A DNA stretch of 58,439 bases from an uncultured beta proteobacterium. Its GTDB lineage: Bacteria > Pseudomonadota > Gammaproteobacteria > Burkholderiales > Burkholderiaceae_C. Shown here piece by piece: positions 1 to 58,439 of this stretch. A program made the position numbers and the translations under genes. Position 1 is the first letter of the stretch, and each line of letters starts with the position of its first letter. The stretch lies in NCBI GenBank assembly GCA_903905735.1, contig CAIVHU010000047.1, positions 1 to 58,439 on the forward strand. Reading direction: 5' to 3'. Under the pieces are notes generated by a model, which was not told the origin of the DNA, made no database searches, and saw only the letters and a list, made by a program, of their open reading frames with translations.

Positions 1-357
1 GATCGACCACAGCTCGGCAGCCAAGCCATGGTCCTTGGGCTTGGTGCACGCCAAGCTGACCACCCACGCCTTGGCCTCATCGGTAATCTCGGGTTCGTGC
101 GGACGGTGGTATTTGTCCTTCAACCCCATCTGCACGCCCGCGGCCAGCGCCTTGTCGATGCATTTGTAGATCATCGGACGCCCAACCCCAAGCTGGCGCT
201 GCAGTTGCGTGATCGAGCTGCCACTGGCGTAGCCCAGCAGTACCTTGGCTCGCTCGACCTCGCGGGCCGGGGCCGTTCTCGATCCCGCCAATTCTTTGAG
301 CGTCGCTGTTTGCGCCTGCGTGAGCACCAGCGCTGCACGACCGGATTTTCTCGCCAT
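1..357 (-). CDS. IS630-family transposase, N-terminal part (runs off the left edge)
   Basis: The reverse strand from an ATG at 357 is open to the window edge, giving 119 residues starting MARKSGRAALVLTQAQ. The N-terminal half has the helix-turn-helix style of IS630/winged-helix transposases ([14 protein letters not shown], then SSITQLQRQLGVGRPMIYK), followed by GLKDKYHRPHEPEIT, which resembles the linker before the DDE catalytic domain. The catalytic domain would lie to the left and is not visible. I could not locate the terminal inverted repeat, expected somewhere between 358 and about 460. Family assignment is by recognition of the protein style. Whether the element is intact is unknown. 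Confidence 0.8.
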   Translation of the reverse strand, partial: MARKSGRAALVLTQAQTATLKELAGSRTAPAREVERAKVLLGYASGSSITQLQRQLGVGRPMIYKCIDKALAAGVQMGLKDKYHRPHEPEITDEAKAWVVSLACTKPKDHGLAAELWSI

Positions 358-598
358 GATCGCCTCCATCAAGAGTTGCGATCACGATCATAGCGACAAT
401 TGGCTATTTAGTAACTATATTGGCGGAACGAACTACTAGCATCGGCGCTGGCGACCAACCGCAGGCCGCCACCGCCGCGTTAAATTGCTTTAGATCAAGA
501 CAAAGCTGACCAGGTGTCAAGCCTTGGAGGGTTTTCTGACGCAAAATGGCTGCCTCTCATGACATGGAGCCTGGCCTCTTAGTTGGACAGGTGGCAGT

Positions 599-2467
599 TT
601 GGCTACATCTCGCTCTTCCCTTCGCGCGCTGACTCTAGGTGCTATTGGTGTGGTCTATGGTGACATCGGCACCAGCGTTCTCTATGCCTTCAAGGAAGTG
701 TTTGTCAGCGGGCATGTGCCGATCAATGAAGGCAACGTGTTGGGTGTGCTGTCCTTGTTCTTTTGGGCGCTGACGATAATTGTTTCGCTCAAATACGTGG
801 TGCTGATCATGCGTGCCGACAACCACGGCGAAGGCGGCCTGATGGCCTTGCTGGCGCTGGCCTCCATGAGCATCAAGGATCGCCCCAAATTGCGCGGCAT
901 CCTGACGGTGCTGGGGGTATTTGGCGTCGCGCTATTCTTCGGCGATGGTGTCATTACCCCGGCAATTTCCGTGCTCTCAGCGGTTGAAGGGCTGGAAATT
1001 GTGACACCTGCAGCCAAGCAGTTGGTCGTGCCGATTTCGCTTGTAGTGCTGTTGCTGCTGTTCATTGTGCAGCGGCGTGGCACTGGCGACATCGGCAAAT
1101 TTTTTGGCCCGGTCACTTTGGTGTGGTTTGTGACGATCGGCATCTTTGGTGCCATCGAGGTCGCTGCCAACCCCATGGTACTGGCGGCACTTTCGCCGTT
1201 GTACGCACTGCGCTTTATCGTTAACCATGTGGGAATGGCGTTTATTACTCTGGGGGCGGTATTTTTGTGCCTGACCGGGGCCGAGGCGCTGTATGCCGAC
1301 ATGGGTCATTTTGGCAAAACGCCAATCCGCATTGCCTGGTTTTGTCTGGTATTGCCATCGCTGGTGTTGAATTACTTCGGGCAAGGCGCATTGGTACTGG
1401 CCAACCCGAAGGCGGCAGCAAACCCGTTCTTTCTGCTGGCCCCGGCTTGGGCGCTAGTTCCGCTGGTGGCACTGGCCACGGCGGCCACGGTGATTGCCTC
1501 CCAGGCGTTGATCTCAGGCGCTTTTTCGGCCACCAAACAGACCATCCAGTTGGGCTACCTGCCACGCCTGACGATTTTGCACACATCGGCACGCGACACC
1601 GGCCAGATTTACATCCCGGTGGTCAACTGGTTCCTGCTGGTTGGCGTGGTGTTTGCCGTGGGTCTGTTCGGCTCGTCAACGGCGTTGGCGGCAGCGTACG
1701 GCATTTCGGTGAGCCTAGTGATGATCATCACAACCATGATGACATTTTTTGTGCTGCGCTATGGCTGGACCTACCGGTTGTCAGTCAGTTTGGCGGCCAC
1801 CGGCTTTTTTCTCGTGATCGACAGCGTATTTTTTGCATCCAACTCGGTGAAGATTCTGCAGGGTGGCTGGTTCCCGCTGGTGATGGCGGGCGGACTCTAC
1901 CTGGTGATGTCCACTTGGAAACAGGGGCGCCGCCTGATGAAGCGCAAGCTGATGATCGATTCCATTGACCTGAACAGCTTTTTGGAGGCGGTATTTGTCA
2001 GTCCGCCGGTGCGTGTTCCTGGCACCGCCGTGTTCCTGACCGCAGACACCGGCACGGTGCCCAACGCCTTGCTGCACAACCTCAAACACAACAAGGTGCT
2101 GCATGAGACCAACCTGTTTGTCACCGTGGTCAACCACGAGGTGCCGTGGATCGGCATCGACAAGCGTCTGTTCATCGAATCGTTGGGACACGATTGCTGG
2201 TCGGTGATCGTCAATTACGGCTTCAAGAACGATCCCGACCTGCCCAAGGCATTGCAAAGCATCAAAGGACGTGGCTGCGATGTGGACCCGATGACGACCA
2301 GCTATTTTCTTTCGCGTGACATGGTGGTGCCAACCATCGGCAGCGGCATGGCCCTGTGGCGCGAGAAGCTGTTTGCCCAGATGCACCTGAACGCCAGCGG
2401 CGCGGCCGGGTTCCTCAACCTGCCGAGCAATGCGGTGGTGGAGTTGGGCTCGAAAATCGAAATTTGA
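599..2467 (+). CDS. kup: Kup-type low-affinity potassium:proton symporter
   Basis: A 622-residue integral membrane protein of normal Kup/Trk-D length. The N-terminus ([18 protein letters not shown], then LYAFKEVF) and the segment [19 protein letters not shown] are Kup family hallmarks. About twelve hydrophobic segments occupy residues 1-450 and a soluble domain follows. It would import K+ with protons across the inner membrane. The start is TTG: an in-frame stop lies at 560-562, no in-frame ATG precedes it, and the family aligns from this point. The Shine-Dalgarno sequence is weak. It is monocistronic here, with a degraded benE downstream. Confidence 0.95.
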
Positions 2468-2555
2468 GTTCGTTCAATTTTGGGTCTGGTTCTTGCTGTT
2501 TTGCAGGCTGACGACATCGGCAATGTGAACATTAAGGCCAAACAAGAACCCATCC

Positions 2556-3633
2556 ATGCAGCTTTTCAAAGACCTCTCCCCCAGGGCCTTCACCGCCGGT
2601 TCCGTCGCTGATTCTCAAAAAGCCGGTGATGGTCGCCTGGAGCACGCCCGGTGCCGCGGTGCTGGCCACGGCCGGTGTGGCGGGTGGTTTCAACATGGCC
2701 GAGGCAGTCGGTGCGTTCATGGTGTGCGCGACGTTGATCACGCTGGTCGGGGTGACGGGCTGGTTTGAAGCGCGCCATGAACCGCTTGCCGATGGCGATT
2801 GCCTCCGGCCTGCTGGCGGGGGTGCTGGCACGGTTTGGCATGCAGGCGTTCATAGCGGCGCAAACCAATTTGACGCTGGTACTGATCATGCTGGCCACCT
2901 ATTGGGTGGGCAAGCGTTGGTTGGCGCGATATGCGGTGCCGTTGAAGTTGTTGATCGCTATTTGTTATGTAGCTGCTTCCGCAGATTTCACGGGGGCTAG
3001 CGTGCAATTTGGCTTGGTGATGCCGCTGTGGACCACGCCACAGTTCACCTGGAGTGCGGCCATCAGTCTGGCGTTGCCGCTGTTTGTGGTGACCATGGCC
3101 TCACAAAATCTGCCAGGGGTGGCAGCCATCGTGGCGGCCGGGTATGGCCGAACGGCAGACAAGCCGGGCATTCCGGTGTCGGGTATGGTGCTTTGACAGG
3201 TATAACCACCTTGCTGCTGGCACCCTTTGGTGCATTTGCGTTGAATTTCAGCGCCATCACGGCCGCCATCTGCATGGGCAGTGAGGCGCATCCGGACCCG
3301 GACAAGCGCTACACCGCGGCGGTGTCCTGTGGTGCGTTGTATATCCTGATTGGTCTGTTTGGCACCGCCATCACCGGCGCGCTCACGGCGTTCCCCAAAG
3401 AGCTGATCGCGGCGATTGCCGGGGTGGCGTTGCTGGGCACGATTGGCTCAGCCTTGAATGTGGCGATGCGCGACGAGTTTCACCGCGAGGCGGCGCTGAT
3501 CACTTTTCTGGTCACGTTAGGCGGCGTCGTGTTCGCGGGAGTTGGCTCGGCTCTTTGGGGGATGATTGTGGGTGCGCTGGCACTACTGATCCAAAGGGCG
3601 GGAAAATCGCGCTCTGACTTGCCGCCGCACTGA
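2556..3633 (+). pseudogene. benE: benE-like benzoate/H+ symporter, degraded
   Basis: Pieces of a BenE-family inner-membrane transporter are spread over different frames. It starts MQLFKDLSPRAFTAGSVA, then jumps in another frame to KKPVMVAWSTPGAAVLATAG, with several tens of residues of the usual N-terminal region missing. Near 2767 an apparent one-base insertion (TTTGAAGCGCGCC where TTTGAGCGCGCC is expected) moves the frame to RAMNRLPMAIASGLLAGVLA. Near 3188 a further shift after GIPVSGMVL leads to LTGITTLLLAPFGAFALNFS, which runs to the stop at 3633. A copy of the 36-bp dispersed repeat lies at 2970-3005. Three independent lesions make a real pseudogene more likely than one sequencing error. 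No functional transport is expected. Confidence 0.85.
2970..3005 (+). repeat. 36-bp dispersed repeat, copy 1
   Basis: Matches the pattern TAGCTGCTNCCGC, ten variable bases, AGGGCTGGAGGCC. This copy reads AGTAGCTG-type left arm (TGTAGCTGCTTCCGC) and GGGGCTAGCGTGC right arm. It lies inside the benE pseudogene. Confidence 0.7.
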
Positions 3634-3704
3634 CGTTCCCAACGCGCCGCCGCGTTGCCTTGTTTACCGGACCCATCCGGACCCCACAGAAAGTAATTGT
3701 TCCC

Positions 3705-4670
3705 ATGAAGCTGTTGTTTGTCGCTGACCCGCTCGAATCTTTCGAAATATACAAGGACACCACCTTTGCCATGATGCGCGAGGCACAACGGCGTGGGCAC
3801 AGCATCAGCGTCTGCGAGCCCAAGGACATCATGTGGCAGCGTGGCGCGCCTGTGACGGGCTTTGTGCGAGACATCACGCTCACCGGCCAAAAGCCCGACT
3901 GGTTCACTGCAGCGCAGCAAGCGCCGAACGAGCGCACCGCTGCTTTGAAAAATTTTGACGCCGTAGTGATGCGCAAGGATCCGCCGTTCGATTCGGAGTT
4001 TTTCTACGCCACACACCTGCTGGAGCAGGCCGAGCGTGAAGGCGCACGGGTCTTCAACAAACCCCGTGCGCTGCGTGATCACCCCGAAAAACTGGCGATT
4101 TTGGAATGGCCGCAGTTCATCGGCCCGACGCTGGTCACGCGTGACGCGCAGGACATCCGTCGCTTTCACGCCGAGCACCAGGACATCATTCTCAAGCCGC
4201 TGGATGGCATGGGCGGTTCAGGGATTTTCCGGGTCAAGGAAGACGGCCTGAACCTGGGCGTCATCATTGAAACCCTCAACAAGCACGGTGCAGAGACCGT
4301 GATGGTGCAGAAGTTCTTGCCCGCCATCGCTCAGGGTGACAAGCGGGTGCTGGTGATTGGCGGTCAGCCCGTCCCTTACAGCCTGGCGCGCATTCCACAA
4401 GGTGGCGAGGTGCGTGGCAATCTGGCCGCAGGTGGCAAGGGCGTGGCGCAGCCACTCACAGCTCGCGACCGCGAGATTGCCGAGGCGATTGGCCCGGTGC
4501 TGTTTGAGCGTGGGTTGCTATTGATCGGCCTGGATGTGATTGGCGAGCACCTCACCGAGATCAACGTCACCAGCCCGACCTGTTTTCAGGAGATCTTTGA
4601 TCAGACCGGGTTTGACGTGGCCGCCATGTTTGTGCAGGCACTGGAAGCGGCGCAGACCCGCTCGCATTGA
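3705..4670 (+). CDS. gshB: Glutathione synthetase
   Basis: A 321-residue ATP-grasp enzyme joining gamma-glutamylcysteine and glycine in the second step of glutathione synthesis. The N-terminal pre-ATP-grasp domain starts MKLLFVADPLESFEIYKDTT. The ATP-grasp region shows ILKPLDGMGGSGIFR and the C-terminal metal/ligand segment shows LTEINVTSPTCFQEI, both diagnostic of proteobacterial GshB. The start at 3705 was preferred over 3660 because MKLLFVADP is the family N-terminus. The last 70 bases overlap, antisense, the 3' end of the convergent amidotransferase gene. Confidence 0.96.
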   Translation: MKLLFVADPLESFEIYKDTTFAMMREAQRRGHSISVCEPKDIMWQRGAPVTGFVRDITLTGQKPDWFTAAQQAPNERTAALKNFDAVVMRKDPPFDSEFFYATHLLEQAEREGARVFNKPRALRDHPEKLAILEWPQFIGPTLVTRDAQDIRRFHAEHQDIILKPLDGMGGSGIFRVKEDGLNLGVIIETLNKHGAETVMVQKFLPAIAQGDKRVLVIGGQPVPYSLARIPQGGEVRGNLAAGGKGVAQPLTARDREIAEAIGPVLFERGLLLIGLDVIGEHLTEINVTSPTCFQEIFDQTGFDVAAMFVQALEAAQTRSH

Positions 4671-5539
4671 GGTATTGGCCCGGCGGGCACCACGGGCACC
4701 GGACTGAGCGGGTCGGTGATGGGGGCAGGGCGAGGCGGGGCGGCACATTGGCAGCTGCAATGGGCGAGGGTACCGTCCACAAACACATTCAACTCGCCAG
4801 GCTTGAATGCGGTCCAGTCTTCATCAGTCGTTAACGGCTCGGTCACGATGATGGCCAGCCGGTCTTCCGGGCTGTTGAGCTGAGCCAGATTCACCGTCAC
4901 GTCGTCGTCTTTCAGGTGCACCTCGTGGAACGGGTGGGCGCGCAGCACGTAACACAGCTTGGTGGTGGCGTGCGCCCACAGCGCCTGGCCGTTGCTGAGC
5001 AAAAAGTTGAAGGTGCCGTGTTTTGAAATCTGCGGAACCAGCTCCTGCAAGGTGCGGGTGAGTTCGTCCACCGTGGGCACATCAGCGTGGGATTTGGCCA
5101 ATTCCTGCATCAGCCAGCAAAACGCGTGCTCGCTGTCGGTGTTGCCTACCGGTTTGAAATGGCCGTGCAGATGCGGTGCATAGCCCTTGAGATCGCCGTT
5201 ATGGGCGAACACCCAGTAGCGGCCCCACAGCTCGCGCACAAACGGGTGAGTGTTCTCCAGCGTCACCTGTCCGGTGGTGGCCTTGCGCACATGCGCCACC
5301 ACGTTGTGGCTCTTGATCGGGTAGTTTTTGAGCATCTGCGCAATCGGCGAGGTGGCGGCGCTTTGTTTGTCCACAAAATGCCGCACGCCCTTACCTGGCG
5401 TGCTGTCATCGCTCTCAAAAAAAGCAATGCCCCAGCCATCGCCATGGTGGTCAGTGCAGCCGCCGCGCTGCGAAAAGCCTGTAAAGCTTAACGTCAGGCT
5501 GGCTGGCAGGTGACTGTTCATTCCGAGTAATTGGCACAT
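4601..5539 (-). CDS. yafJ: Class II glutamine amidotransferase, YafJ type
   Basis: A 312-residue protein beginning MCQLLGMNSHLPAS. Cys2, exposed after Met removal, is the N-terminal nucleophile of class II (Ntn) amidotransferases. Further GATase-2 signatures are HHGDGWGIAFFE, VVAHVRKATTG, NTHPF, WVFAHNGDL and VGNTDSEHAFCWLM. The acceptor substrate of this family is unknown. The recognisable domain ends near residue 260 (GELNVFVDGTLA). A Pro/Cys-rich tail of about 50 residues follows, and its last part is encoded antisense to gshB, so the tail is probably a 3' extension that arose by loss of an earlier stop. Confidence 0.9.
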   Translation of the reverse strand: MCQLLGMNSHLPASLTLSFTGFSQRGGCTDHHGDGWGIAFFESDDSTPGKGVRHFVDKQSAATSPIAQMLKNYPIKSHNVVAHVRKATTGQVTLENTHPFVRELWGRYWVFAHNGDLKGYAPHLHGHFKPVGNTDSEHAFCWLMQELAKSHADVPTVDELTRTLQELVPQISKHGTFNFLLSNGQALWAHATTKLCYVLRAHPFHEVHLKDDDVTVNLAQLNSPEDRLAIIVTEPLTTDEDWTAFKPGELNVFVDGTLAHCSCQCAAPPRPAPITDPLSPVPVVPAGPIPQCERVCAASSACTNMAATSNPV

Positions 5540-5665
5540 GGTGGATGGTGCATAGATGGCGATGGGGACCGCAAGCTGTTGTCTTGGACGGCAAGCTTAA
5601 CCTCTTTTGGCAAGAAGCCGGGCGATCCGCTTTGCAGCGACACACTATGAGACGCGCCGCCGGAA

Positions 5666-7591
5666 TCAGTGCCCCGGACGTTTTGTGGTCTTGAGAATGT
5701 CGATCGGGAACTCCCTTTCCAGTTCTTCGGTGGTAGGAGCTTCCGAGAGTGATGCCCAGCCAGACGGTATGAGCAGCATGGCATCGGGTTGGGTGGATAG
5801 ATCTGGCGCGTAGCTGTTTGTATGGGGCATCACGTCCGGGCGGGACGAATCAACTGTGTGAATCTGGGGCTCGTTCACGCCCAAAGGCTTGGCTTGTATG
5901 CTGGCTGATCCGACTTTGGCTTTATCAACGAGCGTGCGCAACAGCAGCAAATCGCGGAATGCCGCCAGATCAAATCCCAACTGTGGGCCAGTGGAGTCAC
6001 TACGGAAAATAAACGCTTCCAAAAGGGCACTGGCTTCCCAATTTGGCCAGGCACGGATCAGCTCGGCCAGCGTAGCGGGGTATTCCAGCAGGCCTTGTCC
6101 TTCGTTGTGGAAGTTTGGGAAATCAGGGACGACCGTGTTGAACGACCGGTTGAAATCAAGACGCATTTTGCGGAACTCGACCTTCATACCTTGTGAATGA
6201 TAGAGCGTCAGCAAATCAAGACACATCAAGGGATGAGGCTCAGCGCTCTCGTCAATCTGCCGGCGCAACAGCTCAATCGCGCGTGGTACCTGGCCCAGGG
6301 AAACAAAAAATTCAGCCTGCTGACGGATATCAGAGATGGTTTCCGAGTCCAGGTCACAAGTGATGCCAAATGGGTTAGGCAGTGTGTCAGCCAGTGGCAC
6401 GGTCACTGGCGCCGAAACAGCAGTGGTGCCGAGATCATCCAGGTCGAAATCCAGGTCAACCGGCGGCACCTGCTGCACAGCGGGGGCTGCTGGTGCCTGG
6501 AGGTCGATCGTCGGTTCGGACACGGTTGCAGGCTCTGAAGGCGTGGCGCTGCTGGCTAACCCGATCGTCTCGGCTGTGTCATGGCCGGCCTGATCCCACC
6601 AGGCCTTCTTGACATTTTGTTGTTGGCGCAGCACCCAGGCCAGAGCACCCAGCGCTGCCACTAGCAGCCCAACCAAGACGTAAAGCCAACTCATGGGAGC
6701 GCGCTCGGTTTCTGCCTGGCTGAGCTTGGCTTCCAGCCCACTCAGGGCGGCCTGATTTTTAGTGGTAAGTTCTTTGAACGACTTGAGCTCTTTTTGCAAA
6801 GCCTCCAGCTTGGCCGACTGTGCCAACGCATCCGCCTCGGGCTCAAGTGTTGGCAGTGACACTCGCCGATTCACCAAGGCCGCAAGTTCATCGTGGCTCA
6901 GAAAGACCAGCTCCGACTCAAGCTTTAAATCCAGGTGCCCGGTGTCTGGCTGGGCAGCAGAGGCAGCATCAGGCGGTGCCGGGCTGACGAGGTGCAAGGC
7001 TGATGAGGAATTCGTTGTTGAGGCAGCCACCGCGACCCTTGCTGGTTTTGGCCTCGCCGTGCGTGTTGGGACCGGCGTTTTGGCAGCAGCCAGTTTTGAG
7101 GTCGACGGTTGCTGCAAATCGGTCACAACCGGCGACGCTGCTTTTTGGACCGGTGACGTGAGCGCTGCTGACTGTGCGGCTGGTGCGGCATGGATGGCGG
7201 GCAGTTCAACCGCCGGAAAGTCTGTCAACAGCACGTAGCGGCGCGAGGTATTGGTGCCACAAGTGGCGCGCAACACAACCGTCACGATGGGTTCGTTGAC
7301 CGCCACAGTGGACCGAACGCGCACCATAGACGTCGATGCCGCGTCCGTTGCCGGTTTTTGAAGGCGCAAGTTAGGGGTTGCTTGAGGGAAATCGCCAAAG
7401 AACAGCTTGGCAGACAAACAGTCATCAGAAACCGTTTCACCTTCACCGGCTTCAATCGACACCGACACATCCAGGGGCTGACCCAGATTGGCTGAACCAC
7501 GCAAATCACCCAAAGTGAAAGCATGGCCCGCCGTGGACATCGCGATGGATGTCGCCATGAACGTGACGTAGTGACTGATTTTGGTATTCAA
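5666..7591 (-). CDS. fimV: FimV/HubP-like membrane protein
   Basis: A 641-residue protein with an N-terminal signal sequence (about residues 1-24), then the FimV N-terminal domain opening FTLGDLRGSANLGQPLDVSV. A Pro/Ala/Ser-rich linker follows, then a predicted coiled coil (LEALQKELKSFKELTTKNQA and onward) and one transmembrane helix (SWLYVLVGLLVAALGALAWV). The cytoplasmic part has a TPR-like segment (GQVPRAIELLRRQIDES, LDLLTLYHSQGM). This order matches FimV/HubP polar organisers that link peptidoglycan to cytoplasmic partners and influence pili and motility. No LysM motif was evident. It is not next to the truA/asd genes that often neighbour fimV, so a FimV-like paralogue is possible. Confidence 0.75.
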   Translation of the reverse strand: MNTKISHYVTFMATSIAMSTAGHAFTLGDLRGSANLGQPLDVSVSIEAGEGETVSDDCLSAKLFFGDFPQATPNLRLQKPATDAASTSMVRVRSTVAVNEPIVTVVLRATCGTNTSRRYVLLTDFPAVELPAIHAAPAAQSAALTSPVQKAASPVVTDLQQPSTSKLAAAKTPVPTRTARPKPARVAVAASTTNSSSALHLVSPAPPDAASAAQPDTGHLDLKLESELVFLSHDELAALVNRRVSLPTLEPEADALAQSAKLEALQKELKSFKELTTKNQAALSGLEAKLSQAETERAPMSWLYVLVGLLVAALGALAWVLRQQQNVKKAWWDQAGHDTAETIGLASSATPSEPATVSEPTIDLQAPAAPAVQQVPPVDLDFDLDDLGTTAVSAPVTVPLADTLPNPFGITCDLDSETISDIRQQAEFFVSLGQVPRAIELLRRQIDESAEPHPLMCLDLLTLYHSQGMKVEFRKMRLDFNRSFNTVVPDFPNFHNEGQGLLEYPATLAELIRAWPNWEASALLEAFIFRSDSTGPQLGFDLAAFRDLLLLRTLVDKAKVGSASIQAKPLGVNEPQIHTVDSSRPDVMPHTNSYAPDLSTQPDAMLLIPSGWASLSEAPTTEELEREFPIDILKTTKRPGH

Positions 7592-7732
7592 ACCACTTTT
7601 CCCTTTTGTGACGGGTTACATCCTGAGCGGTCCGACAGCACAAACCTGCCAGACTGTAAATACAGGCAACTCAAACCCTTCAAGCTTACTCGCTCCAGTT
7701 CGTATTTTTGGCTCGCCCATGGGCAAACGACG

Positions 7733-7906
7733 TCAAAAGTTCTCGAGAAACCCAGGAATTGTCGATACTTTGGCCGATATTTTGTTGCCCAGTAAGCCTA
7801 CCAAGTATCCGCCAATCGCGTTCACTGCCGAGTAGCCTGCAATTTTGGCATCGGCATCCTGGCATGCGGTGATGGCGGTCGTCAGCGCGCATGGAACTGC
7901 CGCCAT
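7733..7906 (-). CDS. Hypothetical small protein (doubtful)
   Basis: A possible 57-residue product beginning MAAVPCALTTAITACQ, with a Gly/Ala-rich, mildly hydrophobic stretch (GYSAVNAIGGYLVGLLGNK). It follows and overlaps by 25 bases the small membrane-protein gene on the same strand. I do not recognise a family. The only support is position in a run of small genes and a plausible composition. Confidence 0.25.
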   Translation of the reverse strand: MAAVPCALTTAITACQDADAKIAGYSAVNAIGGYLVGLLGNKISAKVSTIPGFLENF

Positions 7907-8100
7907 AGGCGCAAACCCAAAATCAAAAGAGGGGCCGCGTGCAGGCACAAGTCAAAAATGTCCAGAGGGCGCACCAGCGTGCCCTGGCTGAGCATGCGCA
8001 GTTTTTCAATCAGATGGGGCTCCGGGCTGATCGGGGCAATGGCCATCCAAACCGCCAGCGCTATCAAAAAACCCAGCGGAATGCTGTCGAGCCATTTCAT
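7882..8100 (-). CDS. Small two-helix membrane protein, unknown function
   Basis: A 72-residue product beginning MKWLDSIPLGFLIALAVWMA. It has two hydrophobic segments separated by a loop with a conserved-looking motif (PHLIEKLRMLSQGTLVRPLD) and ends in a basic tail (RLWRQFHAR). I recall similar short proteins in other Burkholderiales, sometimes given an uninformative RND-transporter name. Its ATG overlaps the stop of the upstream Cys-rich protein gene (ATGA), so the two are probably translationally coupled. Confidence 0.6.
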   Translation of the reverse strand: MKWLDSIPLGFLIALAVWMAIAPISPEPHLIEKLRMLSQGTLVRPLDIFDLCLHAAPLLILGLRLWRQFHAR

Positions 8101-8321
8101 GCCGGGCTGGCTGCCACACAGGCAGCACACACGCAGGCGGTGTGGCGAGCCGCCGCCGGAATACGGTCAAGCAGGCCTTGGCTGATGCTCACCTTGGTGC
8201 ACCAGCATGGCGGCTGCGCGATGCCGGTGGCGCGCTGGGCCTCCATGGCACACGCATTGGGCTGTCCGCAAATCGGGCACAAACCCGGCTGAGGTGGTTG
8301 AGGTGTGGCGTACTGTGGCAT
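8097..8321 (-). CDS. Cysteine-rich CWC-family protein
   Basis: A 74-residue protein starting MPQYATPQPPQPG. It carries the Cys-rich CWC arrangement: CPICGQPNACAME, then PCWCTKVSISQGLLDRIP, then ACVCAACV. The paired cysteines suggest metal binding, probably Zn. No function has been established for the family to my knowledge. The internal ATG at 8321 was preferred because the preceding residues have no family resemblance. It overlaps the downstream membrane-protein gene by four bases. Confidence 0.7.
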   Translation of the reverse strand: MPQYATPQPPQPGLCPICGQPNACAMEAQRATGIAQPPCWCTKVSISQGLLDRIPAAARHTACVCAACVAASPA

Positions 8322-8420
8322 GGCAACGGGCCGATCAACGTGGATGATCGCTCGAGTGTATCGGGCTGCAAAGACCCCGCGACACACTCAGGCGTTATGG
8401 TCAGGGCCATATAAGAAATA

Positions 8421-8456
8421 TGCCACCAGCCCTTATTGATTATGGGCTAGCAGCTA
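8421..8456 (-). repeat. 36-bp dispersed repeat, copy 2
   Basis: On the minus strand: TAGCTGCTAGCCC, ten bases, AGGGCTGGTGGCA. It sits in the gap between glcB and the Cys-rich protein gene. Confidence 0.75.
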
Positions 8457-8486
8457 TATTATCAATAGTAATTCAAGTCGGAGCGA

Positions 8487-10739
8487 TCAGGCCGCAGCCT
8501 TCACCTTTTGCCGCCAGGCGTGCAACAGCGGCTCGGTATAGCCACTGGGCTGCGTCAGGCCCTTGAACACCAAGTCACACGCCGCTTGATACGCCATGGA
8601 CGTGTCAAAGTGGCCGGCCATCGGTTTGTAGAACGGGTCGCCCGCGTTTTGTGCGTCGACCACGGCAGCCATGCGCTCGAAGGTTTCTTTCACTTGGCGC
8701 AAGGTCACCACGCCGTGGTGCAGCCAGTTGGCCATGTGCTGGCTGCTGATGCGCAGCGTGGCGCGGTCTTCCATCAGGCCGATGTTGTGAATGTCGGGCA
8801 CCTTGGAGCAGCCCACGCCCTGATCGACCCAGCGCACCACGTAACCCAAGATGCCCTGGGCGTTGTTGTCCAGCTCCTGCTGTTTCTCGGCTGCGCTCCA
8901 GGTGGGCGTGGCGGTGACGGGGATGTGCAGCAGGCCATTGAGCAGCGCGTCGTGTTCGTGCTGCGGGTCGCGCTTGGCGTGGGTCTTTTCGATGTCTTTT
9001 TGCACGTCGCTGACCAGCACCTGGTGGTAGTGCAGCGCATGCAGGGTGGCACCGGTCGGGCTGGGCACCCAGGCGGTGTTGGCACCGGCTTTGGGGTGGG
9101 CGATTTTTTGCTCCAGCATGGCTTTCATCAGGTCAGGCATGGCCCACATGCCCTTGCCGATTTGCGCCTTGCCGCGCAGGCCACATTGCAGACCGACCAG
9201 CACGTTGTTGCGCTCGTAGGCGTGAATCCATGCGCTGGCTTTCATGTCGGCTTTGCGAACCATCGGGCCCGCTTGCATGGCGCTGTGCATCTCGTCGCCA
9301 GTGCGGTCCAGGAAGCCGGTGTTGATGAACGCGACGCGGCTGGCAGCGGCGGCAATGCAGGCCTTGAGATTGGTGCTGGTGCGGCGCTCTTCGTCCATGA
9401 TGCCGAGTTTGACGGTGCTGTCTGGCAGGCCCAGCATCTTCTCGACGCGGCCAAACAGCTCGCTGGCAAACGCCACCTCTGCCGGGCCGTGCATCTTGGG
9501 TTTGACGATGTAGACCGAACCCTTGCGCGAGTTGCGGATGGCGTCTTTTTTGGTCTTAGCCAGGTCATGCATGGCAATCGTCGTGGTGACCACGGCGTCC
9601 AGAATGCCTTCAGGAATCTCACGCACCACACCGGATTTGTCGGTGTAGAGGATGGCGGGGTTGGTCATCAGGTGGCCGACGTTGCGCACAAACATCAGGC
9701 TGCGGCCATGCAGACGGACCTTCTTTTTGCCGTCGGTAGCGGTGTAAAAACGATCTAGGTTCAGCCCGCGTGTGAAGGTTTTGTCGCCTTTGGCCACTTG
9801 CTCGGTCAGCGTGCCTTGCAGGATGCCGAGCCAGTTGCTGTAAGCCAGCACCTTGTCGTCAGCGTCCACGGCCGCGACCGAGTCTTCCAGGTCGAGGATG
9901 GTGGACAGGGCTGCTTCGACCACCAGGTCGGACACGCCAGCCGGATCGCTGGCGCCGATGGTGGTGCTGCGGTTGATGATCAGGTCCAGGTGCAGGCCGT
10001 TGTGTTCAAACAGAAGACTTGATGGCGTTTTGGCATCGCCCTGGTAGCCGACCAACTGGTCGTTATCGGCCAGGCTGGTGTTGCTGCCGTCAGCGAGTTT
10101 CACAGCCAGTTTGCCGCCCGCGACGCTGTAGCCCACGGAATCAATGTGCGAGCCCTTCTTCAAAGGGGCGCAGCGGTCCAGCACGTAGCGCGCGTATTCG
10201 ATGACTTTGGCACCGCGTTTGGGGTTGTAGCCGCCTTTTTTGCTGACCTTTTCGCAGCCTTTGGCTTCATCAATCACGTCGGTGCCGTACAGCGCGTCGT
10301 ACAGGCTGCCCCAGCGGGCGTTGGCGGCGTTCAGCGCGTAGCGGGCGTTCAGGATCGGCACCACCAGTTGCGGGCCGGCCTGTTTGGCCAGTTCGGCATC
10401 GACGTTGCTGGTGGTGATGCGGACCTTTTTCGGCGCCGGCACCAGGTAGCCGATACCCTCGAGAAACGCGCGGTAGTCGGCCATCTGCTGTGGTTTTGCA
10501 TGGTCTGCAGCGGTGATCGGGCCCGGATTGGCCTTGTGCCAGGCGTCCAGCTCGGTTTGCAGCCTGTCACGCTCGGCCAGCAGGGCGATGTTTCTGGGCG
10601 CCAAGTCAGCCACGATGGCGTCGAACCCCTTCCAGAACTTGGCGGGTGTCACTCCGGTGCCAGGCAGCACTTTGGATTCGATGAATTGGCACAAGTTGGA
10701 GGCCACTTGCAGGCGGTTTTTGGTGATGCGTTCGGTCAT
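8487..10739 (-). CDS. glcB: Malate synthase G
   Basis: A 750-residue enzyme that condenses glyoxylate with acetyl-CoA to malate. The family hallmarks are [53 protein letters not shown] (metal/glyoxylate region), [19 protein letters not shown], and [19 protein letters not shown], which carries the catalytic aspartate near the C-terminus. The length fits isoform G (about 720-750) and not isoform A. The ATG at 10739 ([16 protein letters not shown]) was chosen over an upstream one because family N-termini begin here. It is divergent from the CoA-transferase gene. Confidence 0.96.
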
Positions 10740-11012
10740 GATGGTGTCAATCAGGTTGATGGGGTCGGTTGGAAAAGTCAGATCTCGTGAGAGCGGCGCT
10801 TGGAGGCTGAGGGCGTTTTCGCCTTTGATGGTGCGCGGCGGCATAGGAGGGGCTGCTTTGGCACCATTTTAGTGAGGCCATGCAAAGTGATTGAGCACGC
10901 GCTCCATCGCGCACCTGTGACAAAAAGGCATGTAATCCCCCAGTTCGGTATCAGGCTGGGAAATAATAGGCATTTGATACCTGAATCGTTTCCTGAAGTT
11001 GATTGACGCACC

Positions 11013-12230
11013 ATGCCCCATCCTACCGACATTGCTGACCCCATTTCCAGACTGCCCCTGAGCGGCCTGCGCGTGGTGGAATTCACCCACATGGTGATGG
11101 GCCCCACCTGTGGCATGGTGCTGGCCGACATGGGTGCCGAGGTGATCAAGGTCGAGCCCATTGAGGGCGACCGCACGCGCCACCTGCTCGGCGCAGGCGC
11201 AGGCTTTTTCCCGATGTTCAACCGCAACAAGAAAAGTATCGCGATTGACCTGCACAAGCCCGAAGGTGCCGAGGTCGCGCGCAAGTTGGCGCTGAGCGCC
11301 GACGTGGTGCTGGAGAACTTCAAGCCCGACACCATGGTCAAGTACGGGCTGGATTACGCCGCGCTGTCCGCCGTCAACCCGAAGGTCATTTACGTCAGCC
11401 ACAAGGGTTTTCTGCCTGGCCCCTACGAACACCGCACCGCGCTGGACGAGGTGGTGCAGATGATGGGTGGCCTGGCCTACATGACCGGTCGCCCGGGCGA
11501 CCCGCTGCGCGCGGGCACCAGCGTCAATGACATCATGGGCGGCATGTTTGGCGCGATTGGCACGTTGGGCGCGCTGATACAGCGCGGCATCACCGGCCGT
11601 GGGCAGGAGGTGCAAAGCGCACTGTTCGAGAACAACGTGTTCCTTGTCGGCCAGCACATGTTGCAATACGCCATGACTGGCCAGGCTGCCGCGCCCATGC
11701 CCGCACGCATTTCGCCGTGGGGCGTGTATGACGTATTTACCGTGAAAGACGGTGAGCAAGTTTTCCTGTCAGCCGTGAGCGACGCGCAGTGGAGCACCTT
11801 TTGCGCGGTATTCGATTTGCCGGATTTGAAAGCCGATACCCGATACGCCACCAACAACGACCGGGTGCGCGAGCGCCCCACGCTGCTGCCCATCCTGCGC
11901 GAGCGGCTGGGGCGCTACACCGCGTCGCAGATTGCCCAGATGATGGAGGCCAACAAGCTGCCCTATGCGCCGATTCGAAAACCCGAGGAGTTGTTTGACG
12001 ATGAACACCTGCTGGCCACCGGCGGCCTGGCCGACATCACGCTGCCCGATGGCGAGCGCGCCGGCCAGACCACCCAAGCCGCCCTGCTTCCCTTCACCAT
12101 GGACGGTCTCCGCCTTGGCGTTCGGCTGAGCCCGCCCAAGCTGGGCGCGCATACCGATGCGTTGCTGGGGGAGCTGGGGCTCGATGCCGACAATGTGCAG
12201 GCATTGCGTGCGGCCAGTGTCGTTGGCTAG
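11013..12230 (+). CDS. CaiB/BaiF-type (family III) CoA-transferase
   Basis: A 405-residue protein with the family III opening LSGLRVVEFTHMVMGPTCGM, the ADMGAEVIKVEP motif, RNKKSIAIDLHKPEG, and LDEVVQMMGGLAYMTG. The aspartate of LDEVVQ corresponds to the catalytic Asp that forms the acyl anhydride. It moves CoA between carboxylic acids. The acid pair cannot be told from sequence. A LysR regulator gene starts 11 bases after its stop, so the pair may form a regulated unit. Confidence 0.9.
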   Translation: MPHPTDIADPISRLPLSGLRVVEFTHMVMGPTCGMVLADMGAEVIKVEPIEGDRTRHLLGAGAGFFPMFNRNKKSIAIDLHKPEGAEVARKLALSADVVLENFKPDTMVKYGLDYAALSAVNPKVIYVSHKGFLPGPYEHRTALDEVVQMMGGLAYMTGRPGDPLRAGTSVNDIMGGMFGAIGTLGALIQRGITGRGQEVQSALFENNVFLVGQHMLQYAMTGQAAAPMPARISPWGVYDVFTVKDGEQVFLSAVSDAQWSTFCAVFDLPDLKADTRYATNNDRVRERPTLLPILRERLGRYTASQIAQMMEANKLPYAPIRKPEELFDDEHLLATGGLADITLPDGERAGQTTQAALLPFTMDGLRLGVRLSPPKLGAHTDALLGELGLDADNVQALRAASVVG

Positions 12231-12241
12231 CCCGGCGACTT

Positions 12242-13156
12242 ATGAGCAAACTCAAACAACTGGAAACCTTTGTCAACGTGGCAGCGCGGGGTGGCCTGAC
12301 CGCGGCGGCCAAGGTTGAGGGTGTGGCACCGGCCATCATCGGACGCAGGCTCGATGCCCTGGAGGCGCGACTGGGCGTCAAGCTGCTATTGCGCACCACC
12401 CGGCGCGTGACACTGACCCAGGAGGGCAGCGCGTTTCTGGAAGACTGCCAGCGTCTGCTGTCTGGCCTGGCCAGTGCCGAAGCCAGCGTGTCAGCCGGGG
12501 GGCTCAAACCCACCGGGCATCTGGCGCTGACGGCGCCGGCGGGTTTTGGCCGCTGCCACGTGGCCCCGCTGGTGCCACGATTTCGCGAACTGCACCCTGA
12601 AGTGACGATTGCCCTGAACCTGAGCGACCGTGTGGTTGATCTGGCAGCCGAGGGTTTTGACTGCGCAGTGCGGGTCGGTGAGATGCCTGACTCGTCGCTG
12701 GTGAGCGTGCGCCTGGCTGATAACCGCCGACTGTGCGTGGCGGCACCCGGCTACCTGCAGCGGTATGGCACGCCGCAAACCCCGCAAGACCTGGCACGCT
12801 TTGACTGTCTGGCGCTTTCCAGCGGTGCCTCGCAGACGCGCGGCTGGGCGTTTTCCCTGCCCCAGGGGGATGGCGTGGAGGTGGTGCATCTCAAACCCGG
12901 TGGCCCCTTGAGCTGTTCCGATGGTGAGGTGCTGTTCGACTGGTGCTTGGCCGGCTACGGAATCGCCTGGCGCAGCACCTGGGAGGTGCAGGCTGAAGTT
13001 GCAGCAGGGCAGCTGGTGCCTGTGCTGGAAGAGTTTGCCGCCCCGCCCAACGGGATTTATGCCGTGTTTGCGCAGCGCAAACATCTGCCACTGCGCCTGC
13101 GTTTGTGGATTGATTACCTCAAGCAGCAATTTGCGCAGCCGGAGTTTTTGGCATGA
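12242..13156 (+). CDS. LysR-family transcriptional regulator
   Basis: A 304-residue LysR-type regulator. The winged helix-turn-helix is at residues 1-60 (KLKQLETFVNVAARGGLTAA, then RLDALEARLGVKLLLRTTRR). A periplasmic-binding-like effector domain follows from about residue 90. It is likely to control the CoA-transferase just upstream. The effector is unknown. Its stop overlaps the start of the deacetylase gene (ATGA at 13153), so translation of the two may be coupled even though the functions look unrelated. Confidence 0.93.
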   Translation: MSKLKQLETFVNVAARGGLTAAAKVEGVAPAIIGRRLDALEARLGVKLLLRTTRRVTLTQEGSAFLEDCQRLLSGLASAEASVSAGGLKPTGHLALTAPAGFGRCHVAPLVPRFRELHPEVTIALNLSDRVVDLAAEGFDCAVRVGEMPDSSLVSVRLADNRRLCVAAPGYLQRYGTPQTPQDLARFDCLALSSGASQTRGWAFSLPQGDGVEVVHLKPGGPLSCSDGEVLFDWCLAGYGIAWRSTWEVQAEVAAGQLVPVLEEFAAPPNGIYAVFAQRKHLPLRLRLWIDYLKQQFAQPEFLA

Positions 13157-14013
13157 GCCCCTCGGAAGCCTTGTCGCCCGACCAGATCGCCAGCCAGCTT
13201 GCGGCCAAAGGCGTGATCATCTGCGCCGACGATTTTGCGGTGCACCACAGCGCCTCGGCCGGTATTGCCGAACTGGCGCGCCTGCACCGCATCAGCGCCG
13301 CCAGCGCCATGGTGCTGTCGCCGCATTGGGCGCAGGATGTGGCGTTGCTGCAAGACCTGCGTGGCCAGATCGACGTTGGCCTGCATCTGGACTGGACCAG
13401 CGACTTTGCCAAAGCGGCCGGTCATGGCTGGTCTTTGGGTGCGGCCATGCGCCGATCGGTTTTGGGTGGGTTCGACACGCGTCAGGCCGCCACGGTGATC
13501 GAACGGCAACTGGACCTGTTCGAGGCGAACTGGCACGCAGCACCAGACTATGTGGACGGTCACCAACATGTGCAGCAGTTCGCCGGAATTCGAGATGCTT
13601 TGGTCGCAGTGCTGGCGCGACGTTATGGCGCGTTGGCGGTCAAACCCTACTTGCGCGTCTCGCGTCCACCGCAGGGCACAGCCGACCTCAAAGGCCGGGT
13701 GATTGCCCGGATGGGTGCCAATGCTCTTGAAAAAATAGCTGCTACCGCAGGTTTCAAAAGGGCTGCAGCCCTTTTAGGCATACATAACTTTAGCGGCAGC
13801 CCAGCTGACTACGCGCGCCTGATGACGCGCTGGCTGGCACAAGCCCCGCCGGGTGCCATCATCATGTGTCACCCGGCGCAGGCGTGCGAACCGGGCGACG
13901 AGATTGGTGTGTCGCGGGTGCAGGAGTTTGCTTACCTGGCGGGGCCAGAGTTTGTCGCAGCTTTGGCCACGGCAGGGGTGGTGCCCGTGCGCGGACGGCA
14001 GGTTTTGTCCTGA
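13153..14013 (+). CDS. ChbG/HpnK (YdjC)-family carbohydrate deacetylase
   Basis: A 286-residue YdjC-fold protein. Motifs are GVIICADDFAVHHSASAGI, where the DD pair is the metal/base region, VGLHLDWTS, YVDGHQHVQQFAGI (metal-binding His pair) and IIMCHPAQA. Relatives deacetylate N-acetylated sugars on diacetylchitobiose, hopanoids, or undecaprenyl-phosphate sugars (NaxD, LgmC). The ArnT-like, GtrA and GT2 genes next to it favour a polyprenyl-sugar substrate. Residues about 195-207 (AATAGFKRAAAL) come from an in-frame copy of the 36-bp repeat. Confidence 0.88.
   Translation: MSPSEALSPDQIASQLAAKGVIICADDFAVHHSASAGIAELARLHRISAASAMVLSPHWAQDVALLQDLRGQIDVGLHLDWTSDFAKAAGHGWSLGAAMRRSVLGGFDTRQAATVIERQLDLFEANWHAAPDYVDGHQHVQQFAGIRDALVAVLARRYGALAVKPYLRVSRPPQGTADLKGRVIARMGANALEKIAATAGFKRAAALLGIHNFSGSPADYARLMTRWLAQAPPGAIIMCHPAQACEPGDEIGVSRVQEFAYLAGPEFVAALATAGVVPVRGRQVLS
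13736..13771 (+). repeat. 36-bp dispersed repeat, copy 3 (in frame, deacetylase gene)
   Basis: TAGCTGCTACCGC, ten bases, AGGGCTGCAGCCC. It lies wholly inside the deacetylase coding sequence and keeps the frame. Confidence 0.75.
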
Positions 14014-14174
14014 GCGGCCAAGGCATCAGGGGTGTGGACTGGGTATCGGTTGGGGGCGATTTCAAAAAGCGAAGCGTGTGAGCCCCCGGCCGGTACCCGG
14101 TTCACGCCCCGGCCCGATAGCCACAAACGGCTGCCCAACCACGAGCCGATTGCCTGCCGACCTAAAATCACCGG

Positions 14175-15794
14175 GTGATTGAAACCTCTACCGTGCCCCC
14201 AACCCATTCCTCCGCGCTGACCGAGCGCCAAAAATCCTGGCTTATCCTGATCGCCCTGTGGCTGCTGCTGCTGGTGCTGGCCAGTCTGCGCCCACTGGCA
14301 GTGCCCGACGAAGGTCGCTATGGCGAGGTCAGCCGCTGGATGCTGGTCAGTGGCGACTGGCTCACGCCGCGTCTGGATGGCATCCCGTTTTTCCACAAGC
14401 CGCCGCTGCTGCACTGGCTGCAAGCCATCAGCCTGACTCTTTTCGGCGTGAACGAACTCGCGTTGCGCCTGGTACCTGCCCTGCACGCTGGCGGGATGCT
14501 CGCCGCCTTGTATCTGGCGGCGCGCACCGTGAGCACCGAGGTGATTGCCCGGCGGGCCGTGATCATGCTGGGCACCAGCCTGACCTTTCTGGTGGGTGGC
14601 CAGTACATCAACCACGACATGCTTGTGGCGACCTGGATCGGGCTGGCCATCTGGGCTTTTGCTTTTGCCTTCATGGCGGGTGACAGACCCAACGCGTCGC
14701 TGGCGCGGCTGGGGTTTCTGGCTTGCGCCTTGGGCATGCTCAGCAAGGGTCTGATCGGCATCGCACTGCCCGGGCTGGTGATCTTTGTCTGGCTGATCTG
14801 GACGCGTCAGTTCAAAAAGGTGTTGTATCTGCCATGGATCACTGGGCTGGCCTTGTTTGCTGCCGGGGCCTTGCCATGGTTTGTGCTGGCGCAAGAGACC
14901 TACCCGGATTTCTTCAACTACATGTTCATCGGCCAGCAGTTGAACCGTTACACCGCAGCCAGCTACAACAACCCGCAGCCTTGGTGGTTTTACCTGCTGG
15001 CGCTGGCGCTGCTGCTGTTTCCGTGGGTGTTTTTTGCGCTCGGCCAGGTGCGTCGTGTGACGACCATGACGCTGGCCTCCAACATGGGTTTGCCAGAGGC
15101 CTGGTGGCGCCTGTGCTGGGCCTGGGTGCTGGCCATTCTGGTGTTTTTCTCGATCCCGCACTCCAAGCTGGTCGGTTACATCCTGCCGGTGACCCCCGCG
15201 CTGGCGCTGTTGGCGGCGGTTGGCTGGCAGCGCACTATGGCGCATCGAGCCATCGCTGGCAAGGTGTTTGCGGGCCTGGTGGTGGTCAATATCGGCATCG
15301 CGTTGGCCATTGTGCTCACGGTGGGGGGCATCACCAAAACCACCCGCACGCAGGATATCGCCGCCGTGCTGGCATGTGCAGCTACGCCGAATGACACGAT
15401 CTACGTGTCTGATGCCTACCCGTATGACTTGCCGTTCTACCTGCAAAGCCGCAAACCCATGGTGGTGCTGGGCGACTGGCCCCAGATTCGCCAACATTCG
15501 GGCGACGGATGGCAGCGCGAACTGTTTGAAGGGGCAGATTTTGATGCCAATGCCGCACGCGCGTTGCAGCAGCCCGAGGTGCTGGCGCAGGCCGGACTGC
15601 TCAAGGGCAACTGGTATGTCGCCCGTGGCGACGACCCGGTGAAGGGTGGCTTGCCGGGCTGGCGGCTGTTTTTCAGCGGCGCGGGCTGGAAGTTGTACCA
15701 GTCCGGCGACTTGGGTGCTGACTCAGCGGCGAAAGGCCCAGAAACGGCTCAACATGAAAGTCTGCCCGGCTGCAAAAACCAGCGCCGCAAATAG
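14175..15794 (+). CDS. ArnT-like polyprenyl-phosphate sugar transferase
   Basis: A 539-residue multi-pass membrane protein of the GT-C/PMT fold. The first periplasmic loop has PDEGRYGEVSRWMLVSGDWL and FFHKPPLLHWLQA, closely matching ArnT and its relatives, with the DE pair as the presumed catalytic acidic residues. Members transfer an aminosugar from undecaprenyl phosphate to lipid A phosphate or another acceptor in the periplasm. The start is GTG at 14175. Its last 72 bases overlap, antisense, the end of the convergent gtrA gene. Confidence 0.85.
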   Translation: MIETSTVPPTHSSALTERQKSWLILIALWLLLLVLASLRPLAVPDEGRYGEVSRWMLVSGDWLTPRLDGIPFFHKPPLLHWLQAISLTLFGVNELALRLVPALHAGGMLAALYLAARTVSTEVIARRAVIMLGTSLTFLVGGQYINHDMLVATWIGLAIWAFAFAFMAGDRPNASLARLGFLACALGMLSKGLIGIALPGLVIFVWLIWTRQFKKVLYLPWITGLALFAAGALPWFVLAQETYPDFFNYMFIGQQLNRYTAASYNNPQPWWFYLLALALLLFPWVFFALGQVRRVTTMTLASNMGLPEAWWRLCWAWVLAILVFFSIPHSKLVGYILPVTPALALLAAVGWQRTMAHRAIAGKVFAGLVVVNIGIALAIVLTVGGITKTTRTQDIAAVLACAATPNDTIYVSDAYPYDLPFYLQSRKPMVVLGDWPQIRQHSGDGWQRELFEGADFDANAARALQQPEVLAQAGLLKGNWYVARGDDPVKGGLPGWRLFFSGAGWKLYQSGDLGADSAAKGPETAQHESLPGCKNQRRK

Positions 15795-16091
15795 CGCCAG
15801 CAGTGGCGGCATGCCCAGGCCGCGCAATAACAGCACAAACATCACCTCGTTGCTGGCGAATCCTGCCAGTGCGGTGATGACAAAACGCTTGAAGCTGGTG
15901 CCCACCGTGGTGCCGGCGTCCTTGAAACTCAGCAGGCGGTGACCGGCGAAGCTGACGAAAAAGGCGACGCAAAAGCCAAGGGCGTTCGCCACCTCGGGCC
16001 AGAGATAGCGCTGCGCCACGGCAAACACGCTCATGTGCGTCAGGGCGGCGGTACCGCCCACCGCCAGAAACCAGAAGGTCGAAGCGTTCAC
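15723..16091 (-). CDS. GtrA-family small membrane protein
   Basis: A 122-residue protein with four hydrophobic segments and GtrA features: WFLAVGGTAALTHMSVF, then NALGFCVAFFVSFAGHRLLS, then a last segment ending FMLSRFWAFRR. GtrA proteins are proposed to flip undecaprenyl-phosphate-linked sugars. The start is GTG, seven bases after the stop of the GT2 gene, so the two are one transcription unit. Confidence 0.85.
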   Translation of the reverse strand: MNASTFWFLAVGGTAALTHMSVFAVAQRYLWPEVANALGFCVAFFVSFAGHRLLSFKDAGTTVGTSFKRFVITALAGFASNEVMFVLLLRGLGMPPLLALFAALVFAAGQTFMLSRFWAFRR

Positions 16092-16098
16092 GCCGGAA

Positions 16099-17097
16099 TC
16101 ACTCGGCTGGCTTGCCGGTCTCGTCGGGGGCGGGCAGGCCTGTGCCGAGACGCTGGCTCACCAGGTAATTCGGCCGCTGCTTGACCTCTTCGTAAATGCG
16201 CCCGACATACTCCGCCAGGATGCCGATCGACAGCAACTGGATGCCGCTGAAAAACATCATGCCGACCACGATCGTGGCGTAACCCGGTATGCCAATGCCG
16301 GTGATGAAATACTCGCCCACCACCTCCAGGCCATAACCCAGCGCCAGCATGGACAGGATCAGGCCGGTGATCGTCAAGGCCCGCAGCGGTGCAATGGAGA
16401 ACGCCAGAATGCCGGTGAATGCCAGCGACAGGGAGCCACGCAGCCCAAAATTGCTGGTGCCCTCGGTGCGCGGCAATGGCTCGTAGTCGATGGCCGTGCT
16501 GTTGAAGCCCACCCAGGCGTACAGGCCTTTCATGAAACGGTTGCGCTCGGTCAGGCGCTTCAGGGCTTCGACCACTTGGCGGTCCATCAGCCTGAAATCG
16601 CCCGCGTTGGCCGGAATCTTGACACGGTTGCCCAAGTTGACCAGTTTGTAAAACCAGCCGGTCAGAGTGATCTGCAGGTTGGACTGATCATGACGCGTGC
16701 GGCGAATGGCGTACACCACGTCCGATCCCTCGCGCCACTTGGCCAGCATGTCAGGCACCAGCGACACAGGGTGCTGCCCGTCGCCGTCCATCAGCACCAC
16801 CACGTCGCCCCTGGACGCTTCAATGCCGGCGGTGAGGGCCGGTTCCTTGCCAAAGTTGCGCGACAGTTTCAGGTAGGTGACCTGCGCGTGCTTGGCGCAG
16901 ACACCTTGCATCACCGCAGCCGTGTCATCCCGGCTACCGTCGTCCACCACGATCACCTCTACACGCGGACTGAGCGTGTCGAGTGTGGTGAGAATATCCG
17001 TGATCAGGCTGGCAAGGCTGCGCGCCTCGTTGTACGCGGGAATGACGCAGGAGATGGAGGGGGACAGGTTGTGGCGGGTCGGCATGGGCAGCATCAT
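16099..17097 (-). CDS. GT2 glycosyltransferase, DPM1/ArnC-like, with two membrane helices
   Basis: A 332-residue enzyme. The GT-A domain runs from residue 12 (PSISCVIPAYNEARSLASL) with VEVIVVDDGSRDDTAAVM, SRNFGKEPALTAGIEASRGD, VVLMDGDGQHPVSLVP, and the R-R-RHDQ region. Two transmembrane helices near residues 230-300 match GtrB/ArnC-type undecaprenyl-phosphate sugar synthases. It would load a sugar onto undecaprenyl phosphate on the cytoplasmic face, supplying GtrA and the ArnT-like enzyme. Two adjacent ATGs (17097 and 17094) leave the start uncertain by one codon. Confidence 0.9.
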   Translation of the reverse strand: MMLPMPTRHNLSPSISCVIPAYNEARSLASLITDILTTLDTLSPRVEVIVVDDGSRDDTAAVMQGVCAKHAQVTYLKLSRNFGKEPALTAGIEASRGDVVVLMDGDGQHPVSLVPDMLAKWREGSDVVYAIRRTRHDQSNLQITLTGWFYKLVNLGNRVKIPANAGDFRLMDRQVVEALKRLTERNRFMKGLYAWVGFNSTAIDYEPLPRTEGTSNFGLRGSLSLAFTGILAFSIAPLRALTITGLILSMLALGYGLEVVGEYFITGIGIPGYATIVVGMMFFSGIQLLSIGILAEYVGRIYEEVKQRPNYLVSQRLGTGLPAPDETGKPAE

Positions 17098-17185
17098 GCC
17101 AAAAGAAACCGCTCGACCTTAAAACCCCGTGTACTTTTTTTGCCGCTTTTTAGGGTTAATAGCGTGGCCGGGCGCATTTGGCGGG

Positions 17186-17719
17186 TCAGCGAATGCTGTC
17201 GATTGAAAATTTCTTTTCTGGTACCAGCGGTGTGATCAAGGCATAGCCCTGGTTTTGCCAGTGCATCAGCTCGGCCATAGCCGAGGGGGTGACCTCCACA
17301 AAATCTTGCATGTCCGCCACGGTGTAATGGTAGTCCTGCAAGGCCAGGCCGCAGACCTTGAACTTGACGCCCATGTCGGCGTAGTAGCGCATGCGCTGCA
17401 CCACATCAGCGTAGCGCTCCTGATTTTTTTGTGCCAGCGTCACGATTTCGGTGCCATGCATCAAGACGATGATGCGCATGTCATCAATCATCATGTTGTA
17501 GGGCGCATCGCTCAGCGGGTTCACCAGACTGCGTAACCAATACAACGCAGCATCCAGCTTGGCGGGGTCGTCCAGATAAATATCCATCAGGACCTTGGGC
17601 GACTGGTAGGGGGTCTGGACGAATTTACCTTGCGCCAGGGCCGGTGCCGCGACGACAGCCCCCATCAACGTGGCAAAACATAAAGCTCGCAAGAAGCCAT
17701 ACCGGCTAAGGTTCATCAT
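17186..17719 (-). CDS. DsrE-like periplasmic protein
   Basis: A 177-residue product with a signal peptide (FLRALCFATLMGAVVAAPAL, then AQG) and a mature domain of the DsrE/F-like fold: RIIVLMHGTEIVTLAQKN, VVQRMRYYADMGVKFKVCGL, DYHYTVADMQDFVEVTPSA, GYALITPLV. One Cys (in VCGLAL) is in the position of the sulfur-carrying Cys of DsrE proteins, but that function is not shown here. The start was set at the ATG pair 17719/17716, preceded by GAGGAAAA. Confidence 0.75.
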   Translation of the reverse strand: MMNLSRYGFLRALCFATLMGAVVAAPALAQGKFVQTPYQSPKVLMDIYLDDPAKLDAALYWLRSLVNPLSDAPYNMMIDDMRIIVLMHGTEIVTLAQKNQERYADVVQRMRYYADMGVKFKVCGLALQDYHYTVADMQDFVEVTPSAMAELMHWQNQGYALITPLVPEKKFSIDSIR

Positions 17720-17853
17720 GGCGTTTTCCTCGGGTTGGACAGACCTTGAAAACAAGCTGCGTCGGGTCTCGTGCAGGTGACACTTGCCAAACCAGTTTAG
17801 TGCGCAGCGCCGATTCGCGTTGTTGGGCAAAACCTGCCCTCTAAAATCGCAGG

Positions 17854-19551
17854 ATGCTTACCGTCAAAACCGAACTGTTAGAAGCCCTGCGCCTGGCGCT
17901 GGAAGATTTACTGCCGGGCGCTGGCGCCAAAGCCGCCTTTGAGTCGCCCAAAGTGGCATCGCACGGTGATCTGGCCACCACCGCAGCCATGCAGCTGGCC
18001 AAGCCGCTCAAGCTCAACCCGCGTCTGTTGGCAGAAAAGTTGTGTGCTGCGTTGCGAGCCACCCAAGCTTTTCAAACCTGGGTAGATTCACTGGACATCG
18101 CGGGCCCGGGCTTCATCAATATCAAGCTTAAACCTGCTGCCAAACAGCAGGTGGTACGCGAGGTGCTGGCGCAAAAAACCTGCTACGGCCAGCAGGCAGC
18201 CAATGGCCGGCGCATGTTGGTGGAATTTGTCTCGGCCAACCCGACGGGCCCGCTGCATGTGGGGCATGGTCGCCAAGCCGCGCTGGGCGACGCCATCTGC
18301 AACCTGTTTGCCACCCAGGGCTGGGACGTGTACCGGGAGTTTTATTACAACGACGCGGGTGTGCAGATTGGTACGCTTGCCACCAGCACCCAGCTGCGCG
18401 TGCAGGGGTTCAAACCGGGCGACGACCGCTGGCCGACCGATCCCGACAACCCGGTGAGCAAGAACTTTTACAACGGCGACTACATTGCCGACATTGCGGC
18501 CGACTTCCTGGCCAAAAAGACCGTCAAATCCGATGACCGCGAGTTCACTGGGTCCGGTGACCCGGCTGATCTGGACGACATGCGCCAGTTTGCCGTGGCG
18601 TATCTGCGCCATGAGCAGGATCTGGACCTGCAGGCCTTTGCCGTCAAGTTCGACAACTACTATCTTGAGAGCAGCCTGTATACCAGCGGCAAGGTCGAGG
18701 CCACGGTCAAACGCCTGATGGAGGCCGGTAAAACCTACGAGCAGGACGGAGCGCTATGGCTCAGGTCCACCGACTACGGTGACGACAAGGACCGCGTCAT
18801 GCGCAAGCGGGACGGCAGCTACACCTACTTTGTGCCTGACGTGGCCTACCACCTTGCCAAATGGGAGCGCGGTTTCCAGAAGGTCATCAACATCCAGGGC
18901 ACCGACCACCACGGCACCATCGCTCGCGTGCGCGCCGGACTGCAGGCCGCCAATGTGGGCATTCCCGAAGGCTTCCCGGATTACGTGCTGCACACCATGG
19001 TGCGCGTGGTCAAGGGCGGTGAAGAAGTCAAGATCAGCAAGCGTGCCGGCAGCTATGTGACGCTGCGTGACCTGATCGAGTGGACCAACAAGGATGCCGT
19101 GCGCTTTTTCCTGCTGAGTCGCAAGCCCGACACCGAATACACCTTCGATGTGGATCTGGCGGTAGCCAAAAACAACGACAACCCGGTTTACTACGTGCAG
19201 TACGCCCATGCGCGCATCTGCTCGGTGCTGGCCGCCTGGGGCGGTGATGCGGCCAAGCTGGTCAGCGTCGATCTGGCTGCGCTGGACAGTCCGCAGGCGC
19301 AGGCCTTGATGCTGCTACTGGCCAAATATCCTGCGATGCTGAGTTTGGCTGCCGATGGTTTTGCGCCGCACGACGTGACCTTTTACCTGCGTGAGCTGGC
19401 CGCCTGCTACCACAGTTACTACGATGCCGAGCGCATTCTGGTCGAGGATGAGGCGGTCAAACTGGCGCGCCTGGCGCTGGTGGCTGCCACGGCCCAGGTA
19501 TTGCACAATGGCTTGGCTGTGCTGGGTGTGAGTGCCCCGCAAAAAATGTAA
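17854..19551 (+). CDS. argS: Arginyl-tRNA synthetase
   Basis: A 565-residue class I synthetase charging tRNA-Arg. The HIGH motif appears as [15 protein letters not shown], the KMSKS-equivalent as [15 protein letters not shown], and the C-terminal DALR anticodon-binding domain ends the protein ([14 protein letters not shown]). The length matches the family. It is followed 33 bases later by the SPOR-domain gene. Confidence 0.97.
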
Positions 19552-19584
19552 TGACGCAAATAGAACAGGTAGCAAGGGCGAAGC

Positions 19585-20208
19585 ATGAAACAACAACGTG
19601 GTGGGACTTTTTTGGGATTTGTATTGGGACTGGTCGTCGGACTGGGTGCGGCGCTGACAGTGGCGGTCTATGTCACCAAGGTTCCGGTGCCTTTTCTTGA
19701 CAAGGGGGCCAATCGCCCGGCCGATCAGGATGCCGCCGAGCAGGAGAAAAACAAGAACTGGGACCCCAACGCGCCCCTGTACGGCAAAAACCCGGCTCGC
19801 CCGGCATCTGCAGAACAGGTTGAAGCGGCTGCAAGCGCTGCGCCAAGCGCTGTGCCTGAGGCGGCCAAGCCAGAACTCAAGCCCGCCGTGACCGGTGATC
19901 CTCTGGGCGATCTGGTCAATGCCAAGGCTGCAGCAGCCAAAGGCGCTGCTTCTGCGCAGGCAGCAGCGGATCAGTTCGTCTATTTTGTGCAGGTTGGTGC
20001 CTACCGGACCCCTGAAGATGCCGAGAGCCAACGCGCCAAATTGTCCCTGGCGGGGATCGAGACCAAAACAAGCGAACGCGAACAGGCCGGGCGCACGGTG
20101 TACCGCGTTCGCATGGGTCCGTTTGATCAGCGTGACGATGCCGACGACGCCAAAGTCAGGCTCGAAGCTGCAGGCCAGGATGCCGCGCTGGTGCGGGTAG
20201 CGCGTTGA
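19585..20208 (+). CDS. SPOR-domain cell-division protein, FtsN-like
   Basis: A 207-residue protein with a short cytoplasmic start, one transmembrane helix at residues 8-28 (FLGFVLGLVVGLGAALTVAV), an Ala/Pro-rich periplasmic linker, and a C-terminal SPOR domain from about residue 128 (YFVQVGAYRTPEDAESQRAK, ending GQDAALVRVA). SPOR domains bind denuded septal peptidoglycan. The topology is that of FtsN. It sits between argS and dsbA, an order I recognise from other Burkholderiales. Confidence 0.88.
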   Translation: MKQQRGGTFLGFVLGLVVGLGAALTVAVYVTKVPVPFLDKGANRPADQDAAEQEKNKNWDPNAPLYGKNPARPASAEQVEAAASAAPSAVPEAAKPELKPAVTGDPLGDLVNAKAAAAKGAASAQAAADQFVYFVQVGAYRTPEDAESQRAKLSLAGIETKTSEREQAGRTVYRVRMGPFDQRDDADDAKVRLEAAGQDAALVRVAR

Positions 20209-20271
20209 ACTTTTGCGGTGATCTGGTGATCCGATCACCCGGCCGCCAACCACGGTAGAAAGAACATCTTC

Positions 20272-20919
20272 ATGAAACGACGCACTTTTTGTTCCGCTGC
20301 CGGCACCTTGGCTGCTGCGGGCTTGTCCACCCGGAACCTGCTGGCACAGACCCCGGCGCCTCAGGCAGGCACGGACTATCTTCAGCTCAAACAGCCCGCG
20401 CCAGTGGATGCACCAGCGGGCAAGATCGAGGTGCTGGAGTTTTTCTGGTACAGCTGCCCGCATTGCAATGCGTTTGAACCTCTGTTGAACCAGTGGGCCA
20501 AACGTTTGCCCGCCGATGTGGCATTCAAACGTGTCCCTGTGGCATTTCAGGACAATTACCTGCCACAGCAACGCCTTTTTTATGCCCTGGAGTCATTGGG
20601 TTTGGCAGACAAGCTGCATGACAAGGTGTTTGCCGCCATCCACGTCGAGCGGCAAAACCTGGTCAGCGAACAGGCCATCTCGGACTGGATGGTCAAGCAG
20701 GGCGTTGACAAGGCGCTTTTTGCCAGCCACTTCAACTCGTTTACCACTGTGTCCAAGGCGCACCGCGCCAATCAGCTGATGACGGCCTACCAGGTCGAAG
20801 GCGTGCCTGCCTTGGGCGTGGCGGGGCGTTTCTATACCGACGGCTCCATGACCAAGAGCATGGAGCGAGCGTTGCAGGTGGTTGACTTTTTGGTCGGTGG
20901 AGTGCGCGCCGGCCACTGA
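20272..20919 (+). CDS. dsbA: DsbA-family thiol:disulfide oxidoreductase
   Basis: A 215-residue periplasmic oxidoreductase with the active site CPHC in FFWYSCPHCNAFEPLLNQ. The cis-proline loop is VEGVPALGVAGRF. It would introduce disulfide bonds into exported proteins. The export signal starts MKRRTFCSAAGTLAAAG. The twin arginine followed by Thr-Phe makes Tat export possible, unusual for DsbA. The short palindrome GGTGATC-C-GATCACC lies at 20225-20239 upstream. Confidence 0.93.
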   Translation: MKRRTFCSAAGTLAAAGLSTRNLLAQTPAPQAGTDYLQLKQPAPVDAPAGKIEVLEFFWYSCPHCNAFEPLLNQWAKRLPADVAFKRVPVAFQDNYLPQQRLFYALESLGLADKLHDKVFAAIHVERQNLVSEQAISDWMVKQGVDKALFASHFNSFTTVSKAHRANQLMTAYQVEGVPALGVAGRFYTDGSMTKSMERALQVVDFLVGGVRAGH

Positions 20920-21024
20920 CGCGCTTGGGTGGCGAGTTCGGTGCGGCTTTTGGCCGTGTCAGGCGGATGCAAGGTGCAAGACCGCTACAATGCAAAGCAT
21001 AAATCATGCAAGATTCGTGCCTTT

Positions 21025-21663
21025 ATGACTAAATCCATTTTTCAGCCCTTGATGCTTGTGCTTCTGGCCTTGGCTGCGCCTGTGGCCTGGGGTGAAAAAG
21101 CGGACCGCGACAAGCCCATGAATATCGAGGCCGACTCCTTGCGTTATGACGATGCCAATCGGGTCAGCGTGTTCACGGGTCGGGTGGTGCTGACCAAAGG
21201 CACCATCCTGATTCGGGGTGGTCGGCTCGATGTTCGCCAGGATGCGGACGGCAACCAGTACGGTGTGGTGACCGCTGAGCCGGGCAAACTGGCGTTTTTC
21301 CGCCAGAAGCGTGAAGGGGTCGATGAATACATCGAAGGCGAAGGCGAAACCATTGATTACGATGGCCGGACCGATATTGTCAAATTTATCTCCAAAGCCC
21401 AATTACGCCGCTACCGGGGTGCCACCCTGAATGATGAATTCAATGGCGGGTTGATTGTTTACAACAACGTCACCGAAGTGTTCACCCTGGACGGCGCGCC
21501 CGTGGTGGGTAAAAACAGCAGCACAGGGCAGCCCGGTGCCTCTGCCGGGCGTGTCAAGGCCATGCTGATCCCGAACCCCGCCAGCGCCCCGGCGAGCGCA
21601 CCTGCAACTGCGGCTTCCAACACCCTGCGCGAAACCAACACCTTGGGTGGCAGGAAGCCATGA
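21025..21663 (+). CDS. lptA: LPS transport periplasmic protein LptA
   Basis: A 212-residue protein with a signal peptide (LMLVLLALAAPVAWGEKADR) and an OstA/LptA fold: KPMNIEADSLRYDDANRVSV, FTGRVVLTKGTILIRGGRLD, GEGETIDYDGRTDIVKF. It bridges LPS across the periplasm. The C-terminus carries an Ala/Pro/Ser-rich extension (residues about 185-200). The ATG at 21025 is preferred because it begins a proper signal peptide. Its stop overlaps the lptB start. lptC and kdsC, often upstream, are absent: dsbA is the upstream neighbour. Confidence 0.93.
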   Translation: MTKSIFQPLMLVLLALAAPVAWGEKADRDKPMNIEADSLRYDDANRVSVFTGRVVLTKGTILIRGGRLDVRQDADGNQYGVVTAEPGKLAFFRQKREGVDEYIEGEGETIDYDGRTDIVKFISKAQLRRYRGATLNDEFNGGLIVYNNVTEVFTLDGAPVVGKNSSTGQPGASAGRVKAMLIPNPASAPASAPATAASNTLRETNTLGGRKP

Positions 21664-22478
21664 CCGACAGCGCCGTGGCCGCACCAGACCGGTTGATCGA
21701 ACCCGGTGACAGGCACAGACTGGACGCGGGCAACTGCGACAGTTGCCTGCAGGCGCACCATCTGCAAAAAACCTACGGCAGCCGCAAGGTCGTCAAGGAT
21801 GTCTCGCTGGCGGTGCGCAAGGGTGAGGTGGTGGGTTTGCTGGGCCCCAATGGTGCGGGCAAGACCACGTCGTTTTACATGATCGTCGGGCTGGTGCGTG
21901 CCAGCGCGGGCGACATCACCATCGACGGCCAGTCGGTGGAGCACATGCCGATCCACCGGCGCGCGCGCCTGGGGCTGGGTTACCTGCCGCAGGAAGCGTC
22001 GATTTTTCGCAAACTCAATGTGGAAGACAACGTGCGCGCGGTGCTGGAGCTTCAACTCGATGAGCAGGGCAAATCGCTGCGCGAGGACCAGATTGAAAAG
22101 CGCCTGACCGGCCTGCTGCAAGACCTGCGGGTGGAGCACTTGCGCCAGTCCGGCGCCCTGTCCCTGTCCGGCGGTGAGCGCCGGCGGGTTGAAATTGCCC
22201 GCGCCCTGGCGACCAATCCGCGTTTCATCCTGCTTGACGAGCCGTTTGCCGGTATCGACCCGATTGCCGTGATCGAGATCCAGCGCATCATCAGCTTCCT
22301 GAAAAACCGCGGCATTGGCGTGTTGATCACCGACCACAACGTGCGTGAAACCCTGGGTATTTGCGACCACGCCTACATCATCAGCGACGGCAGCGTGCTG
22401 GCGCAGGGCACGCCCACCGACATCGTCAACGATGCCGAGGTGCGCCGGGTGTACCTGGGTGAACACTTCAGAATGTGA
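21660..22478 (+). CDS. lptB: LPS export ABC ATPase LptB
   Basis: A 272-residue ABC ATPase with Walker A GLLGPNGAGKTTSFYMIVG, signature LSGGERRRVEIARALA, Walker B FILLDEPFAGIDPIAV and switch histidine TDHNVRE. LEAQHLQKTYGSRKV-type start is preceded by about 30 residues (MTDSAVAAPDRLIEPG and onward) not usual in LptB. It powers LptFG-driven LPS extraction. It overlaps lptA by four bases. Confidence 0.96.
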   Translation: MTDSAVAAPDRLIEPGDRHRLDAGNCDSCLQAHHLQKTYGSRKVVKDVSLAVRKGEVVGLLGPNGAGKTTSFYMIVGLVRASAGDITIDGQSVEHMPIHRRARLGLGYLPQEASIFRKLNVEDNVRAVLELQLDEQGKSLREDQIEKRLTGLLQDLRVEHLRQSGALSLSGGERRRVEIARALATNPRFILLDEPFAGIDPIAVIEIQRIISFLKNRGIGVLITDHNVRETLGICDHAYIISDGSVLAQGTPTDIVNDAEVRRVYLGEHFRM

Positions 22479-22562
22479 ATCTATGGCCCCCACGCTTTTC
22501 ACTTCGTGTAATGCACTGCCCCCTGGGGAGGCGATGGCGCATTGGGGCGGCCCGGCGGTGCC

Positions 22563-24161
22563 ATGAAACAAGGCCTGTCCCTACGCGTTTCGCAGCATCT
22601 GGCGCTCACGCCCCAGTTGCAGCAATCGATCAGGCTGCTGCAGTTGTCCACGCTGGAGCTTTCAAGCGAAGTTGATCAGATGCTGGACGACAACCCGTTT
22701 CTGGAGCGCAACGTGGAAGAGGCCGAACGCGAGTCGTTTGGCCTGGAGCAACTCGACACCCCGGTCAGTGCCTCTGACCGTGAAGCCGAATCTACTACAT
22801 ATTCAATAGCTGACTACCCAAGCGATACAAGGGCTAAGGTCGAAAATGAGGCGGAAGATTCAGGCCTCTCCAGTGACGATGGCCCGAATTGGGAAGGCGA
22901 CGGCAGTGTCAGCCTCGGCCCTGATGACAGCGAATGGGGCAGCGAGGCGCGCGCCAAAGGCAACAACCTCAGTGGCGACGACGAGTTGGATGCCACCGAG
23001 CTGGCGCGCAACCAGGAGTCGCTGCAAAGCTACCTGCACCGCCAGGCGCTGGCGCTGCGCCTGAGCGCGGAAGACAGCGCCGCACTGCGCTTTCTGATTG
23101 AGTCGCTGAACGACGACGGTTACCTGGAAGACCCGCTGGATGAACTGGCGCGCGGTCTCGCCGGGGACGACGATCCGGAGCAGTTGGAGCAACTGGTGCA
23201 CCATTTCACCGTGGCCCTGAGCTTGCTGCAAAGCCTGGAGCCTATCGGCGTGGGCGCGCGCGGCCTCGCCGAGTGCCTCACCTTGCAACTCAAGGCCCTG
23301 TTGGTATTGTCAGACACCGAGCTGGAGCTCGAACCGGAGGCGATCCGCGTCGCCCTGGCCATCTGCCGCCAGCCGATGGATTTGCTGGCGCGGCGCGACA
23401 TCAAACACCTGATGCCGCTGTGTGGTGCCAGTGATGCCGAGGTGCGCGCCGCCATCACCCTGATCGGTCGCCTGGAGCCCAAACCGGGGCGGCGTTTTGT
23501 CGACGTCGAACGCAATGTGGTGGTGCCCGACGTGCTGGTGGTCAAAGTTGGCAACGGTGGTGCCGCCAAATTTAACGTGCGGTTGAACCCCGAGGTGATG
23601 CCGCGCCTGCGGGTGCATGACATTTATGCCAACGCGCTCAAGGGTCACAAGACCGGTGGCAGCGAGGCGTCGAGCGCGCTGGCGCTGCAGCAGCGGCTAC
23701 AGGAGGCGCGCTGGTTCATCAAGAACATCCAGCAGCGCTTTGACACCATCCTGCGCGTGTCCACCGCGATTGTCGAGCGTCAAAAGAGCTTTTTTGTGCA
23801 CGGCGAACTCGCCATGCGCCCGCTGGTGCTGCGCGAAATTGCCGACGAACTGGGCCTGCACGAATCGACCATCAGCCGCGTCACCACCGCCAAATACATG
23901 GCCACGCCCTACGGCACGTTCGAGCTGAAGTACTTTTTTGGCTCCGGCCTGGGCACCGAGTCCGGCGGCAATGCCTCCAGCACCGCAGTGCGCGCGCTCA
24001 TCAAGCAGTTTGTGGCCGCCGAAAACCCCAAAAAGCCTTTGAGCGACAACCAGATCTCCGACATGCTCAAAGAGCAGGGCATCGAATGCGCCCGCCGAAC
24101 CGTGGCCAAATACCGTGAAGGTTTGCGTATTGCCCCTGCGTCGCTGCGCAAGGAGCTTTAG
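22563..24161 (+). CDS. rpoN: RNA polymerase sigma-54 factor
   Basis: A 532-residue sigma54. Region I is Gln/Leu-rich (SLRVSQHLALTPQLQQSIRL), followed by an acidic region II, the core-binding domain, the HTH (ADELGLHESTISRVTTAKYM) and the RpoN box (ARRTVAKYREGL). It recognises -24/-12 promoters such as those proposed here upstream of dmpK (35155) and nifB (57478). Residues about 82-93 (ADYPSDTRAKVE) derive from an in-frame 36-bp repeat within region II, which tolerates length change. The start MKQGLSLRVS at 22563 matches the family. Confidence 0.96.
   Translation: MKQGLSLRVSQHLALTPQLQQSIRLLQLSTLELSSEVDQMLDDNPFLERNVEEAERESFGLEQLDTPVSASDREAESTTYSIADYPSDTRAKVENEAEDSGLSSDDGPNWEGDGSVSLGPDDSEWGSEARAKGNNLSGDDELDATELARNQESLQSYLHRQALALRLSAEDSAALRFLIESLNDDGYLEDPLDELARGLAGDDDPEQLEQLVHHFTVALSLLQSLEPIGVGARGLAECLTLQLKALLVLSDTELELEPEAIRVALAICRQPMDLLARRDIKHLMPLCGASDAEVRAAITLIGRLEPKPGRRFVDVERNVVVPDVLVVKVGNGGAAKFNVRLNPEVMPRLRVHDIYANALKGHKTGGSEASSALALQQRLQEARWFIKNIQQRFDTILRVSTAIVERQKSFFVHGELAMRPLVLREIADELGLHESTISRVTTAKYMATPYGTFELKYFFGSGLGTESGGNASSTAVRALIKQFVAAENPKKPLSDNQISDMLKEQGIECARRTVAKYREGLRIAPASLRKEL
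22807..22842 (+). repeat. 36-bp dispersed repeat, copy 4 (in frame, rpoN)
   Basis: TAGCTGACTACCC, ten bases, AGGGCTAAGGTCG. A diverged copy inside rpoN region II. Confidence 0.65.
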
Positions 24162-24170
24162 AACAAATTT

Positions 24171-24207
24171 CTCCACCGCTGCTCGCCATCGGACGAGCCA
24201 GGTGGAG
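24171..24207 (+). terminator. Hairpin after rpoN, possible terminator
   Basis: Nested inverted repeats: CTCCACC (24171-24177) with GGTGGAG (24201-24207), and inside them GCTCG (24181-24185) with CGAGC (24194-24198). Only TTT follows, so intrinsic termination would be weak. It separates rpoN from the methyltransferase gene. Confidence 0.5.
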
Positions 24208-24245
24208 TTTGCACGCGCCGATAAGGGCGTGAGGAAAGAGACCTA

Positions 24246-25679
24246 ATGAACCAACTCCAACTGTTCCTCCCCTGCGCTGCCGGCGTGGAAGACTACCTGG
24301 CCCCCGAGGTACTGCGCATCACCGGGCTGCCGCCGGGCTGCATCACCAAACAACGCGGCGGCGTGGCGGTGCGCACGTCGTTTGCCCACGCGATGCTGCT
24401 CAACCTGTACAGTCGCCTGGCGCAGCGGGTGCTGGTGCTGCTGAGTTACACCGAATACCGCAGTGAGCAGGACCTGTATCGCGCCGCCAGTGAGGTGGCT
24501 TGGGAGCGCTGGTTCACCCCGCGTGAATCGATCAAGGTCGAGATCACCGCCCAGCACAGCCCGCTCAACAGCCTGAACTTTGCCGCGCTCAAGATCAAGG
24601 ACGCGGTGTGTGATCGCTTTCGCACGGTGGCGGGCGGCGTGCGCCCCGACGTCAACACCCAGTGGCCCGACGTGCGCCTCTACGCCCACCTGACCACCGA
24701 CAGTTGCTCGTTGTACATCGACACTTCGGGCGAGCCGCTGTTCAAGCGCGGCTGGCGCGAGGACAAGGGCGATGCACCGCTGAAAGAAACGCTGGCCGCC
24801 GCGATGATCGCCGCCAGTGGCTGGCTCGACGGCGAGGGCGACTTGCAGCCGCTGTATGACCCCTGCTGCGGCAGCGGCACGATCCTGATCGAAGCCGCGC
24901 AAATGGCCTGCAACCTGCCCGCGGGTGGCCAGCGCCGATTTGCCTTCGAGAAATACCTGCCTTTTCGCAAGGCCGATTGGGATGCTATGAAGAGTGAAGC
25001 TGTAGACGCAGTATCCATACCGGACGCAGGCCAAAAACCCATTATTTTTGGCAGTGACGTGGCGCACCGCATGGTTGATTTTGCGCAGCGCAACGCCGAG
25101 CGCGCGGGCGTGGCCCAGGTCATCGAATTCCGCGGCGGCGACGCGCTGCAACGCATGCCGCCGATGGACGTGAGTCAGACCGGTGGCGGCGTGATGATCC
25201 TGAACCCACCGTATGGTGAGCGTATCGAGGTGGCGGGCGTGGCGCGTGCGGGTCGAATGGAGCGTGCGCCACAACGAGGAAAAGTGGCCTCCAGCGCTTA
25301 TGCAGAAAGCGGTAGCAGCTACGAAGAAGATAGCGTTATCGCCGATCAGGGCAGCATGCAGCAGGGCCGGTTTGGCGCGCGCGAACTGCCGCAGACGGAC
25401 AACGGAGGCGACTTCTTCAGCCAGCTCGCCACCCACTGGAAGAAAAACTACGCGGGCTGGACCGCCTGGATGCTGACGCCTGATCTCAAGCTGCCCGGCA
25501 AGATGCGCCTGAAAGAATCGCGCCGCGTGCCGATGTGGAACGGCCCCATCGAATGTCGCCTGTTCCGCTTTGACATGGTGGCTGGCTCGGCGCGTGAACG
25601 TGGCCCCAAGCCTGAAGGGCAAGGGGCGGCCGGATCAGCAGGGGAAAACGGGGTCAGATCACCGGACGCGCAGCGGTAG
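24246..25679 (+). CDS. rlmL: RlmL-like 23S rRNA/THUMP-domain methyltransferase
   Basis: A 477-residue protein. An N-terminal THUMP domain (about residues 45-155) precedes a Rossmann methyltransferase with YDPCCGSGTILIEAAQMA and the catalytic NPPYGER motif. This is the RlmL/RlmK-N family making m2G in 23S rRNA. It lacks the second (RlmK) domain of E. coli RlmKL. It is longer than single-domain homologues because of two in-frame 36-bp repeat copies (residues about 251-262 and 347-359) and a tail (GENGVRSPDAQR) read from a REP-like hairpin holding the stop codon. Confidence 0.88.
   Translation: MNQLQLFLPCAAGVEDYLAPEVLRITGLPPGCITKQRGGVAVRTSFAHAMLLNLYSRLAQRVLVLLSYTEYRSEQDLYRAASEVAWERWFTPRESIKVEITAQHSPLNSLNFAALKIKDAVCDRFRTVAGGVRPDVNTQWPDVRLYAHLTTDSCSLYIDTSGEPLFKRGWREDKGDAPLKETLAAAMIAASGWLDGEGDLQPLYDPCCGSGTILIEAAQMACNLPAGGQRRFAFEKYLPFRKADWDAMKSEAVDAVSIPDAGQKPIIFGSDVAHRMVDFAQRNAERAGVAQVIEFRGGDALQRMPPMDVSQTGGGVMILNPPYGERIEVAGVARAGRMERAPQRGKVASSAYAESGSSYEEDSVIADQGSMQQGRFGARELPQTDNGGDFFSQLATHWKKNYAGWTAWMLTPDLKLPGKMRLKESRRVPMWNGPIECRLFRFDMVAGSARERGPKPEGQGAAGSAGENGVRSPDAQR
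24997..25032 (+). repeat. 36-bp dispersed repeat, copy 5 (in frame, rlmL)
   Basis: AAGCTGTAGACGC, ten bases, CCGGACGCAGGCC: a diverged copy inside the methyltransferase domain. Confidence 0.55.
25286..25321 (-). repeat. 36-bp dispersed repeat, copy 6 (in frame, rlmL)
   Basis: On the minus strand: TAGCTGCTACCGC, ten bases, AGCGCTGGAGGCC, almost the consensus. It encodes part of an insert just after the NPPYGER motif. Confidence 0.8.
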
Positions 25680-25698
25680 TGTGCTCTGACCCCGTTTT
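25645..25698 (+). repeat. REP-like hairpin, perfect 14-bp inverted repeat, possible terminator
   Basis: AAAACGGGGTCAGA (25645-25658) is perfectly repeated in inverse as TCTGACCCCGTTTT (25685-25698), with a 26-base loop and six Ts at the end. The rlmL stop codon lies in the loop. The GGGGTCAGA motif resembles the REP units mobilised by Y1-type (RAYT) transposases in proteobacteria, and it could also act as a rho-independent terminator. Confidence 0.75.
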
Positions 25699-25732
25699 TT
25701 CCGGGAGCACAGCGACCCGGTTCGCCGCGGTC

Positions 25733-26164
25733 GTGGCGCAACCCAGCCCTAGCAATGCCACCCCCAGCCTGGTCCTCGACACCAACATCGTCCTGGACCT
25801 GTTTGTCTTCCAAGACCCGTCTACACCCGCCTTGCAAGCCGCTATGGTGAAGGGCCAGCTGCAATGGATTGCCACCGCGCCCATGCGCGACGAGTTGCAG
25901 CGGGTGCTCACCTACCCGCAATTGGTCAAAAGCATGCACCACCACTGCATCCTGCCCGATCAGGTGCTGGCCGCGTTTGATGCCCAAGCCTACATCGTGC
26001 CCGTGGCACCCAAGGCCAGTGTCACCTGCAAAGACCCGGACGACCAGAAGTTCATCGACCTGGCCGTCACCCACCGGGCGTCCTTGTTGAGCAAGGACAA
26101 AGCCGTTCTTTGTATGAAAAAAAGACTTCTAGCCCTTGACGCTATTGTGCTTTCAGCTATATAA
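25733..26164 (+). CDS. PIN-domain protein (putative toxin-type RNase)
   Basis: A 143-residue product if started at the GTG at 25733; an alternative GTG at 25679 lies inside the REP-like hairpin and is less likely. The PIN fold is shown by SLVLDTNIVLDLFVF (first Asp), the MRDELQRVL acidic site, and KDPDDQKFIDLAVTHRASLL followed by SKDKAV (last acidic cluster). It resembles COG1569-type PIN proteins, some of which are VapC-like toxins. No antitoxin gene lies beside it. The last residues (LLALDAIVLSAI) are encoded by a 36-bp repeat copy, so the natural C-terminus may have been replaced. Confidence 0.75.
   Translation: MAQPSPSNATPSLVLDTNIVLDLFVFQDPSTPALQAAMVKGQLQWIATAPMRDELQRVLTYPQLVKSMHHHCILPDQVLAAFDAQAYIVPVAPKASVTCKDPDDQKFIDLAVTHRASLLSKDKAVLCMKKRLLALDAIVLSAI
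26124..26159 (-). repeat. 36-bp dispersed repeat, copy 7 (3' end of PIN gene)
   Basis: On the minus strand: TAGCTGAAAGCAC, ten bases, AGGGCTAGAAGTC. It supplies the final codons before the PIN gene stop at 26162-26164. Confidence 0.65.
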
Positions 26165-26256
26165 GCTATAGCGAATTGTGACTGCAGAATATCTGTTTTG
26201 ACGCCCAACCAGACACCGGGGACAATACCGCCTGTTTTTTCCTTTCAATTTGCACC

Positions 26257-27060
26257 ATGACCTCTGAACACACTGAACCCACTTCCCCTGCCGCGCTGGA
26301 TGTCAACGATTTTGACGAACTCGACACCATTCTGGACGACCTGCGCACGCGCGATGATGAGATTCCGCAGTGGGAATTTTGCGAAGGTTTCCTGGCCGCG
26401 CTGGTCTGCTGCCGCCGCCCGCTGGTGCCTGCCGAATACCTGCCAGTGCTGCTCGGGTTCGATCCGGCGGGGGCTTGCGGCTCGGCCGTCTTTGCCGATA
26501 CCGCCCAGTTTGAGCGGTTCATGGAACTCTGGACGCGCCGCTGGAACGAGGTGGCCACCGCTCTCAACATTCCCATCGACGCGCTGGACGACGACCGCGC
26601 CTACCAGCCCGAGGTGATGGACCTGCGCGGTGCCATTGCCGCGCTGAGCCCCGAGCAGCGCGCCGAGATGGGCGATGCGCCGGTGCCCTCGTTCGGCCAG
26701 ATATGGGCCATCGGCTTCATGTACGCGGTGGAAAACTGGCCCGAGGAGTGGGAGCCGCCGCGCGACCGCGAGGCCGCCAAGGTGATCAACGGCGCGCTGG
26801 AATGCCTCGTGACCCTGACGGAAGATGACACCGAGGAGCCCACCATCGGTGCCTTTGAGGGCGACGGCGTGCCCACCATGAGCAAGCAGCGCCTGAACGA
26901 CTTTGCTGACGCGTTGTGGGCGGTGTACGACCTGCGTGAAGTCTGGCGCCAGATCGGCCCGCGCGTAGAAACCGTGTTCCGCGTCGAGACCCCAGGCCGC
27001 AACGACCTGTGCTCGTGCGGCAGTGGTAAAAAGTACAAAAAATGTTGCGGGGCGAATTGA
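26257..27060 (+). CDS. UPF0149/YecA-family protein with SEC-C motif
   Basis: A 267-residue protein. The N-terminal two thirds resemble YecA/UPF0149 (DFDELDTILDDLRTRDDEIP, WEFCEGFLAALVCCRRPL, FGQIWAIGFMYAVENWPEEW). The C-terminus is a SEC-C zinc motif (RNDLCSCGSGKKYKKCCG), as at the end of SecA. Such proteins may bind the ribosome or unfolded substrates, but the function is not settled. Confidence 0.88.
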   Translation: MTSEHTEPTSPAALDVNDFDELDTILDDLRTRDDEIPQWEFCEGFLAALVCCRRPLVPAEYLPVLLGFDPAGACGSAVFADTAQFERFMELWTRRWNEVATALNIPIDALDDDRAYQPEVMDLRGAIAALSPEQRAEMGDAPVPSFGQIWAIGFMYAVENWPEEWEPPRDREAAKVINGALECLVTLTEDDTEEPTIGAFEGDGVPTMSKQRLNDFADALWAVYDLREVWRQIGPRVETVFRVETPGRNDLCSCGSGKKYKKCCGAN

Positions 27061-27063
27061 CTG

Positions 27064-27736
27064 CTACCACGGCAGCGCTTCGCCCTCGTAACTGAAAAAC
27101 CCGCCGGAGTCTTCCGGCTTCAAGGCGGCGATGGTCGCCAGTAACTCTGCGGCGGCTGTCTCGGGCTGGCGCACCGTCAGCCCGGTTTTGGCAAACGGTT
27201 GCGACAGGGCGCTGCGCACCGTGCCCGGATGCAGTGCCACGCAGATGGCCTGCGGCGCGCGTCGGCGCAGCTCGATCGCCGCCGTGTGCACCAGTTGGTT
27301 GAGCGCCGCCTTGCTGGCGCGGTAGCTGTACCAGCCGCCGAGTCGGTTGTCGCCAATGCTGCCCACTTTGGCGGAGAGCGTGGCAAACACCGATGGACCC
27401 TGGCGCGGCAGCAGCGGTAAAAAGTGTTTCATCAGCAGCGCCGGGCCGATGGCGTTGATGGCAAAGGCCTGCGCCATCTGCGCGGCATCGAGCTGCGCCC
27501 AGCTTTTTTCCGGCTGGTGGGTGGGCGTGTGCAGCATGCCGGTGGCATCGATGATCAGGTTCAAAACCCCGCCTTGTTCGGTCAGCAGGGTTTTGACATG
27601 CTGCGCCGCAGCGGCGCGACAGGCCCAGCGCCGTCTCGAAGCGGGGGTCGTTTTGCAACTGGGCCAGCAGCGCCGCGCCAATGCCGCCACTGGCACCAAT
27701 GATCAATGAAAATGGCCTCAAGCCCCTATCTTGCAT
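27064..27736 (-). pseudogene. Short-chain dehydrogenase/reductase, frameshifted
   Basis: The reading frame from the ATG at 27736 gives the Rossmann start SLIIGASGGIGAALLAQLQN and RFETALGLSRR, then becomes meaningless. A second frame from about 27620 continues with QHVKTLLTEQGGVLNLIIDA, FAINAIGPALLMKHFLP, the catalytic Tyr/Lys in WYSYRASKAALNQLV, and VALHPGTVRSALSQPF to the stop at 27064. A frameshift, with probable loss of the second beta strand and following helix, separates the halves. It resembles the C-factor/CsgA-like SDR group. A single sequencing error would not explain the missing residues. Confidence 0.75.
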
Positions 27737-27738
27737 GC

Positions 27739-28710
27739 CTAAGCCACTATGAAAAAGTCAAGCAGCTCGGCGGCCGTGTCCGCTGGCAACTCTTCGGGAA
27801 TGAAATGCCCGGCGGGCAGCGCCAATCCTGAAACCTGCCCGGAACACTGCGCCTGCCAGAGGGTCAGCGGGTTGAATAAGCGGTGCACCACACCGCGCTC
27901 GCCCCACAGCACCCGCATGTTGCAGGCGATTTTTTGGCCCGCCGTGCGGCTGGCGCGGTCGTGCTCCAGGTCAATGCTGGCGCTGGCGCGGTAGTCCTCG
28001 CACACCGCGTGGATGGTTTCGGGTTTGAGGAAGCTGCGCTCGTATTCAGCCAGTGCGGCAGGCTCGATGTGCGCCATGCCGCCCGTGCCCCAGCCGCCCA
28101 GTTTGTGGTGCAGGTAAGCCAAGGCATTGCCGCCAATCATCTGCTCGGGCAGCGGCGCAGGCTGGATCAGGTGGAACCAGTGGTAATAGGCATTGGCAAA
28201 CAGGAAATAGGGGTTGGTGACCGCAACCGACGCCGCCGGGAGTGCCTGCGCCCACGCCTCGGGGCTGTGCCCCCAGTTGCCGTCATACATGTCCAGCGTG
28301 GGCGCGATGTCGATCAGGCACAGCTTGGTCAAGCGCGTCGGATGGTCCAGCGCCAGCCGGTGCGCCACGCGGCCACCCCGGTCATGGCCACACACCCCAA
28401 ACTGCGCCACCCCCAGTCTGTCCATGATCAGAATCATGTCCTGGGCCATGCTGCGCTTGCTATAGCTGCTATGGTTATCAGAGTCCGCTGGCTTGCCCGA
28501 ATCGCCATAACCCCGAAGGTCGGGCAGCACAAGGTAAAAGTCATTCACCAGCTTTTGCGCCACCCGGTGCCACATCACGTGCGTCTGCGGAAAACCGTGC
28601 AACAGCAACACAACAGGCCGGTGAGCTACTGCGCCGTGCGAGACGCGGGCAAACAGCGTGGCGCCGTTCACCTCAAAGTGGTGTGTCTCGAAATCTTCAA
28701 ACCAGTTCAT
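27739..28710 (-). CDS. Alpha/beta hydrolase, haloacetate dehalogenase-like
   Basis: A 323-residue alpha/beta hydrolase beginning MNWFEDFETHHFEVNGATLF. Motifs: VVLLLHGFPQTHVMWHRVA (oxyanion HGFPQ), LPDLRGYGDS, the nucleophile elbow GHDRGGRVAHRLALDHP with Asp as nucleophile and Arg at the two halide/carboxylate-binding positions, and the C-terminal His in LPAGHFIPEELP. These match fluoroacetate/haloacetate dehalogenases (EC 3.8.1.3), so that activity is plausible but unproven. A 36-bp repeat copy lies in frame at about residues 71-82. The downstream SDR is broken and the upstream neighbour is an NTF2-like gene. Confidence 0.82.
   Translation of the reverse strand: MNWFEDFETHHFEVNGATLFARVSHGAVAHRPVVLLLHGFPQTHVMWHRVAQKLVNDFYLVLPDLRGYGDSGKPADSDNHSSYSKRSMAQDMILIMDRLGVAQFGVCGHDRGGRVAHRLALDHPTRLTKLCLIDIAPTLDMYDGNWGHSPEAWAQALPAASVAVTNPYFLFANAYYHWFHLIQPAPLPEQMIGGNALAYLHHKLGGWGTGGMAHIEPAALAEYERSFLKPETIHAVCEDYRASASIDLEHDRASRTAGQKIACNMRVLWGERGVVHRLFNPLTLWQAQCSGQVSGLALPAGHFIPEELPADTAAELLDFFIVA
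28463..28498 (+). repeat. 36-bp dispersed repeat, copy 8 (in frame, hydrolase gene)
   Basis: TAGCTGCTATGGT, ten bases, CGCTGGCTTGCC-type right arm: a diverged copy antisense to the hydrolase gene, which stays open through it. Confidence 0.6.
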
Positions 28711-28724
28711 GCCAGGCTTTCGTG

Positions 28725-29213
28725 TCAGGGGTTCTTGGTCAGATAGCGGTCCAGCGCGGCGCGGGTTTGCGCGCGTACCTGCTTGTTGAAAAACGCTGTC
28801 CAGCCCAGCACCCAGCCGCCCATGCCCAAAGCCTGACGCGACCAACGCCAGAAGTCGAACTGGTCGCAGTGGCTGGCAATCAGGCCCTCAGGCGTGAAGG
28901 TGAAGTCGGCCTCGATGATGTTGTGCACCCGCCTTTTGGTGACGCTAAAAGCGTAGTGCGCCTCCCAGTGCACATGGCCGGTGGTGTCAGTGGCCTGCAC
29001 CTGACTGAAGTCCAGCCGCCAGTCCTCTTTGCCGTGTCCACGCGCGGCGTCACACAGCATGTGCCACATGGCGGCAATCTCGTGCTGGCCCTGGAGCGAA
29101 AATGCGGGGTCGTCGAAGGTGGCGTCCAGGCTGTAGCAGCTGCCCATGGTGTCCGCGTCCAGCGCGGCAAAGGCGGTGTAAAGGCGGGTCAGGGTTTGGG
29201 CGTTGGGGTGCAT
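28725..29213 (-). CDS. NTF2-like (SnoaL-fold) protein
   Basis: A 162-residue protein starting MHPNAQTLTRLYTAFAALDA, with DATFDDPAFSLQGQHEIAAM and HVHWEAHYAFSVTKRRVHN, FDFWRWSRQALG. This is the nuclear transport factor 2/SnoaL fold, small cone-shaped proteins that act as enzymes or ligand binders. The role is unknown. It lies 14 bases upstream of the dehalogenase-like gene and 16 bases after the lipase-like gene, so the four minus-strand genes here may form one operon. Confidence 0.8.
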   Translation of the reverse strand: MHPNAQTLTRLYTAFAALDADTMGSCYSLDATFDDPAFSLQGQHEIAAMWHMLCDAARGHGKEDWRLDFSQVQATDTTGHVHWEAHYAFSVTKRRVHNIIEADFTFTPEGLIASHCDQFDFWRWSRQALGMGGWVLGWTAFFNKQVRAQTRAALDRYLTKNP

Positions 29214-29229
29214 GTGGATCAGGTGAATG

Positions 29230-30495
29230 TTATGCCAGCCACTGTAACAACTGCCGGGTGACATCCGGGCTGCTGAGCAATTGCAGGTGGTGGGTGCGGT
29301 ACAGGACCAGCTGGTGCGCCGGGGCAAACACCAGGCAACGCGCCGGCTTGTCGTGCTGGCCAAGTGCGCTGGGTAGCGGCACCAGCCCGTCACCCAGCAG
29401 GCGGTCGGCCAGCGTCCCACGTTGGGCCGCTGCGGTGGCGGCCACGGCAAAACAGGCGATGCCCTCGGGTAGCGGCACGTGCTGGCGGCTGTCAGGCTGG
29501 CGGCGAAAACGGTCGTGGCCCTGCCAGTCCACATCCAGCAGGTGGCCGTAGCGCAGGTCGGTGACCCCGGCGCTGCGCAACTGGCCCAGCTTGGCAAACG
29601 GGCGGCTGTAGGGCGTGCTGCCCAGCAGTTCATCAACCCAGTTGCCCGCGCGCTCCAGCGGCGCGCCGTGATGCGGTGTGCCCAGAAAGACGATGTTTTT
29701 GACCAGCGCGGGCCAACTCAGCCCCACCTGCTGGGCGTAAAACAGCGCGCTGCGTATCAGCAGCCCACCCATGCTGTGCGCCAGCACGGTGATCTGAGTC
29801 AGTGCGGTGGGCCAGCTTTGCACCAGGTCTTGCAGTTGCCGGGCCAGTTCGTGGCCGTTTTGAGAGACGTGCAGCCCGCTGTTGTAGCGCAGATAGATGG
29901 GCGTGTACCCCAGTTCATGGGCCAGGGTGGTGGCGTGGTTGACGCTTTGGCTTGGGTCCCCGATCGTCCATTGCAGGTCGTTCATGCACAGGCCGTGGAT
30001 CACGAGCAGCAGTTTGGGGCCAGCGCCAGGTAGCTGAACATTAAGAGGTAAATTGGCCTCCAGCCCTTTGGATATAAAAGCTGGCAGCTCTTGATAATGT
30101 AGCGTCATGGGCAGCGCCAGCGGGTTGGCGCTGGCTTGCAGACGGTCGCCCATCACGCCGTTGAGGGCGGCGATGACAGCGGTGCGTTCTGGCGACTCGT
30201 CGCCTTGCCCTTCCAGGCGCTGCAGCGTCGGCTCCAGCCGGGTCAGGGCGGCCTCCAGCCCACGACCAATCAGCCCGGTCACGCCGTGGATGCTTTGGTA
30301 AATCAACCCGGTCAATCCGGTGGTGTGTGCGGGTGTGGCCCCGTTGGGTGCGCCTAGCGTGCGCCACACCGACTGGTGCACACCCTCGCTCATGCCGGTG
30401 ATGGCGTGGGTGGCCTGCGTGGCCAGCTGCGCGGCGGCACGCAGGTCAGACGCGCTCAGGTGGCGGGTGGGCTTTTTGGGGGGTGATGCAGTCAT
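29230..30495 (-). CDS. Lipase-like alpha/beta hydrolase
   Basis: A 421-residue protein with a helical N-terminal region (residues about 1-110), then an alpha/beta hydrolase core: LLLVIHGLCMNDLQWTIG, the nucleophile elbow VLAHSMGGLLIRSALFYAQ (Ser), IVFLGTPHHGAPLERAGN and a C-terminal LLGDGLVPLPSAL with Asp. It resembles PGAP1/triacylglycerol-lipase-type hydrolases. No signal peptide is evident. Residues about 136-147 come from an in-frame 36-bp repeat (30055-30090). The start is at 30495 (MTASPPKKPTRH); an ATG at 30525 is possible. Confidence 0.8.
   Translation of the reverse strand: MTASPPKKPTRHLSASDLRAAAQLATQATHAITGMSEGVHQSVWRTLGAPNGATPAHTTGLTGLIYQSIHGVTGLIGRGLEAALTRLEPTLQRLEGQGDESPERTAVIAALNGVMGDRLQASANPLALPMTLHYQELPAFISKGLEANLPLNVQLPGAGPKLLLVIHGLCMNDLQWTIGDPSQSVNHATTLAHELGYTPIYLRYNSGLHVSQNGHELARQLQDLVQSWPTALTQITVLAHSMGGLLIRSALFYAQQVGLSWPALVKNIVFLGTPHHGAPLERAGNWVDELLGSTPYSRPFAKLGQLRSAGVTDLRYGHLLDVDWQGHDRFRRQPDSRQHVPLPEGIACFAVAATAAAQRGTLADRLLGDGLVPLPSALGQHDKPARCLVFAPAHQLVLYRTHHLQLLSSPDVTRQLLQWLA
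30055..30090 (-). repeat. 36-bp dispersed repeat, copy 9 (in frame, lipase gene)
   Basis: On the minus strand: GAGCTGCCAGCTT, ten bases, AGGGCTGGAGGCC, with an identical right arm to the consensus. Confidence 0.75.
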
Positions 30496-30615
30496 GCGCC
30501 ATTGTGGCGGTGCGCGCAGTGGCATGCTAGGTGATCAGCTCTAGGCACGAAGCCGAAGACAGTGCTGTAGCAGACCGAGGCGAAGAAACACGGCACGGAT
30601 GAGATGGAAATGGCA

Positions 30616-31092
30616 TCACAGCACCGGCAACGCCAGCGCGCGCTTGACCTCTTTGAGCGAAAAGCTGGTGGAAATCTCGCGCACACCGGGCAGCGCGCGG
30701 ATTTGCGTACGGGCAAATTCGGCAAACGCCGCCAGGTCCACACCAACCACCTCCAACTGGTAGTCGTAGCGGCCCGAGATGTTATGGCACGACAGCACCT
30801 GCGGCAGCGCCACCACCGCGCGCTCAAACGATTCGGCGGCTTGCGGCGTGTGATTTTCCATCTGCAGGTGCACAAACCCGGTCACGCCGTAGCCCAGCTT
30901 CTGGCGGCTCAGGCGGGCGTGGTAGCCCTCGATCACACCCGCCTCTTCCAGGTGCTTGATGCGCCGCCAGCACGGTGAGGCCGACAGTGCCACCCGCTCG
31001 GCCAACTCGCCCACAGTGGCGCGGCCATCTCGTTGCAAGGCGGTGAGCAACTGGCGGTCCACGGCATCGAAGGTGCTGGTTTGGTTAGGCAT
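30616..31092 (-). CDS. Lrp/AsnC-family regulator
   Basis: A 158-residue regulator with an N-terminal HTH (DAVDRQLLTALQRDGRATVG, ELAERVALSASPCWRRIKHL) and a C-terminal RAM ligand domain (GYGVTGFVHLQMENHT, VLSCHNISGRYDYQLEVVG). It is divergent from a methionine gamma-lyase gene, the same arrangement as Pseudomonas putida mdeR-mdeA, where the Lrp-type MdeR activates mdeA. By analogy it likely senses methionine or a related amino acid. The start MPNQTSTFDAVD at 31092 was chosen over 31104. Confidence 0.9.
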   Translation of the reverse strand: MPNQTSTFDAVDRQLLTALQRDGRATVGELAERVALSASPCWRRIKHLEEAGVIEGYHARLSRQKLGYGVTGFVHLQMENHTPQAAESFERAVVALPQVLSCHNISGRYDYQLEVVGVDLAAFAEFARTQIRALPGVREISTSFSLKEVKRALALPVL

Positions 31093-31190
31093 GGTTAACC
31101 TCAAAAGTAAATAAAGCTGGAAGATTATTTCAAAGTTAGCGCATTGAACATTGAATTTGAGTAAAAGTCACCCGACCAATGGATTCAAAA

Positions 31191-31213
31191 TTCTGCAGCA
31201 ACACCCCGCAGAA
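31191..31213 (+). promoter_or_regulatory. Inverted repeat before methionine gamma-lyase
   Basis: TTCTGC (31191-31196) and GCAGAA (31208-31213) form an inverted repeat 18 bases before the start codon. It could be a leader hairpin or part of the operator of the divergent Lrp-type regulator. The wider gap 31093-31231 is AT-rich. Confidence 0.35.
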
Positions 31214-31231
31214 CTTCCTTGAAAGCCCACC

Positions 31232-32440
31232 ATGAGCAAGACCCCGCACGGCCACAGCGGTTTCAGCACCCGTGCCATCCACCACGGCTACAACCCAGCG
31301 GACCATCACGGCGCGCTGGTGCCGCCGATCTACACCTCGGCCACCTACGCTTTCCCCGACGCAGCCTACGGCGGGCGTTGTTTTGCCGGTACCGAATCGG
31401 GCTACTTTTACAGCCGCGTTGGCAACCCTACATTGAACCTGCTGGAGGCCCGTCTGGCTAGCCTGGAAGAAGGTGTTGGCGCGGTGGTGTTTGGCTCGGG
31501 CATGGGGGCCATCAGCGCCACGCTGTGGTCCATGCTGCAACAGGGCGACGAGGTGCTGGCAGACTTGACGCTTTACGGCTGCACCTTTTCGCTGCTCAAC
31601 CACGGCTTGACGCACTTTGGCGTGAACGTGCGGCATGTGGACATGACCGACTTGCAGGCGCTGGCCCAGGCCATCGGCCCGCAGACCCGCGTGGTGTACT
31701 TTGAGACCCCAGCCAACCCCAACATGCGCCTGATCGACATTGCTGCGGTGTCAACCATTGCCCATAAGGCGGGTGTGAAAGTGGTGGTGGACAACACCTA
31801 TTGCACCCCCTACCTGCAGCGCCCGTTGACGCTGGGCGCTGACGTGAGTGTGCATTCGGTCACGAAATACCTGGGCGGCCATGGTGACCTGATGGCCGGT
31901 GCTGCCATCTTTGCTGACCCCGAGCTGGCGCTGCGCGTGCGGGTGTTCGGCCTGAAAGACATGACCGGCGCGGTGATGTCGTCGCAAGACGCGCACCTGG
32001 TCATGCGTGGCCTGAAAACGCTGACCTTGCGTATGGACCGGCATTGCCAGAGTGCGCAAAAGGTGGCCGAGTTGCTGCACAGCCACCCGGCCACCGAGCG
32101 GGTGTACTTTCCGGGCCTGCCGGACTTTCCGCAGTATGAATTGGCCAAACGCCAGATGAGCCAGTTTGGCGGCATGGCGGCGTTTGAGTTACGCGGTGGT
32201 TTGGCGGCCGGCATCCGTTTCATGGACGCGGTGCAACTCGTCACCCGCGCGGTGAGCCTGGGTGATGCCGAAACCCTGGCGCAACACCCGGCCAGCATGA
32301 CCCACGCCACCTACACCCCCGAGGAGCGCGCCGCGCACGGCATCAGCGAAGGCTTGGTGCGCCTGTCGGTCGGGCTGGAAGACCCGCAGGACATCCTGGA
32401 CGATATACAGCTGGCGCTGGATCAGGCCGGGCGGGCTTGA
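31232..32440 (+). CDS. megL: Methionine gamma-lyase (PLP enzyme)
   Basis: A 402-residue Cys/Met-metabolism PLP enzyme. The PLP lysine is in SVHSVTKYLGGHGD. The segment DLTLYGCTFSLLNHGL carries the Cys that distinguishes methionine gamma-lyases (Cys116 in P. putida) from cystathionine enzymes. YFYSRVGNPTLNLLE and FETPANPNMRLIDI complete the fold signature. It would split methionine to methanethiol, 2-oxobutyrate and ammonia. It is divergent from the Lrp-type regulator and convergent with the GntR gene (18-base gap, no terminator seen). Confidence 0.9.
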   Translation: MSKTPHGHSGFSTRAIHHGYNPADHHGALVPPIYTSATYAFPDAAYGGRCFAGTESGYFYSRVGNPTLNLLEARLASLEEGVGAVVFGSGMGAISATLWSMLQQGDEVLADLTLYGCTFSLLNHGLTHFGVNVRHVDMTDLQALAQAIGPQTRVVYFETPANPNMRLIDIAAVSTIAHKAGVKVVVDNTYCTPYLQRPLTLGADVSVHSVTKYLGGHGDLMAGAAIFADPELALRVRVFGLKDMTGAVMSSQDAHLVMRGLKTLTLRMDRHCQSAQKVAELLHSHPATERVYFPGLPDFPQYELAKRQMSQFGGMAAFELRGGLAAGIRFMDAVQLVTRAVSLGDAETLAQHPASMTHATYTPEERAAHGISEGLVRLSVGLEDPQDILDDIQLALDQAGRA

Positions 32441-32458
32441 GCTGCAGGCGAGGTGGAG

Positions 32459-33169
32459 TCAAGCCAGTTGCGTCTGGCGCTTGACGATGTCGTGTGTCAT
32501 GCGCACATGGGCTTCCAGCGCCAGCGCGGCGCGGGCTTCCTGGCGGTTGATGGCGGCCTGGTAAATGGTTTCGTGCTCCTCATGCACGCGTCGCTCAATG
32601 GCGTGGGCAGCAGTCAGCCGCCAGTTGATTTTGCGGTAACGCTCGCCGTGGCGGTACAAAATCGACAGCATGTACTTGGTCCACGGTGAGTCGTGGGCCG
32701 CAATCAGCGCGTCGTGAAACGCCTTGTTGCGCGCTTCCCACTGAGCTGGTTCAGCGTCTTCGATGTGGTCTTCGGTTTGCGTCAGCAACTGGTAGCTGGT
32801 GGTGAGCGCCGCCTCCCACTGTGCGTTGCCATGGCGGATGGACTGGCGCAGCGCCTCGGTTTCCAGCATCACGCGGGTGTTGGTCACGTCTTCCAGGTCG
32901 GTGAGCGAGATTGGGGCCACCCGAAAGCCGCGCTGGCCTTCCGCCGTGACCAGCGCGTCTGACACCAGCAGCGAGAGCGCCTCGCGCAGCGTGCTGGCAC
33001 CCACCTGGTACTGGTCTTTGAGGTGTTCCACGCGCAGTTTTTCGCCCGGGGCCAGCTTGCCGCAGATTACATCACTGCGCAGGCTCAGGTAAGCGCGCTC
33101 GGCCAGGGTGCGCGGGGTGGTGATGTCGGTGGCGACGTGGCTTGTGCCACGGGGTTGGCGGGGGCTCAT
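32459..33169 (-). CDS. aphS: GntR/FadR-family regulator, AphS-like
   Basis: A 236-residue regulator with an N-terminal winged HTH (LAERAYLSLRSDVICGKLAP, LKDQYQVGASTLREALSLLV) and a FadR-type C-terminal helical domain (FCD), containing the metal-site residues seen as D-N-H (NKAFHDALIAA) and later histidines. It follows the sigma54 activator gene by 15 bases on the same strand. In Comamonas testosteroni TA441 a GntR regulator, AphS, represses the phenol genes, and I infer the same role. The symbol is by analogy. Confidence 0.8.
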   Translation of the reverse strand: MSPRQPRGTSHVATDITTPRTLAERAYLSLRSDVICGKLAPGEKLRVEHLKDQYQVGASTLREALSLLVSDALVTAEGQRGFRVAPISLTDLEDVTNTRVMLETEALRQSIRHGNAQWEAALTTSYQLLTQTEDHIEDAEPAQWEARNKAFHDALIAAHDSPWTKYMLSILYRHGERYRKINWRLTAAHAIERRVHEEHETIYQAAINRQEARAALALEAHVRMTHDIVKRQTQLA

Positions 33170-33184
33170 GCGGGGATCCTCCGG

Positions 33185-34882
33185 TCAGTGCGTTGTAGGG
33201 GGCGCGTCCTGGTCGCGCTCCAGGCTGCGTTTTTGCCGGTAGGCCAGTTGCGCCCGGCTCAAGCCCAACAGGCGCGCGGCTTGAGACAGATTGCCGCCAG
33301 CGCGCGCCACGGCGTGGTTCAGCACACGTGCCTCGATGTCGTCAAGCGAGTTTCCGCTGTCCAGGATGCGTGCGCTCAGGTCGTCGTCCTGCGCGCTGGG
33401 CAGCTCAGTCAACTGGCCGTTGGCGTCAAAACTGGTTTGCACAGTCTGGGGGCGGTTGGGGAACAGGTGTTCGACTTCAATCATGCCGCCCTGGCACGCA
33501 AGAATCACACCGCGCTCGACCAGGTTTTCCAGCTCGCGCACATTGCCGGGCCAGGTGTGCTGCTCCAGCGCCTGCATCGCACGCTCGGCAAAGCCGGTGA
33601 CGCGTTTGTCGTGGACGGTGCAAAAACGCGTCAGCATGGCGTTGGCCAGCGCGGGCACGTCGGCCAGGCGCTCGCGTAGCGGTGGCAGGCAGATCGGGTA
33701 CACATTCAGGCGGTACCACAGGTCTTGGCGGAAGCGCCCTTCGCGCACGGCTTTTTCCAGATCGACATTGGTGGCGGCCACCAGCCGCACATTCACTTGG
33801 CGCGTGACCTCGGCACCCACCCGCTCGACCTCTCCCTCCTGCAAGACCCTCAGCAGCTTGGCCTGTGCGGGCAGCGGCAAGTCGCCCACTTCGTCCAGTA
33901 GCAGGGTGCCGCCATGGGCGCGCTCAAAACGCCCGGCGCGGGCGGCATGGGCACCGGTGTAAGCGCCTTTTTCCACGCCAAACAACTCGGCTTCAATCAA
34001 TTCGGCTGGCAGCGCGGCGCAATTGACTGCCACAAATGGCGCATTGCGGCGCGGTGACAGGTCATGCAAGGCGCGGGCAAAACGCTCCTTGCCAACCCCG
34101 GTTTCACCCGTCAGCAGCACCGTGACCTGGGTTTTGGCCGCCTTTTCCATCAGCCCATAGGCCTGGCGGAACGCGCTGGACTTGCCGATGAGCTGGCTGT
34201 TCTGGTGCTCAGGCTCGATGCTGGATTTGAGCGCCTCCACCTGCGACTGCAGCGCTTCGAGCTTTTCCATCAGCGAGTCGTCGGTGAAATACATGCGATG
34301 CGCCTCGCCGTCGGGGCATTCCTCGATGGGTTTGCCAACAATCAAACAATGATCGTCGCCGCTGGCGGCGCACAGCGTCTCCTTGAACAGGATGAGTTTG
34401 CCCATGAAAGCGCTGGTGTAGCCGCTGGCATACCCTAGCAACACCCAACACGCCGGATGATCCACCTGGCCGAACTTCTGTTGATGGGCGTAGGCCTCCC
34501 AGGAGTGGTCCCAGCGGAATTCACCGTAAAAATGCCCCGCCTTGACATCAATCGTGATCTTGACCGGTGTGACACGCGCTGCGCCTTCGAGCATGTGCAA
34601 CTGCGGGCCGACCAGAAACTGGCTTTCAATGGAGTCGTTGGGGCGCTGCTTGATGGCGTATTCAGCATCGCTCAGGCCCGACGCATAACCCAAACGCGTC
34701 AGGATGCGCCGCGCGTGGTCGGCCCCCACCGAGCTCATCAAATCCTGTCGCAACGCCGCCAGGGCCGAGGTGTGCATCAATACCATGCGTGTGTCGCCCA
34801 GCCAGATGGTGCCGCTTTCAGGCTCAAACCGCAGCAATCGGCGCAAGTCGCGGTCGGGTGGGTATTTGAACGGGGGTGGCAT
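33185..34882 (-). CDS. dmpR: Sigma54-dependent activator of phenol catabolism (DmpR/AphR/XylR family)
   Basis: A 565-residue enhancer-binding protein. Residues 1-200 are the XylR-N and V4R sensory domain, with Cys145, Glu168, Cys171 and Cys179 spaced as in the zinc site of phenol-sensing relatives. A linker ([16 protein letters not shown]) follows. The AAA+ domain has Walker A GETGVGKE (259-266), the sigma54-contacting GAYTGA (306-311), and [15 protein letters not shown] Fis-type HTH ends the protein ([20 protein letters not shown]). It senses phenols directly and activates the divergent dmpK operon. The start is preceded by GAGGAATCACC. Confidence 0.94.
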
Positions 34883-34901
34883 GGTGATTCCTCAGACTCT
34901 T

Positions 34902-34919
34902 TAAAAATCTCGATATTTA
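34902..34919. promoter_or_regulatory. Palindromic repeat, left copy (possible AphS operator)
   Basis: TAAAAATCTCGATATTTA, an imperfect palindrome 20 bases upstream of the activator gene start. It matches 16 of 18 bases with the site at 35119-35136. Position suits a repressor of the activator gene. Confidence 0.5.
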
Positions 34920-34965
34920 CATGATCCTCTTGAAGTGTAGCGCAGAGCAGGTCATTTGGCTTGAA

Positions 34966-35006
34966 TTTACTCAAATGATCAAATTGTCACGATCAAGGTA
35001 CCTCAA
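34966..35006 (+). promoter_or_regulatory. Upstream activator sites for the DmpR-type regulator
   Basis: TTACTCAAATGATCAA (34967-34982) agrees at 13 of 16 bases with the XylR/DmpR-type UAS as I remember it (TTGATCAATTGATCAA). A second, weaker half-palindrome, GATCAAGGTACCTCAA, lies at 34991-35006. They are about 175-215 bases before the predicted transcription start, a normal distance for this class. Confidence 0.6.
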
Positions 35007-35118
35007 ATAGTGAAATTTAAGGTTCTTAAGCGCATTCGAAGTCGGCAAAAAGTAGTGAATTGATGTGAATAAACGGGTTTTGGTGGCCCGAAGGCCGTGT
35101 TTTCCTCGGGGTTTACCC

Positions 35119-35136
35119 TAAAAATCCCGAGATTTA
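35119..35136. promoter_or_regulatory. Palindromic repeat, right copy (possible AphS operator)
   Basis: TAAAAATCCCGAGATTTA, containing the inverted arms AAATC and GATTT. It ends 18 bases before the -24 element of the dmpK promoter, so a protein bound here could block DNA looping or sigma54 polymerase. A further direct repeat, ATTTAAGGTNC, occurs at 35015-35025 and 35132-35142. Confidence 0.5.
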
Positions 35137-35154
35137 AGGTCCTAGCACAAATTC

Positions 35155-35170
35155 TGGCAAGCAAGTTGCA
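35155..35170 (+). promoter_or_regulatory. Sigma54 -24/-12 promoter of the phenol operon
   Basis: TGGCAAGCAAGTTGCA fits the consensus TGGCACGNNNNTTGCW at all key positions (GG at -24, GC at -12, correct spacing). Transcription would start near 35181, 18 bases before the dmpK ATG. Confidence 0.85.
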
Positions 35171-35198
35171 AAGCTTCAGACATCCAACGCGCCACACC

Positions 35199-35477
35199 AT
35201 GACCACCCCACAGCCTTTCAACCCCGACAAGAAGTTCGTTCGCATCATTCAAACCCACGCCACCGGCTTGGTCGAATTTGAATTTGCCGTGGGCGAGCCC
35301 GAGCTGTTTGTGGAACTGCTCATGGGGCAGGCGGCGTTTGATGAGTTTTGCGCCACCCACGGCGTGACCCCCACCACGGGCCACCTCGTTCAGGCGCCCG
35401 ACACCGATACCCAGGAATGGGACTGGAGCCTGCGCGCCGCCCGCGAGCAGCAAATTCGCCACGACAACAAAGGCTGA
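35199..35477 (+). CDS. dmpK: Phenol hydroxylase assembly/accessory protein DmpK
   Basis: A 92-residue protein of the DmpK/PhyA/TouF-like group: DKKFVRIIQTHATGLVEFEF, FVELLMGQAAFDEFCATHGV. DmpK is needed to activate the oxygenase, probably in assembling the di-iron site, and is not a turnover component. It is first in the operon, just after the -24/-12 promoter. The ATG at 35199 is used because codons before it would lie upstream of the predicted transcript. Confidence 0.9.
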   Translation: MTTPQPFNPDKKFVRIIQTHATGLVEFEFAVGEPELFVELLMGQAAFDEFCATHGVTPTTGHLVQAPDTDTQEWDWSLRAAREQQIRHDNKG

Positions 35478-35509
35478 AAACAGCCCACCACTTGAGGAGA
35501 CACCCCTAA

Positions 35510-36508
35510 ATGCAAATCGACCTTCGCACTGTCAGCATCGAGCCGCTGCGCCAGACCTTTGACCACATTGCCGCCCGCATCGGCAACGACAAGGCGGCTT
35601 CACGTTACCTGGAAGCCACCATGGACGTACAGCCTGATGTGAACTTCCACTACCGCCCCACCTGGGACCCGGCGCACGAGATTTTTGATGCCTCACGCAC
35701 CGCCATCACCATGAAAGACTGGTACGCGCTGAAAGACCCGCGCCAGTTCTATTACGGCACCTACACCGCCTCCCGTGCCCGCATGCAAGAGACCGCCGAG
35801 GCCGATTTTGAGTTTGTCGAGTCACGCGGGCTGGATGCCAGTTACGACGATGCCGCCCGCCGCACCGCGCTGGACTTTTATGTGCCGCTGCGCCACGTGG
35901 CCTGGGGTGCCAACATGAATGGCGCGTCGATGTGCGCCTATGGTTACGGCACCGCTATCACCCAGCCCTGCCTGTACCAGGGCATGGACCAATTGGGTAT
36001 TGCCCAGTACCTGACCCGTTTGGGCTTAACGCTGGGTGACCAGGCCGAAGTGCAGTTCGCCAAAAAAGCCTGGCTGGAGCAACCGCAGTGGCAGGAATTG
36101 CGCCGCCTGGTGGAAGACACCTGGGTGGTGAAAGACTGGTTTGAATTGTTTGTGGCGCAAAACGTGGCCATTGACGGCCTGCTGTCTGGCCTGGCCTACA
36201 CCGAGGTCGATCAGGCGCTGAACCAGCGCGCCGGTTCCACCGTGTCGCTGCTCACCCGCTTCCAGACCGAGTGGTTTGCCGACAGCAGCAAGTGGGTCGA
36301 TGCCTGCCTGAAGGTCGCCGCCGCCGAAAACCCGCAAAACAAGGCGCTGCTGCAACAGTGGCTGGCGCACTGGCGCGGCCGGGTGATGACCGCACTGCAG
36401 CCGATTGCCCAACAAGCGCTCGGCGCGGATGCTGATGCGGCGTTGGCCCGCGTGTCGGCGCGTCTGGATGCCCGCCTGGCCAAAGCTGGCTTGGTCAGCA
36501 GTAACTGA
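35510..36508 (+). CDS. dmpL: Phenol hydroxylase oxygenase beta subunit DmpL
   Basis: A 332-residue protein of the non-catalytic carboxylate-bridged di-iron oxygenase subunit family: DVNFHYRPTWDPAHEIFDAS, RTAITMKDWYALKDPRQFYY, GTYTASRARMQETAEADFEF. It lacks the paired EXXH iron ligands of the alpha subunit, as expected. With DmpN and DmpO it forms the (alpha-beta-gamma)2 hydroxylase. A strong ribosome-binding site (TTGAGGAGA) precedes the ATG. Confidence 0.95.
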   Translation: MQIDLRTVSIEPLRQTFDHIAARIGNDKAASRYLEATMDVQPDVNFHYRPTWDPAHEIFDASRTAITMKDWYALKDPRQFYYGTYTASRARMQETAEADFEFVESRGLDASYDDAARRTALDFYVPLRHVAWGANMNGASMCAYGYGTAITQPCLYQGMDQLGIAQYLTRLGLTLGDQAEVQFAKKAWLEQPQWQELRRLVEDTWVVKDWFELFVAQNVAIDGLLSGLAYTEVDQALNQRAGSTVSLLTRFQTEWFADSSKWVDACLKVAAAENPQNKALLQQWLAHWRGRVMTALQPIAQQALGADADAALARVSARLDARLAKAGLVSSN

Positions 36509-36519
36509 TAGGAGTCACC

Positions 36520-36789
36520 ATGTCCAACGTATTCATTGCCTTTCAGACCAACGAAGAAACCCGCAGCATTGTGGATGCCATCCTGGCCGACAACCCCCAT
36601 GCCACGGTCAACCAGCAGCCCGCCATGGTGAAAATCGATTCGCCTGACCAGCTTGTGGTGCGCCGCAGCACGGTGGAAGAACACATGGGCCGCCCGTTTG
36701 ACCTGCAGGAACTGCACATCAACCTGATCACGCTCACCGGCCACATCGACGAGACCGACGACGAATTCACCCTGAGCTGGGCGCACTGA
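36520..36789 (+). CDS. dmpM: Phenol hydroxylase effector/coupling protein DmpM
   Basis: An 89-residue MmoB/DmpM family protein: NVFIAFQTNEETRSIVDAIL, MVKIDSPDQLVVRRSTVEEH, MGRPFDLQELHINLITLTGH. It carries no cofactor and binds the hydroxylase to control substrate access and oxygen activation. It follows dmpL by 11 bases. Confidence 0.95.
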   Translation: MSNVFIAFQTNEETRSIVDAILADNPHATVNQQPAMVKIDSPDQLVVRRSTVEEHMGRPFDLQELHINLITLTGHIDETDDEFTLSWAH

Positions 36790-36839
36790 CGCGCCGCGAT
36801 ACCTCACCCCACACACAAAAGCACCCCAGGAGACAAGAC

Positions 36840-38390
36840 ATGGACATGAAAGTCATCAAAAAGCTCAACCTGAAAGATCGCTACAACCTGCTCACCCGCG
36901 ATCTGGACTGGACCCCCACCTACCAGGCCGTGCGTGATGTATACCCATATCTGGAATACGAGGGCATCAAGATCCACGACTGGAGCAAGTTCGAGGACCC
37001 GTTTCGGCTGACGATGGATGCCTACTGGAAATACCAGGCCGAAAAAGAGAAAAAACTCTACGCCATCATCGACGCGTTCAACCAGAACAACGGCCACCTG
37101 CAGGTCACCGATGCCCGCTACGTCAATGCCCTCAAACTGTTTTTGACCGGCGTCTCGCCGCTGGAATACATGGCACACCGCGGGTTTGCCCATGTGGGCC
37201 GCCAGCTGGGTGGTGCCGGGCCGCGTGTGGCCTGCCAGATGCAGGCGCTGGACGAGATTCGTCACTCGCAGACACAAATCCATTCCATGTCGAACTACAA
37301 CAAGTTCTACAACGGCATGCAGAACTGGCGGCATCAGCACGACCGTGTCTGGTACCTCTCGGTGCCCAAGTCGTTCTTTGACGATGCAGTCACCGCGGGC
37401 CCGTTCGAGTTCATGGTGTCGATCGGTTTTGCCTTTGAATACGTGCTGACCAACCTGTTGTTTGTGCCGTTCATCTCGGGTGCGGCCTACAACGGCGACA
37501 TGGCGGCGATGGCGTTCGGCTTCTCGGCCCAAAGCGATGAAGCGCGCCACATGACGCTAGGTCTGGAGATGATCAAGTTCATCCTGGAGCAAGACCCCGA
37601 CAACCTGCCCATCGTTCAAGCGTGGATCGACAAGTGGTTCTGGCGCGGTTACCGCGTGCTGACCCTGGTGGCGATGATGATGGACTATATGCTGCCCAAG
37701 CGCGTGATGAGCTGGAAGGAAGCCTGGGAAACCTACGCTGAAGCCAATGGCGGCGCGTTGTTTGCTGACCTGGCGCGTTATGGCATCACCATCCCCAAAG
37801 GCTGGGAACAAGCCTGCAAGGACAAAGATCACCTGTCACACCAAGCCTGGGCCGTGTTCTACAACTATGGCGCTGCCGCGCCGTTTCACACCTGGACCCC
37901 GTCCGAGTCTGAAATGGAATGGCTGTCTGCCAAGTACCCGGACACCTTCGACAAATATTACCGGCCACGTTACGAACACTGGGCCCAAGAACAAAAAGAA
38001 GGCAAGCGGTTCTACAACACCACGCTGCCCATGCTGTGCCAGACCTGCCAGATTCCGATGTTCTTCACCGAGCCGGATGACCCGACCAAGATCTGCTACC
38101 GCGAGTCGGATTACAGCGGCATGAAGTACCACTTCTGCTCTGACGGCTGCAAGAGCATTTTTGACAACGAGCCCGAGAAATACATCCAGAGCTGGCTGCC
38201 GGTGCACCAGATTTACCAGGGCAACTGCTTCACCCCTGAGGCCGACCCGACCACGCCCGACTTCAACCCGCTGGCTGAAGTGCTGAAGTGGTACCGCATG
38301 GAAATGGGCCGCGACAACCTTGACTTTGAAGGTTCACCCGACCAGAAAAACTTCAAGGCCTGGCGCGACCTGGCCACCGGCAACACCTAA
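36840..38390 (+). CDS. dmpN: Phenol hydroxylase catalytic alpha subunit DmpN
   Basis: A 516-residue large subunit with the di-iron ligands in two E-X-X-H motifs, LDEIRHSQTQIHSM and SDEARHMTLGLEM, each in its four-helix-bundle context. A C-terminal YHS-type zinc site follows (LCQTCQIPMFF and KYHFCSDGCKSIFDNEPEKY). It hydroxylates phenol to catechol. The length agrees with CF600 DmpN (517). Confidence 0.97.
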   Translation: MDMKVIKKLNLKDRYNLLTRDLDWTPTYQAVRDVYPYLEYEGIKIHDWSKFEDPFRLTMDAYWKYQAEKEKKLYAIIDAFNQNNGHLQVTDARYVNALKLFLTGVSPLEYMAHRGFAHVGRQLGGAGPRVACQMQALDEIRHSQTQIHSMSNYNKFYNGMQNWRHQHDRVWYLSVPKSFFDDAVTAGPFEFMVSIGFAFEYVLTNLLFVPFISGAAYNGDMAAMAFGFSAQSDEARHMTLGLEMIKFILEQDPDNLPIVQAWIDKWFWRGYRVLTLVAMMMDYMLPKRVMSWKEAWETYAEANGGALFADLARYGITIPKGWEQACKDKDHLSHQAWAVFYNYGAAAPFHTWTPSESEMEWLSAKYPDTFDKYYRPRYEHWAQEQKEGKRFYNTTLPMLCQTCQIPMFFTEPDDPTKICYRESDYSGMKYHFCSDGCKSIFDNEPEKYIQSWLPVHQIYQGNCFTPEADPTTPDFNPLAEVLKWYRMEMGRDNLDFEGSPDQKNFKAWRDLATGNT

Positions 38391-38412
38391 AAAAGCAGCA
38401 GGAGACCTTTTT

Positions 38413-38769
38413 ATGACTACCAAATCCGTCAGCCCCTACCCGTTTCTGCAGAAAGACACCGTGGACAAGTTCCCGGCACCGCTGCTGTACATCGGCTGGG
38501 AAGACCACCTGATGTTCTGCGCCCCGTTTTGTGCGCCCATGCCACCCACCCTCAAGTTCGGCGACATGCTCAAAGGCGCGTTGCCCGGCTTTTACGGCGC
38601 GCACCCGGACTTTGCCAAGATTGACTGGACAACAGCCGAATGGTTCAAGTCCGGCAAACCCTGGCAGCCTGATGCCGAGAAAACCCTGGCTGAAAACGGT
38701 CTGGGCCACAAGGACGTGATCCGCTTTCGCACCCCCGGCCTGACCGGGCTGCAAGGGTCGTGCAGTTAA
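38413..38769 (+). CDS. dmpO: Phenol hydroxylase gamma subunit DmpO
   Basis: A 118-residue protein with the DmpO family pattern FPAPLLYIGWEDHLMFCAPF, CAPMPPTLKFGDMLKGALPG. It is the small structural subunit of the hydroxylase. The ATG at 38413 follows AGCAGGAGACC, which decides the start. Confidence 0.94.
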   Translation: MTTKSVSPYPFLQKDTVDKFPAPLLYIGWEDHLMFCAPFCAPMPPTLKFGDMLKGALPGFYGAHPDFAKIDWTTAEWFKSGKPWQPDAEKTLAENGLGHKDVIRFRTPGLTGLQGSCS

Positions 38770-38816
38770 AGCCAGCAGCTCCCGGCCAGTCCGGGCGCTG
38801 GATTTAATTACTTTGA

Positions 38817-38852
38817 TAGCTACTCACCCAATAGAAAGAAGGGCTAGAGCCC
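38817..38852 (+). repeat. 36-bp dispersed repeat, copy 10 (dmpO-dmpP gap)
   Basis: TAGCTACTCACCC, ten bases, AGGGCTAGAGCCC. It fills much of the 120-base gap between dmpO and dmpP, so it would be transcribed within the operon. Confidence 0.75.
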
Positions 38853-38889
38853 GATTTCTTATAAATATTCACATTGTCACAACCCACCC

Positions 38890-39963
38890 ATGAGCTACCA
38901 ACTCACCATTGAACCCACCGGCCAGGTACTGGATGTCGAGCCGGGCCAGACCATTCTGGATGCCGCCTTGCGTGCAGGCATTTACCTGCCGCACGCCTGT
39001 TGCCACGGTTTGTGCGCAACCTGCAAGGTGGAGGTGACCGACGGTGAGGTGGACCATGGCGCGGCCTCCAACTTTGCGCTGATGGACTACGAACGTGAAG
39101 AAGGCAAGTGCCTGGCCTGCTGCGCCACGCTGGAGTCGGACGTGACCATCGATGCTGAGATCGACGACGAACCCGATGCCCGCAACCTGCCGGTGCATGA
39201 CTACAAGGGCACGGTGTCTCGCATCACCGATCTGACACCCACCATCAAGGGCATCTGGATCAAGCTGGCCGCGGGTCAGAGCCTTGACTTCCAGGCCGGA
39301 CAGTACATCAATCTGGTGGTGCCGGGTGAAGAACAGCGTCGCGCGTTTTCGATTGCCAGTGCACCCGCGTCCAGTGACGAGATCGAACTCAACATCCGCC
39401 GTGTACCAGGTGGGCGGGCCACCGCCTGGCTGCATGACGAGTTGAAGGTTGGTGATGCGCTGCGATTCGCCGGACCGTATGGGCGCTTTTTTGTGCGCCA
39501 GAAACAGCATGTGGCCGAAAAGCTGCCGTACCTGTTTCTGGCCGGTGGCTCGGGGCTGTCCAGCCCGCGCTCGATGATTCTGGACCTGCTGGCGCAAGGC
39601 ATCACCTCGCCCATTACGCTGGTCAACGGTGCGCGTAACCAGTCTGAGCTGTACCACCATGACGAATTCACGGCTTTGGCCGCGCAGCACCCCAACTTTG
39701 CCTACGTGCCGGTGCTCTCGGGCGAGCCGGATGACAGCGGGTGGACCGGCGCGCGCGGTTTTGTGCATGACGCGGCCAAAGCGCATTTCAACAACGACTT
39801 TCGCGGCCGCAAAGCCTATCTGTGCGGCCCGCCTTTGATGATTGACGCGTGTATCAACACCCTGATGCAAGGCCGTCTGTTTGAGCGCGACATCTACACC
39901 GAGAAGTTCATCTCGGCCGCCGATGCCCAGCAGGTGCGCAGCCCGCTGTTTCGCAAGATCTGA
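38890..39963 (+). CDS. dmpP: Phenol hydroxylase reductase DmpP
   Basis: A 357-residue reductase. The N-terminal plant-type 2Fe-2S domain has HACCHGLCATCKVEVTDG and later KCLACCATL. The FAD domain follows (QRRAFSIASAP) and the NAD(P) domain ends the protein (LFLAGGSGLSSPRSMI, AYLCGPPLMIDACI). It passes electrons from NADH to the DmpLNO oxygenase. The length matches DmpP (353). Confidence 0.97.
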   Translation: MSYQLTIEPTGQVLDVEPGQTILDAALRAGIYLPHACCHGLCATCKVEVTDGEVDHGAASNFALMDYEREEGKCLACCATLESDVTIDAEIDDEPDARNLPVHDYKGTVSRITDLTPTIKGIWIKLAAGQSLDFQAGQYINLVVPGEEQRRAFSIASAPASSDEIELNIRRVPGGRATAWLHDELKVGDALRFAGPYGRFFVRQKQHVAEKLPYLFLAGGSGLSSPRSMILDLLAQGITSPITLVNGARNQSELYHHDEFTALAAQHPNFAYVPVLSGEPDDSGWTGARGFVHDAAKAHFNNDFRGRKAYLCGPPLMIDACINTLMQGRLFERDIYTEKFISAADAQQVRSPLFRKI

Positions 39964-39985
39964 GTTTTTGCAAGATGTGATCTCC

Positions 39986-40327
39986 ATGGCACTGCATACG
40001 GTAACCATTGAAGACGACGGCAGCACTTACCGCTGCTCTGACAGCCAGACCCTGCTGGAAGGCATGGAAAACCTGGGCAAAAAAGGCATTCCGGTGGGCT
40101 GCCGGGGTGGTGGCTGCGGCATCTGCAAGGTGCAGGTGGTGAGCGGCACTTACTCCAAACGAGTCATGAGCCGCGAGCACATCAGCTTGGATGAAGAAGC
40201 GCACGGCTGCGTGCTGGCCTGCCGCGTCAAACCGACCAGCGCCGTCGAGTTGCGGGTGATCGGACAAATGAAAAAAAACGTCTGCCGGGCGGTTGAACCG
40301 GCAGGCGCCCTTTCTTTATCAACCTGA
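39986..40327 (+). CDS. dmpQ: Chloroplast-type 2Fe-2S ferredoxin DmpQ/XylT
   Basis: A 113-residue ferredoxin with cluster ligands in GCRGGGCGICKVQVVSG and GCVLACRVKP. XylT/DmpQ proteins re-reduce the active-site iron of catechol 2,3-dioxygenase after inactivation, and the gene directly precedes dmpB. The C-terminus (NVCRAVEPAGALSLST) is unlike the family and is read through a terminator-like hairpin (40279-40307), so the gene probably once ended earlier. Confidence 0.93.
   Translation: MALHTVTIEDDGSTYRCSDSQTLLEGMENLGKKGIPVGCRGGGCGICKVQVVSGTYSKRVMSREHISLDEEAHGCVLACRVKPTSAVELRVIGQMKKNVCRAVEPAGALSLST
40271..40318 (+). terminator. Terminator-like hairpin inside the dmpQ 3' end
   Basis: CGTCTGCCGG (40279-40288) pairs with CCGGCAGGCG (40298-40307), ten pairs with one G-U and a nine-base loop. 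Eight or so As precede it and TTTCTTT follows. It lies between the phenol hydroxylase part and the catechol part of the operon and could give partial termination or an mRNA end. Confidence 0.6.
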
Positions 40328-40348
40328 AGACCTTACTGGAGACAAAAA

Positions 40349-41275
40349 ATGGCAATGACAGGTGTTTTGCGCCCGGGCCACGCCCAACTGCGCGTGCTCG
40401 ACATGGACGAATCGGTCAAGTTTTATACCGATGTGATGGGTCTGGTGGAAACCGGCCGCGATGCCTCTGGCCGTGTTTATTTCAAGACCCGGGCTGAGCG
40501 TGACCACAACAGCATCGTGCTACGTCAGGCGGACCGCGCCGGTCTCGACTTTCTGGCTTACAAGGTGCTCGACAAAGCCACTCTGGAAGAACTCGATGCC
40601 AAGCTCAAGGCCTACGGTGTGACCACTGAGCGTATCCCTGCGGGTGAAATGCTGGAAACCGGCGAACGTGTGCGTTTTGTGATCCCCACCGGCCACACCA
40701 TTGAGTTGTTTGCCGAAAAAACCGATGTCGGCAATGGCATGACCTACAACGACCCGGAAGTCGATGTGGTCGATGGCAAGGGCATCCGCCCGATCCGTAT
40801 GGATCACGCGCTGCTCTACGGTGGCGACATTGACGGCTCGCGCAAGTTGTTTGAAGAGGTGCTGGGCTTCAACCTGGTGGAGCGCGTCAAACTCGAAGAT
40901 GGCAGCACCGACCTGGCGGTCTGGCTGACCTGCAGCGCCAAGGCGCACGACCTTGCCATGGTGCGCCACAGTGAAGACAACAAGCTGCACCATGTGGCTT
41001 TCCAGTTGGGCAGTTGGGAACAAGTGCTGCGCGCGGCAGACATCATGAGCATCAACCGGGTCTCGATCGACATCGGCCCTACGCGCCATGGCATCACCCA
41101 AGGCACAACGATTTATTTCTTTGACCCGTCTGGCAACCGTCTGGAAACCTTCTGCGGCGGTTACGACCATTACCCGGACAACCACCCGATCACATGGAGC
41201 TGGGAACACGTTGGCCGCGGCATTTTCTACCATGACCGCAAGCTTAATCCGGCCTTCCTGAGCGTTTTGACCTGA
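40349..41275 (+). CDS. dmpB: Catechol 2,3-dioxygenase
   Basis: A 308-residue extradiol dioxygenase made of two vicinal-oxygen-chelate modules. The Fe(II) ligands are His in RMDHALLYGGD, His in LHHVAFQLGSWEQ and Glu in NRLETFCGGYDHYPD. It opens catechol to 2-hydroxymuconic semialdehyde. Length and motifs match the XylE/DmpB group I.2.A. It follows dmpQ by 21 bases with ACTGGAGAC as ribosome-binding site. Confidence 0.97.
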   Translation: MAMTGVLRPGHAQLRVLDMDESVKFYTDVMGLVETGRDASGRVYFKTRAERDHNSIVLRQADRAGLDFLAYKVLDKATLEELDAKLKAYGVTTERIPAGEMLETGERVRFVIPTGHTIELFAEKTDVGNGMTYNDPEVDVVDGKGIRPIRMDHALLYGGDIDGSRKLFEEVLGFNLVERVKLEDGSTDLAVWLTCSAKAHDLAMVRHSEDNKLHHVAFQLGSWEQVLRAADIMSINRVSIDIGPTRHGITQGTTIYFFDPSGNRLETFCGGYDHYPDNHPITWSWEHVGRGIFYHDRKLNPAFLSVLT

Positions 41276-41296
41276 TCTGAATTGGCATCCATGGCT

Positions 41297-41340
41297 CGCC
41301 GAACTTCCCTTTTGCACCTTCGTGCAGCGGGTGTTCGGCG
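41297..41340 (+). other. Nested hairpin between dmpB and the outer-membrane protein gene
   Basis: CGCCGAAC (41297-41304) pairs perfectly with GTTCGGCG (41333-41340). Inside, TGCAC (41313-41317) pairs with GTGCA (41322-41326). No T-run follows, so an mRNA stabiliser or processing site is more likely than a terminator. Confidence 0.6.
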
Positions 41341-41408
41341 TAGCTGTTGATGTGACCGCAAACCACTCTTGACCTGATTCCTCATAAAAAACAGCGGATG
41401 ACAACTTT

Positions 41409-42299
41409 ATGAAAATTCTTTCCAAATGTGCGCTGGCTGCCTCGTTGACCGCAGCCAGCTTTTTTGCCCAAGCCGGCGGTCATTACGTGCCCGGCGTCGA
41501 AGGTATCCAGGCCGCCAGCGTGCCGCCACCCGGCATGTATTACCTGGGTTACCTGGTGAACTACAGCATTGATGAGTTGCGCGCGCCAGGCAGCAGTAAC
41601 ACCATTCCGGGCAGCAACACCGGCACCGTCAGCGCCCTGGCTAATCGTCTGGTCTATATCACCAACACCGAGTTCCTGGGTGCCAACTACGGCATGGAAA
41701 CCATCGTGCCAGTGCTGCGCAAGTCACTCAATTTCAACGCGGCGGGCATCTCTGAGTCCAGTTCTGGCGTCGGTGACATTTATGTCGGCCCTTTGGTGCT
41801 AGGCTGGCATGGTGGCAACTGGGATGCTGTGGCCGCAGCAGGCTTGTGGTTTGACAACGCCAGCAGCGACACGCCCTCCAAGCCGGGCAATGGCTACAAA
41901 TCGACCATGTTGACCGGTGGTGCCACCTACTACTTTGACGCTGCTAAAACCTGGACGGGTTCTGCCTTGGTGCGCTACGAGATGAATTCCACCCCCAACA
42001 GTGGTATCAAGCCCGGCAACCAGGTTTCCATGGAATGGGGCTTTGGCAAGTCGCTCGGTGCGGTGCAGATCGGCTTGGTGGGTTACGACCAATGGCAGAC
42101 CAGCAATGACTCAGGCGCCGGTGCCAGCACCGACCACTCCGAGCGTCATGCCATCGGTGCCGAGGTGGTTTATCCGCTGATGAAAGAGGCCGGTGTGATG
42201 CTCAAAGCCGCGTATTACGACGAGTACTCTGCCAAAGGCGGCACCAATCCCCAGCCCAAAGGCTCGACCTTGCGCTTCACCTTCGTCAAGGCATTCTGA
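41409..42299 (+). CDS. Outer-membrane MetA-pathway phenol-degradation-like protein
   Basis: A 296-residue protein with a signal peptide (ALAASLTAASFFAQAGGHY) and a beta-rich, Gly/aromatic-rich mature region ending in Phe (RFTFVKAF), as in outer-membrane barrels. It belongs to the family named after MetA-pathway phenol-degradation proteins (PF13557-type), thought to help aromatic substrates cross the outer membrane. It replaces nothing in the classical dmp order: it is an insertion between dmpB and dmpC. Confidence 0.85.
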   Translation: MKILSKCALAASLTAASFFAQAGGHYVPGVEGIQAASVPPPGMYYLGYLVNYSIDELRAPGSSNTIPGSNTGTVSALANRLVYITNTEFLGANYGMETIVPVLRKSLNFNAAGISESSSGVGDIYVGPLVLGWHGGNWDAVAAAGLWFDNASSDTPSKPGNGYKSTMLTGGATYYFDAAKTWTGSALVRYEMNSTPNSGIKPGNQVSMEWGFGKSLGAVQIGLVGYDQWQTSNDSGAGASTDHSERHAIGAEVVYPLMKEAGVMLKAAYYDEYSAKGGTNPQPKGSTLRFTFVKAF

Positions 42300-42311
42300 A
42301 CCAGGACCTTC

Positions 42312-42767
42312 ATGACCAATCCTGAAACGGCTGCTGCCTCGTACAGCGTGACGCAGCGGGTGATTGACGCCGCGCCAGCCACTGAGGCGGTTCGCGCCTC
42401 AGTGGCGCACGCCACCTCGCTGGGCATCCGTATCAATGTGGCGGTGGTGGACGCTGGCGGCAATCTGGCCGCCTTTTTGCGTATGCCCGGTGCTTTTTTG
42501 CACTCGATCGACATCGCCATCGACAAGGCCTACACGGCTGCCAGTTTTGGCTTGCCCACCAGTCAGTGGCATGCCGCGCTGCAAACGCATTCCGAGGCGG
42601 TCCGCGATGGCATTGTCCGCAGGCCACGGTTTGTGGCGTTTGGTGGCGGGTTGCCGATGATGGAAAACGGTCAGCGCATTGGCGGTATCGGTGTGTCGGG
42701 CGGCTCGGAGGAACAGGACGAAGCCTGTGCCCAAGCCGGTCTGGCCGCGATAGGTTTGAGTAGCTAA
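42312..42767 (+). CDS. GlcG/HbpS-family protein
   Basis: A 151-residue protein of the GlcG/HbpS (DUF336) fold: IRINVAVVDAGGNLAAFLRM, PGAFLHSIDIAIDKAYTAAS, GGLPMMENGQRIGGIGVSGG. Homologues occur in many aromatic meta-pathway operons without an assigned step. Some family members bind haem or cobalamin-like ligands. It starts 12 bases after the outer-membrane gene. Confidence 0.88.
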   Translation: MTNPETAAASYSVTQRVIDAAPATEAVRASVAHATSLGIRINVAVVDAGGNLAAFLRMPGAFLHSIDIAIDKAYTAASFGLPTSQWHAALQTHSEAVRDGIVRRPRFVAFGGGLPMMENGQRIGGIGVSGGSEEQDEACAQAGLAAIGLSS

Positions 42768-42810
42768 CTTTCCTGGCCCTTGGCGCACAACTCCTGGGGC
42801 CACGAAAGTT
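42766..42810 (+). other. 13-bp stem hairpin between glcG-like gene and dmpC
   Basis: AACTTTC-C-TGGCCC (42766-42779) pairs with GGGCCA-C-GAAAGTT (42797-42810): thirteen pairs with a single C/C mismatch and a 17-base loop. It begins at the stop codon of the GlcG-like gene. No T-run follows. Confidence 0.65.
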
Positions 42811-42867
42811 ATTTCACGTTAACGGCACCCGGCAAAACCAGTGGTGCCACTTTGGAGAGAGATGGAT

Positions 42868-44328
42868 ATGAAAGAAATCAAAAACTTTATCAACGGACAG
42901 TACGTCACCAACTTCAGCGGCAAGACGTATGAGAAGCGCAACCCGATCGACAACTCCTTGATTGGCAACGTTTATGAAGCCGGTCAGCACGAAGTCGATG
43001 CCGCCGTGGCTGCTGCCCGCGCTGCGCTCAAGGGCCCGTGGGGCAAGCTCTCAGTGGTGGACCGTTGTGCCATGCTCGACGGCCTCGTGGCTGAGATCAA
43101 CCACCGTTTTGATGACTTTTTGCAGGCCGAGATTGCCGATACCGGCAAACCCGCGCATCTGGCATCGCATGTGGACATCCCGCGCGGTGCCGCCAACTTC
43201 AAGATCTTCACCGACACCATCAAAAACGTCTCGACCGAATCGTTTGAGATGCGCACCCCCGACGGCAAAACCGCCCGCAGCTATGGCGTGCGCACCCCGC
43301 GCGGCGTGATTGCCATCATCTGCCCGTGGAACCTGCCACTGCTGCTGATGACCTGGAAATGCGGCCCGGCCATGGCATGCGGCAACACCGTGGTGGTGAA
43401 ACCATCCGAGTCCACCCCGAGCACCGCCACCTTGCTGGGTGAAGTGATGAACAAAGTCGGTGTGCCACCCGGCGTGTACAACGTGGTCAATGGTTTTGGG
43501 GTCAACTCGGCGGGTGCCTTCCTGACCGCGCACCCAGGCGTGAACGGCATCACCTTCACGGGCGAGACCAAAACCGGCACCGCCATCATGAAGGCAGCGG
43601 CTGACGGCATCCGCCCGGTTTCCCTCGAATTGGGTGGCAAAAACGCGGCCGTGGTGTTTGCCGATTGCGATTTCGAGAACGCCCTGACCACCGTGACCCG
43701 CTCATCGTTTGAGAACTGCGGCCAGGTCTGCCTGGGCACCGAGCGTGTGTATGTAGAGCGGCCGATTTTTGACAAGTTCGTCAACGCCCTCAAGGAACGC
43801 GCCGCCACCATCAAACCCGGCCGCCCGTTCGATGCCGACACCAAGATTGGCCCGCTGGTGAGCAAGATCCATCAGAAAAAAGTACTGTCCTACTACGCCA
43901 AAGCCAAGGCCGAGGGTGCCAACATCGTTCTGGGCGGCGGCATCCCAGACATGCCGGATGACCTGAAAGACGGCTGCTGGGTCGAACCGACGATCTGGAC
44001 CGGCCTGCCGGAATCGTCACCCATCGTGCGCGAAGAAATTTTTGGCCCGTGCTGCCACATCCAGCCGTTTGACACCGAAGAAGAAGTGCTCAATATGGTC
44101 AACGACAGCCCCTACGGCCTGGCCACTTCCATCCACACACAGGACATCAGCCGCGCCAGCCGCCTGGCCACACAGATTGAAGTGGGCCTGTGCTGGATCA
44201 ATAGCTGGTTCCTGCGTGATTTGCGCACGCCGTTTGGCGGCTCCAAGCAATCGGGCATTGGCCGTGAAGGCGGCCTGCATTCGCTGGAGTTCTACACCGA
44301 GCTGCGCAATGTGATGATCAAGTACTGA
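42868..44328 (+). CDS. dmpC: 2-hydroxymuconic semialdehyde dehydrogenase
   Basis: A 486-residue aldehyde dehydrogenase, exactly the length of CF600 DmpC from MKEIKNFINGQYV. The catalytic Glu is in SLELGGKNAAVVF and the Cys in FENCGQVCLGTERVYV. It oxidises the ring-cleavage product to 4-oxalocrotonate, the branch used for catechol. The start at 42868 was preferred to the ATG at 42862 because GGAG spacing and family length both fit. Confidence 0.96.
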   Translation: MKEIKNFINGQYVTNFSGKTYEKRNPIDNSLIGNVYEAGQHEVDAAVAAARAALKGPWGKLSVVDRCAMLDGLVAEINHRFDDFLQAEIADTGKPAHLASHVDIPRGAANFKIFTDTIKNVSTESFEMRTPDGKTARSYGVRTPRGVIAIICPWNLPLLLMTWKCGPAMACGNTVVVKPSESTPSTATLLGEVMNKVGVPPGVYNVVNGFGVNSAGAFLTAHPGVNGITFTGETKTGTAIMKAAADGIRPVSLELGGKNAAVVFADCDFENALTTVTRSSFENCGQVCLGTERVYVERPIFDKFVNALKERAATIKPGRPFDADTKIGPLVSKIHQKKVLSYYAKAKAEGANIVLGGGIPDMPDDLKDGCWVEPTIWTGLPESSPIVREEIFGPCCHIQPFDTEEEVLNMVNDSPYGLATSIHTQDISRASRLATQIEVGLCWINSWFLRDLRTPFGGSKQSGIGREGGLHSLEFYTELRNVMIKY

Positions 44329-44337
44329 GCCCGCTTC

Positions 44338-45189
44338 ATGACGCAAAACCCTGAAATCAGCCGCTCCATTAGCACGGGCGGCTTTGTCACCAATTACCAC
44401 GATGTGGGCAGCGGCGCGCCGGTGTTATTGATTCACGGCTCCGGCCCCGGTGTCAGTGCCTGGGCCAACTGGCGGCTGTTGCTCCCGGTGCTGTCGCAAA
44501 CGCGGCGGGTCATCGCGCCCGACATGCGTGGTTTTGGTTTTACCGAGCGGCCTGCCAACCCCGCCGAGGCAAGCGCCTACACCATGGCGGCGTGGGTGCA
44601 ACAGGCGGTGGATTTGCTTGATGCCCTGGAGATTGAGCAGGCCGACTTGGTTGGCAACTCGTTTGGCGGCGCTTTGTCGCTGGCGCTGGCTATCGCACAC
44701 CCCAAGCGGGTGCGCCGCCTGGTGCTGATGGGCAGCGTGGGTGTGCCGTTTGAGATCACGCCGGGGTTGGACGCGGTGTGGGGCTACACACCGTCGGTCG
44801 AGGTGATGCGTGGGCTGCTGGACATTTTTGCCTTCAGCCGCGCGCTGGTCACCGACGAGCTGGCGCATTTGCGTTACCAGGCCAGTGTCCAGCCGGGGTT
44901 TCAGGAGGCGTTTGCGGCCATGTTCCCGGCCCCGCGCCAGCGCTGGGTCGATGCCATGGCCAGCTCTGAAGCGGCGATTCGCGCGCTGCCGCACAACACG
45001 CTGGTGGTGCACGGGCGCGAAGACCGGGTGATTCCGCTGGCCAATTCGCTCACCCTGGCGAACTGGATCGAACGCGCGCAACTCCATGTGTTTGGCCAGT
45101 GCGGCCACTGGACGCAGATTGAACACGCTGCGCGTTTTGCCCAACTGGTGGAGAACTTTCTGGCCGAGGCGGATGCACAAGCTGCCTGA
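44338..45189 (+). CDS. dmpD: 2-hydroxymuconic semialdehyde hydrolase
   Basis: A 283-residue alpha/beta hydrolase: LLIHGSGPGVSAWANWRLLL, the nucleophile elbow LVGNSFGGALSLALAIAHP (Ser), VVHGREDRVIPL (Asp) and FGQCGHWTQIEHAARF (His). It cleaves 2-hydroxymuconic semialdehyde (and methyl analogues) to 2-hydroxypenta-2,4-dienoate, the hydrolytic branch of the meta pathway. It starts nine bases after dmpC. Confidence 0.95.
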   Translation: MTQNPEISRSISTGGFVTNYHDVGSGAPVLLIHGSGPGVSAWANWRLLLPVLSQTRRVIAPDMRGFGFTERPANPAEASAYTMAAWVQQAVDLLDALEIEQADLVGNSFGGALSLALAIAHPKRVRRLVLMGSVGVPFEITPGLDAVWGYTPSVEVMRGLLDIFAFSRALVTDELAHLRYQASVQPGFQEAFAAMFPAPRQRWVDAMASSEAAIRALPHNTLVVHGREDRVIPLANSLTLANWIERAQLHVFGQCGHWTQIEHAARFAQLVENFLAEADAQAA

Positions 45190-45216
45190 TCGATATTCCA
45201 TTTACTACGAATTAAA

Positions 45217-45252
45217 TAGCGGCATATGCAGATTAAACAAGGGCTAAAGACC
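45217..45252 (+). repeat. 36-bp dispersed repeat, copy 11 (dmpD-dmpE gap)
   Basis: TAGCGGCATATGC, ten bases, AGGGCTAAAGACC: a diverged copy in the 107-base gap. Confidence 0.65.
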
Positions 45253-45296
45253 TATAACACCACTATTTGTTACTTCAAAACAGGACATAACCCCCA

Positions 45297-46079
45297 ATGG
45301 ACATCCAACTGATTGAAACCCTGGGCGACGAGCTTTATCACGCCATGAGCACCCAGACCGTGGTCGATCCGCTCACCACGCGCCACCCCGACATCACCAT
45401 CGAGAACGCCTACCACATCCAGCAGCGCATGCTCTCCAATCGGCTCAAGGCGGGTGAGCGCGTGGTCGGCAAAAAAATCGGCGTAACCTCCGCTGCGGTG
45501 ATGAACATGCTGGGCGTCTATCAGCCCGACTTTGGCTACCTGCTCGACGGCATGATCTACAACGAAGGCCAGAGCATTGACAGCAAGACGCTGATCCAGC
45601 CCAAGGCCGAGGGCGAAATTGCCTTCATCCTCAAAAAAGACCTGATGGGCCCCGGCATCAGCAACGCCGACGTGCTGGCCGCCACCGAGTGTGTGATGCC
45701 GTGCTTTGAGATCGTTGACTCGCGCATCCGCGACTGGAAGATCAAGATCCAGGACACCGTGGCCGACAACGCATCATGCGGCGTGTTTGTGCTGGGCGAC
45801 CGGGCTGTCGATCCGCGCCGCATTGATCTTTCGACCTGCGGCATGGTGCTGGAAAAAAACGGCGAGATCATCGGCACCGGCGCCGGCGCTGCGGCGCTAG
45901 GCTCGCCGGTTAATGCCGTCACCTGGCTGGTCAACACCCTGGGCCGTCTGGGCATTGGCATGAAGGCCGGTGAAGTGATTCTGTCGGGTGCGCTTGCGGC
46001 CATGTCGCCAGCCAAGGCGGGTGACAACTTCCGCGTCAGCATTGGCGGCCTGGGCAGTTGCTCGGTGCGTTTCTCCTGA
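45297..46079 (+). CDS. dmpE: 2-oxopent-4-enoate hydratase
   Basis: A 260-residue member of the hydratase/decarboxylase (fumarylacetoacetase-like) family: GERVVGKKIGVTSAAVMNML, EGEIAFILKKDLMGPGISNA, ATECVMPCFEIVDSRIRDW with the metal-binding Glu residues. It hydrates 2-hydroxypentadienoate to 4-hydroxy-2-oxovalerate. It is paralogous to dmpH in the same operon, with which DmpE forms a complex in CF600. Confidence 0.95.
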   Translation: MDIQLIETLGDELYHAMSTQTVVDPLTTRHPDITIENAYHIQQRMLSNRLKAGERVVGKKIGVTSAAVMNMLGVYQPDFGYLLDGMIYNEGQSIDSKTLIQPKAEGEIAFILKKDLMGPGISNADVLAATECVMPCFEIVDSRIRDWKIKIQDTVADNASCGVFVLGDRAVDPRRIDLSTCGMVLEKNGEIIGTGAGAAALGSPVNAVTWLVNTLGRLGIGMKAGEVILSGALAAMSPAKAGDNFRVSIGGLGSCSVRFS

Positions 46080-46095
46080 AAGATTCTGAGTCGCC

Positions 46096-46686
46096 ATGGC
46101 AACAGCCGTTCCTCAAGCCGCCAGCGCCGTCACCGTGTTGGTGTCGCGCCGTGTCAAGCCTGGTCACGAAGCCGCTTTTGAGCAGGCATCCCAGGCCATG
46201 ACGGCTGCTGCACGGCCATTTGCTGGTTACCTGGGTGGGCAGATGGTGCATCCAGACCCAGAAGTGGACGACGAGGAAAGCAACCTGTATCACACGGTGT
46301 TTGCGTTTGACACGCCAGAGCACCTGCAAGCCTGGCAAACCTCACCCGAGCGCGCCGAGCGGCTACAGGCCATCGCGCCCCATACACTGAGCAGCACGCA
46401 GTTGCGCCCGGTCAGCGGGCTGGGTCTTTGGTTTACCCCAGCCGGTGGTACAGCCCAAAAGCCGCCACCGCGCTGGAAGGTCGCCGTGGTCACTTGGCTG
46501 GGCATCTTCCCTACCGTGTTTGTGCTGTTCCTGACCGTGGCCCCGCTGCTGGCCAGCTGGCCGCTGCTGCCGCGCGTGATGGTGATCACGCTGCTGGTGG
46601 TGGTGCTCATGACCTGGGTGGTGGCACCGCGCCTGACCACCTGGCTCAAACCCTTTCTTTACCCGAAGCCCGCTGTGGCTTCCTGA
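46096..46686 (+). CDS. Antibiotic biosynthesis monooxygenase (ABM)-domain membrane protein
   Basis: A 196-residue protein. Residues 10-105 form an ABM-like ferredoxin-fold domain ([40 protein letters not shown]). Two transmembrane helices follow ([40 protein letters not shown]), ending with a basic tail. This ABM-plus-two-helix arrangement is known in bacteria but unassigned. It is not part of the classical dmp set. Short gaps (16 and 23 bases) place it in the operon between dmpE and dmpF. Confidence 0.85.
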
Positions 46687-46709
46687 TTGTTTTTATACCT
46701 GGAGCTCTC

Positions 46710-47621
46710 ATGAAAAAAATCAAATGCGCCCTGATCGGGCCCGGCAACATCGGTACCGACCTGCTGGCCAAATTGCAACGCAGCCCGGTGCTGGAGCCGG
46801 TCTGGATGGTCGGTATCGACCCCAATTCAGATGGCCTCAAGCGCGCCCGCGAGATGGGCATCAAAACCACCGCCGAGGGCGTGGATGGCCTGGTGCCACA
46901 CATGCTGGCCGATGGTGTGCAGATCGTTTTTGACGCCACCAGCGCCTACGTGCACGCTGACAACAGCCGCAAGGTCAACGCCCTGGGCGCGCTGATGATC
47001 GACCTCACCCCCGCTGCCATCGGCCCGTTTTGCGTGCCACCAGTGAATTTGATCCAGCACGTCGGCAAGGGCGAGATGAACGTCAACATGGTCACCTGCG
47101 GAGGTCAGGCCACGATTCCGATGGTCGCTGCGGTCAGTCGCGTGCAACCCGTGGCCTATGGCGAAATCGTGGCCACCGTGTCGAGCAAGTCCGCCGGCCC
47201 CGGCACGCGCAAGAACATCGACGAATTCACCCGAACCACCGCCAGCGCGGTCGAAAAAGTGGGCGGTGCCAAAAAAGGCAAGGCCATCATCATCCTGAAC
47301 CCGGCCGAACCACCGCTGATCATGCGCGACACCGTGCATTGCCTGACCGAAACCGAGCCCGATCAGGCCAAGATCACCGAATCCATCCACGCCATGATCA
47401 AGGAAGTGCAAAAGTACGTGCCGGGCTACAAACTGGTCAATGGGCCGGTTTTTGACGGCAATCGGGTGTCGGTCTTCCTCGAAGTGGAAGGTCTGGGCGA
47501 CTACCTGCCCAAATACGCCGGAAACCTCGACATCATGACCGCCGCTGCGGCCCGCACCGCCGAAATGTTTGCGGAAGAAATCATCGCTGGCCGCTTGACG
47601 CTCAAACCCGTGCAAGCCTGA
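46710..47621 (+). CDS. dmpF: Acetaldehyde dehydrogenase (acylating)
   Basis: A 303-residue enzyme with the NAD-binding start [20 protein letters not shown] and the catalytic Cys in [20 protein letters not shown]. It turns acetaldehyde into acetyl-CoA and works in a channelling complex with the aldolase DmpG. The ATG at 46710 follows CTGGAGCTCTC. Length matches DmpF/BphJ. Confidence 0.97.
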
Positions 47622-47638
47622 CCCCTAGGAGAAAGAAC

Positions 47639-48664
47639 ATGACACAAGCCAAAAAAATCACCTTGCACGACATGACCCTGCGTGACGGCATGCACCCCAA
47701 GCGCCACCTGATGACGCTGGATCAAATGAAATCCATCGCTTGCGGGCTCGATGCTGCGGGCATTCCGCTGATCGAAGTGACCCACGGCGACGGGCTGGGC
47801 GGCTCCTCCGTCAACTACGGTTTTCCGGCGCACACCGACGAGGAATACCTGGGCGCAGTGATTCCTCTGATGAAACAGGCCAAGATCTCGGCGCTGCTGT
47901 TGCCTGGTATCGGCACCGTCGATCATTTGCTGATGGCCAAGGATCTGGGTGTGAACACCATCCGTGTGGCCACCCATTGCACCGAGGCCGATGTGAGTGA
48001 GCAACATATCACCAAGGCCCGTGCGCTGGGCATGGACACCGTGGGTTTTTTGATGATGGCGCACATGGCCAGCCCCGAAAAGCTGGTGACGCAAGCCAAA
48101 CTGATGGAAGGTTACGGTGCCAATTGCATCTACGTCACCGATTCGGCCGGTCACCTTCTGCCCGACGGTGTGAAAGCCCGCTTGAGCGCGGTGCGCGCTG
48201 CGCTCAAGTCCGACACCGAACTGGGGTTCCACGGTCACCACAACTTGGCCATGGGAGTGGCCAACTCGATTGCTGCGATTGAAGTCGGTGCCACCCGCAT
48301 CGACGCGGCGGCGGCTGGGCTGGGCGCAGGCGCAGGCAACACACCGATGGAAGTGCTGGTCTCGGTGCTCGACCTGATGGGCATCGCCACCGGTGTGGAT
48401 GTCTACAAGATCCAGGACGTTGCCGAAGACCTGGTGGTGCCGATCATGGACTTTCCGATCCGCATCGACCGCGACGCGCTCACGCTGGGATACGCTGGTG
48501 TTTATGGTTCGTTCCTGCTGTTTGCCAAACGCGCCGAGAAGAAATACGGCGTGTCGGCCCGCGACATTCTGGTGGAAATGGGCCGCCGTGGCATGGTTGG
48601 CGGCCAGGAAGACATGATTGAAGACACCGCCATGACGTTGGCGCGCCAGCGCGCAGCGGCTTGA
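47639..48664 (+). CDS. dmpG: 4-hydroxy-2-oxovalerate aldolase
   Basis: A 341-residue HMGL-like TIM barrel: [20 protein letters not shown] (the RDG metal motif), [20 protein letters not shown] (metal-binding His pair), [17 protein letters not shown] and the C-terminal DmpG communication domain. It cleaves 4-hydroxy-2-oxovalerate to pyruvate and acetaldehyde, which passes to DmpF. It starts 17 bases after dmpF. Confidence 0.97.
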
Positions 48665-48687
48665 TCCCGGACCACCCAAGGAACTCT

Positions 48688-49476
48688 ATGAAACTCGATA
48701 ACGCAACCATCAACGCCCTGGCCGAGCGGTTGGAAAACTGTCAGCTCACCCAAACCGACACCACCAAAATCACCGACGACCACCCCGACATGGATTGGGA
48801 CGATGCCTACGCCATCCAGAACGAAATCCGCCGTCGCAAACTGGCCCAGGGCCGCACCATCGTCGGCCTGAAAGCCGGCCTGACTTCCCACGCCAAGATG
48901 AAACAGATGGGTGTCAGTACCCCGGTGTTTGGCTTCATGACCGACGACTATGTGGTGCCGGACGGTGGTGAATGCAAGGTCAGCGAGCTGATTCACCCCA
49001 AGGTGGAGCCCGAGATCGCTTTTGTGACCAAAGCCGAATTGCGTGGCCCGGGCTGCCACATTGGCACCGTGCTGGCGGCAACAGATTTTGTGATGCCCGG
49101 CATTGAAGTCATTGACAGCCGTTACCGCGACTTCAAGTTCGACCTCAAAAGTGTGGTGGCCGACAACACCTCAGCCGCACGTTTTGTGGTGGGGGGCCAG
49201 CCGATGAGCGTGAATGATTGCGACCTGCGCACCGTGGGGGTGGTGATGGAAAAGAACGGGGTTCCGGTGGCATTTGGTGCCGGTGCCGCAGTGATGGGTC
49301 ACCCAGCGGCCGCCATTGCTGCCCTGGCCAATCTGCTGGCCGAGCGCGGTGAGTGCATTCCGGCGGGCACGTTAATTCTGTCGGGTGGCATCACCGAAGC
49401 GGTGGCCGTACAAGCCGGTGACAACGTGACGCTACGTGTGCAGGGTATGGGCAGCACCAGCATCCGCTTCGTCTGA
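48688..49476 (+). CDS. dmpH: 4-oxalocrotonate decarboxylase
   Basis: A 262-residue paralogue of DmpE: LAQGRTIVGLKAGLTSHAKM, KVEPEIAFVTKAELRGPGCH, TDFVMPGIEVIDSRYRDFKF, ending LRVQGMGSTSIRFV. It decarboxylates the keto form of 4-oxalocrotonate to 2-hydroxypentadienoate, substrate of DmpE. It follows dmpG and precedes dmpI, the CF600 order. The start at 48688 follows CAAGGAACTCT. Confidence 0.96.
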   Translation: MKLDNATINALAERLENCQLTQTDTTKITDDHPDMDWDDAYAIQNEIRRRKLAQGRTIVGLKAGLTSHAKMKQMGVSTPVFGFMTDDYVVPDGGECKVSELIHPKVEPEIAFVTKAELRGPGCHIGTVLAATDFVMPGIEVIDSRYRDFKFDLKSVVADNTSAARFVVGGQPMSVNDCDLRTVGVVMEKNGVPVAFGAGAAVMGHPAAAIAALANLLAERGECIPAGTLILSGGITEAVAVQAGDNVTLRVQGMGSTSIRFV

Positions 49477-49577
49477 TTCCATTGCCATTTCAAAGCGACA
49501 CTTTGTCGCCCCGATTTGCCGTGCAATTGCACTGTCTGCGCCGGGGCTTCGCGCCTCAACTTGAACTGACAATGGAA
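49477..49577 (+). other. Long inverted repeat with inner hairpins between dmpH and dmpI
   Basis: TTCCATTG (49477-49484) and CAATGGAA (49570-49577) are perfect inverted arms spanning most of the dmpH-dmpI gap. Inside lie GCGACA-CTT-TGTCGC (49495-49509) and the palindrome TGCAATTGCA. A structured intra-operon RNA is likely; its role is unknown. Confidence 0.55.
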
Positions 49578-49603
49578 CAGCTATAACTTTCCGGAGAAAA
49601 CAC

Positions 49604-49795
49604 ATGCCTTTTGCACAGATTTACATGATCGAAGGCCGCACCGAAGAGCAAAAGCGTGCCGTGATTGAGAAGGTCAGCGCCGCGCTGGTCGAAGCCACGG
49701 GCGCGCCCATTGCCAACGTGCGTGTCTGGATTCACGACGTACCCAAGGAAAACTGGGGTATTGCTGGGGTCAGCGCCAAAGATTTGGGGCGCTGA
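49604..49795 (+). CDS. dmpI: 4-oxalocrotonate tautomerase
   Basis: A 63-residue tautomerase. Pro1, exposed after Met removal (MPFAQIYMIEGRTEEQKR), is the catalytic base, and Arg39-type residues follow in NVRVWIHDVPKENWGIAG. It converts 4-oxalocrotonate from enol to keto form for DmpH. It is the last gene of the phenol operon; CGGAGAAAAC precedes the ATG. Confidence 0.96.
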   Translation: MPFAQIYMIEGRTEEQKRAVIEKVSAALVEATGAPIANVRVWIHDVPKENWGIAGVSAKDLGR

Positions 49796-49846
49796 CATCG
49801 CGGTGCCAGGTTGTCGGGTGGCTGTAGAAAAGTCTATAGCCAGAAT

Positions 49847-49882
49847 CGACTCTAGCCCTTTATAATAAAGGGCTGTAAGCTA
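49847..49882. terminator. Bidirectional hairpin between phenol and nif operons, made from 36-bp repeat copy 12
   Basis: AGCCCTTTA (49854-49862), loop TAA, TAAAGGGCT (49866-49874) is a perfect nine-pair stem. On the minus strand the same bases read TAGCTTACAGCCC, ten bases, AGGGCTAGAGTCG, a copy of the dispersed repeat. It sits at the meeting point of the convergent dmp and nif operons and directly abuts the stop codon of the ferredoxin gene. Confidence 0.65.
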
Positions 49883-50176
49883 CTAAAGGTGTAGCAATTC
49901 AACCGTCACTGGTTCCTCGCCCAGAATCGCCTGGCAAGCCAGACGCGAGTTGGAGCTGACACCCACAATGCCGTCGAGCTTGTCGTTTTCCACGCGCTGG
50001 ATTTTCGACAGGCTCTTGCGCCCCGCCGGCACGGTGACGTGGCACGCTTCGCAACGGGCTTCACCGCCACATTTGCTGGTGATGGCTTCGCCTGCGTCGA
50101 GCAGGGCTTTGAGCAAGGTGGTGCCGGCGGCAGCTTCGTAAGTCTTGCCAGAGGGGAGAACGGTCAGTGTGGTCAT
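49883..50176 (-). CDS. 2Fe-2S ferredoxin of the nif operon
   Basis: A 97-residue plant-type ferredoxin with ligands in SKCGGEARCEACHVTVPAG and a distal Cys in SRLACQAI. It begins MTTLTVLPSGKTYEAAAGTT. It is last in the nif accessory operon, so it may supply electrons for nitrogenase or for cofactor assembly. It is unrelated to the dmpQ ferredoxin in detail. An upstream ATG at 50233 is unlikely because the extra residues resemble nothing. Confidence 0.88.
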   Translation of the reverse strand: MTTLTVLPSGKTYEAAAGTTLLKALLDAGEAITSKCGGEARCEACHVTVPAGRKSLSKIQRVENDKLDGIVGVSSNSRLACQAILGEEPVTVELLHL

Positions 50177-50247
50177 GGTTATCAAGCGCATCAGTGCGTA
50201 GGTTAAAAAAAAGCAGGGTTCAATAGGCGTCACTCAGCCAGGGCGGG

Positions 50248-51075
50248 CTACATGGCTGCGATCAGCAGCGGCGCAAACTCCGCCAGCGGCAGGGCAATGC
50301 GGGTGATGTTTTGCTCGGCCAGAAAGCGAGCTTCCATGCGCGTTGGCTCATTGGGCAGCACCGCCCAATGGTGGTCGCTGGAGCGTTTCATGATCTGCCG
50401 GGCAAAGCTGCGGGTCAACTGGTCATCAAACCGGCAGCCCAGAAACAGGAAGTGGCGCCCGCTGCGCCAGGCCTGCACTGCGTGTGGAATGGGGGTCTGG
50501 ATGTCGATTTCGGTCAGCACTTCGACATAGTCGCTGTCTGACACCAGATAGTTGCCCGCCGGGCTGTGCGCGCCCCAGGGCTTGTAGAGCATGCGCCCCG
50601 GATTGGAGGATAGCTCGGCCAGCGTCGTGCCGTCAGCGGCGTAGGCACCGGTCCATTGGCCAAAGTGTTCGGATTGCGACAAGCCCTGTACCTGCACCCA
50701 TGGGTCGGTGCCTTGGGCCAGCGCGCTGGCAAAGCTGTTGTCGTACCAAGTGTCCACCCACAGTTTGGCACCGCTGGCAGCCAGTGCCAGTTGCAGGTCT
50801 GATGGTGTGGGCGTGGCGGCAAAGGCCTCGTTCATCAGGTGCACCACCGACTTTCGGTGTTTGAAGTTCTCGATGAACTGTGCGGTTTGCGTCAGGCGCT
50901 TGCGGATCTTGTGCGGCACGCTGACCTTGGCCGTCATGCTTTCAGCCAGCGCCAGGGGCGTGGCGGGCACGGTGACGTTGCTGCACAGCGACAGCATGTT
51001 GGGGCCCATATACGGGATGACGACATCGGTGGCGAGTTGGCGGGCGATGTCCTGAATCAGGTCTTGGGTGTCCAT
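50248..51075 (-). CDS. SIR2-like domain protein in the nif operon
   Basis: A 275-residue protein that appears to have the SIR2_2-type Rossmann fold. The N-terminal nucleotide loop reads VVIPYMGPNMLSLCSNV where typical members have a GAG-type loop. The central TNYD-like motif appears as WVDTWYDNSFASAL, and the C-terminal part has HFLFLGCRFDDQLTRSFARQ, matching the GYSF-D motif. Loss of the GAG loop casts doubt on catalysis. A good ribosome-binding site (AAAGGAACC) precedes the ATG at 51075. Fold assignment is my reading. Confidence 0.6.
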   Translation of the reverse strand: MDTQDLIQDIARQLATDVVIPYMGPNMLSLCSNVTVPATPLALAESMTAKVSVPHKIRKRLTQTAQFIENFKHRKSVVHLMNEAFAATPTPSDLQLALAASGAKLWVDTWYDNSFASALAQGTDPWVQVQGLSQSEHFGQWTGAYAADGTTLAELSSNPGRMLYKPWGAHSPAGNYLVSDSDYVEVLTEIDIQTPIPHAVQAWRSGRHFLFLGCRFDDQLTRSFARQIMKRSSDHHWAVLPNEPTRMEARFLAEQNITRIALPLAEFAPLLIAAM

Positions 51076-51091
51076 GTGGGTTCCTTTGAGG

Positions 51092-51364
51092 TCAGGCACC
51101 ATCTTGAGTCAGGATCAGCGCGGTGGCTGCGTCCGGCTGCTGGGTGATGGACCAGCAGTGGCCGTCTGAGGTGGCCAGGTAAATGCTGCGCGCGCCCAGC
51201 CGCAGGGCCGGGGTTTCACCGCGCATGTCCATCGCATCGACCACCACCACGCGCATGGCTGGGTCGCGCGCGCGCCAGCTGGCGGCGGCTTCGCGCACGG
51301 TGGCGGCGGCGCCCAGCACCTCGGCAGCGTTTTGCAGGTAGTCTGGTGAGATCGCCACGGTCAA
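51092..51364 (-). CDS. Conserved-looking nif-operon protein, unknown function
   Basis: A 90-residue product beginning MTVAISPDYLQNAAEVLGAA, with a beta-strand-rich middle (MRVVVVDAMDMRGETPALRL, RSIYLATSDGHCWSITQQPD). It overlaps the nifT stop by four bases, so it is translationally coupled to nifT. It may belong to the short nif-associated DUF6129 group, but I cannot confirm this. It has one Cys and no recognisable motif. Confidence 0.65.
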   Translation of the reverse strand: MTVAISPDYLQNAAEVLGAAATVREAAASWRARDPAMRVVVVDAMDMRGETPALRLGARSIYLATSDGHCWSITQQPDAATALILTQDGA

Positions 51365-51591
51365 TCTCCCGCCTCGGCGGTCAGGGCCAGGCGGCGCGCT
51401 TCCACCGTGATGGGCAGCGGGGTGTCGGCAGGCATGTCGGGCAAGTCAAACTGCCAGCCGTTGGCCAGCGTCACCAGCCCGCCCCACATGGCGGGGTTGA
51501 CCATGGCGACGATGGGTTCTTCGAGGTCTTTTTTGGGCACATAGCCGGTCAAGACACCCTTGCTGTCTTTGCGGATCATCAATTTCATCAT
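51361..51591 (-). CDS. nifT: NifT/FixU family protein
   Basis: A 76-residue protein: MKLMIRKDSKGVLTGYVPKK, DLEEPIVAMVNPAMWGGLVT, ANGWQFDLPDMPADTPLPIT, VEARRL. This is a near-complete NifT/FixU signature. Its role in nitrogen fixation is unsettled and knockouts are often mild. In many diazotrophs it follows nifHDK, whereas here it lies after nifS in the nifB operon. Two ATGs (51591 and 51588) follow AGGAGCTG. Confidence 0.93.
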   Translation of the reverse strand: MMKLMIRKDSKGVLTGYVPKKDLEEPIVAMVNPAMWGGLVTLANGWQFDLPDMPADTPLPITVEARRLALTAEAGD

Positions 51592-51629
51592 CAGCTCCTG
51601 GTTGGGTAAATGGGAATGGTAAGTTGGCT

Positions 51630-52778
51630 TTAAGGAGCAGTCAGCAGGTCTTCATGCAGCAAAGGGGCCAGCAGCGGCGGCAGTTCCCGCAGCAGGTAGG
51701 CCACGTCGTCAGCCGTGGTGGTGGCACCCAGGGAGAAACGCACGGTGGCCAGGGCCTCATCGGCAGGCACACCCATGGCGGTGAGAACATGTGAAGGCTC
51801 GCTACCGCCTGACGAGCACGCCGCGCCACTGGAGGCGGCCACACCCAGGCGATCCAGCCGCTGCAGCACCACATCGACAGACAGTTGGCCAAAACGCAGA
51901 TAACTGGTGCCGGGCAGGCGCGGTGCGTCTTGGCACCAGACGAAGGTGTCTGGCAAAGCCCGTTGCAGGCCGGCCTCCAGCCTGTCACGCAGCGCGGCGA
52001 TGCGGGCGGCCTCTGCGCTGACATCGCCCAAGGCGTTGAGTGCCGCAGCCAGGCCAACGATGCCGGGCAGATTCTCGGTACCGCCACGGCGGCCCCGTTC
52101 CTGGCTGCCCAGGGTTTGCGGCAGCAGCGGCACGCCCTGGCGCAGCAGTAGCGCGCCGATGCCTTTCGGGCCTTGAAATTTGTGGGCGGACAGCGACACG
52201 GCATCTGCGCCAAAACTGGCGAAGTTGAACGGCTGCTTGCCAATGAACTGCGTGGCATCGACGTGGATCACCGCACCTGCGGCATGCGCCAAGGTGGCTA
52301 CGTCTGCCACCGGCATCAGAACGCCGGTCTCGTTGTTGGCCGCCATGAGTGACACCAGCGCCACATCCGTGCCAATCAATTTTTTGGCCACAGCCATGTC
52401 CAGCGTGCCGCCCGGCTGCACGGGCAGCCAGTCCACCTGAACATCGGCCGCTGACAGCGCGCGTGCCAGGCGCACATGCCCAGCATGCTCCACGCTGCTG
52501 AACAGCACCCGCTGGCGCTCTAACGGCGCTGCCGCCAGCAGCCCACGCACCGCCAGATGGTTGGCCTCGGTGGCACCGCTGGTAAAGATCACTTCAACCG
52601 GTTTGCAGCCCAGCACCCGTGCCACGGTGGCACGCGCGCCCGCCAGCACGCGTTTGGCTTCCTGGCCCGGGCCATGTTGTGACGAGGTGTTGGCCCACAC
52701 GCCAGACATCACCGGCAACATGGCTGCCATGACGGCCTGCGCCATGGGTGTGGTGGCGTTGTGGTCGAGGTAGATCAT
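51630..52778 (-). CDS. nifS: Cysteine desulfurase NifS
   Basis: A 382-residue class I PLP desulfurase starting MIYLDHNATTPMAQAVM. Further motifs: TSGATEANHLAVRG, VHVDATQ-type segment (AVIHVDATQFIGKQPFNF), the PLP Lys in SLSAHKFQGPKGIGAL, RGGTENLPGIVGLAAAL, and the catalytic Cys loop SSGAACSSGGSEPSHVL. It mobilises sulfur for nitrogenase Fe-S clusters. nifU is not in the window. It overlaps the preceding gene by four bases. Confidence 0.94.
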   Translation of the reverse strand: MIYLDHNATTPMAQAVMAAMLPVMSGVWANTSSQHGPGQEAKRVLAGARATVARVLGCKPVEVIFTSGATEANHLAVRGLLAAAPLERQRVLFSSVEHAGHVRLARALSAADVQVDWLPVQPGGTLDMAVAKKLIGTDVALVSLMAANNETGVLMPVADVATLAHAAGAVIHVDATQFIGKQPFNFASFGADAVSLSAHKFQGPKGIGALLLRQGVPLLPQTLGSQERGRRGGTENLPGIVGLAAALNALGDVSAEAARIAALRDRLEAGLQRALPDTFVWCQDAPRLPGTSYLRFGQLSVDVVLQRLDRLGVAASSGAACSSGGSEPSHVLTAMGVPADEALATVRFSLGATTTADDVAYLLRELPPLLAPLLHEDLLTAP

Positions 52779-53125
52779 GGCCAAAACTGGCGTTCGGTAT
52801 CCACACACAGCAGTTCCAGCGCCGCATCCAGCGGCTGGTTCTGAAACCGGACGATCCAGGTGCTGCTGGCGTGGTCGCGCGCACACAGGCTCCAGTGGCC
52901 GCAAGCCTGCGGCACGAGCAGCGCAATGTCGATCTTGCCGCCTTGTGGATCCACATTGCGTGAGCAACAAGGACTTTGAATGCGGAAGTTGTCACCCTCA
53001 GCCAGCACGATGGGTTTGACATAACGATAGCGCAGGCGTTCACGCAGGGCGCGCTGCAGGCGGTGCTGCATCAGGTCCAGCACTTGCCCACCGGGCACGG
53101 GCATGAACGCTGCAGCCGGGCTCAC
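52775..53125 (-). CDS. Cys-containing nif-operon protein, unknown function
   Basis: A 116-residue product beginning MSPAAAFMPVPGGQVLDLMQ. The middle has FRIQSPCCSRNVDPQGGKID, then ACGHWSLCARDHASSTWIVR: four Cys and two His that could bind a metal. I do not recognise the family. Four-base overlaps on both sides (with nifZ-like and nifS genes) and normal codon use argue that it is a real gene acting with NifZ/NifS. Confidence 0.7.
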   Translation of the reverse strand: MSPAAAFMPVPGGQVLDLMQHRLQRALRERLRYRYVKPIVLAEGDNFRIQSPCCSRNVDPQGGKIDIALLVPQACGHWSLCARDHASSTWIVRFQNQPLDAALELLCVDTERQFWP

Positions 53126-53415
53126 GCTGGCTCCGGTGTCTCGGGCAGCAGTCCCAGCGGCGCGGGTACCAGCTCAATTTCAAGGCAGCCAACCACGCAG
53201 TCGGCAAACTGCACCAGATAGACGGGCTCGTTCAAGTCTGGCGCATGGCCAATGTTGACGATCTCGCCCACCGAGCCGCGCGCTGCCAGCAGTGCATCGG
53301 GTTCGCGCTCGGGGTGGCTGCCGTCGTTGATCAGATCGTCCAGCGCTATCACGCGCTGGCCCCAGGCGTAGGCGGGTGCGCGGGGCTCGATACCGGGCAG
53401 GGCTTGAGTGCTCAT
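53122..53415 (-). CDS. nifZ: NifZ-domain protein, second copy
   Basis: A 97-residue protein with the NifZ SH3-like beta pattern: YAWGQRVIALDDLINDGSHP, LLAARGSVGEIVNIGHAPDL, NEPVYLVQFADCVVGCLEIE, LVPAP. It follows the first nifZ-like gene with a four-base overlap, and the two are only distantly alike, so they are not a recent duplication. NifZ takes part in maturing the P-cluster of the MoFe protein. Confidence 0.8.
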   Translation of the reverse strand: MSTQALPGIEPRAPAYAWGQRVIALDDLINDGSHPEREPDALLAARGSVGEIVNIGHAPDLNEPVYLVQFADCVVGCLEIELVPAPLGLLPETPEPA

Positions 53416-53774
53416 GATGTTTCCTCCAGGGGTTTGCCAGAACCGAGGCGGCCCAGCGCGCTGGCCTTGTCGCCCAGTTGCGCCAGCACCTCGTCGGGCA
53501 GGTTGTCGAGCGTGCAGAGCTCCTTGGCCCGCATGCCCACGCGGTTGCCGGACTCGACAAATTCCACCGCGTAGATGTAGTACTGCTGCAAAAAGGTGCC
53601 AATGCTGGTCACGTAGCCGACGTCGCCCTTGTGCACCAGCACGTCGCCAATGTCATACCCCCGGTAGGTGCCGTCATTGCGCACCACCGAGCGTGACACC
53701 ACACGCTCGCCGTACTCAAAGCGTGGCGGGTAGGCGAGTTCGATTTCGTTTTCGTCGCGGTTGATGTCAGCCAT
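53412..53774 (-). CDS. nifZ: NifZ
   Basis: A 120-residue protein: LAYPPRFEYGERVVSRSVVR, DGTYRGYDIGDVLVHKGDVG, YVTSIGTFLQQYYIYAVEFV, then VGMRAKELCTLD. This is the typical NifZ core, needed for full P-cluster assembly in NifDK. It overlaps the upstream LRV gene by eight bases and the second nifZ-like gene by four, implying coupled translation. Confidence 0.92.
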   Translation of the reverse strand: MADINRDENEIELAYPPRFEYGERVVSRSVVRNDGTYRGYDIGDVLVHKGDVGYVTSIGTFLQQYYIYAVEFVESGNRVGMRAKELCTLDNLPDEVLAQLGDKASALGRLGSGKPLEETS

Positions 53775-54609
53775 GGGCGACTCCTATGGGGGTGATGGAG
53801 GCGGACAGACGCGCTTGCACGACCACGCGCACTTCCGGTTCCGGGTCGTCACGCAGGGTGTTCAGCACGGCGGCGTCGGCGCGTTGGGCCACGTCCCAGC
53901 GTACCCGCCAGTCCACATCACGCGCCAGGCAGGACAGCAGCGGCACTGGCAACCGCTCGGCCACGATGCGCCGGACTTCCGGCTCAGCATCGTCTGTCAT
54001 CCGCAGCAGCGCTGGCATGGTCAGGCGCTGCGCCACGCGCTTGCGCACCGCGCGATCCGGGTCGTTGGCCATGGTGGGCAAGATGGCCAGTGGCAGGCGC
54101 AGGGCAACCAGCTCGCGCACCCCATAGTCCGGGTCATTTTTGAGGCTGGCCAGCTCGGCAGGGGTCAGCCGCTGCGCCACGCGGATGCGCACCTCACGGT
54201 GCGGGTCGGAAGCCAATCGAGCGAGCTGCGTCACGGGCAAGCGCAGCGCCACTTGCAGCCGCACCGTTTCATCAGGGTCAGTCACCAAGGCATTGAGCCG
54301 AAACACGCTCACATACCGCGCCGCAATGGCCCGCACCTCAAAATAGGGGTGCGCGGTCTGCGCATCCGCCAAATCGGTGTGCCATCGGAAAAACCGGTCA
54401 ATCCGGCGGGCGTAGATGTCTTGCAAACATGCGTAACCAGGCTCACAACCCTGCTTGTCTGGCAACCCGCGCAAGGGTGCATGCTCGCAAGTCGCGCAGT
54501 CGATGGCACCGCCTTGCCAATGTTGCGGTGCAATGTCGTCTTGAGGCGCGCGCACGCCACTGGCACCTGATGAGCGTCGTACCTTTGGCGATGTGGCGGT
54601 GTGGCTCAT
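53767..54609 (-). CDS. Leucine-rich repeat variant (LRV) protein with N-terminal Fe-S motif
   Basis: A 280-residue protein. Residues 36-65 hold a cysteine cluster (IDCATCEHAPLRG, then KQGCEPGYACLQD) for a 4Fe-4S cluster. Residues about 90-270 are nine or so tandem 24-residue alpha/3-10 repeats of the type DPDxxVRxxVAxRLP (DPDETVRLQVALRLP, DPHREVRIRVAQRLT, DPDYGVRELVALRLP, DPDRAVRKRVAQRLT, DDAEPEVRRIVAERLP). This is the architecture of the Azotobacter vinelandii LRV protein encoded in its nif region. The biochemical role is unknown. Confidence 0.88.
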   Translation of the reverse strand: MSHTATSPKVRRSSGASGVRAPQDDIAPQHWQGGAIDCATCEHAPLRGLPDKQGCEPGYACLQDIYARRIDRFFRWHTDLADAQTAHPYFEVRAIAARYVSVFRLNALVTDPDETVRLQVALRLPVTQLARLASDPHREVRIRVAQRLTPAELASLKNDPDYGVRELVALRLPLAILPTMANDPDRAVRKRVAQRLTMPALLRMTDDAEPEVRRIVAERLPVPLLSCLARDVDWRVRWDVAQRADAAVLNTLRDDPEPEVRVVVQARLSASITPIGVAHG

Positions 54610-55169
54610 GCGCTTGCGCCGCCCCAGCCGCGCACCGGGTAATTTGCTGGTGCGTCGGTGGGGTGGCCGTGTTGGTGGCGGTTGAGTACGTGCAACAGCA
54701 GCGCTCCGCCCACATGGTCTTGCGGGTCCAGGCGGCGCAGCTCACCCAGCATCAGCCGGGCTTCATCCATGTCGTCCAGGCGCATGTTGAGGTAGGCCAG
54801 GCCTTTGAGCGTGAACAGGTAGAAGCGCACCGCAGGATCGCTGCGGGTGGCATCTTCGCCCGGAGGTTCATCGCCAAAGTTCGGCCCCAGGGCCGTGCGC
54901 GCAATAGCTAGGGCATCTTCGCCGGCAGCCCTTGCCAGCGGTAGATCGTGACTATAAAAATAGTAGCGATACAGCGCAATCAGCGGGCCCGGGTGACGCG
55001 GTGCGGCGGCGCGTGCCTGGGCCAGCAAGGGCAAGGCCTGCTGTGGCAGGTGGTTCAAGCGCCCCGCTTCTTTGATCAAGGCCTCAACCTGCGGGCTCAA
55101 GCCTCCGCCGATGACGCCGTCGGCAAAGGCCGCGAGGTCATTGGCAAACCGAAGGCCATCCGCATGCAT
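54606..55169 (-). CDS. TPR-like protein of the nif operon
   Basis: A 187-residue helical protein with TPR-type segments: LPQQALPLLAQARAAAPRHP, GPLIALYRYYFYSHDLPLAR, YLFTLKGLAYLNMRLDDMDE, ARLMLGELRRLDPQDHVG. It likely serves as a protein-interaction scaffold during nitrogenase maturation. It overlaps the LRV gene by four bases. An in-frame 36-bp repeat copy (54920-54954) lies about residues 72-83, between the first and second helical pairs. I do not know a named homologue. Confidence 0.75.
   Translation of the reverse strand: MHADGLRFANDLAAFADGVIGGGLSPQVEALIKEAGRLNHLPQQALPLLAQARAAAPRHPGPLIALYRYYFYSHDLPLARAAGEDALAIARTALGPNFGDEPPGEDATRSDPAVRFYLFTLKGLAYLNMRLDDMDEARLMLGELRRLDPQDHVGGALLLHVLNRHQHGHPTDAPANYPVRGWGGASA
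54920..54954 (-). repeat. Dispersed repeat, copy 13 (in frame, TPR gene)
   Basis: On the minus strand: TAGTCACGATCTA, nine bases, AGGGCTGCCGGCG. A diverged 35-base copy inside the TPR gene. Confidence 0.5.
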
Positions 55170-55184
55170 GTTGCGCCCAGGCGG

Positions 55185-55592
55185 TCAGGACGACAGCACG
55201 GGTGCCGCCGGGCGACCGCGGCCGATTGAACTGATCTCGATGTGGGCTACACCCGGTTTGGGCGACGTCGCGGCGCTGCTGCAGGCACAGGCTTCTTTGT
55301 TGGGGTCAGTGAAGCTCAGGCCAGACTCGGTGGCGGTTTCGGTGAAGTCCATGATCAGGCCATTGAGCAGCAGGCGGCTCTCTGCCGCCAGAAACAGACG
55401 CACGCCGCCCACTTCCAGCAGTTGTTCATCTGCCTGGGGCGCGGCCTCGGCGCTGAACTCGGACGAGTAGCCGGAGCAGCCGCCCGGCTTGACCGCCAGG
55501 CGCAGGCCAGCTCCAGCGCCCATGCCTGAGAAGCGGACAATGCGGTTGATGAACTTCGCCGCAGCGGGGGTGATAGTGACGTTGGGCAACAT
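55185..55592 (-). CDS. HesB/IscA-type Fe-S carrier of the nif system
   Basis: A 135-residue A-type carrier. The three ligand cysteines are in KPGGCSGYSSEF and in EACACSS. The core is VTITPAAAKFINRIVR, GLRLAVKPGG, LFLAAESRLLLNGLIMDFTE. It receives Fe-S clusters and passes them to targets such as NifB. A tail of about 25 residues after the last Cys pair (SPKPGVAHIEISSIGRGRPA) is longer than in housekeeping IscA. It follows fdxN by two bases. Confidence 0.9.
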   Translation of the reverse strand: MLPNVTITPAAAKFINRIVRFSGMGAGAGLRLAVKPGGCSGYSSEFSAEAAPQADEQLLEVGGVRLFLAAESRLLLNGLIMDFTETATESGLSFTDPNKEACACSSAATSPKPGVAHIEISSIGRGRPAAPVLSS

Positions 55593-55594
55593 GA

Positions 55595-55789
55595 TCAGAC
55601 TTCCGTGATGCAGTCATCGACCGGGCAGATCGCCACGCACTGCGGGTCGTCAAAGTGGCTCTCGCAGTCGTTGCACTTTTTGGCATCAATGGTGTAGATG
55701 CCGCTCTTGACGCGGATGGCGGCGTTGGGGCACACCGGCTCGCATGCGTCGCAGGAGGTACAAATGTTGGTGTTGATTTTGTGGGTCAT
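55595..55789 (-). CDS. fdxN: nif-associated 2[4Fe-4S] ferredoxin FdxN
   Basis: A 64-residue ferredoxin with two cluster motifs: [13 protein letters not shown] and [19 protein letters not shown]. The insert between the second and third Cys of the latter marks the nif-type FdxN. It sits directly after nifB, and FdxN proteins supply electrons for NifB-dependent cofactor synthesis or for nitrogenase. Confidence 0.95.
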
Positions 55790-55825
55790 GGTGGTTCTCC
55801 GGTCAAGTTAAGGTGATGGAATATT

Positions 55826-57418
55826 TCAGGCGGCCAGCGTGGTGTAAGCACCCTGGCGGATCTGTGCATCGCCACGGGCCTGGTGCACCACCGCACCGCT
55901 GGCCACGCGGGCGCGGTAGTCGTTGAACCAGCCGAGCGCGGCTTTTTCGATGAATTCGCCCACATAGCTGTCTACCGGTTCGACCCCGGCTTGCATCAGC
56001 TCGTCGCGTGGGCAGGCACCGATCTTGGCGACCAGCACGGCGTGGCAGTCGTTGATGGCGCGCACCACCGAGGGCAGTTGTTCGTCGTCACCCGCGCCGC
56101 CCTGGCAATACTGGTCCACGCGGCGGTGGCCGACAAACTGCGCCCGCTCGGCGGACACTTCAAAAATCTGGAATTCGGTGACATGGCCAAAGTGCTCGTT
56201 GACGCGCCCGCCGCCTTTGGTGGCTACCGCGATCATTACTTTCAGGTCCCGCGCGGATTTGAGCGCTGCGGCAGTGGCCAGCGCTTGCTTTTTGGCCGCC
56301 TGCTGGGCGCTGCGCTCCAGCGCCACCTTGTCCTGGTAAGCCTTGCGTTTGTCCAAGTCATACACCACGTCGGTCATCTGGTCGAGCTTGTCCAGCGTGA
56401 ACTCGTCGCTGCGGTCTTCACCGAGCAGGCCGACCGCATCAGCGCGGCACTGGCGGCAGTGGCGCATCAGGTTGGCACCGCCCATGCAGGCATCCTGCAC
56501 GGCCTTGAGTTCGGCGGCGCTCGGGCCGCGCTGGCCGGTCAGGCCGAACACCGTGCCGTGCTCAGGTTCGCTGATCAGCGGCATGATGTTGTGCAGGAAA
56601 GCGCCGCGTTTTTTCACCTCGCGGTTCACATCCATCAAATGCTGGTCGTTGATGCCGGGAATCAGCACGGAGTTGATCTTGGTGAGCACGCCACGGGCGG
56701 TCAGCATCTCCAGGCCGAGCATCTGGCGCTCGTGCAGGATCGTGGCGGCTTCAATGCCGGTCACGCGCCGGTGGTTCCAGAAGATCCAGGGGTAGATCTT
56801 GGCACCCACCACCGGATCCACCATGTTGATGGTGATCGTGACGTGATCGACGTTGTATTTGCAGATTTCGTCCACCAGGTCGGGCAGCGCCAGGCCGTTG
56901 GTCGAGATGCACAGCTTGATGTCGGGGGCCTGCGCTTGCAGCATGCGAAACGTGTCAAACGTCTTGACCGGGTTGGCCAGCGCATCACCGGGGCCGGCCA
57001 CGCCCAGCACGGTCATCTGCGGGATGGCGCTGGCCACCGCCACCACCTTGCGCACGGCCTGCTCGGGCGTTAGCTTTTGCGACACCACACCAGGGCGCGA
57101 TTCGTTGCTGCAGTCGTACTTGCGGTTGCAGTAGTTGCACTGGATATTGCAGGCCGGTGCCACCGCCACGTGCATGCGGGCAAAGTGGTGGTGGGCTTCC
57201 TCGGAGTAGCACGGGTGGTCTTTGACCTTGTCCCAGATCTCGGCGGGCATGTCCTGGGGGCCGTCGGACGAGCCGCAACTGGCCTTGCCTTCGCCGCCAG
57301 TCGTACTGCAACCGCCAGCGGCGGATGCCAGTTCGAGTTTGAACTTCAGAGGTTTGAGCTGACCCTTGCCGACATGTGTCGTGCCGGGTGTGGAGCCGGT
57401 GAGCGCGCTTGTTGGCAT
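55826..57418 (-). CDS. nifB: NifB, radical SAM FeMo-cofactor precursor synthase
   Basis: A 530-residue protein. The radical SAM cluster is C-X3-C-X2-C at Cys90, Cys94 and Cys97 (PACNIQCNYCNRKYDC). Downstream motifs include TVLGVAGPGDALAN and MRHCRQCRADAVGLLGEDRS. From about residue 400 a NifX/NafY-like domain follows (LKVMIAVATKGGGRVNEHFG). It makes NifB-co, the Fe8S9C precursor of FeMo-co. Its own promoter carries NifA and sigma54 sites. It heads the operon of at least thirteen genes. Confidence 0.97.
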   Translation of the reverse strand: MPTSALTGSTPGTTHVGKGQLKPLKFKLELASAAGGCSTTGGEGKASCGSSDGPQDMPAEIWDKVKDHPCYSEEAHHHFARMHVAVAPACNIQCNYCNRKYDCSNESRPGVVSQKLTPEQAVRKVVAVASAIPQMTVLGVAGPGDALANPVKTFDTFRMLQAQAPDIKLCISTNGLALPDLVDEICKYNVDHVTITINMVDPVVGAKIYPWIFWNHRRVTGIEAATILHERQMLGLEMLTARGVLTKINSVLIPGINDQHLMDVNREVKKRGAFLHNIMPLISEPEHGTVFGLTGQRGPSAAELKAVQDACMGGANLMRHCRQCRADAVGLLGEDRSDEFTLDKLDQMTDVVYDLDKRKAYQDKVALERSAQQAAKKQALATAAALKSARDLKVMIAVATKGGGRVNEHFGHVTEFQIFEVSAERAQFVGHRRVDQYCQGGAGDDEQLPSVVRAINDCHAVLVAKIGACPRDELMQAGVEPVDSYVGEFIEKAALGWFNDYRARVASGAVVHQARGDAQIRQGAYTTLAA

Positions 57419-57463
57419 GGATGTCCTTTATGCAGTCGACGGTGACCGCTCAAGGCTTTGTTA

Positions 57464-57478
57464 GCGATATCCATGCCA
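57464..57478 (-). promoter_or_regulatory. Sigma54 -24/-12 promoter of nifB
   Basis: On the minus strand TGGCATGGATATCGC: the GG and GC are exactly 12 bases apart as required; the -12 box is TCGC in place of TTGC. Transcription would start near 57452, about 34 bases before the nifB ATG. Confidence 0.65.
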
Positions 57479-57507
57479 CCCGAAAGCGGCAGCGTTTGTT
57501 TGGGTTT

Positions 57508-57523
57508 TGTCGGTTGTGACACA
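57508..57523. promoter_or_regulatory. NifA-type upstream activator site, proximal
   Basis: TGT-CGGTTGTGAC-ACA, a perfect TGT-N10-ACA, about 65 bases before the predicted nifB transcription start. This is nearer than usual for NifA sites. Confidence 0.65.
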
Positions 57524-57561
57524 TGCCACCCGCTACGGGATGGTCGCGTGCGCTCAAGGCT

Positions 57562-57577
57562 TGTCAGTGATGCGACA
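57562..57577. promoter_or_regulatory. NifA-type upstream activator site, distal
   Basis: TGT-CAGTGATGCG-ACA, a second perfect TGT-N10-ACA, about 115 bases before the predicted nifB start, within the usual NifA range. Confidence 0.75.
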
Positions 57578-57684
57578 AAGCTGACACAGCGATGGTAGGG
57601 GTGCTGGAAGCCGCTTCGCCCAGGGCCAATGGCCTGGTCAAGTTGACTTCTTCCAGTGGCAACCGCGCCAGGATTCAGCACACA

Positions 57685-58439
57685 TCAGGCGCTCTGGAAC
57701 ATGCGGCTGGCCAGAATGTCCTGCGCCTCAATGGTGGTCAGATCCTGGGCATCCAGGACCCGCTCACGGTCGGCGAAAAGGCGGCTGGCCTGGCGCAGGC
57801 GGGCCCGGTCCAGCGCGTTGCGCACGCTGCGGGCATTGGCAAACTGGGGTTGTTGCATACGCAGCGTGAGGTACTGCTCAAAGGCCTGTGCCGCGCCGTC
57901 ACCAAAGCGGTAGTGCTGCTGCGCCAGCGACTTGTCAGCGATGTGCAGCAGTTCGGGCACGGCGTAATCTGGAAAGTCCAGGTGGTGGGCAATCCGTGAG
58001 CGCATGCCGGGGTTGGACTGAAAGAACGTTTCCATGCGGTCGTGGTAACCCGCCAGAATGACCACCAGGTCACTGCGCTGGTTTTCCATGACCTGCAGCA
58101 GGATCTCGATGGCCTCCTGCCCGTAGTCACGCTCGTTCTCGGGGCGGTACAGGTAATAGGCTTCGTCAATAAAGAGGACGCCTCCCATGGCGCGCTGCAA
58201 CACCTCCTTGGTCTTGGGCGCGGTATGACCGATGTACTGGCCCACCAGATCGTCGCGTGTGACCGAGACCAGGTGCCCTTTGCGCACATAGCCCAGCCTG
58301 TGCAGGATTTGGGCCATGCGCTGCGCCACCGTCGTCTTGCCGGTGCCGGGGTTGCCGCTGAAGCTCATGTGCAGGCTCGGTGCCTGGCTGACCAGGCCGA
58401 GATTCACACGCAGCTTGTCAATCACCAGCAGGGCGGCGA
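57685..58439 (-). CDS. cbbX: CbbX, RuBisCO activase-type AAA+ protein (N-terminus beyond the window)
   Basis: The reading frame is open to the right edge and ends at 57685, giving about 250 residues. AAA+ motifs are [20 protein letters not shown] (Walker A), [20 protein letters not shown] (Walker B) and [14 protein letters not shown], all characteristic of CbbX. CbbX remodels inhibited red-type RuBisCO in a RuBP-stimulated way. Its presence implies cbbLS just outside the window and carbon fixation ability. It points the same way as nifB but the nifB promoter lies between them. Confidence 0.93.

Follow-up and report, generated by a model that had tools for sequence, protein, structure and literature searches.

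The 58,439-nucleotide stretch analysed here (the window; contig CAIVHU010000047.1 of an uncultured betaproteobacterium) carries 11 copies of a dispersed element, identified with a sequence profile at an E value of 0.01 and classed as genic or intergenic by means of Pfam and a custom gene caller (Table 1). Four copies are deep within genes that Pfam recognises (YdjC-like, rpoN, rlmL and a lipase/esterase), one lies inside the ORF at 2765–3196, three overlap gene 3′ ends and three are intergenic. The rpoN copy sits between the activator-interacting and core-binding domains, as delimited by Pfam. A preliminary description of this DNA had listed 13 copies of a 36-bp unit and placed nine of them inside coding regions, a number that is too high given the distribution above. 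Ten of its positions are recovered by the profile (2970, 8421, 13736, 22807, 25286, 26124, 30055, 38817, 45217 and 49847). The other three, 24997, 28463 and 54920, are not copies by the same profile, and 24997 falls inside rlmL sequence that aligns unbroken across many relatives; the eleventh copy, a match at 27710–27755 on the minus strand, was absent from that list. Searched as written with up to three mismatches, the 36-base pattern occurs at two places in the window (13736 and 25286) and at none in 100 shuffles. The taxonomic guess of Comamonadaceae was correct: the closest rlmL matches, at 89–92%, are mostly labelled Rhodoferax.

Table 1. Profile-detected copies of the element in the window, with their genic context and occurrence in relatives
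Context	Position	Strand	Score (bits)	Orthologous region in relatives
Inside ORF 2765–3196 (putative benE, named so in the preliminary description)	2953..3023	+	24.0	Equal span, and no copy by profile, in G004 and G070
Intergenic (at 8417), downstream of malate synthase gene 8487–10844(−), gene by Pfam	8403..8473	−	39.7	
Inside YdjC-like gene 13153–14013(+), PF04794	13719..13789	+	33.7	Common to G061 and, as G..C type, G022
Inside rpoN 22563–24161(+), Pfam	22790..22860	+	25.8	
Inside rlmL 24246–25679(+)	25268..25338	−	31.9	
Overlapping 3′ end of PIN-domain gene 25733–26164(+), PF13470 (at 26121)	26106..26176	−	22.4	
Weak copy overlapping 3′ end of alpha/beta hydrolase gene 27739–28710(−), Pfam	27696..27766 (match 27710–27755)	−	19.3	
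Inside lipase/esterase gene 29230–30495(−), Pfam	30037..30107	−	34.3	Common to G004, G023 and G070
Intergenic (at 38808)	38800..38870	+	27.3	Present in G022; region 104 bases shorter in G009
Intergenic (at 45205)	45200..45270	+	23.4	Common to G009, there G..C type
Overlapping 3′ end of 2Fe-2S gene 49883–50233(−), PF00111	49829..49899	−	29.8	

The profile, seeded with ten window copies and iterated in nhmmer at E 0.01, indicates a conserved unit of ∼66 bp, so that the 36-mer first described is only its middle part; conservation spans approximately column −4 to +66. The core is an imperfect inverted repeat consisting of a half-site close to ATAGCTGCYWGCSCTT, seven variable bases and an inverted half-site close to AAGSGCTAGAGGCCNATTT, with AT-rich ends. 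Element information content is 54.5 bits, and the GC content of the core averages 44% (range 35–58%) among copies in the window's genome (G000). Columns 12–15 read ATAG in most copies, with G as the first base (GTAG) in ∼20%. A profile scan of 458,039 bases of G000, in line with the whole-genome scan proposed in the preliminary description, returned 98 raw matches that correspond to 88 distinct copies, against none in a third-order Markov sequence and none in reversed real sequence, each of about equal size. The dispersed repeat is thus real and far above chance, and its density of ∼190 per Mb in these 458 kb extrapolates to ∼1000 copies. Pairwise identity among the 88 copies has a median of 56%, and no pair exceeds 87%. 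The window contains no Rfam match at gathering thresholds, and a literature search, to which subscription papers were largely out of reach, found no description of the element or its motif string.

Copies are found inside genes in both orientations (32 of 88) and outside them (56 of 88). Among the genic copies, 22 of 32 occupy the two most stop-free frames, which agrees with the earlier remark that they are read in frame in either orientation. Gene 3′ ends are overlapped by 18 of the 88 copies, compared with 3.9% at random, and divergent regions are depleted of copies.

Of the 299 genomes and 141 genera sampled from the family, 101 and 57, respectively, contain matches. Four other genera carry 120–190 copies per Mb in 100-kb samples, with the same consensus. 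Among 23 same-genus relatives, 12 have at least 106 matches and 11 have between 0 and 10, and these 11 indicate that the site is dispensable.

The element resembles several known repeat families in part. Rickettsia palindromic elements (RPEs) are described, in the sections consulted of two reports, as dispersed ∼150-bp sequences with a conserved peptide that occur both intergenically and, in frame, within protein-coding genes (PMC10969869, PMC3733652). The present palindromic unit is likewise read in frame inside genes but, compared with RPEs by description, is ∼66 bp long and uses several frames, and its columns differ in constraint, with dyad positions that change in concert. The GTAG and CGTC families of REP elements, which are associated with RAYT transposases, have many copies, mostly intergenic, at unidirectional or convergent gene ends, with some genic, according to part of one of these reports (PMC3733652). 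The present element is also high-copy and mainly extragenic, whereas its palindrome end lacks a conserved GTAG or CGTC tag and PF01797 genes, at the loci examined, have copies on one side at most. The betaproteobacterial repeat element (BRE) of Bordetella and Comamonadaceae, reported also in Rhodoferax and Polaromonas, is 40–90 bp long, mostly intergenic and sometimes wholly within coding sequences, and those of Bordetella occur in tandem arrays and have a mean GC content of 69%, in the portion of the BRE report consulted (PMC3110155). The present element shares the betaproteobacterial host range, the 40–90 bp length range and the mostly intergenic, partly coding placement; at 44% GC it is set apart, by description, from the GC-rich 75–91 bp BRE unit.

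Mobilisation by a RAYT transposase is supported by neither co-occurrence nor flanking. PF01797, the sole transposase family searched, matches in all 23 same-genus relatives, carriers and non-carriers alike. A copy lies within ∼500 bp of the domain at 5 of 11 carrier loci, on one side only and with two of these copies weak, and at none of four loci in genomes with few or no copies. The earlier statement that no transposase is visible stands, in that no dedicated one was found.

Insertion within genes, as envisaged in the preliminary description, is plausible at rlmL and is not shown at rpoN or the benE ORF. At rlmL, a copy is present at nine named loci, and carriers are longer than two empty relatives (G009 and G022) by 72 bases, a multiple of three. 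At rpoN, relatives without a detectable copy align ungapped at the same length, and at the benE ORF their length is likewise equal. Two further carrier versus non-carrier length differences measure 47 and 46 bases; the empty-site alignments are too diverged for placing element ends (terminal inverted repeats, target-site duplication). No clean empty site was found between G004 and G070 (93.4% identical), in which 51 of 72 and 55 of 80 copies, respectively, were placeable, and present mobility was not seen in these alignments.

Orthologous copies in this genome pair reveal unequal rates of change along the element. With columns picked from G000 copies and undetected orthologous partners retained, high-information columns diverged at 48/1055 and 54/1078 positions (4.5–5.0%) and low-information columns at 104/816 and 118/832 (12.7–14.2%), an approximately threefold difference (Fisher 2e-10 and 5e-12, one genome pair). 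In the high-information columns, the consensus base itself changed in 16/887 and 33/923 cases. Fourfold sites diverged by 14.3% (11015/77074). Average intergenic DNA diverged by 6.7% (2489/37266) and copy flanks by 7.0–7.3%, so that, against this yardstick, high-information columns lag only modestly and low-information columns run twice as fast, which leaves room for conversion or hypermutability. Restricted to genic copies, the rate test is marginal (p 0.02 and 0.06). Our main finding is that, in this one genome pair, the key letters appear to be kept by column-specific purifying selection. This is the element's most telling property, and the preliminary description did not foresee it.

A second observation concerns facing columns 24 and 38, where both half-sites show a parallel difference between lineages (GCGCTT versus GCCCTT). 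In the four other genera, column 24 is G in 58/58 copies and column 38 is C in 43/58. The window's genome has G..G in 50/88 copies and C..G in 31/88, G004 has C..G in 61/72, and half of the G009 copies are G..C. At orthologous sites, 5 of 25 are G..C in one genome and C..G in another; the rlmL copy, for example, is G..C in the window's genome and C..G in G004, G023 and G070. At column 24, the sister clade carries C at eight of the 12 sites that are G in G000, and G at none of the eight that are C in G000; the four unswitched G-state sites are all genic. At orthologous copies, these two columns have switched between lineages, with C..G replacing G..C, a coordinated change of symmetric positions.

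We tentatively favour, at somewhat less than an even chance, a REP/RPE-like dispersed element that has become the site of a putative dimeric DNA-binding protein acting across the genome; the binding protein and the role we infer. Copies would have spread long ago through insertion, in the manner of REP/RPE elements, and genic copies would have survived where frame and position permit. The sites may now be bound by a conserved dimeric protein acting in chromosome organisation or at transcript ends, and a shift in its specificity could have been followed by the sites via point mutation. It is possible, though doubtful, that such a protein has ∼1000 sites, occurs in many genera, and came, in one Rhodoferax lineage, to prefer GCCCTT over its earlier GCGCTT, with sites following by parallel in-place mutation, some of them in proteins (an rlmL residue is changed). 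Numerous constrained sites spread over the chromosome are familiar from KOPS, matS and DUS/USS, all far shorter than this element. The likeness lies in number and constraint, and the difference in the 54.5 bits and the absence of replichore orientation bias: a replication-oriented signal is rejected by 86 of 150 scored copies in the complete genome G009 against a null of 85.6 (ori and ter not located). Were this reading of a changed preference true, former insertions would have become a functional network spanning the genome, and the window's own genome would show it partway through the switch. Constrained letters, freely changing spacers and the coordinated half-site change are legible from genome comparison, and some copies lie inside proteins such as sigma-54. 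The element offers a well-defined DNA probe with which to seek the factor that recognises it, and the lineages offer a natural experiment in how very many sites follow altered recognition.

Short dispersed repeats are usually viewed as decaying selfish DNA. A simple selfish palindrome, akin to RPE or REP or else a miniature transposon, which arrived in waves, with in-frame insertions into genes as well, and now decays without function, would explain an information content too high for chance origin, the carrier length differences, the two-frame bias and the patchy presence among same-genus relatives; lineage differences would reflect different source copies. We consider this unlikely, since uniform decay predicts equal rates across columns, lineage states change at orthologous copies, and neither copies more than 87% identical nor a clean empty site at 93% identity were found. 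Gene conversion among copies, which could keep the consensus and spread new variants without any function, is less probable still. It fits the coordinated, lineage-wide change and the twofold excess of low-information columns over intergenic divergence, as replacement by other copies would give, but those columns match the fourfold rate with no excess. Switched copies speak both ways: private bases are kept at 15/15 in one (C133:34053) and 10/16 in a second, but at 3/15 in another. At 56% median identity, copies are poor substrates for homologous exchange, and linkage between columns is nearly all between neighbours. The same local linkage leaves no subfamilies of copies; two of the 36 strongest pairs are long-range (26–61 and 13–49).

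A hairpin in RNA or single-stranded DNA, acting in stability or termination at transcript ends, would suit the excess over gene 3′ ends, the depletion in divergent regions and the complementary change of facing columns. It is nonetheless improbable: across 57 copies RNAalifold yields no predicted pair, folding z scores are only weakly below shuffles (−0.93 and −0.78; random segments give −0.14), the mismatched G..G is the commonest state in the window's genome, and over a third of its copies lie inside genes in both orientations.

A recombination site for gain or loss of gene-sized segments is very improbable. Among 26 G004/G070 indels of at least 300 bp, seven have a breakpoint no more than 15 bp from a copy, against 3.3 expected (p 0.03), and in two each end has a copy within 100 bp, both in the same orientation, against 0.14 expected (p 0.012); in some examples the long allele has a copy at each end and the short allele a single one. 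Against this, the single-end excess at 100 bp is not significant (8 versus 5.1 expected, p 0.11), none of the 26 has copies at both ends at 15 bp tolerance, and block ends of this kind would arise in any case from conserved copies in variable intergenic DNA; with so weak an excess of indel ends, a recombination hot spot is improbable. Hardly any credence attaches to the idea that natural transformation uses the element as a self-DNA uptake sequence, maintained by molecular drive, for although copies are many, on both strands, without replichore bias in G009, and both intergenic and in frame within genes, rlmL bears signs of insertion and not of growth by mutation, and known uptake sequences are much shorter and lower in information. 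Carriage on viruses, phages or plasmids is not supported: in one query of limited sensitivity each, exact pattern matches numbered zero in viral contigs and matches zero in phage records and one in plasmid records, and the scarcity in phage and plasmid records would also suit uptake.

The element is conserved from about column −4 to +66 of its profile (54.5 bits in total) and its core reads TTGCTAT..ATTT.ATAGCTGCYWGCSCTT, then some 7 variable bases and AAGGGCTAGAGGCCNATTT, followed by an AT-rich end. Its profile was built from ten window copies and then iterated; profile search finds 11 copies in the window. The preliminary description correctly recognized a dispersed repeat, and the profile recovers its 13 positions except 24997, 28463 and 54920, which are not copies; its 36-base pattern does not hold as written, matching two window places with three or fewer mismatches. 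The genome-wide profile scan that it proposed returned at least 150 matches in G000, the window's own genome, all with E < 1e-5. In a G000 sample of 458,039 bases (the window and a further 400 kb from other contigs, out of 5,261,163), the iterated profile gave 98 hits, representing 88 distinct copies or about 190 per Mb, which extrapolates to about 1000 per genome. Neither of two controls of about equal size, one a third-order Markov sequence and the other real sequence reversed, contained a match. Core copies average 68% identity to the consensus and have a mean GC of 44% versus 60% in the sample; no pair among the 88 exceeds 87% identity. In a set of 160 copies, linkage between columns is almost entirely local.

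Distribution is patchy even within the genus. With profile model R1 and 138 matches scored, 12 of 23 same-genus relatives had at least 106 matches and 11 had 0–10, none scoring between; none of 16 genomes from other families of the order matched. Within the family, model R2, run with stricter filters and 16 matches scored per genome, matched 101 of 299 genomes, in 57 of 141 genera. Samples of 100 kb from four other genera held 12 to 19 copies each (120–190 per Mb). A search with one consensus-like copy as query found a single plasmid record (see table) and no match among phage records.

Copies are concentrated outside genes, as called with a purpose-written hexamer-based caller that is imperfect (e.g., few calls between 4670 and 5666). 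The 88 G000 copies comprise 33 intergenic, 18 over a gene 3′ end, five over a 5′ end and 32 inside genes, versus 7.5%, 3.9%, 4.2% and 79%, respectively, under random placement. Non-genic copies lie in tandem (36), convergent (16) and divergent (4) contexts, for which 129, 34 and 49 intergenic regions, respectively, were available. Genic copies are evenly oriented (16:16), and 22 of the 32 fall in the two frames that most commonly lack stops. Elsewhere, 15 of 72 copies in G004 and 16 of 80 in G070, a closely related pair of genomes, are genic.

High information content and length differences between relatives suggest that the element arose by insertion, as REP and RPE elements did. In alignments with relatives, a check proposed in the preliminary description, insertion is plausible at rlmL, where carriers are 72 bases longer than relatives G009 and G022; rpoN and the benE ORF are just as long in relatives lacking a detectable copy. 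The rlmL region could be extracted from 47 of 80 named loci, nine of which, plus the window, carry a detectable copy. The closest rlmL (92%) belongs to L188, a locus labelled Parasulfuritortus sp. MAG; the next matches are Rhodoferax, so a binning or naming error may be involved. One G070/G004 site differs by 47 bases from G000 and the relative G023, and some larger indels terminate at element copies. By eye, G070 contig 2 has an apparent type I restriction-modification operon around loci L145–L146, with element copies between genes; two gene-sized segments of this stretch are absent from G004.

G004 and G070 are 93.4% identical, and neither the 51 placeable G004 copies nor the 55 placeable G070 copies revealed a clean empty site between them. 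The 72 G004 copies (in 634 kb) divide into these 51 (48 shared, three of equal length but undetected), 13 without a flank match, six matched on one side, one split and one at an edge; the remaining G070 copies, of 80, include 11 matched on one side, nine unmatched, three split and two at edges.

Substitution rates within this pair were compared at 48 G004 and 49 G070 placements whose lengths differed by no more than 20, retaining partners unrecognized by the profile (3 and 4) and picking high-information columns from G000 copies alone. Differences (G004 and G070 placements, respectively) affected 48/1055 and 54/1078 high-information, 158/1387 and 177/1420 middle, and 104/816 and 118/832 low-information columns, versus 588/8370 and 626/8555 flanking positions, 2489/37266 (6.7%) intergenic non-element sites and 11015/77074 (14.3%) fourfold degenerate sites. 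There is thus a strong contrast within the element and a small one against average intergenic DNA. The low-information columns match the fourfold rate and change twice as fast as intergenic sites. Fourfold divergence varies among bases (A 34%, T 27%, C 11%, G 10%), and relative to base-matched fourfold expectation, high-information columns change at 0.21–0.23 and low-information columns at 0.56–0.63. At high-information columns, the consensus base was replaced in 16/887 and 33/923 cases, below the 7% expected even if score-based copy choice hid one whole branch. The contrast is highly significant for non-genic copies alone and marginal for genic ones (p 0.02, 0.06).

Columns 24 and 38, which oppose each other in the dyad, have changed together. 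Copies from the four other genera have G at column 24 in 58/58 cases and C at column 38 in 43/58. The pair is GG in 50, CG in 31 and otherwise in seven G000 copies, and CG in 61, GG in eight and otherwise in three G004 copies. Pooled samples show the G..C state in G022 (5/7) and G009 (9/18), and C..G in G023 (13/16) and G070 (73/96); of the 25 sites where one or more relatives are recognized, 5 have G..C in one genome and C..G in another. Among 22 sites compared between G000 and the clade of G023, G004 and G070, 12 have G in G000, eight of which are C in the clade, while all eight with C in G000 keep it. The four unswitched G sites all lie inside genes and score low. A comparable shift in one direction is seen at column 18 (8 G to A). 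Switched copies that keep their private bases (15/15, 10/16, 8/13) fit point mutation under selection; gene conversion could still account for those that lose them (3/15 kept).

Within-element constraint, the lack of new copies and dyad-symmetric change at orthologous copies together point to present recognition by a putative trans-acting factor. Because both half-sites change symmetrically, the sequences suggest a dimer that would read GCGCTT or GCCCTT, although the step from symmetric change to a dimeric protein is one that we infer. The frequency of the G..G state speaks against a strict hairpin. The excerpted text of PMC3733652, PMC10969869, PMC3110155 and PMC2755013 and the openings of other abstracts contain no description of this element.

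Coordinates of individual element copies and of other dispersed repeats
Feature	Sequence	Position	Observation
Weak element copy	window	27710-27755	absent from the preliminary description
Site with length difference	C128	26130	46 bases versus G009
Plasmid match	NZ_CP049911.1 (Diaphorobacter)	107820-107874	inside cobN
Different intergenic dispersed repeat	window	14027-14132	relatives match it (84-89%) in several places; one more copy (85%) in the 400-kb G000 sample
Repeat of about 50 bp	L048 (locus)	10494-10556	G023 has many copies at 86-94%, several of them paired in inverted orientation about 200-300 bp apart, resembling small-transposon ends
Further dispersed repeat, about 115 bp	L053 (locus)	8635-8759	many 72-86% copies in G023
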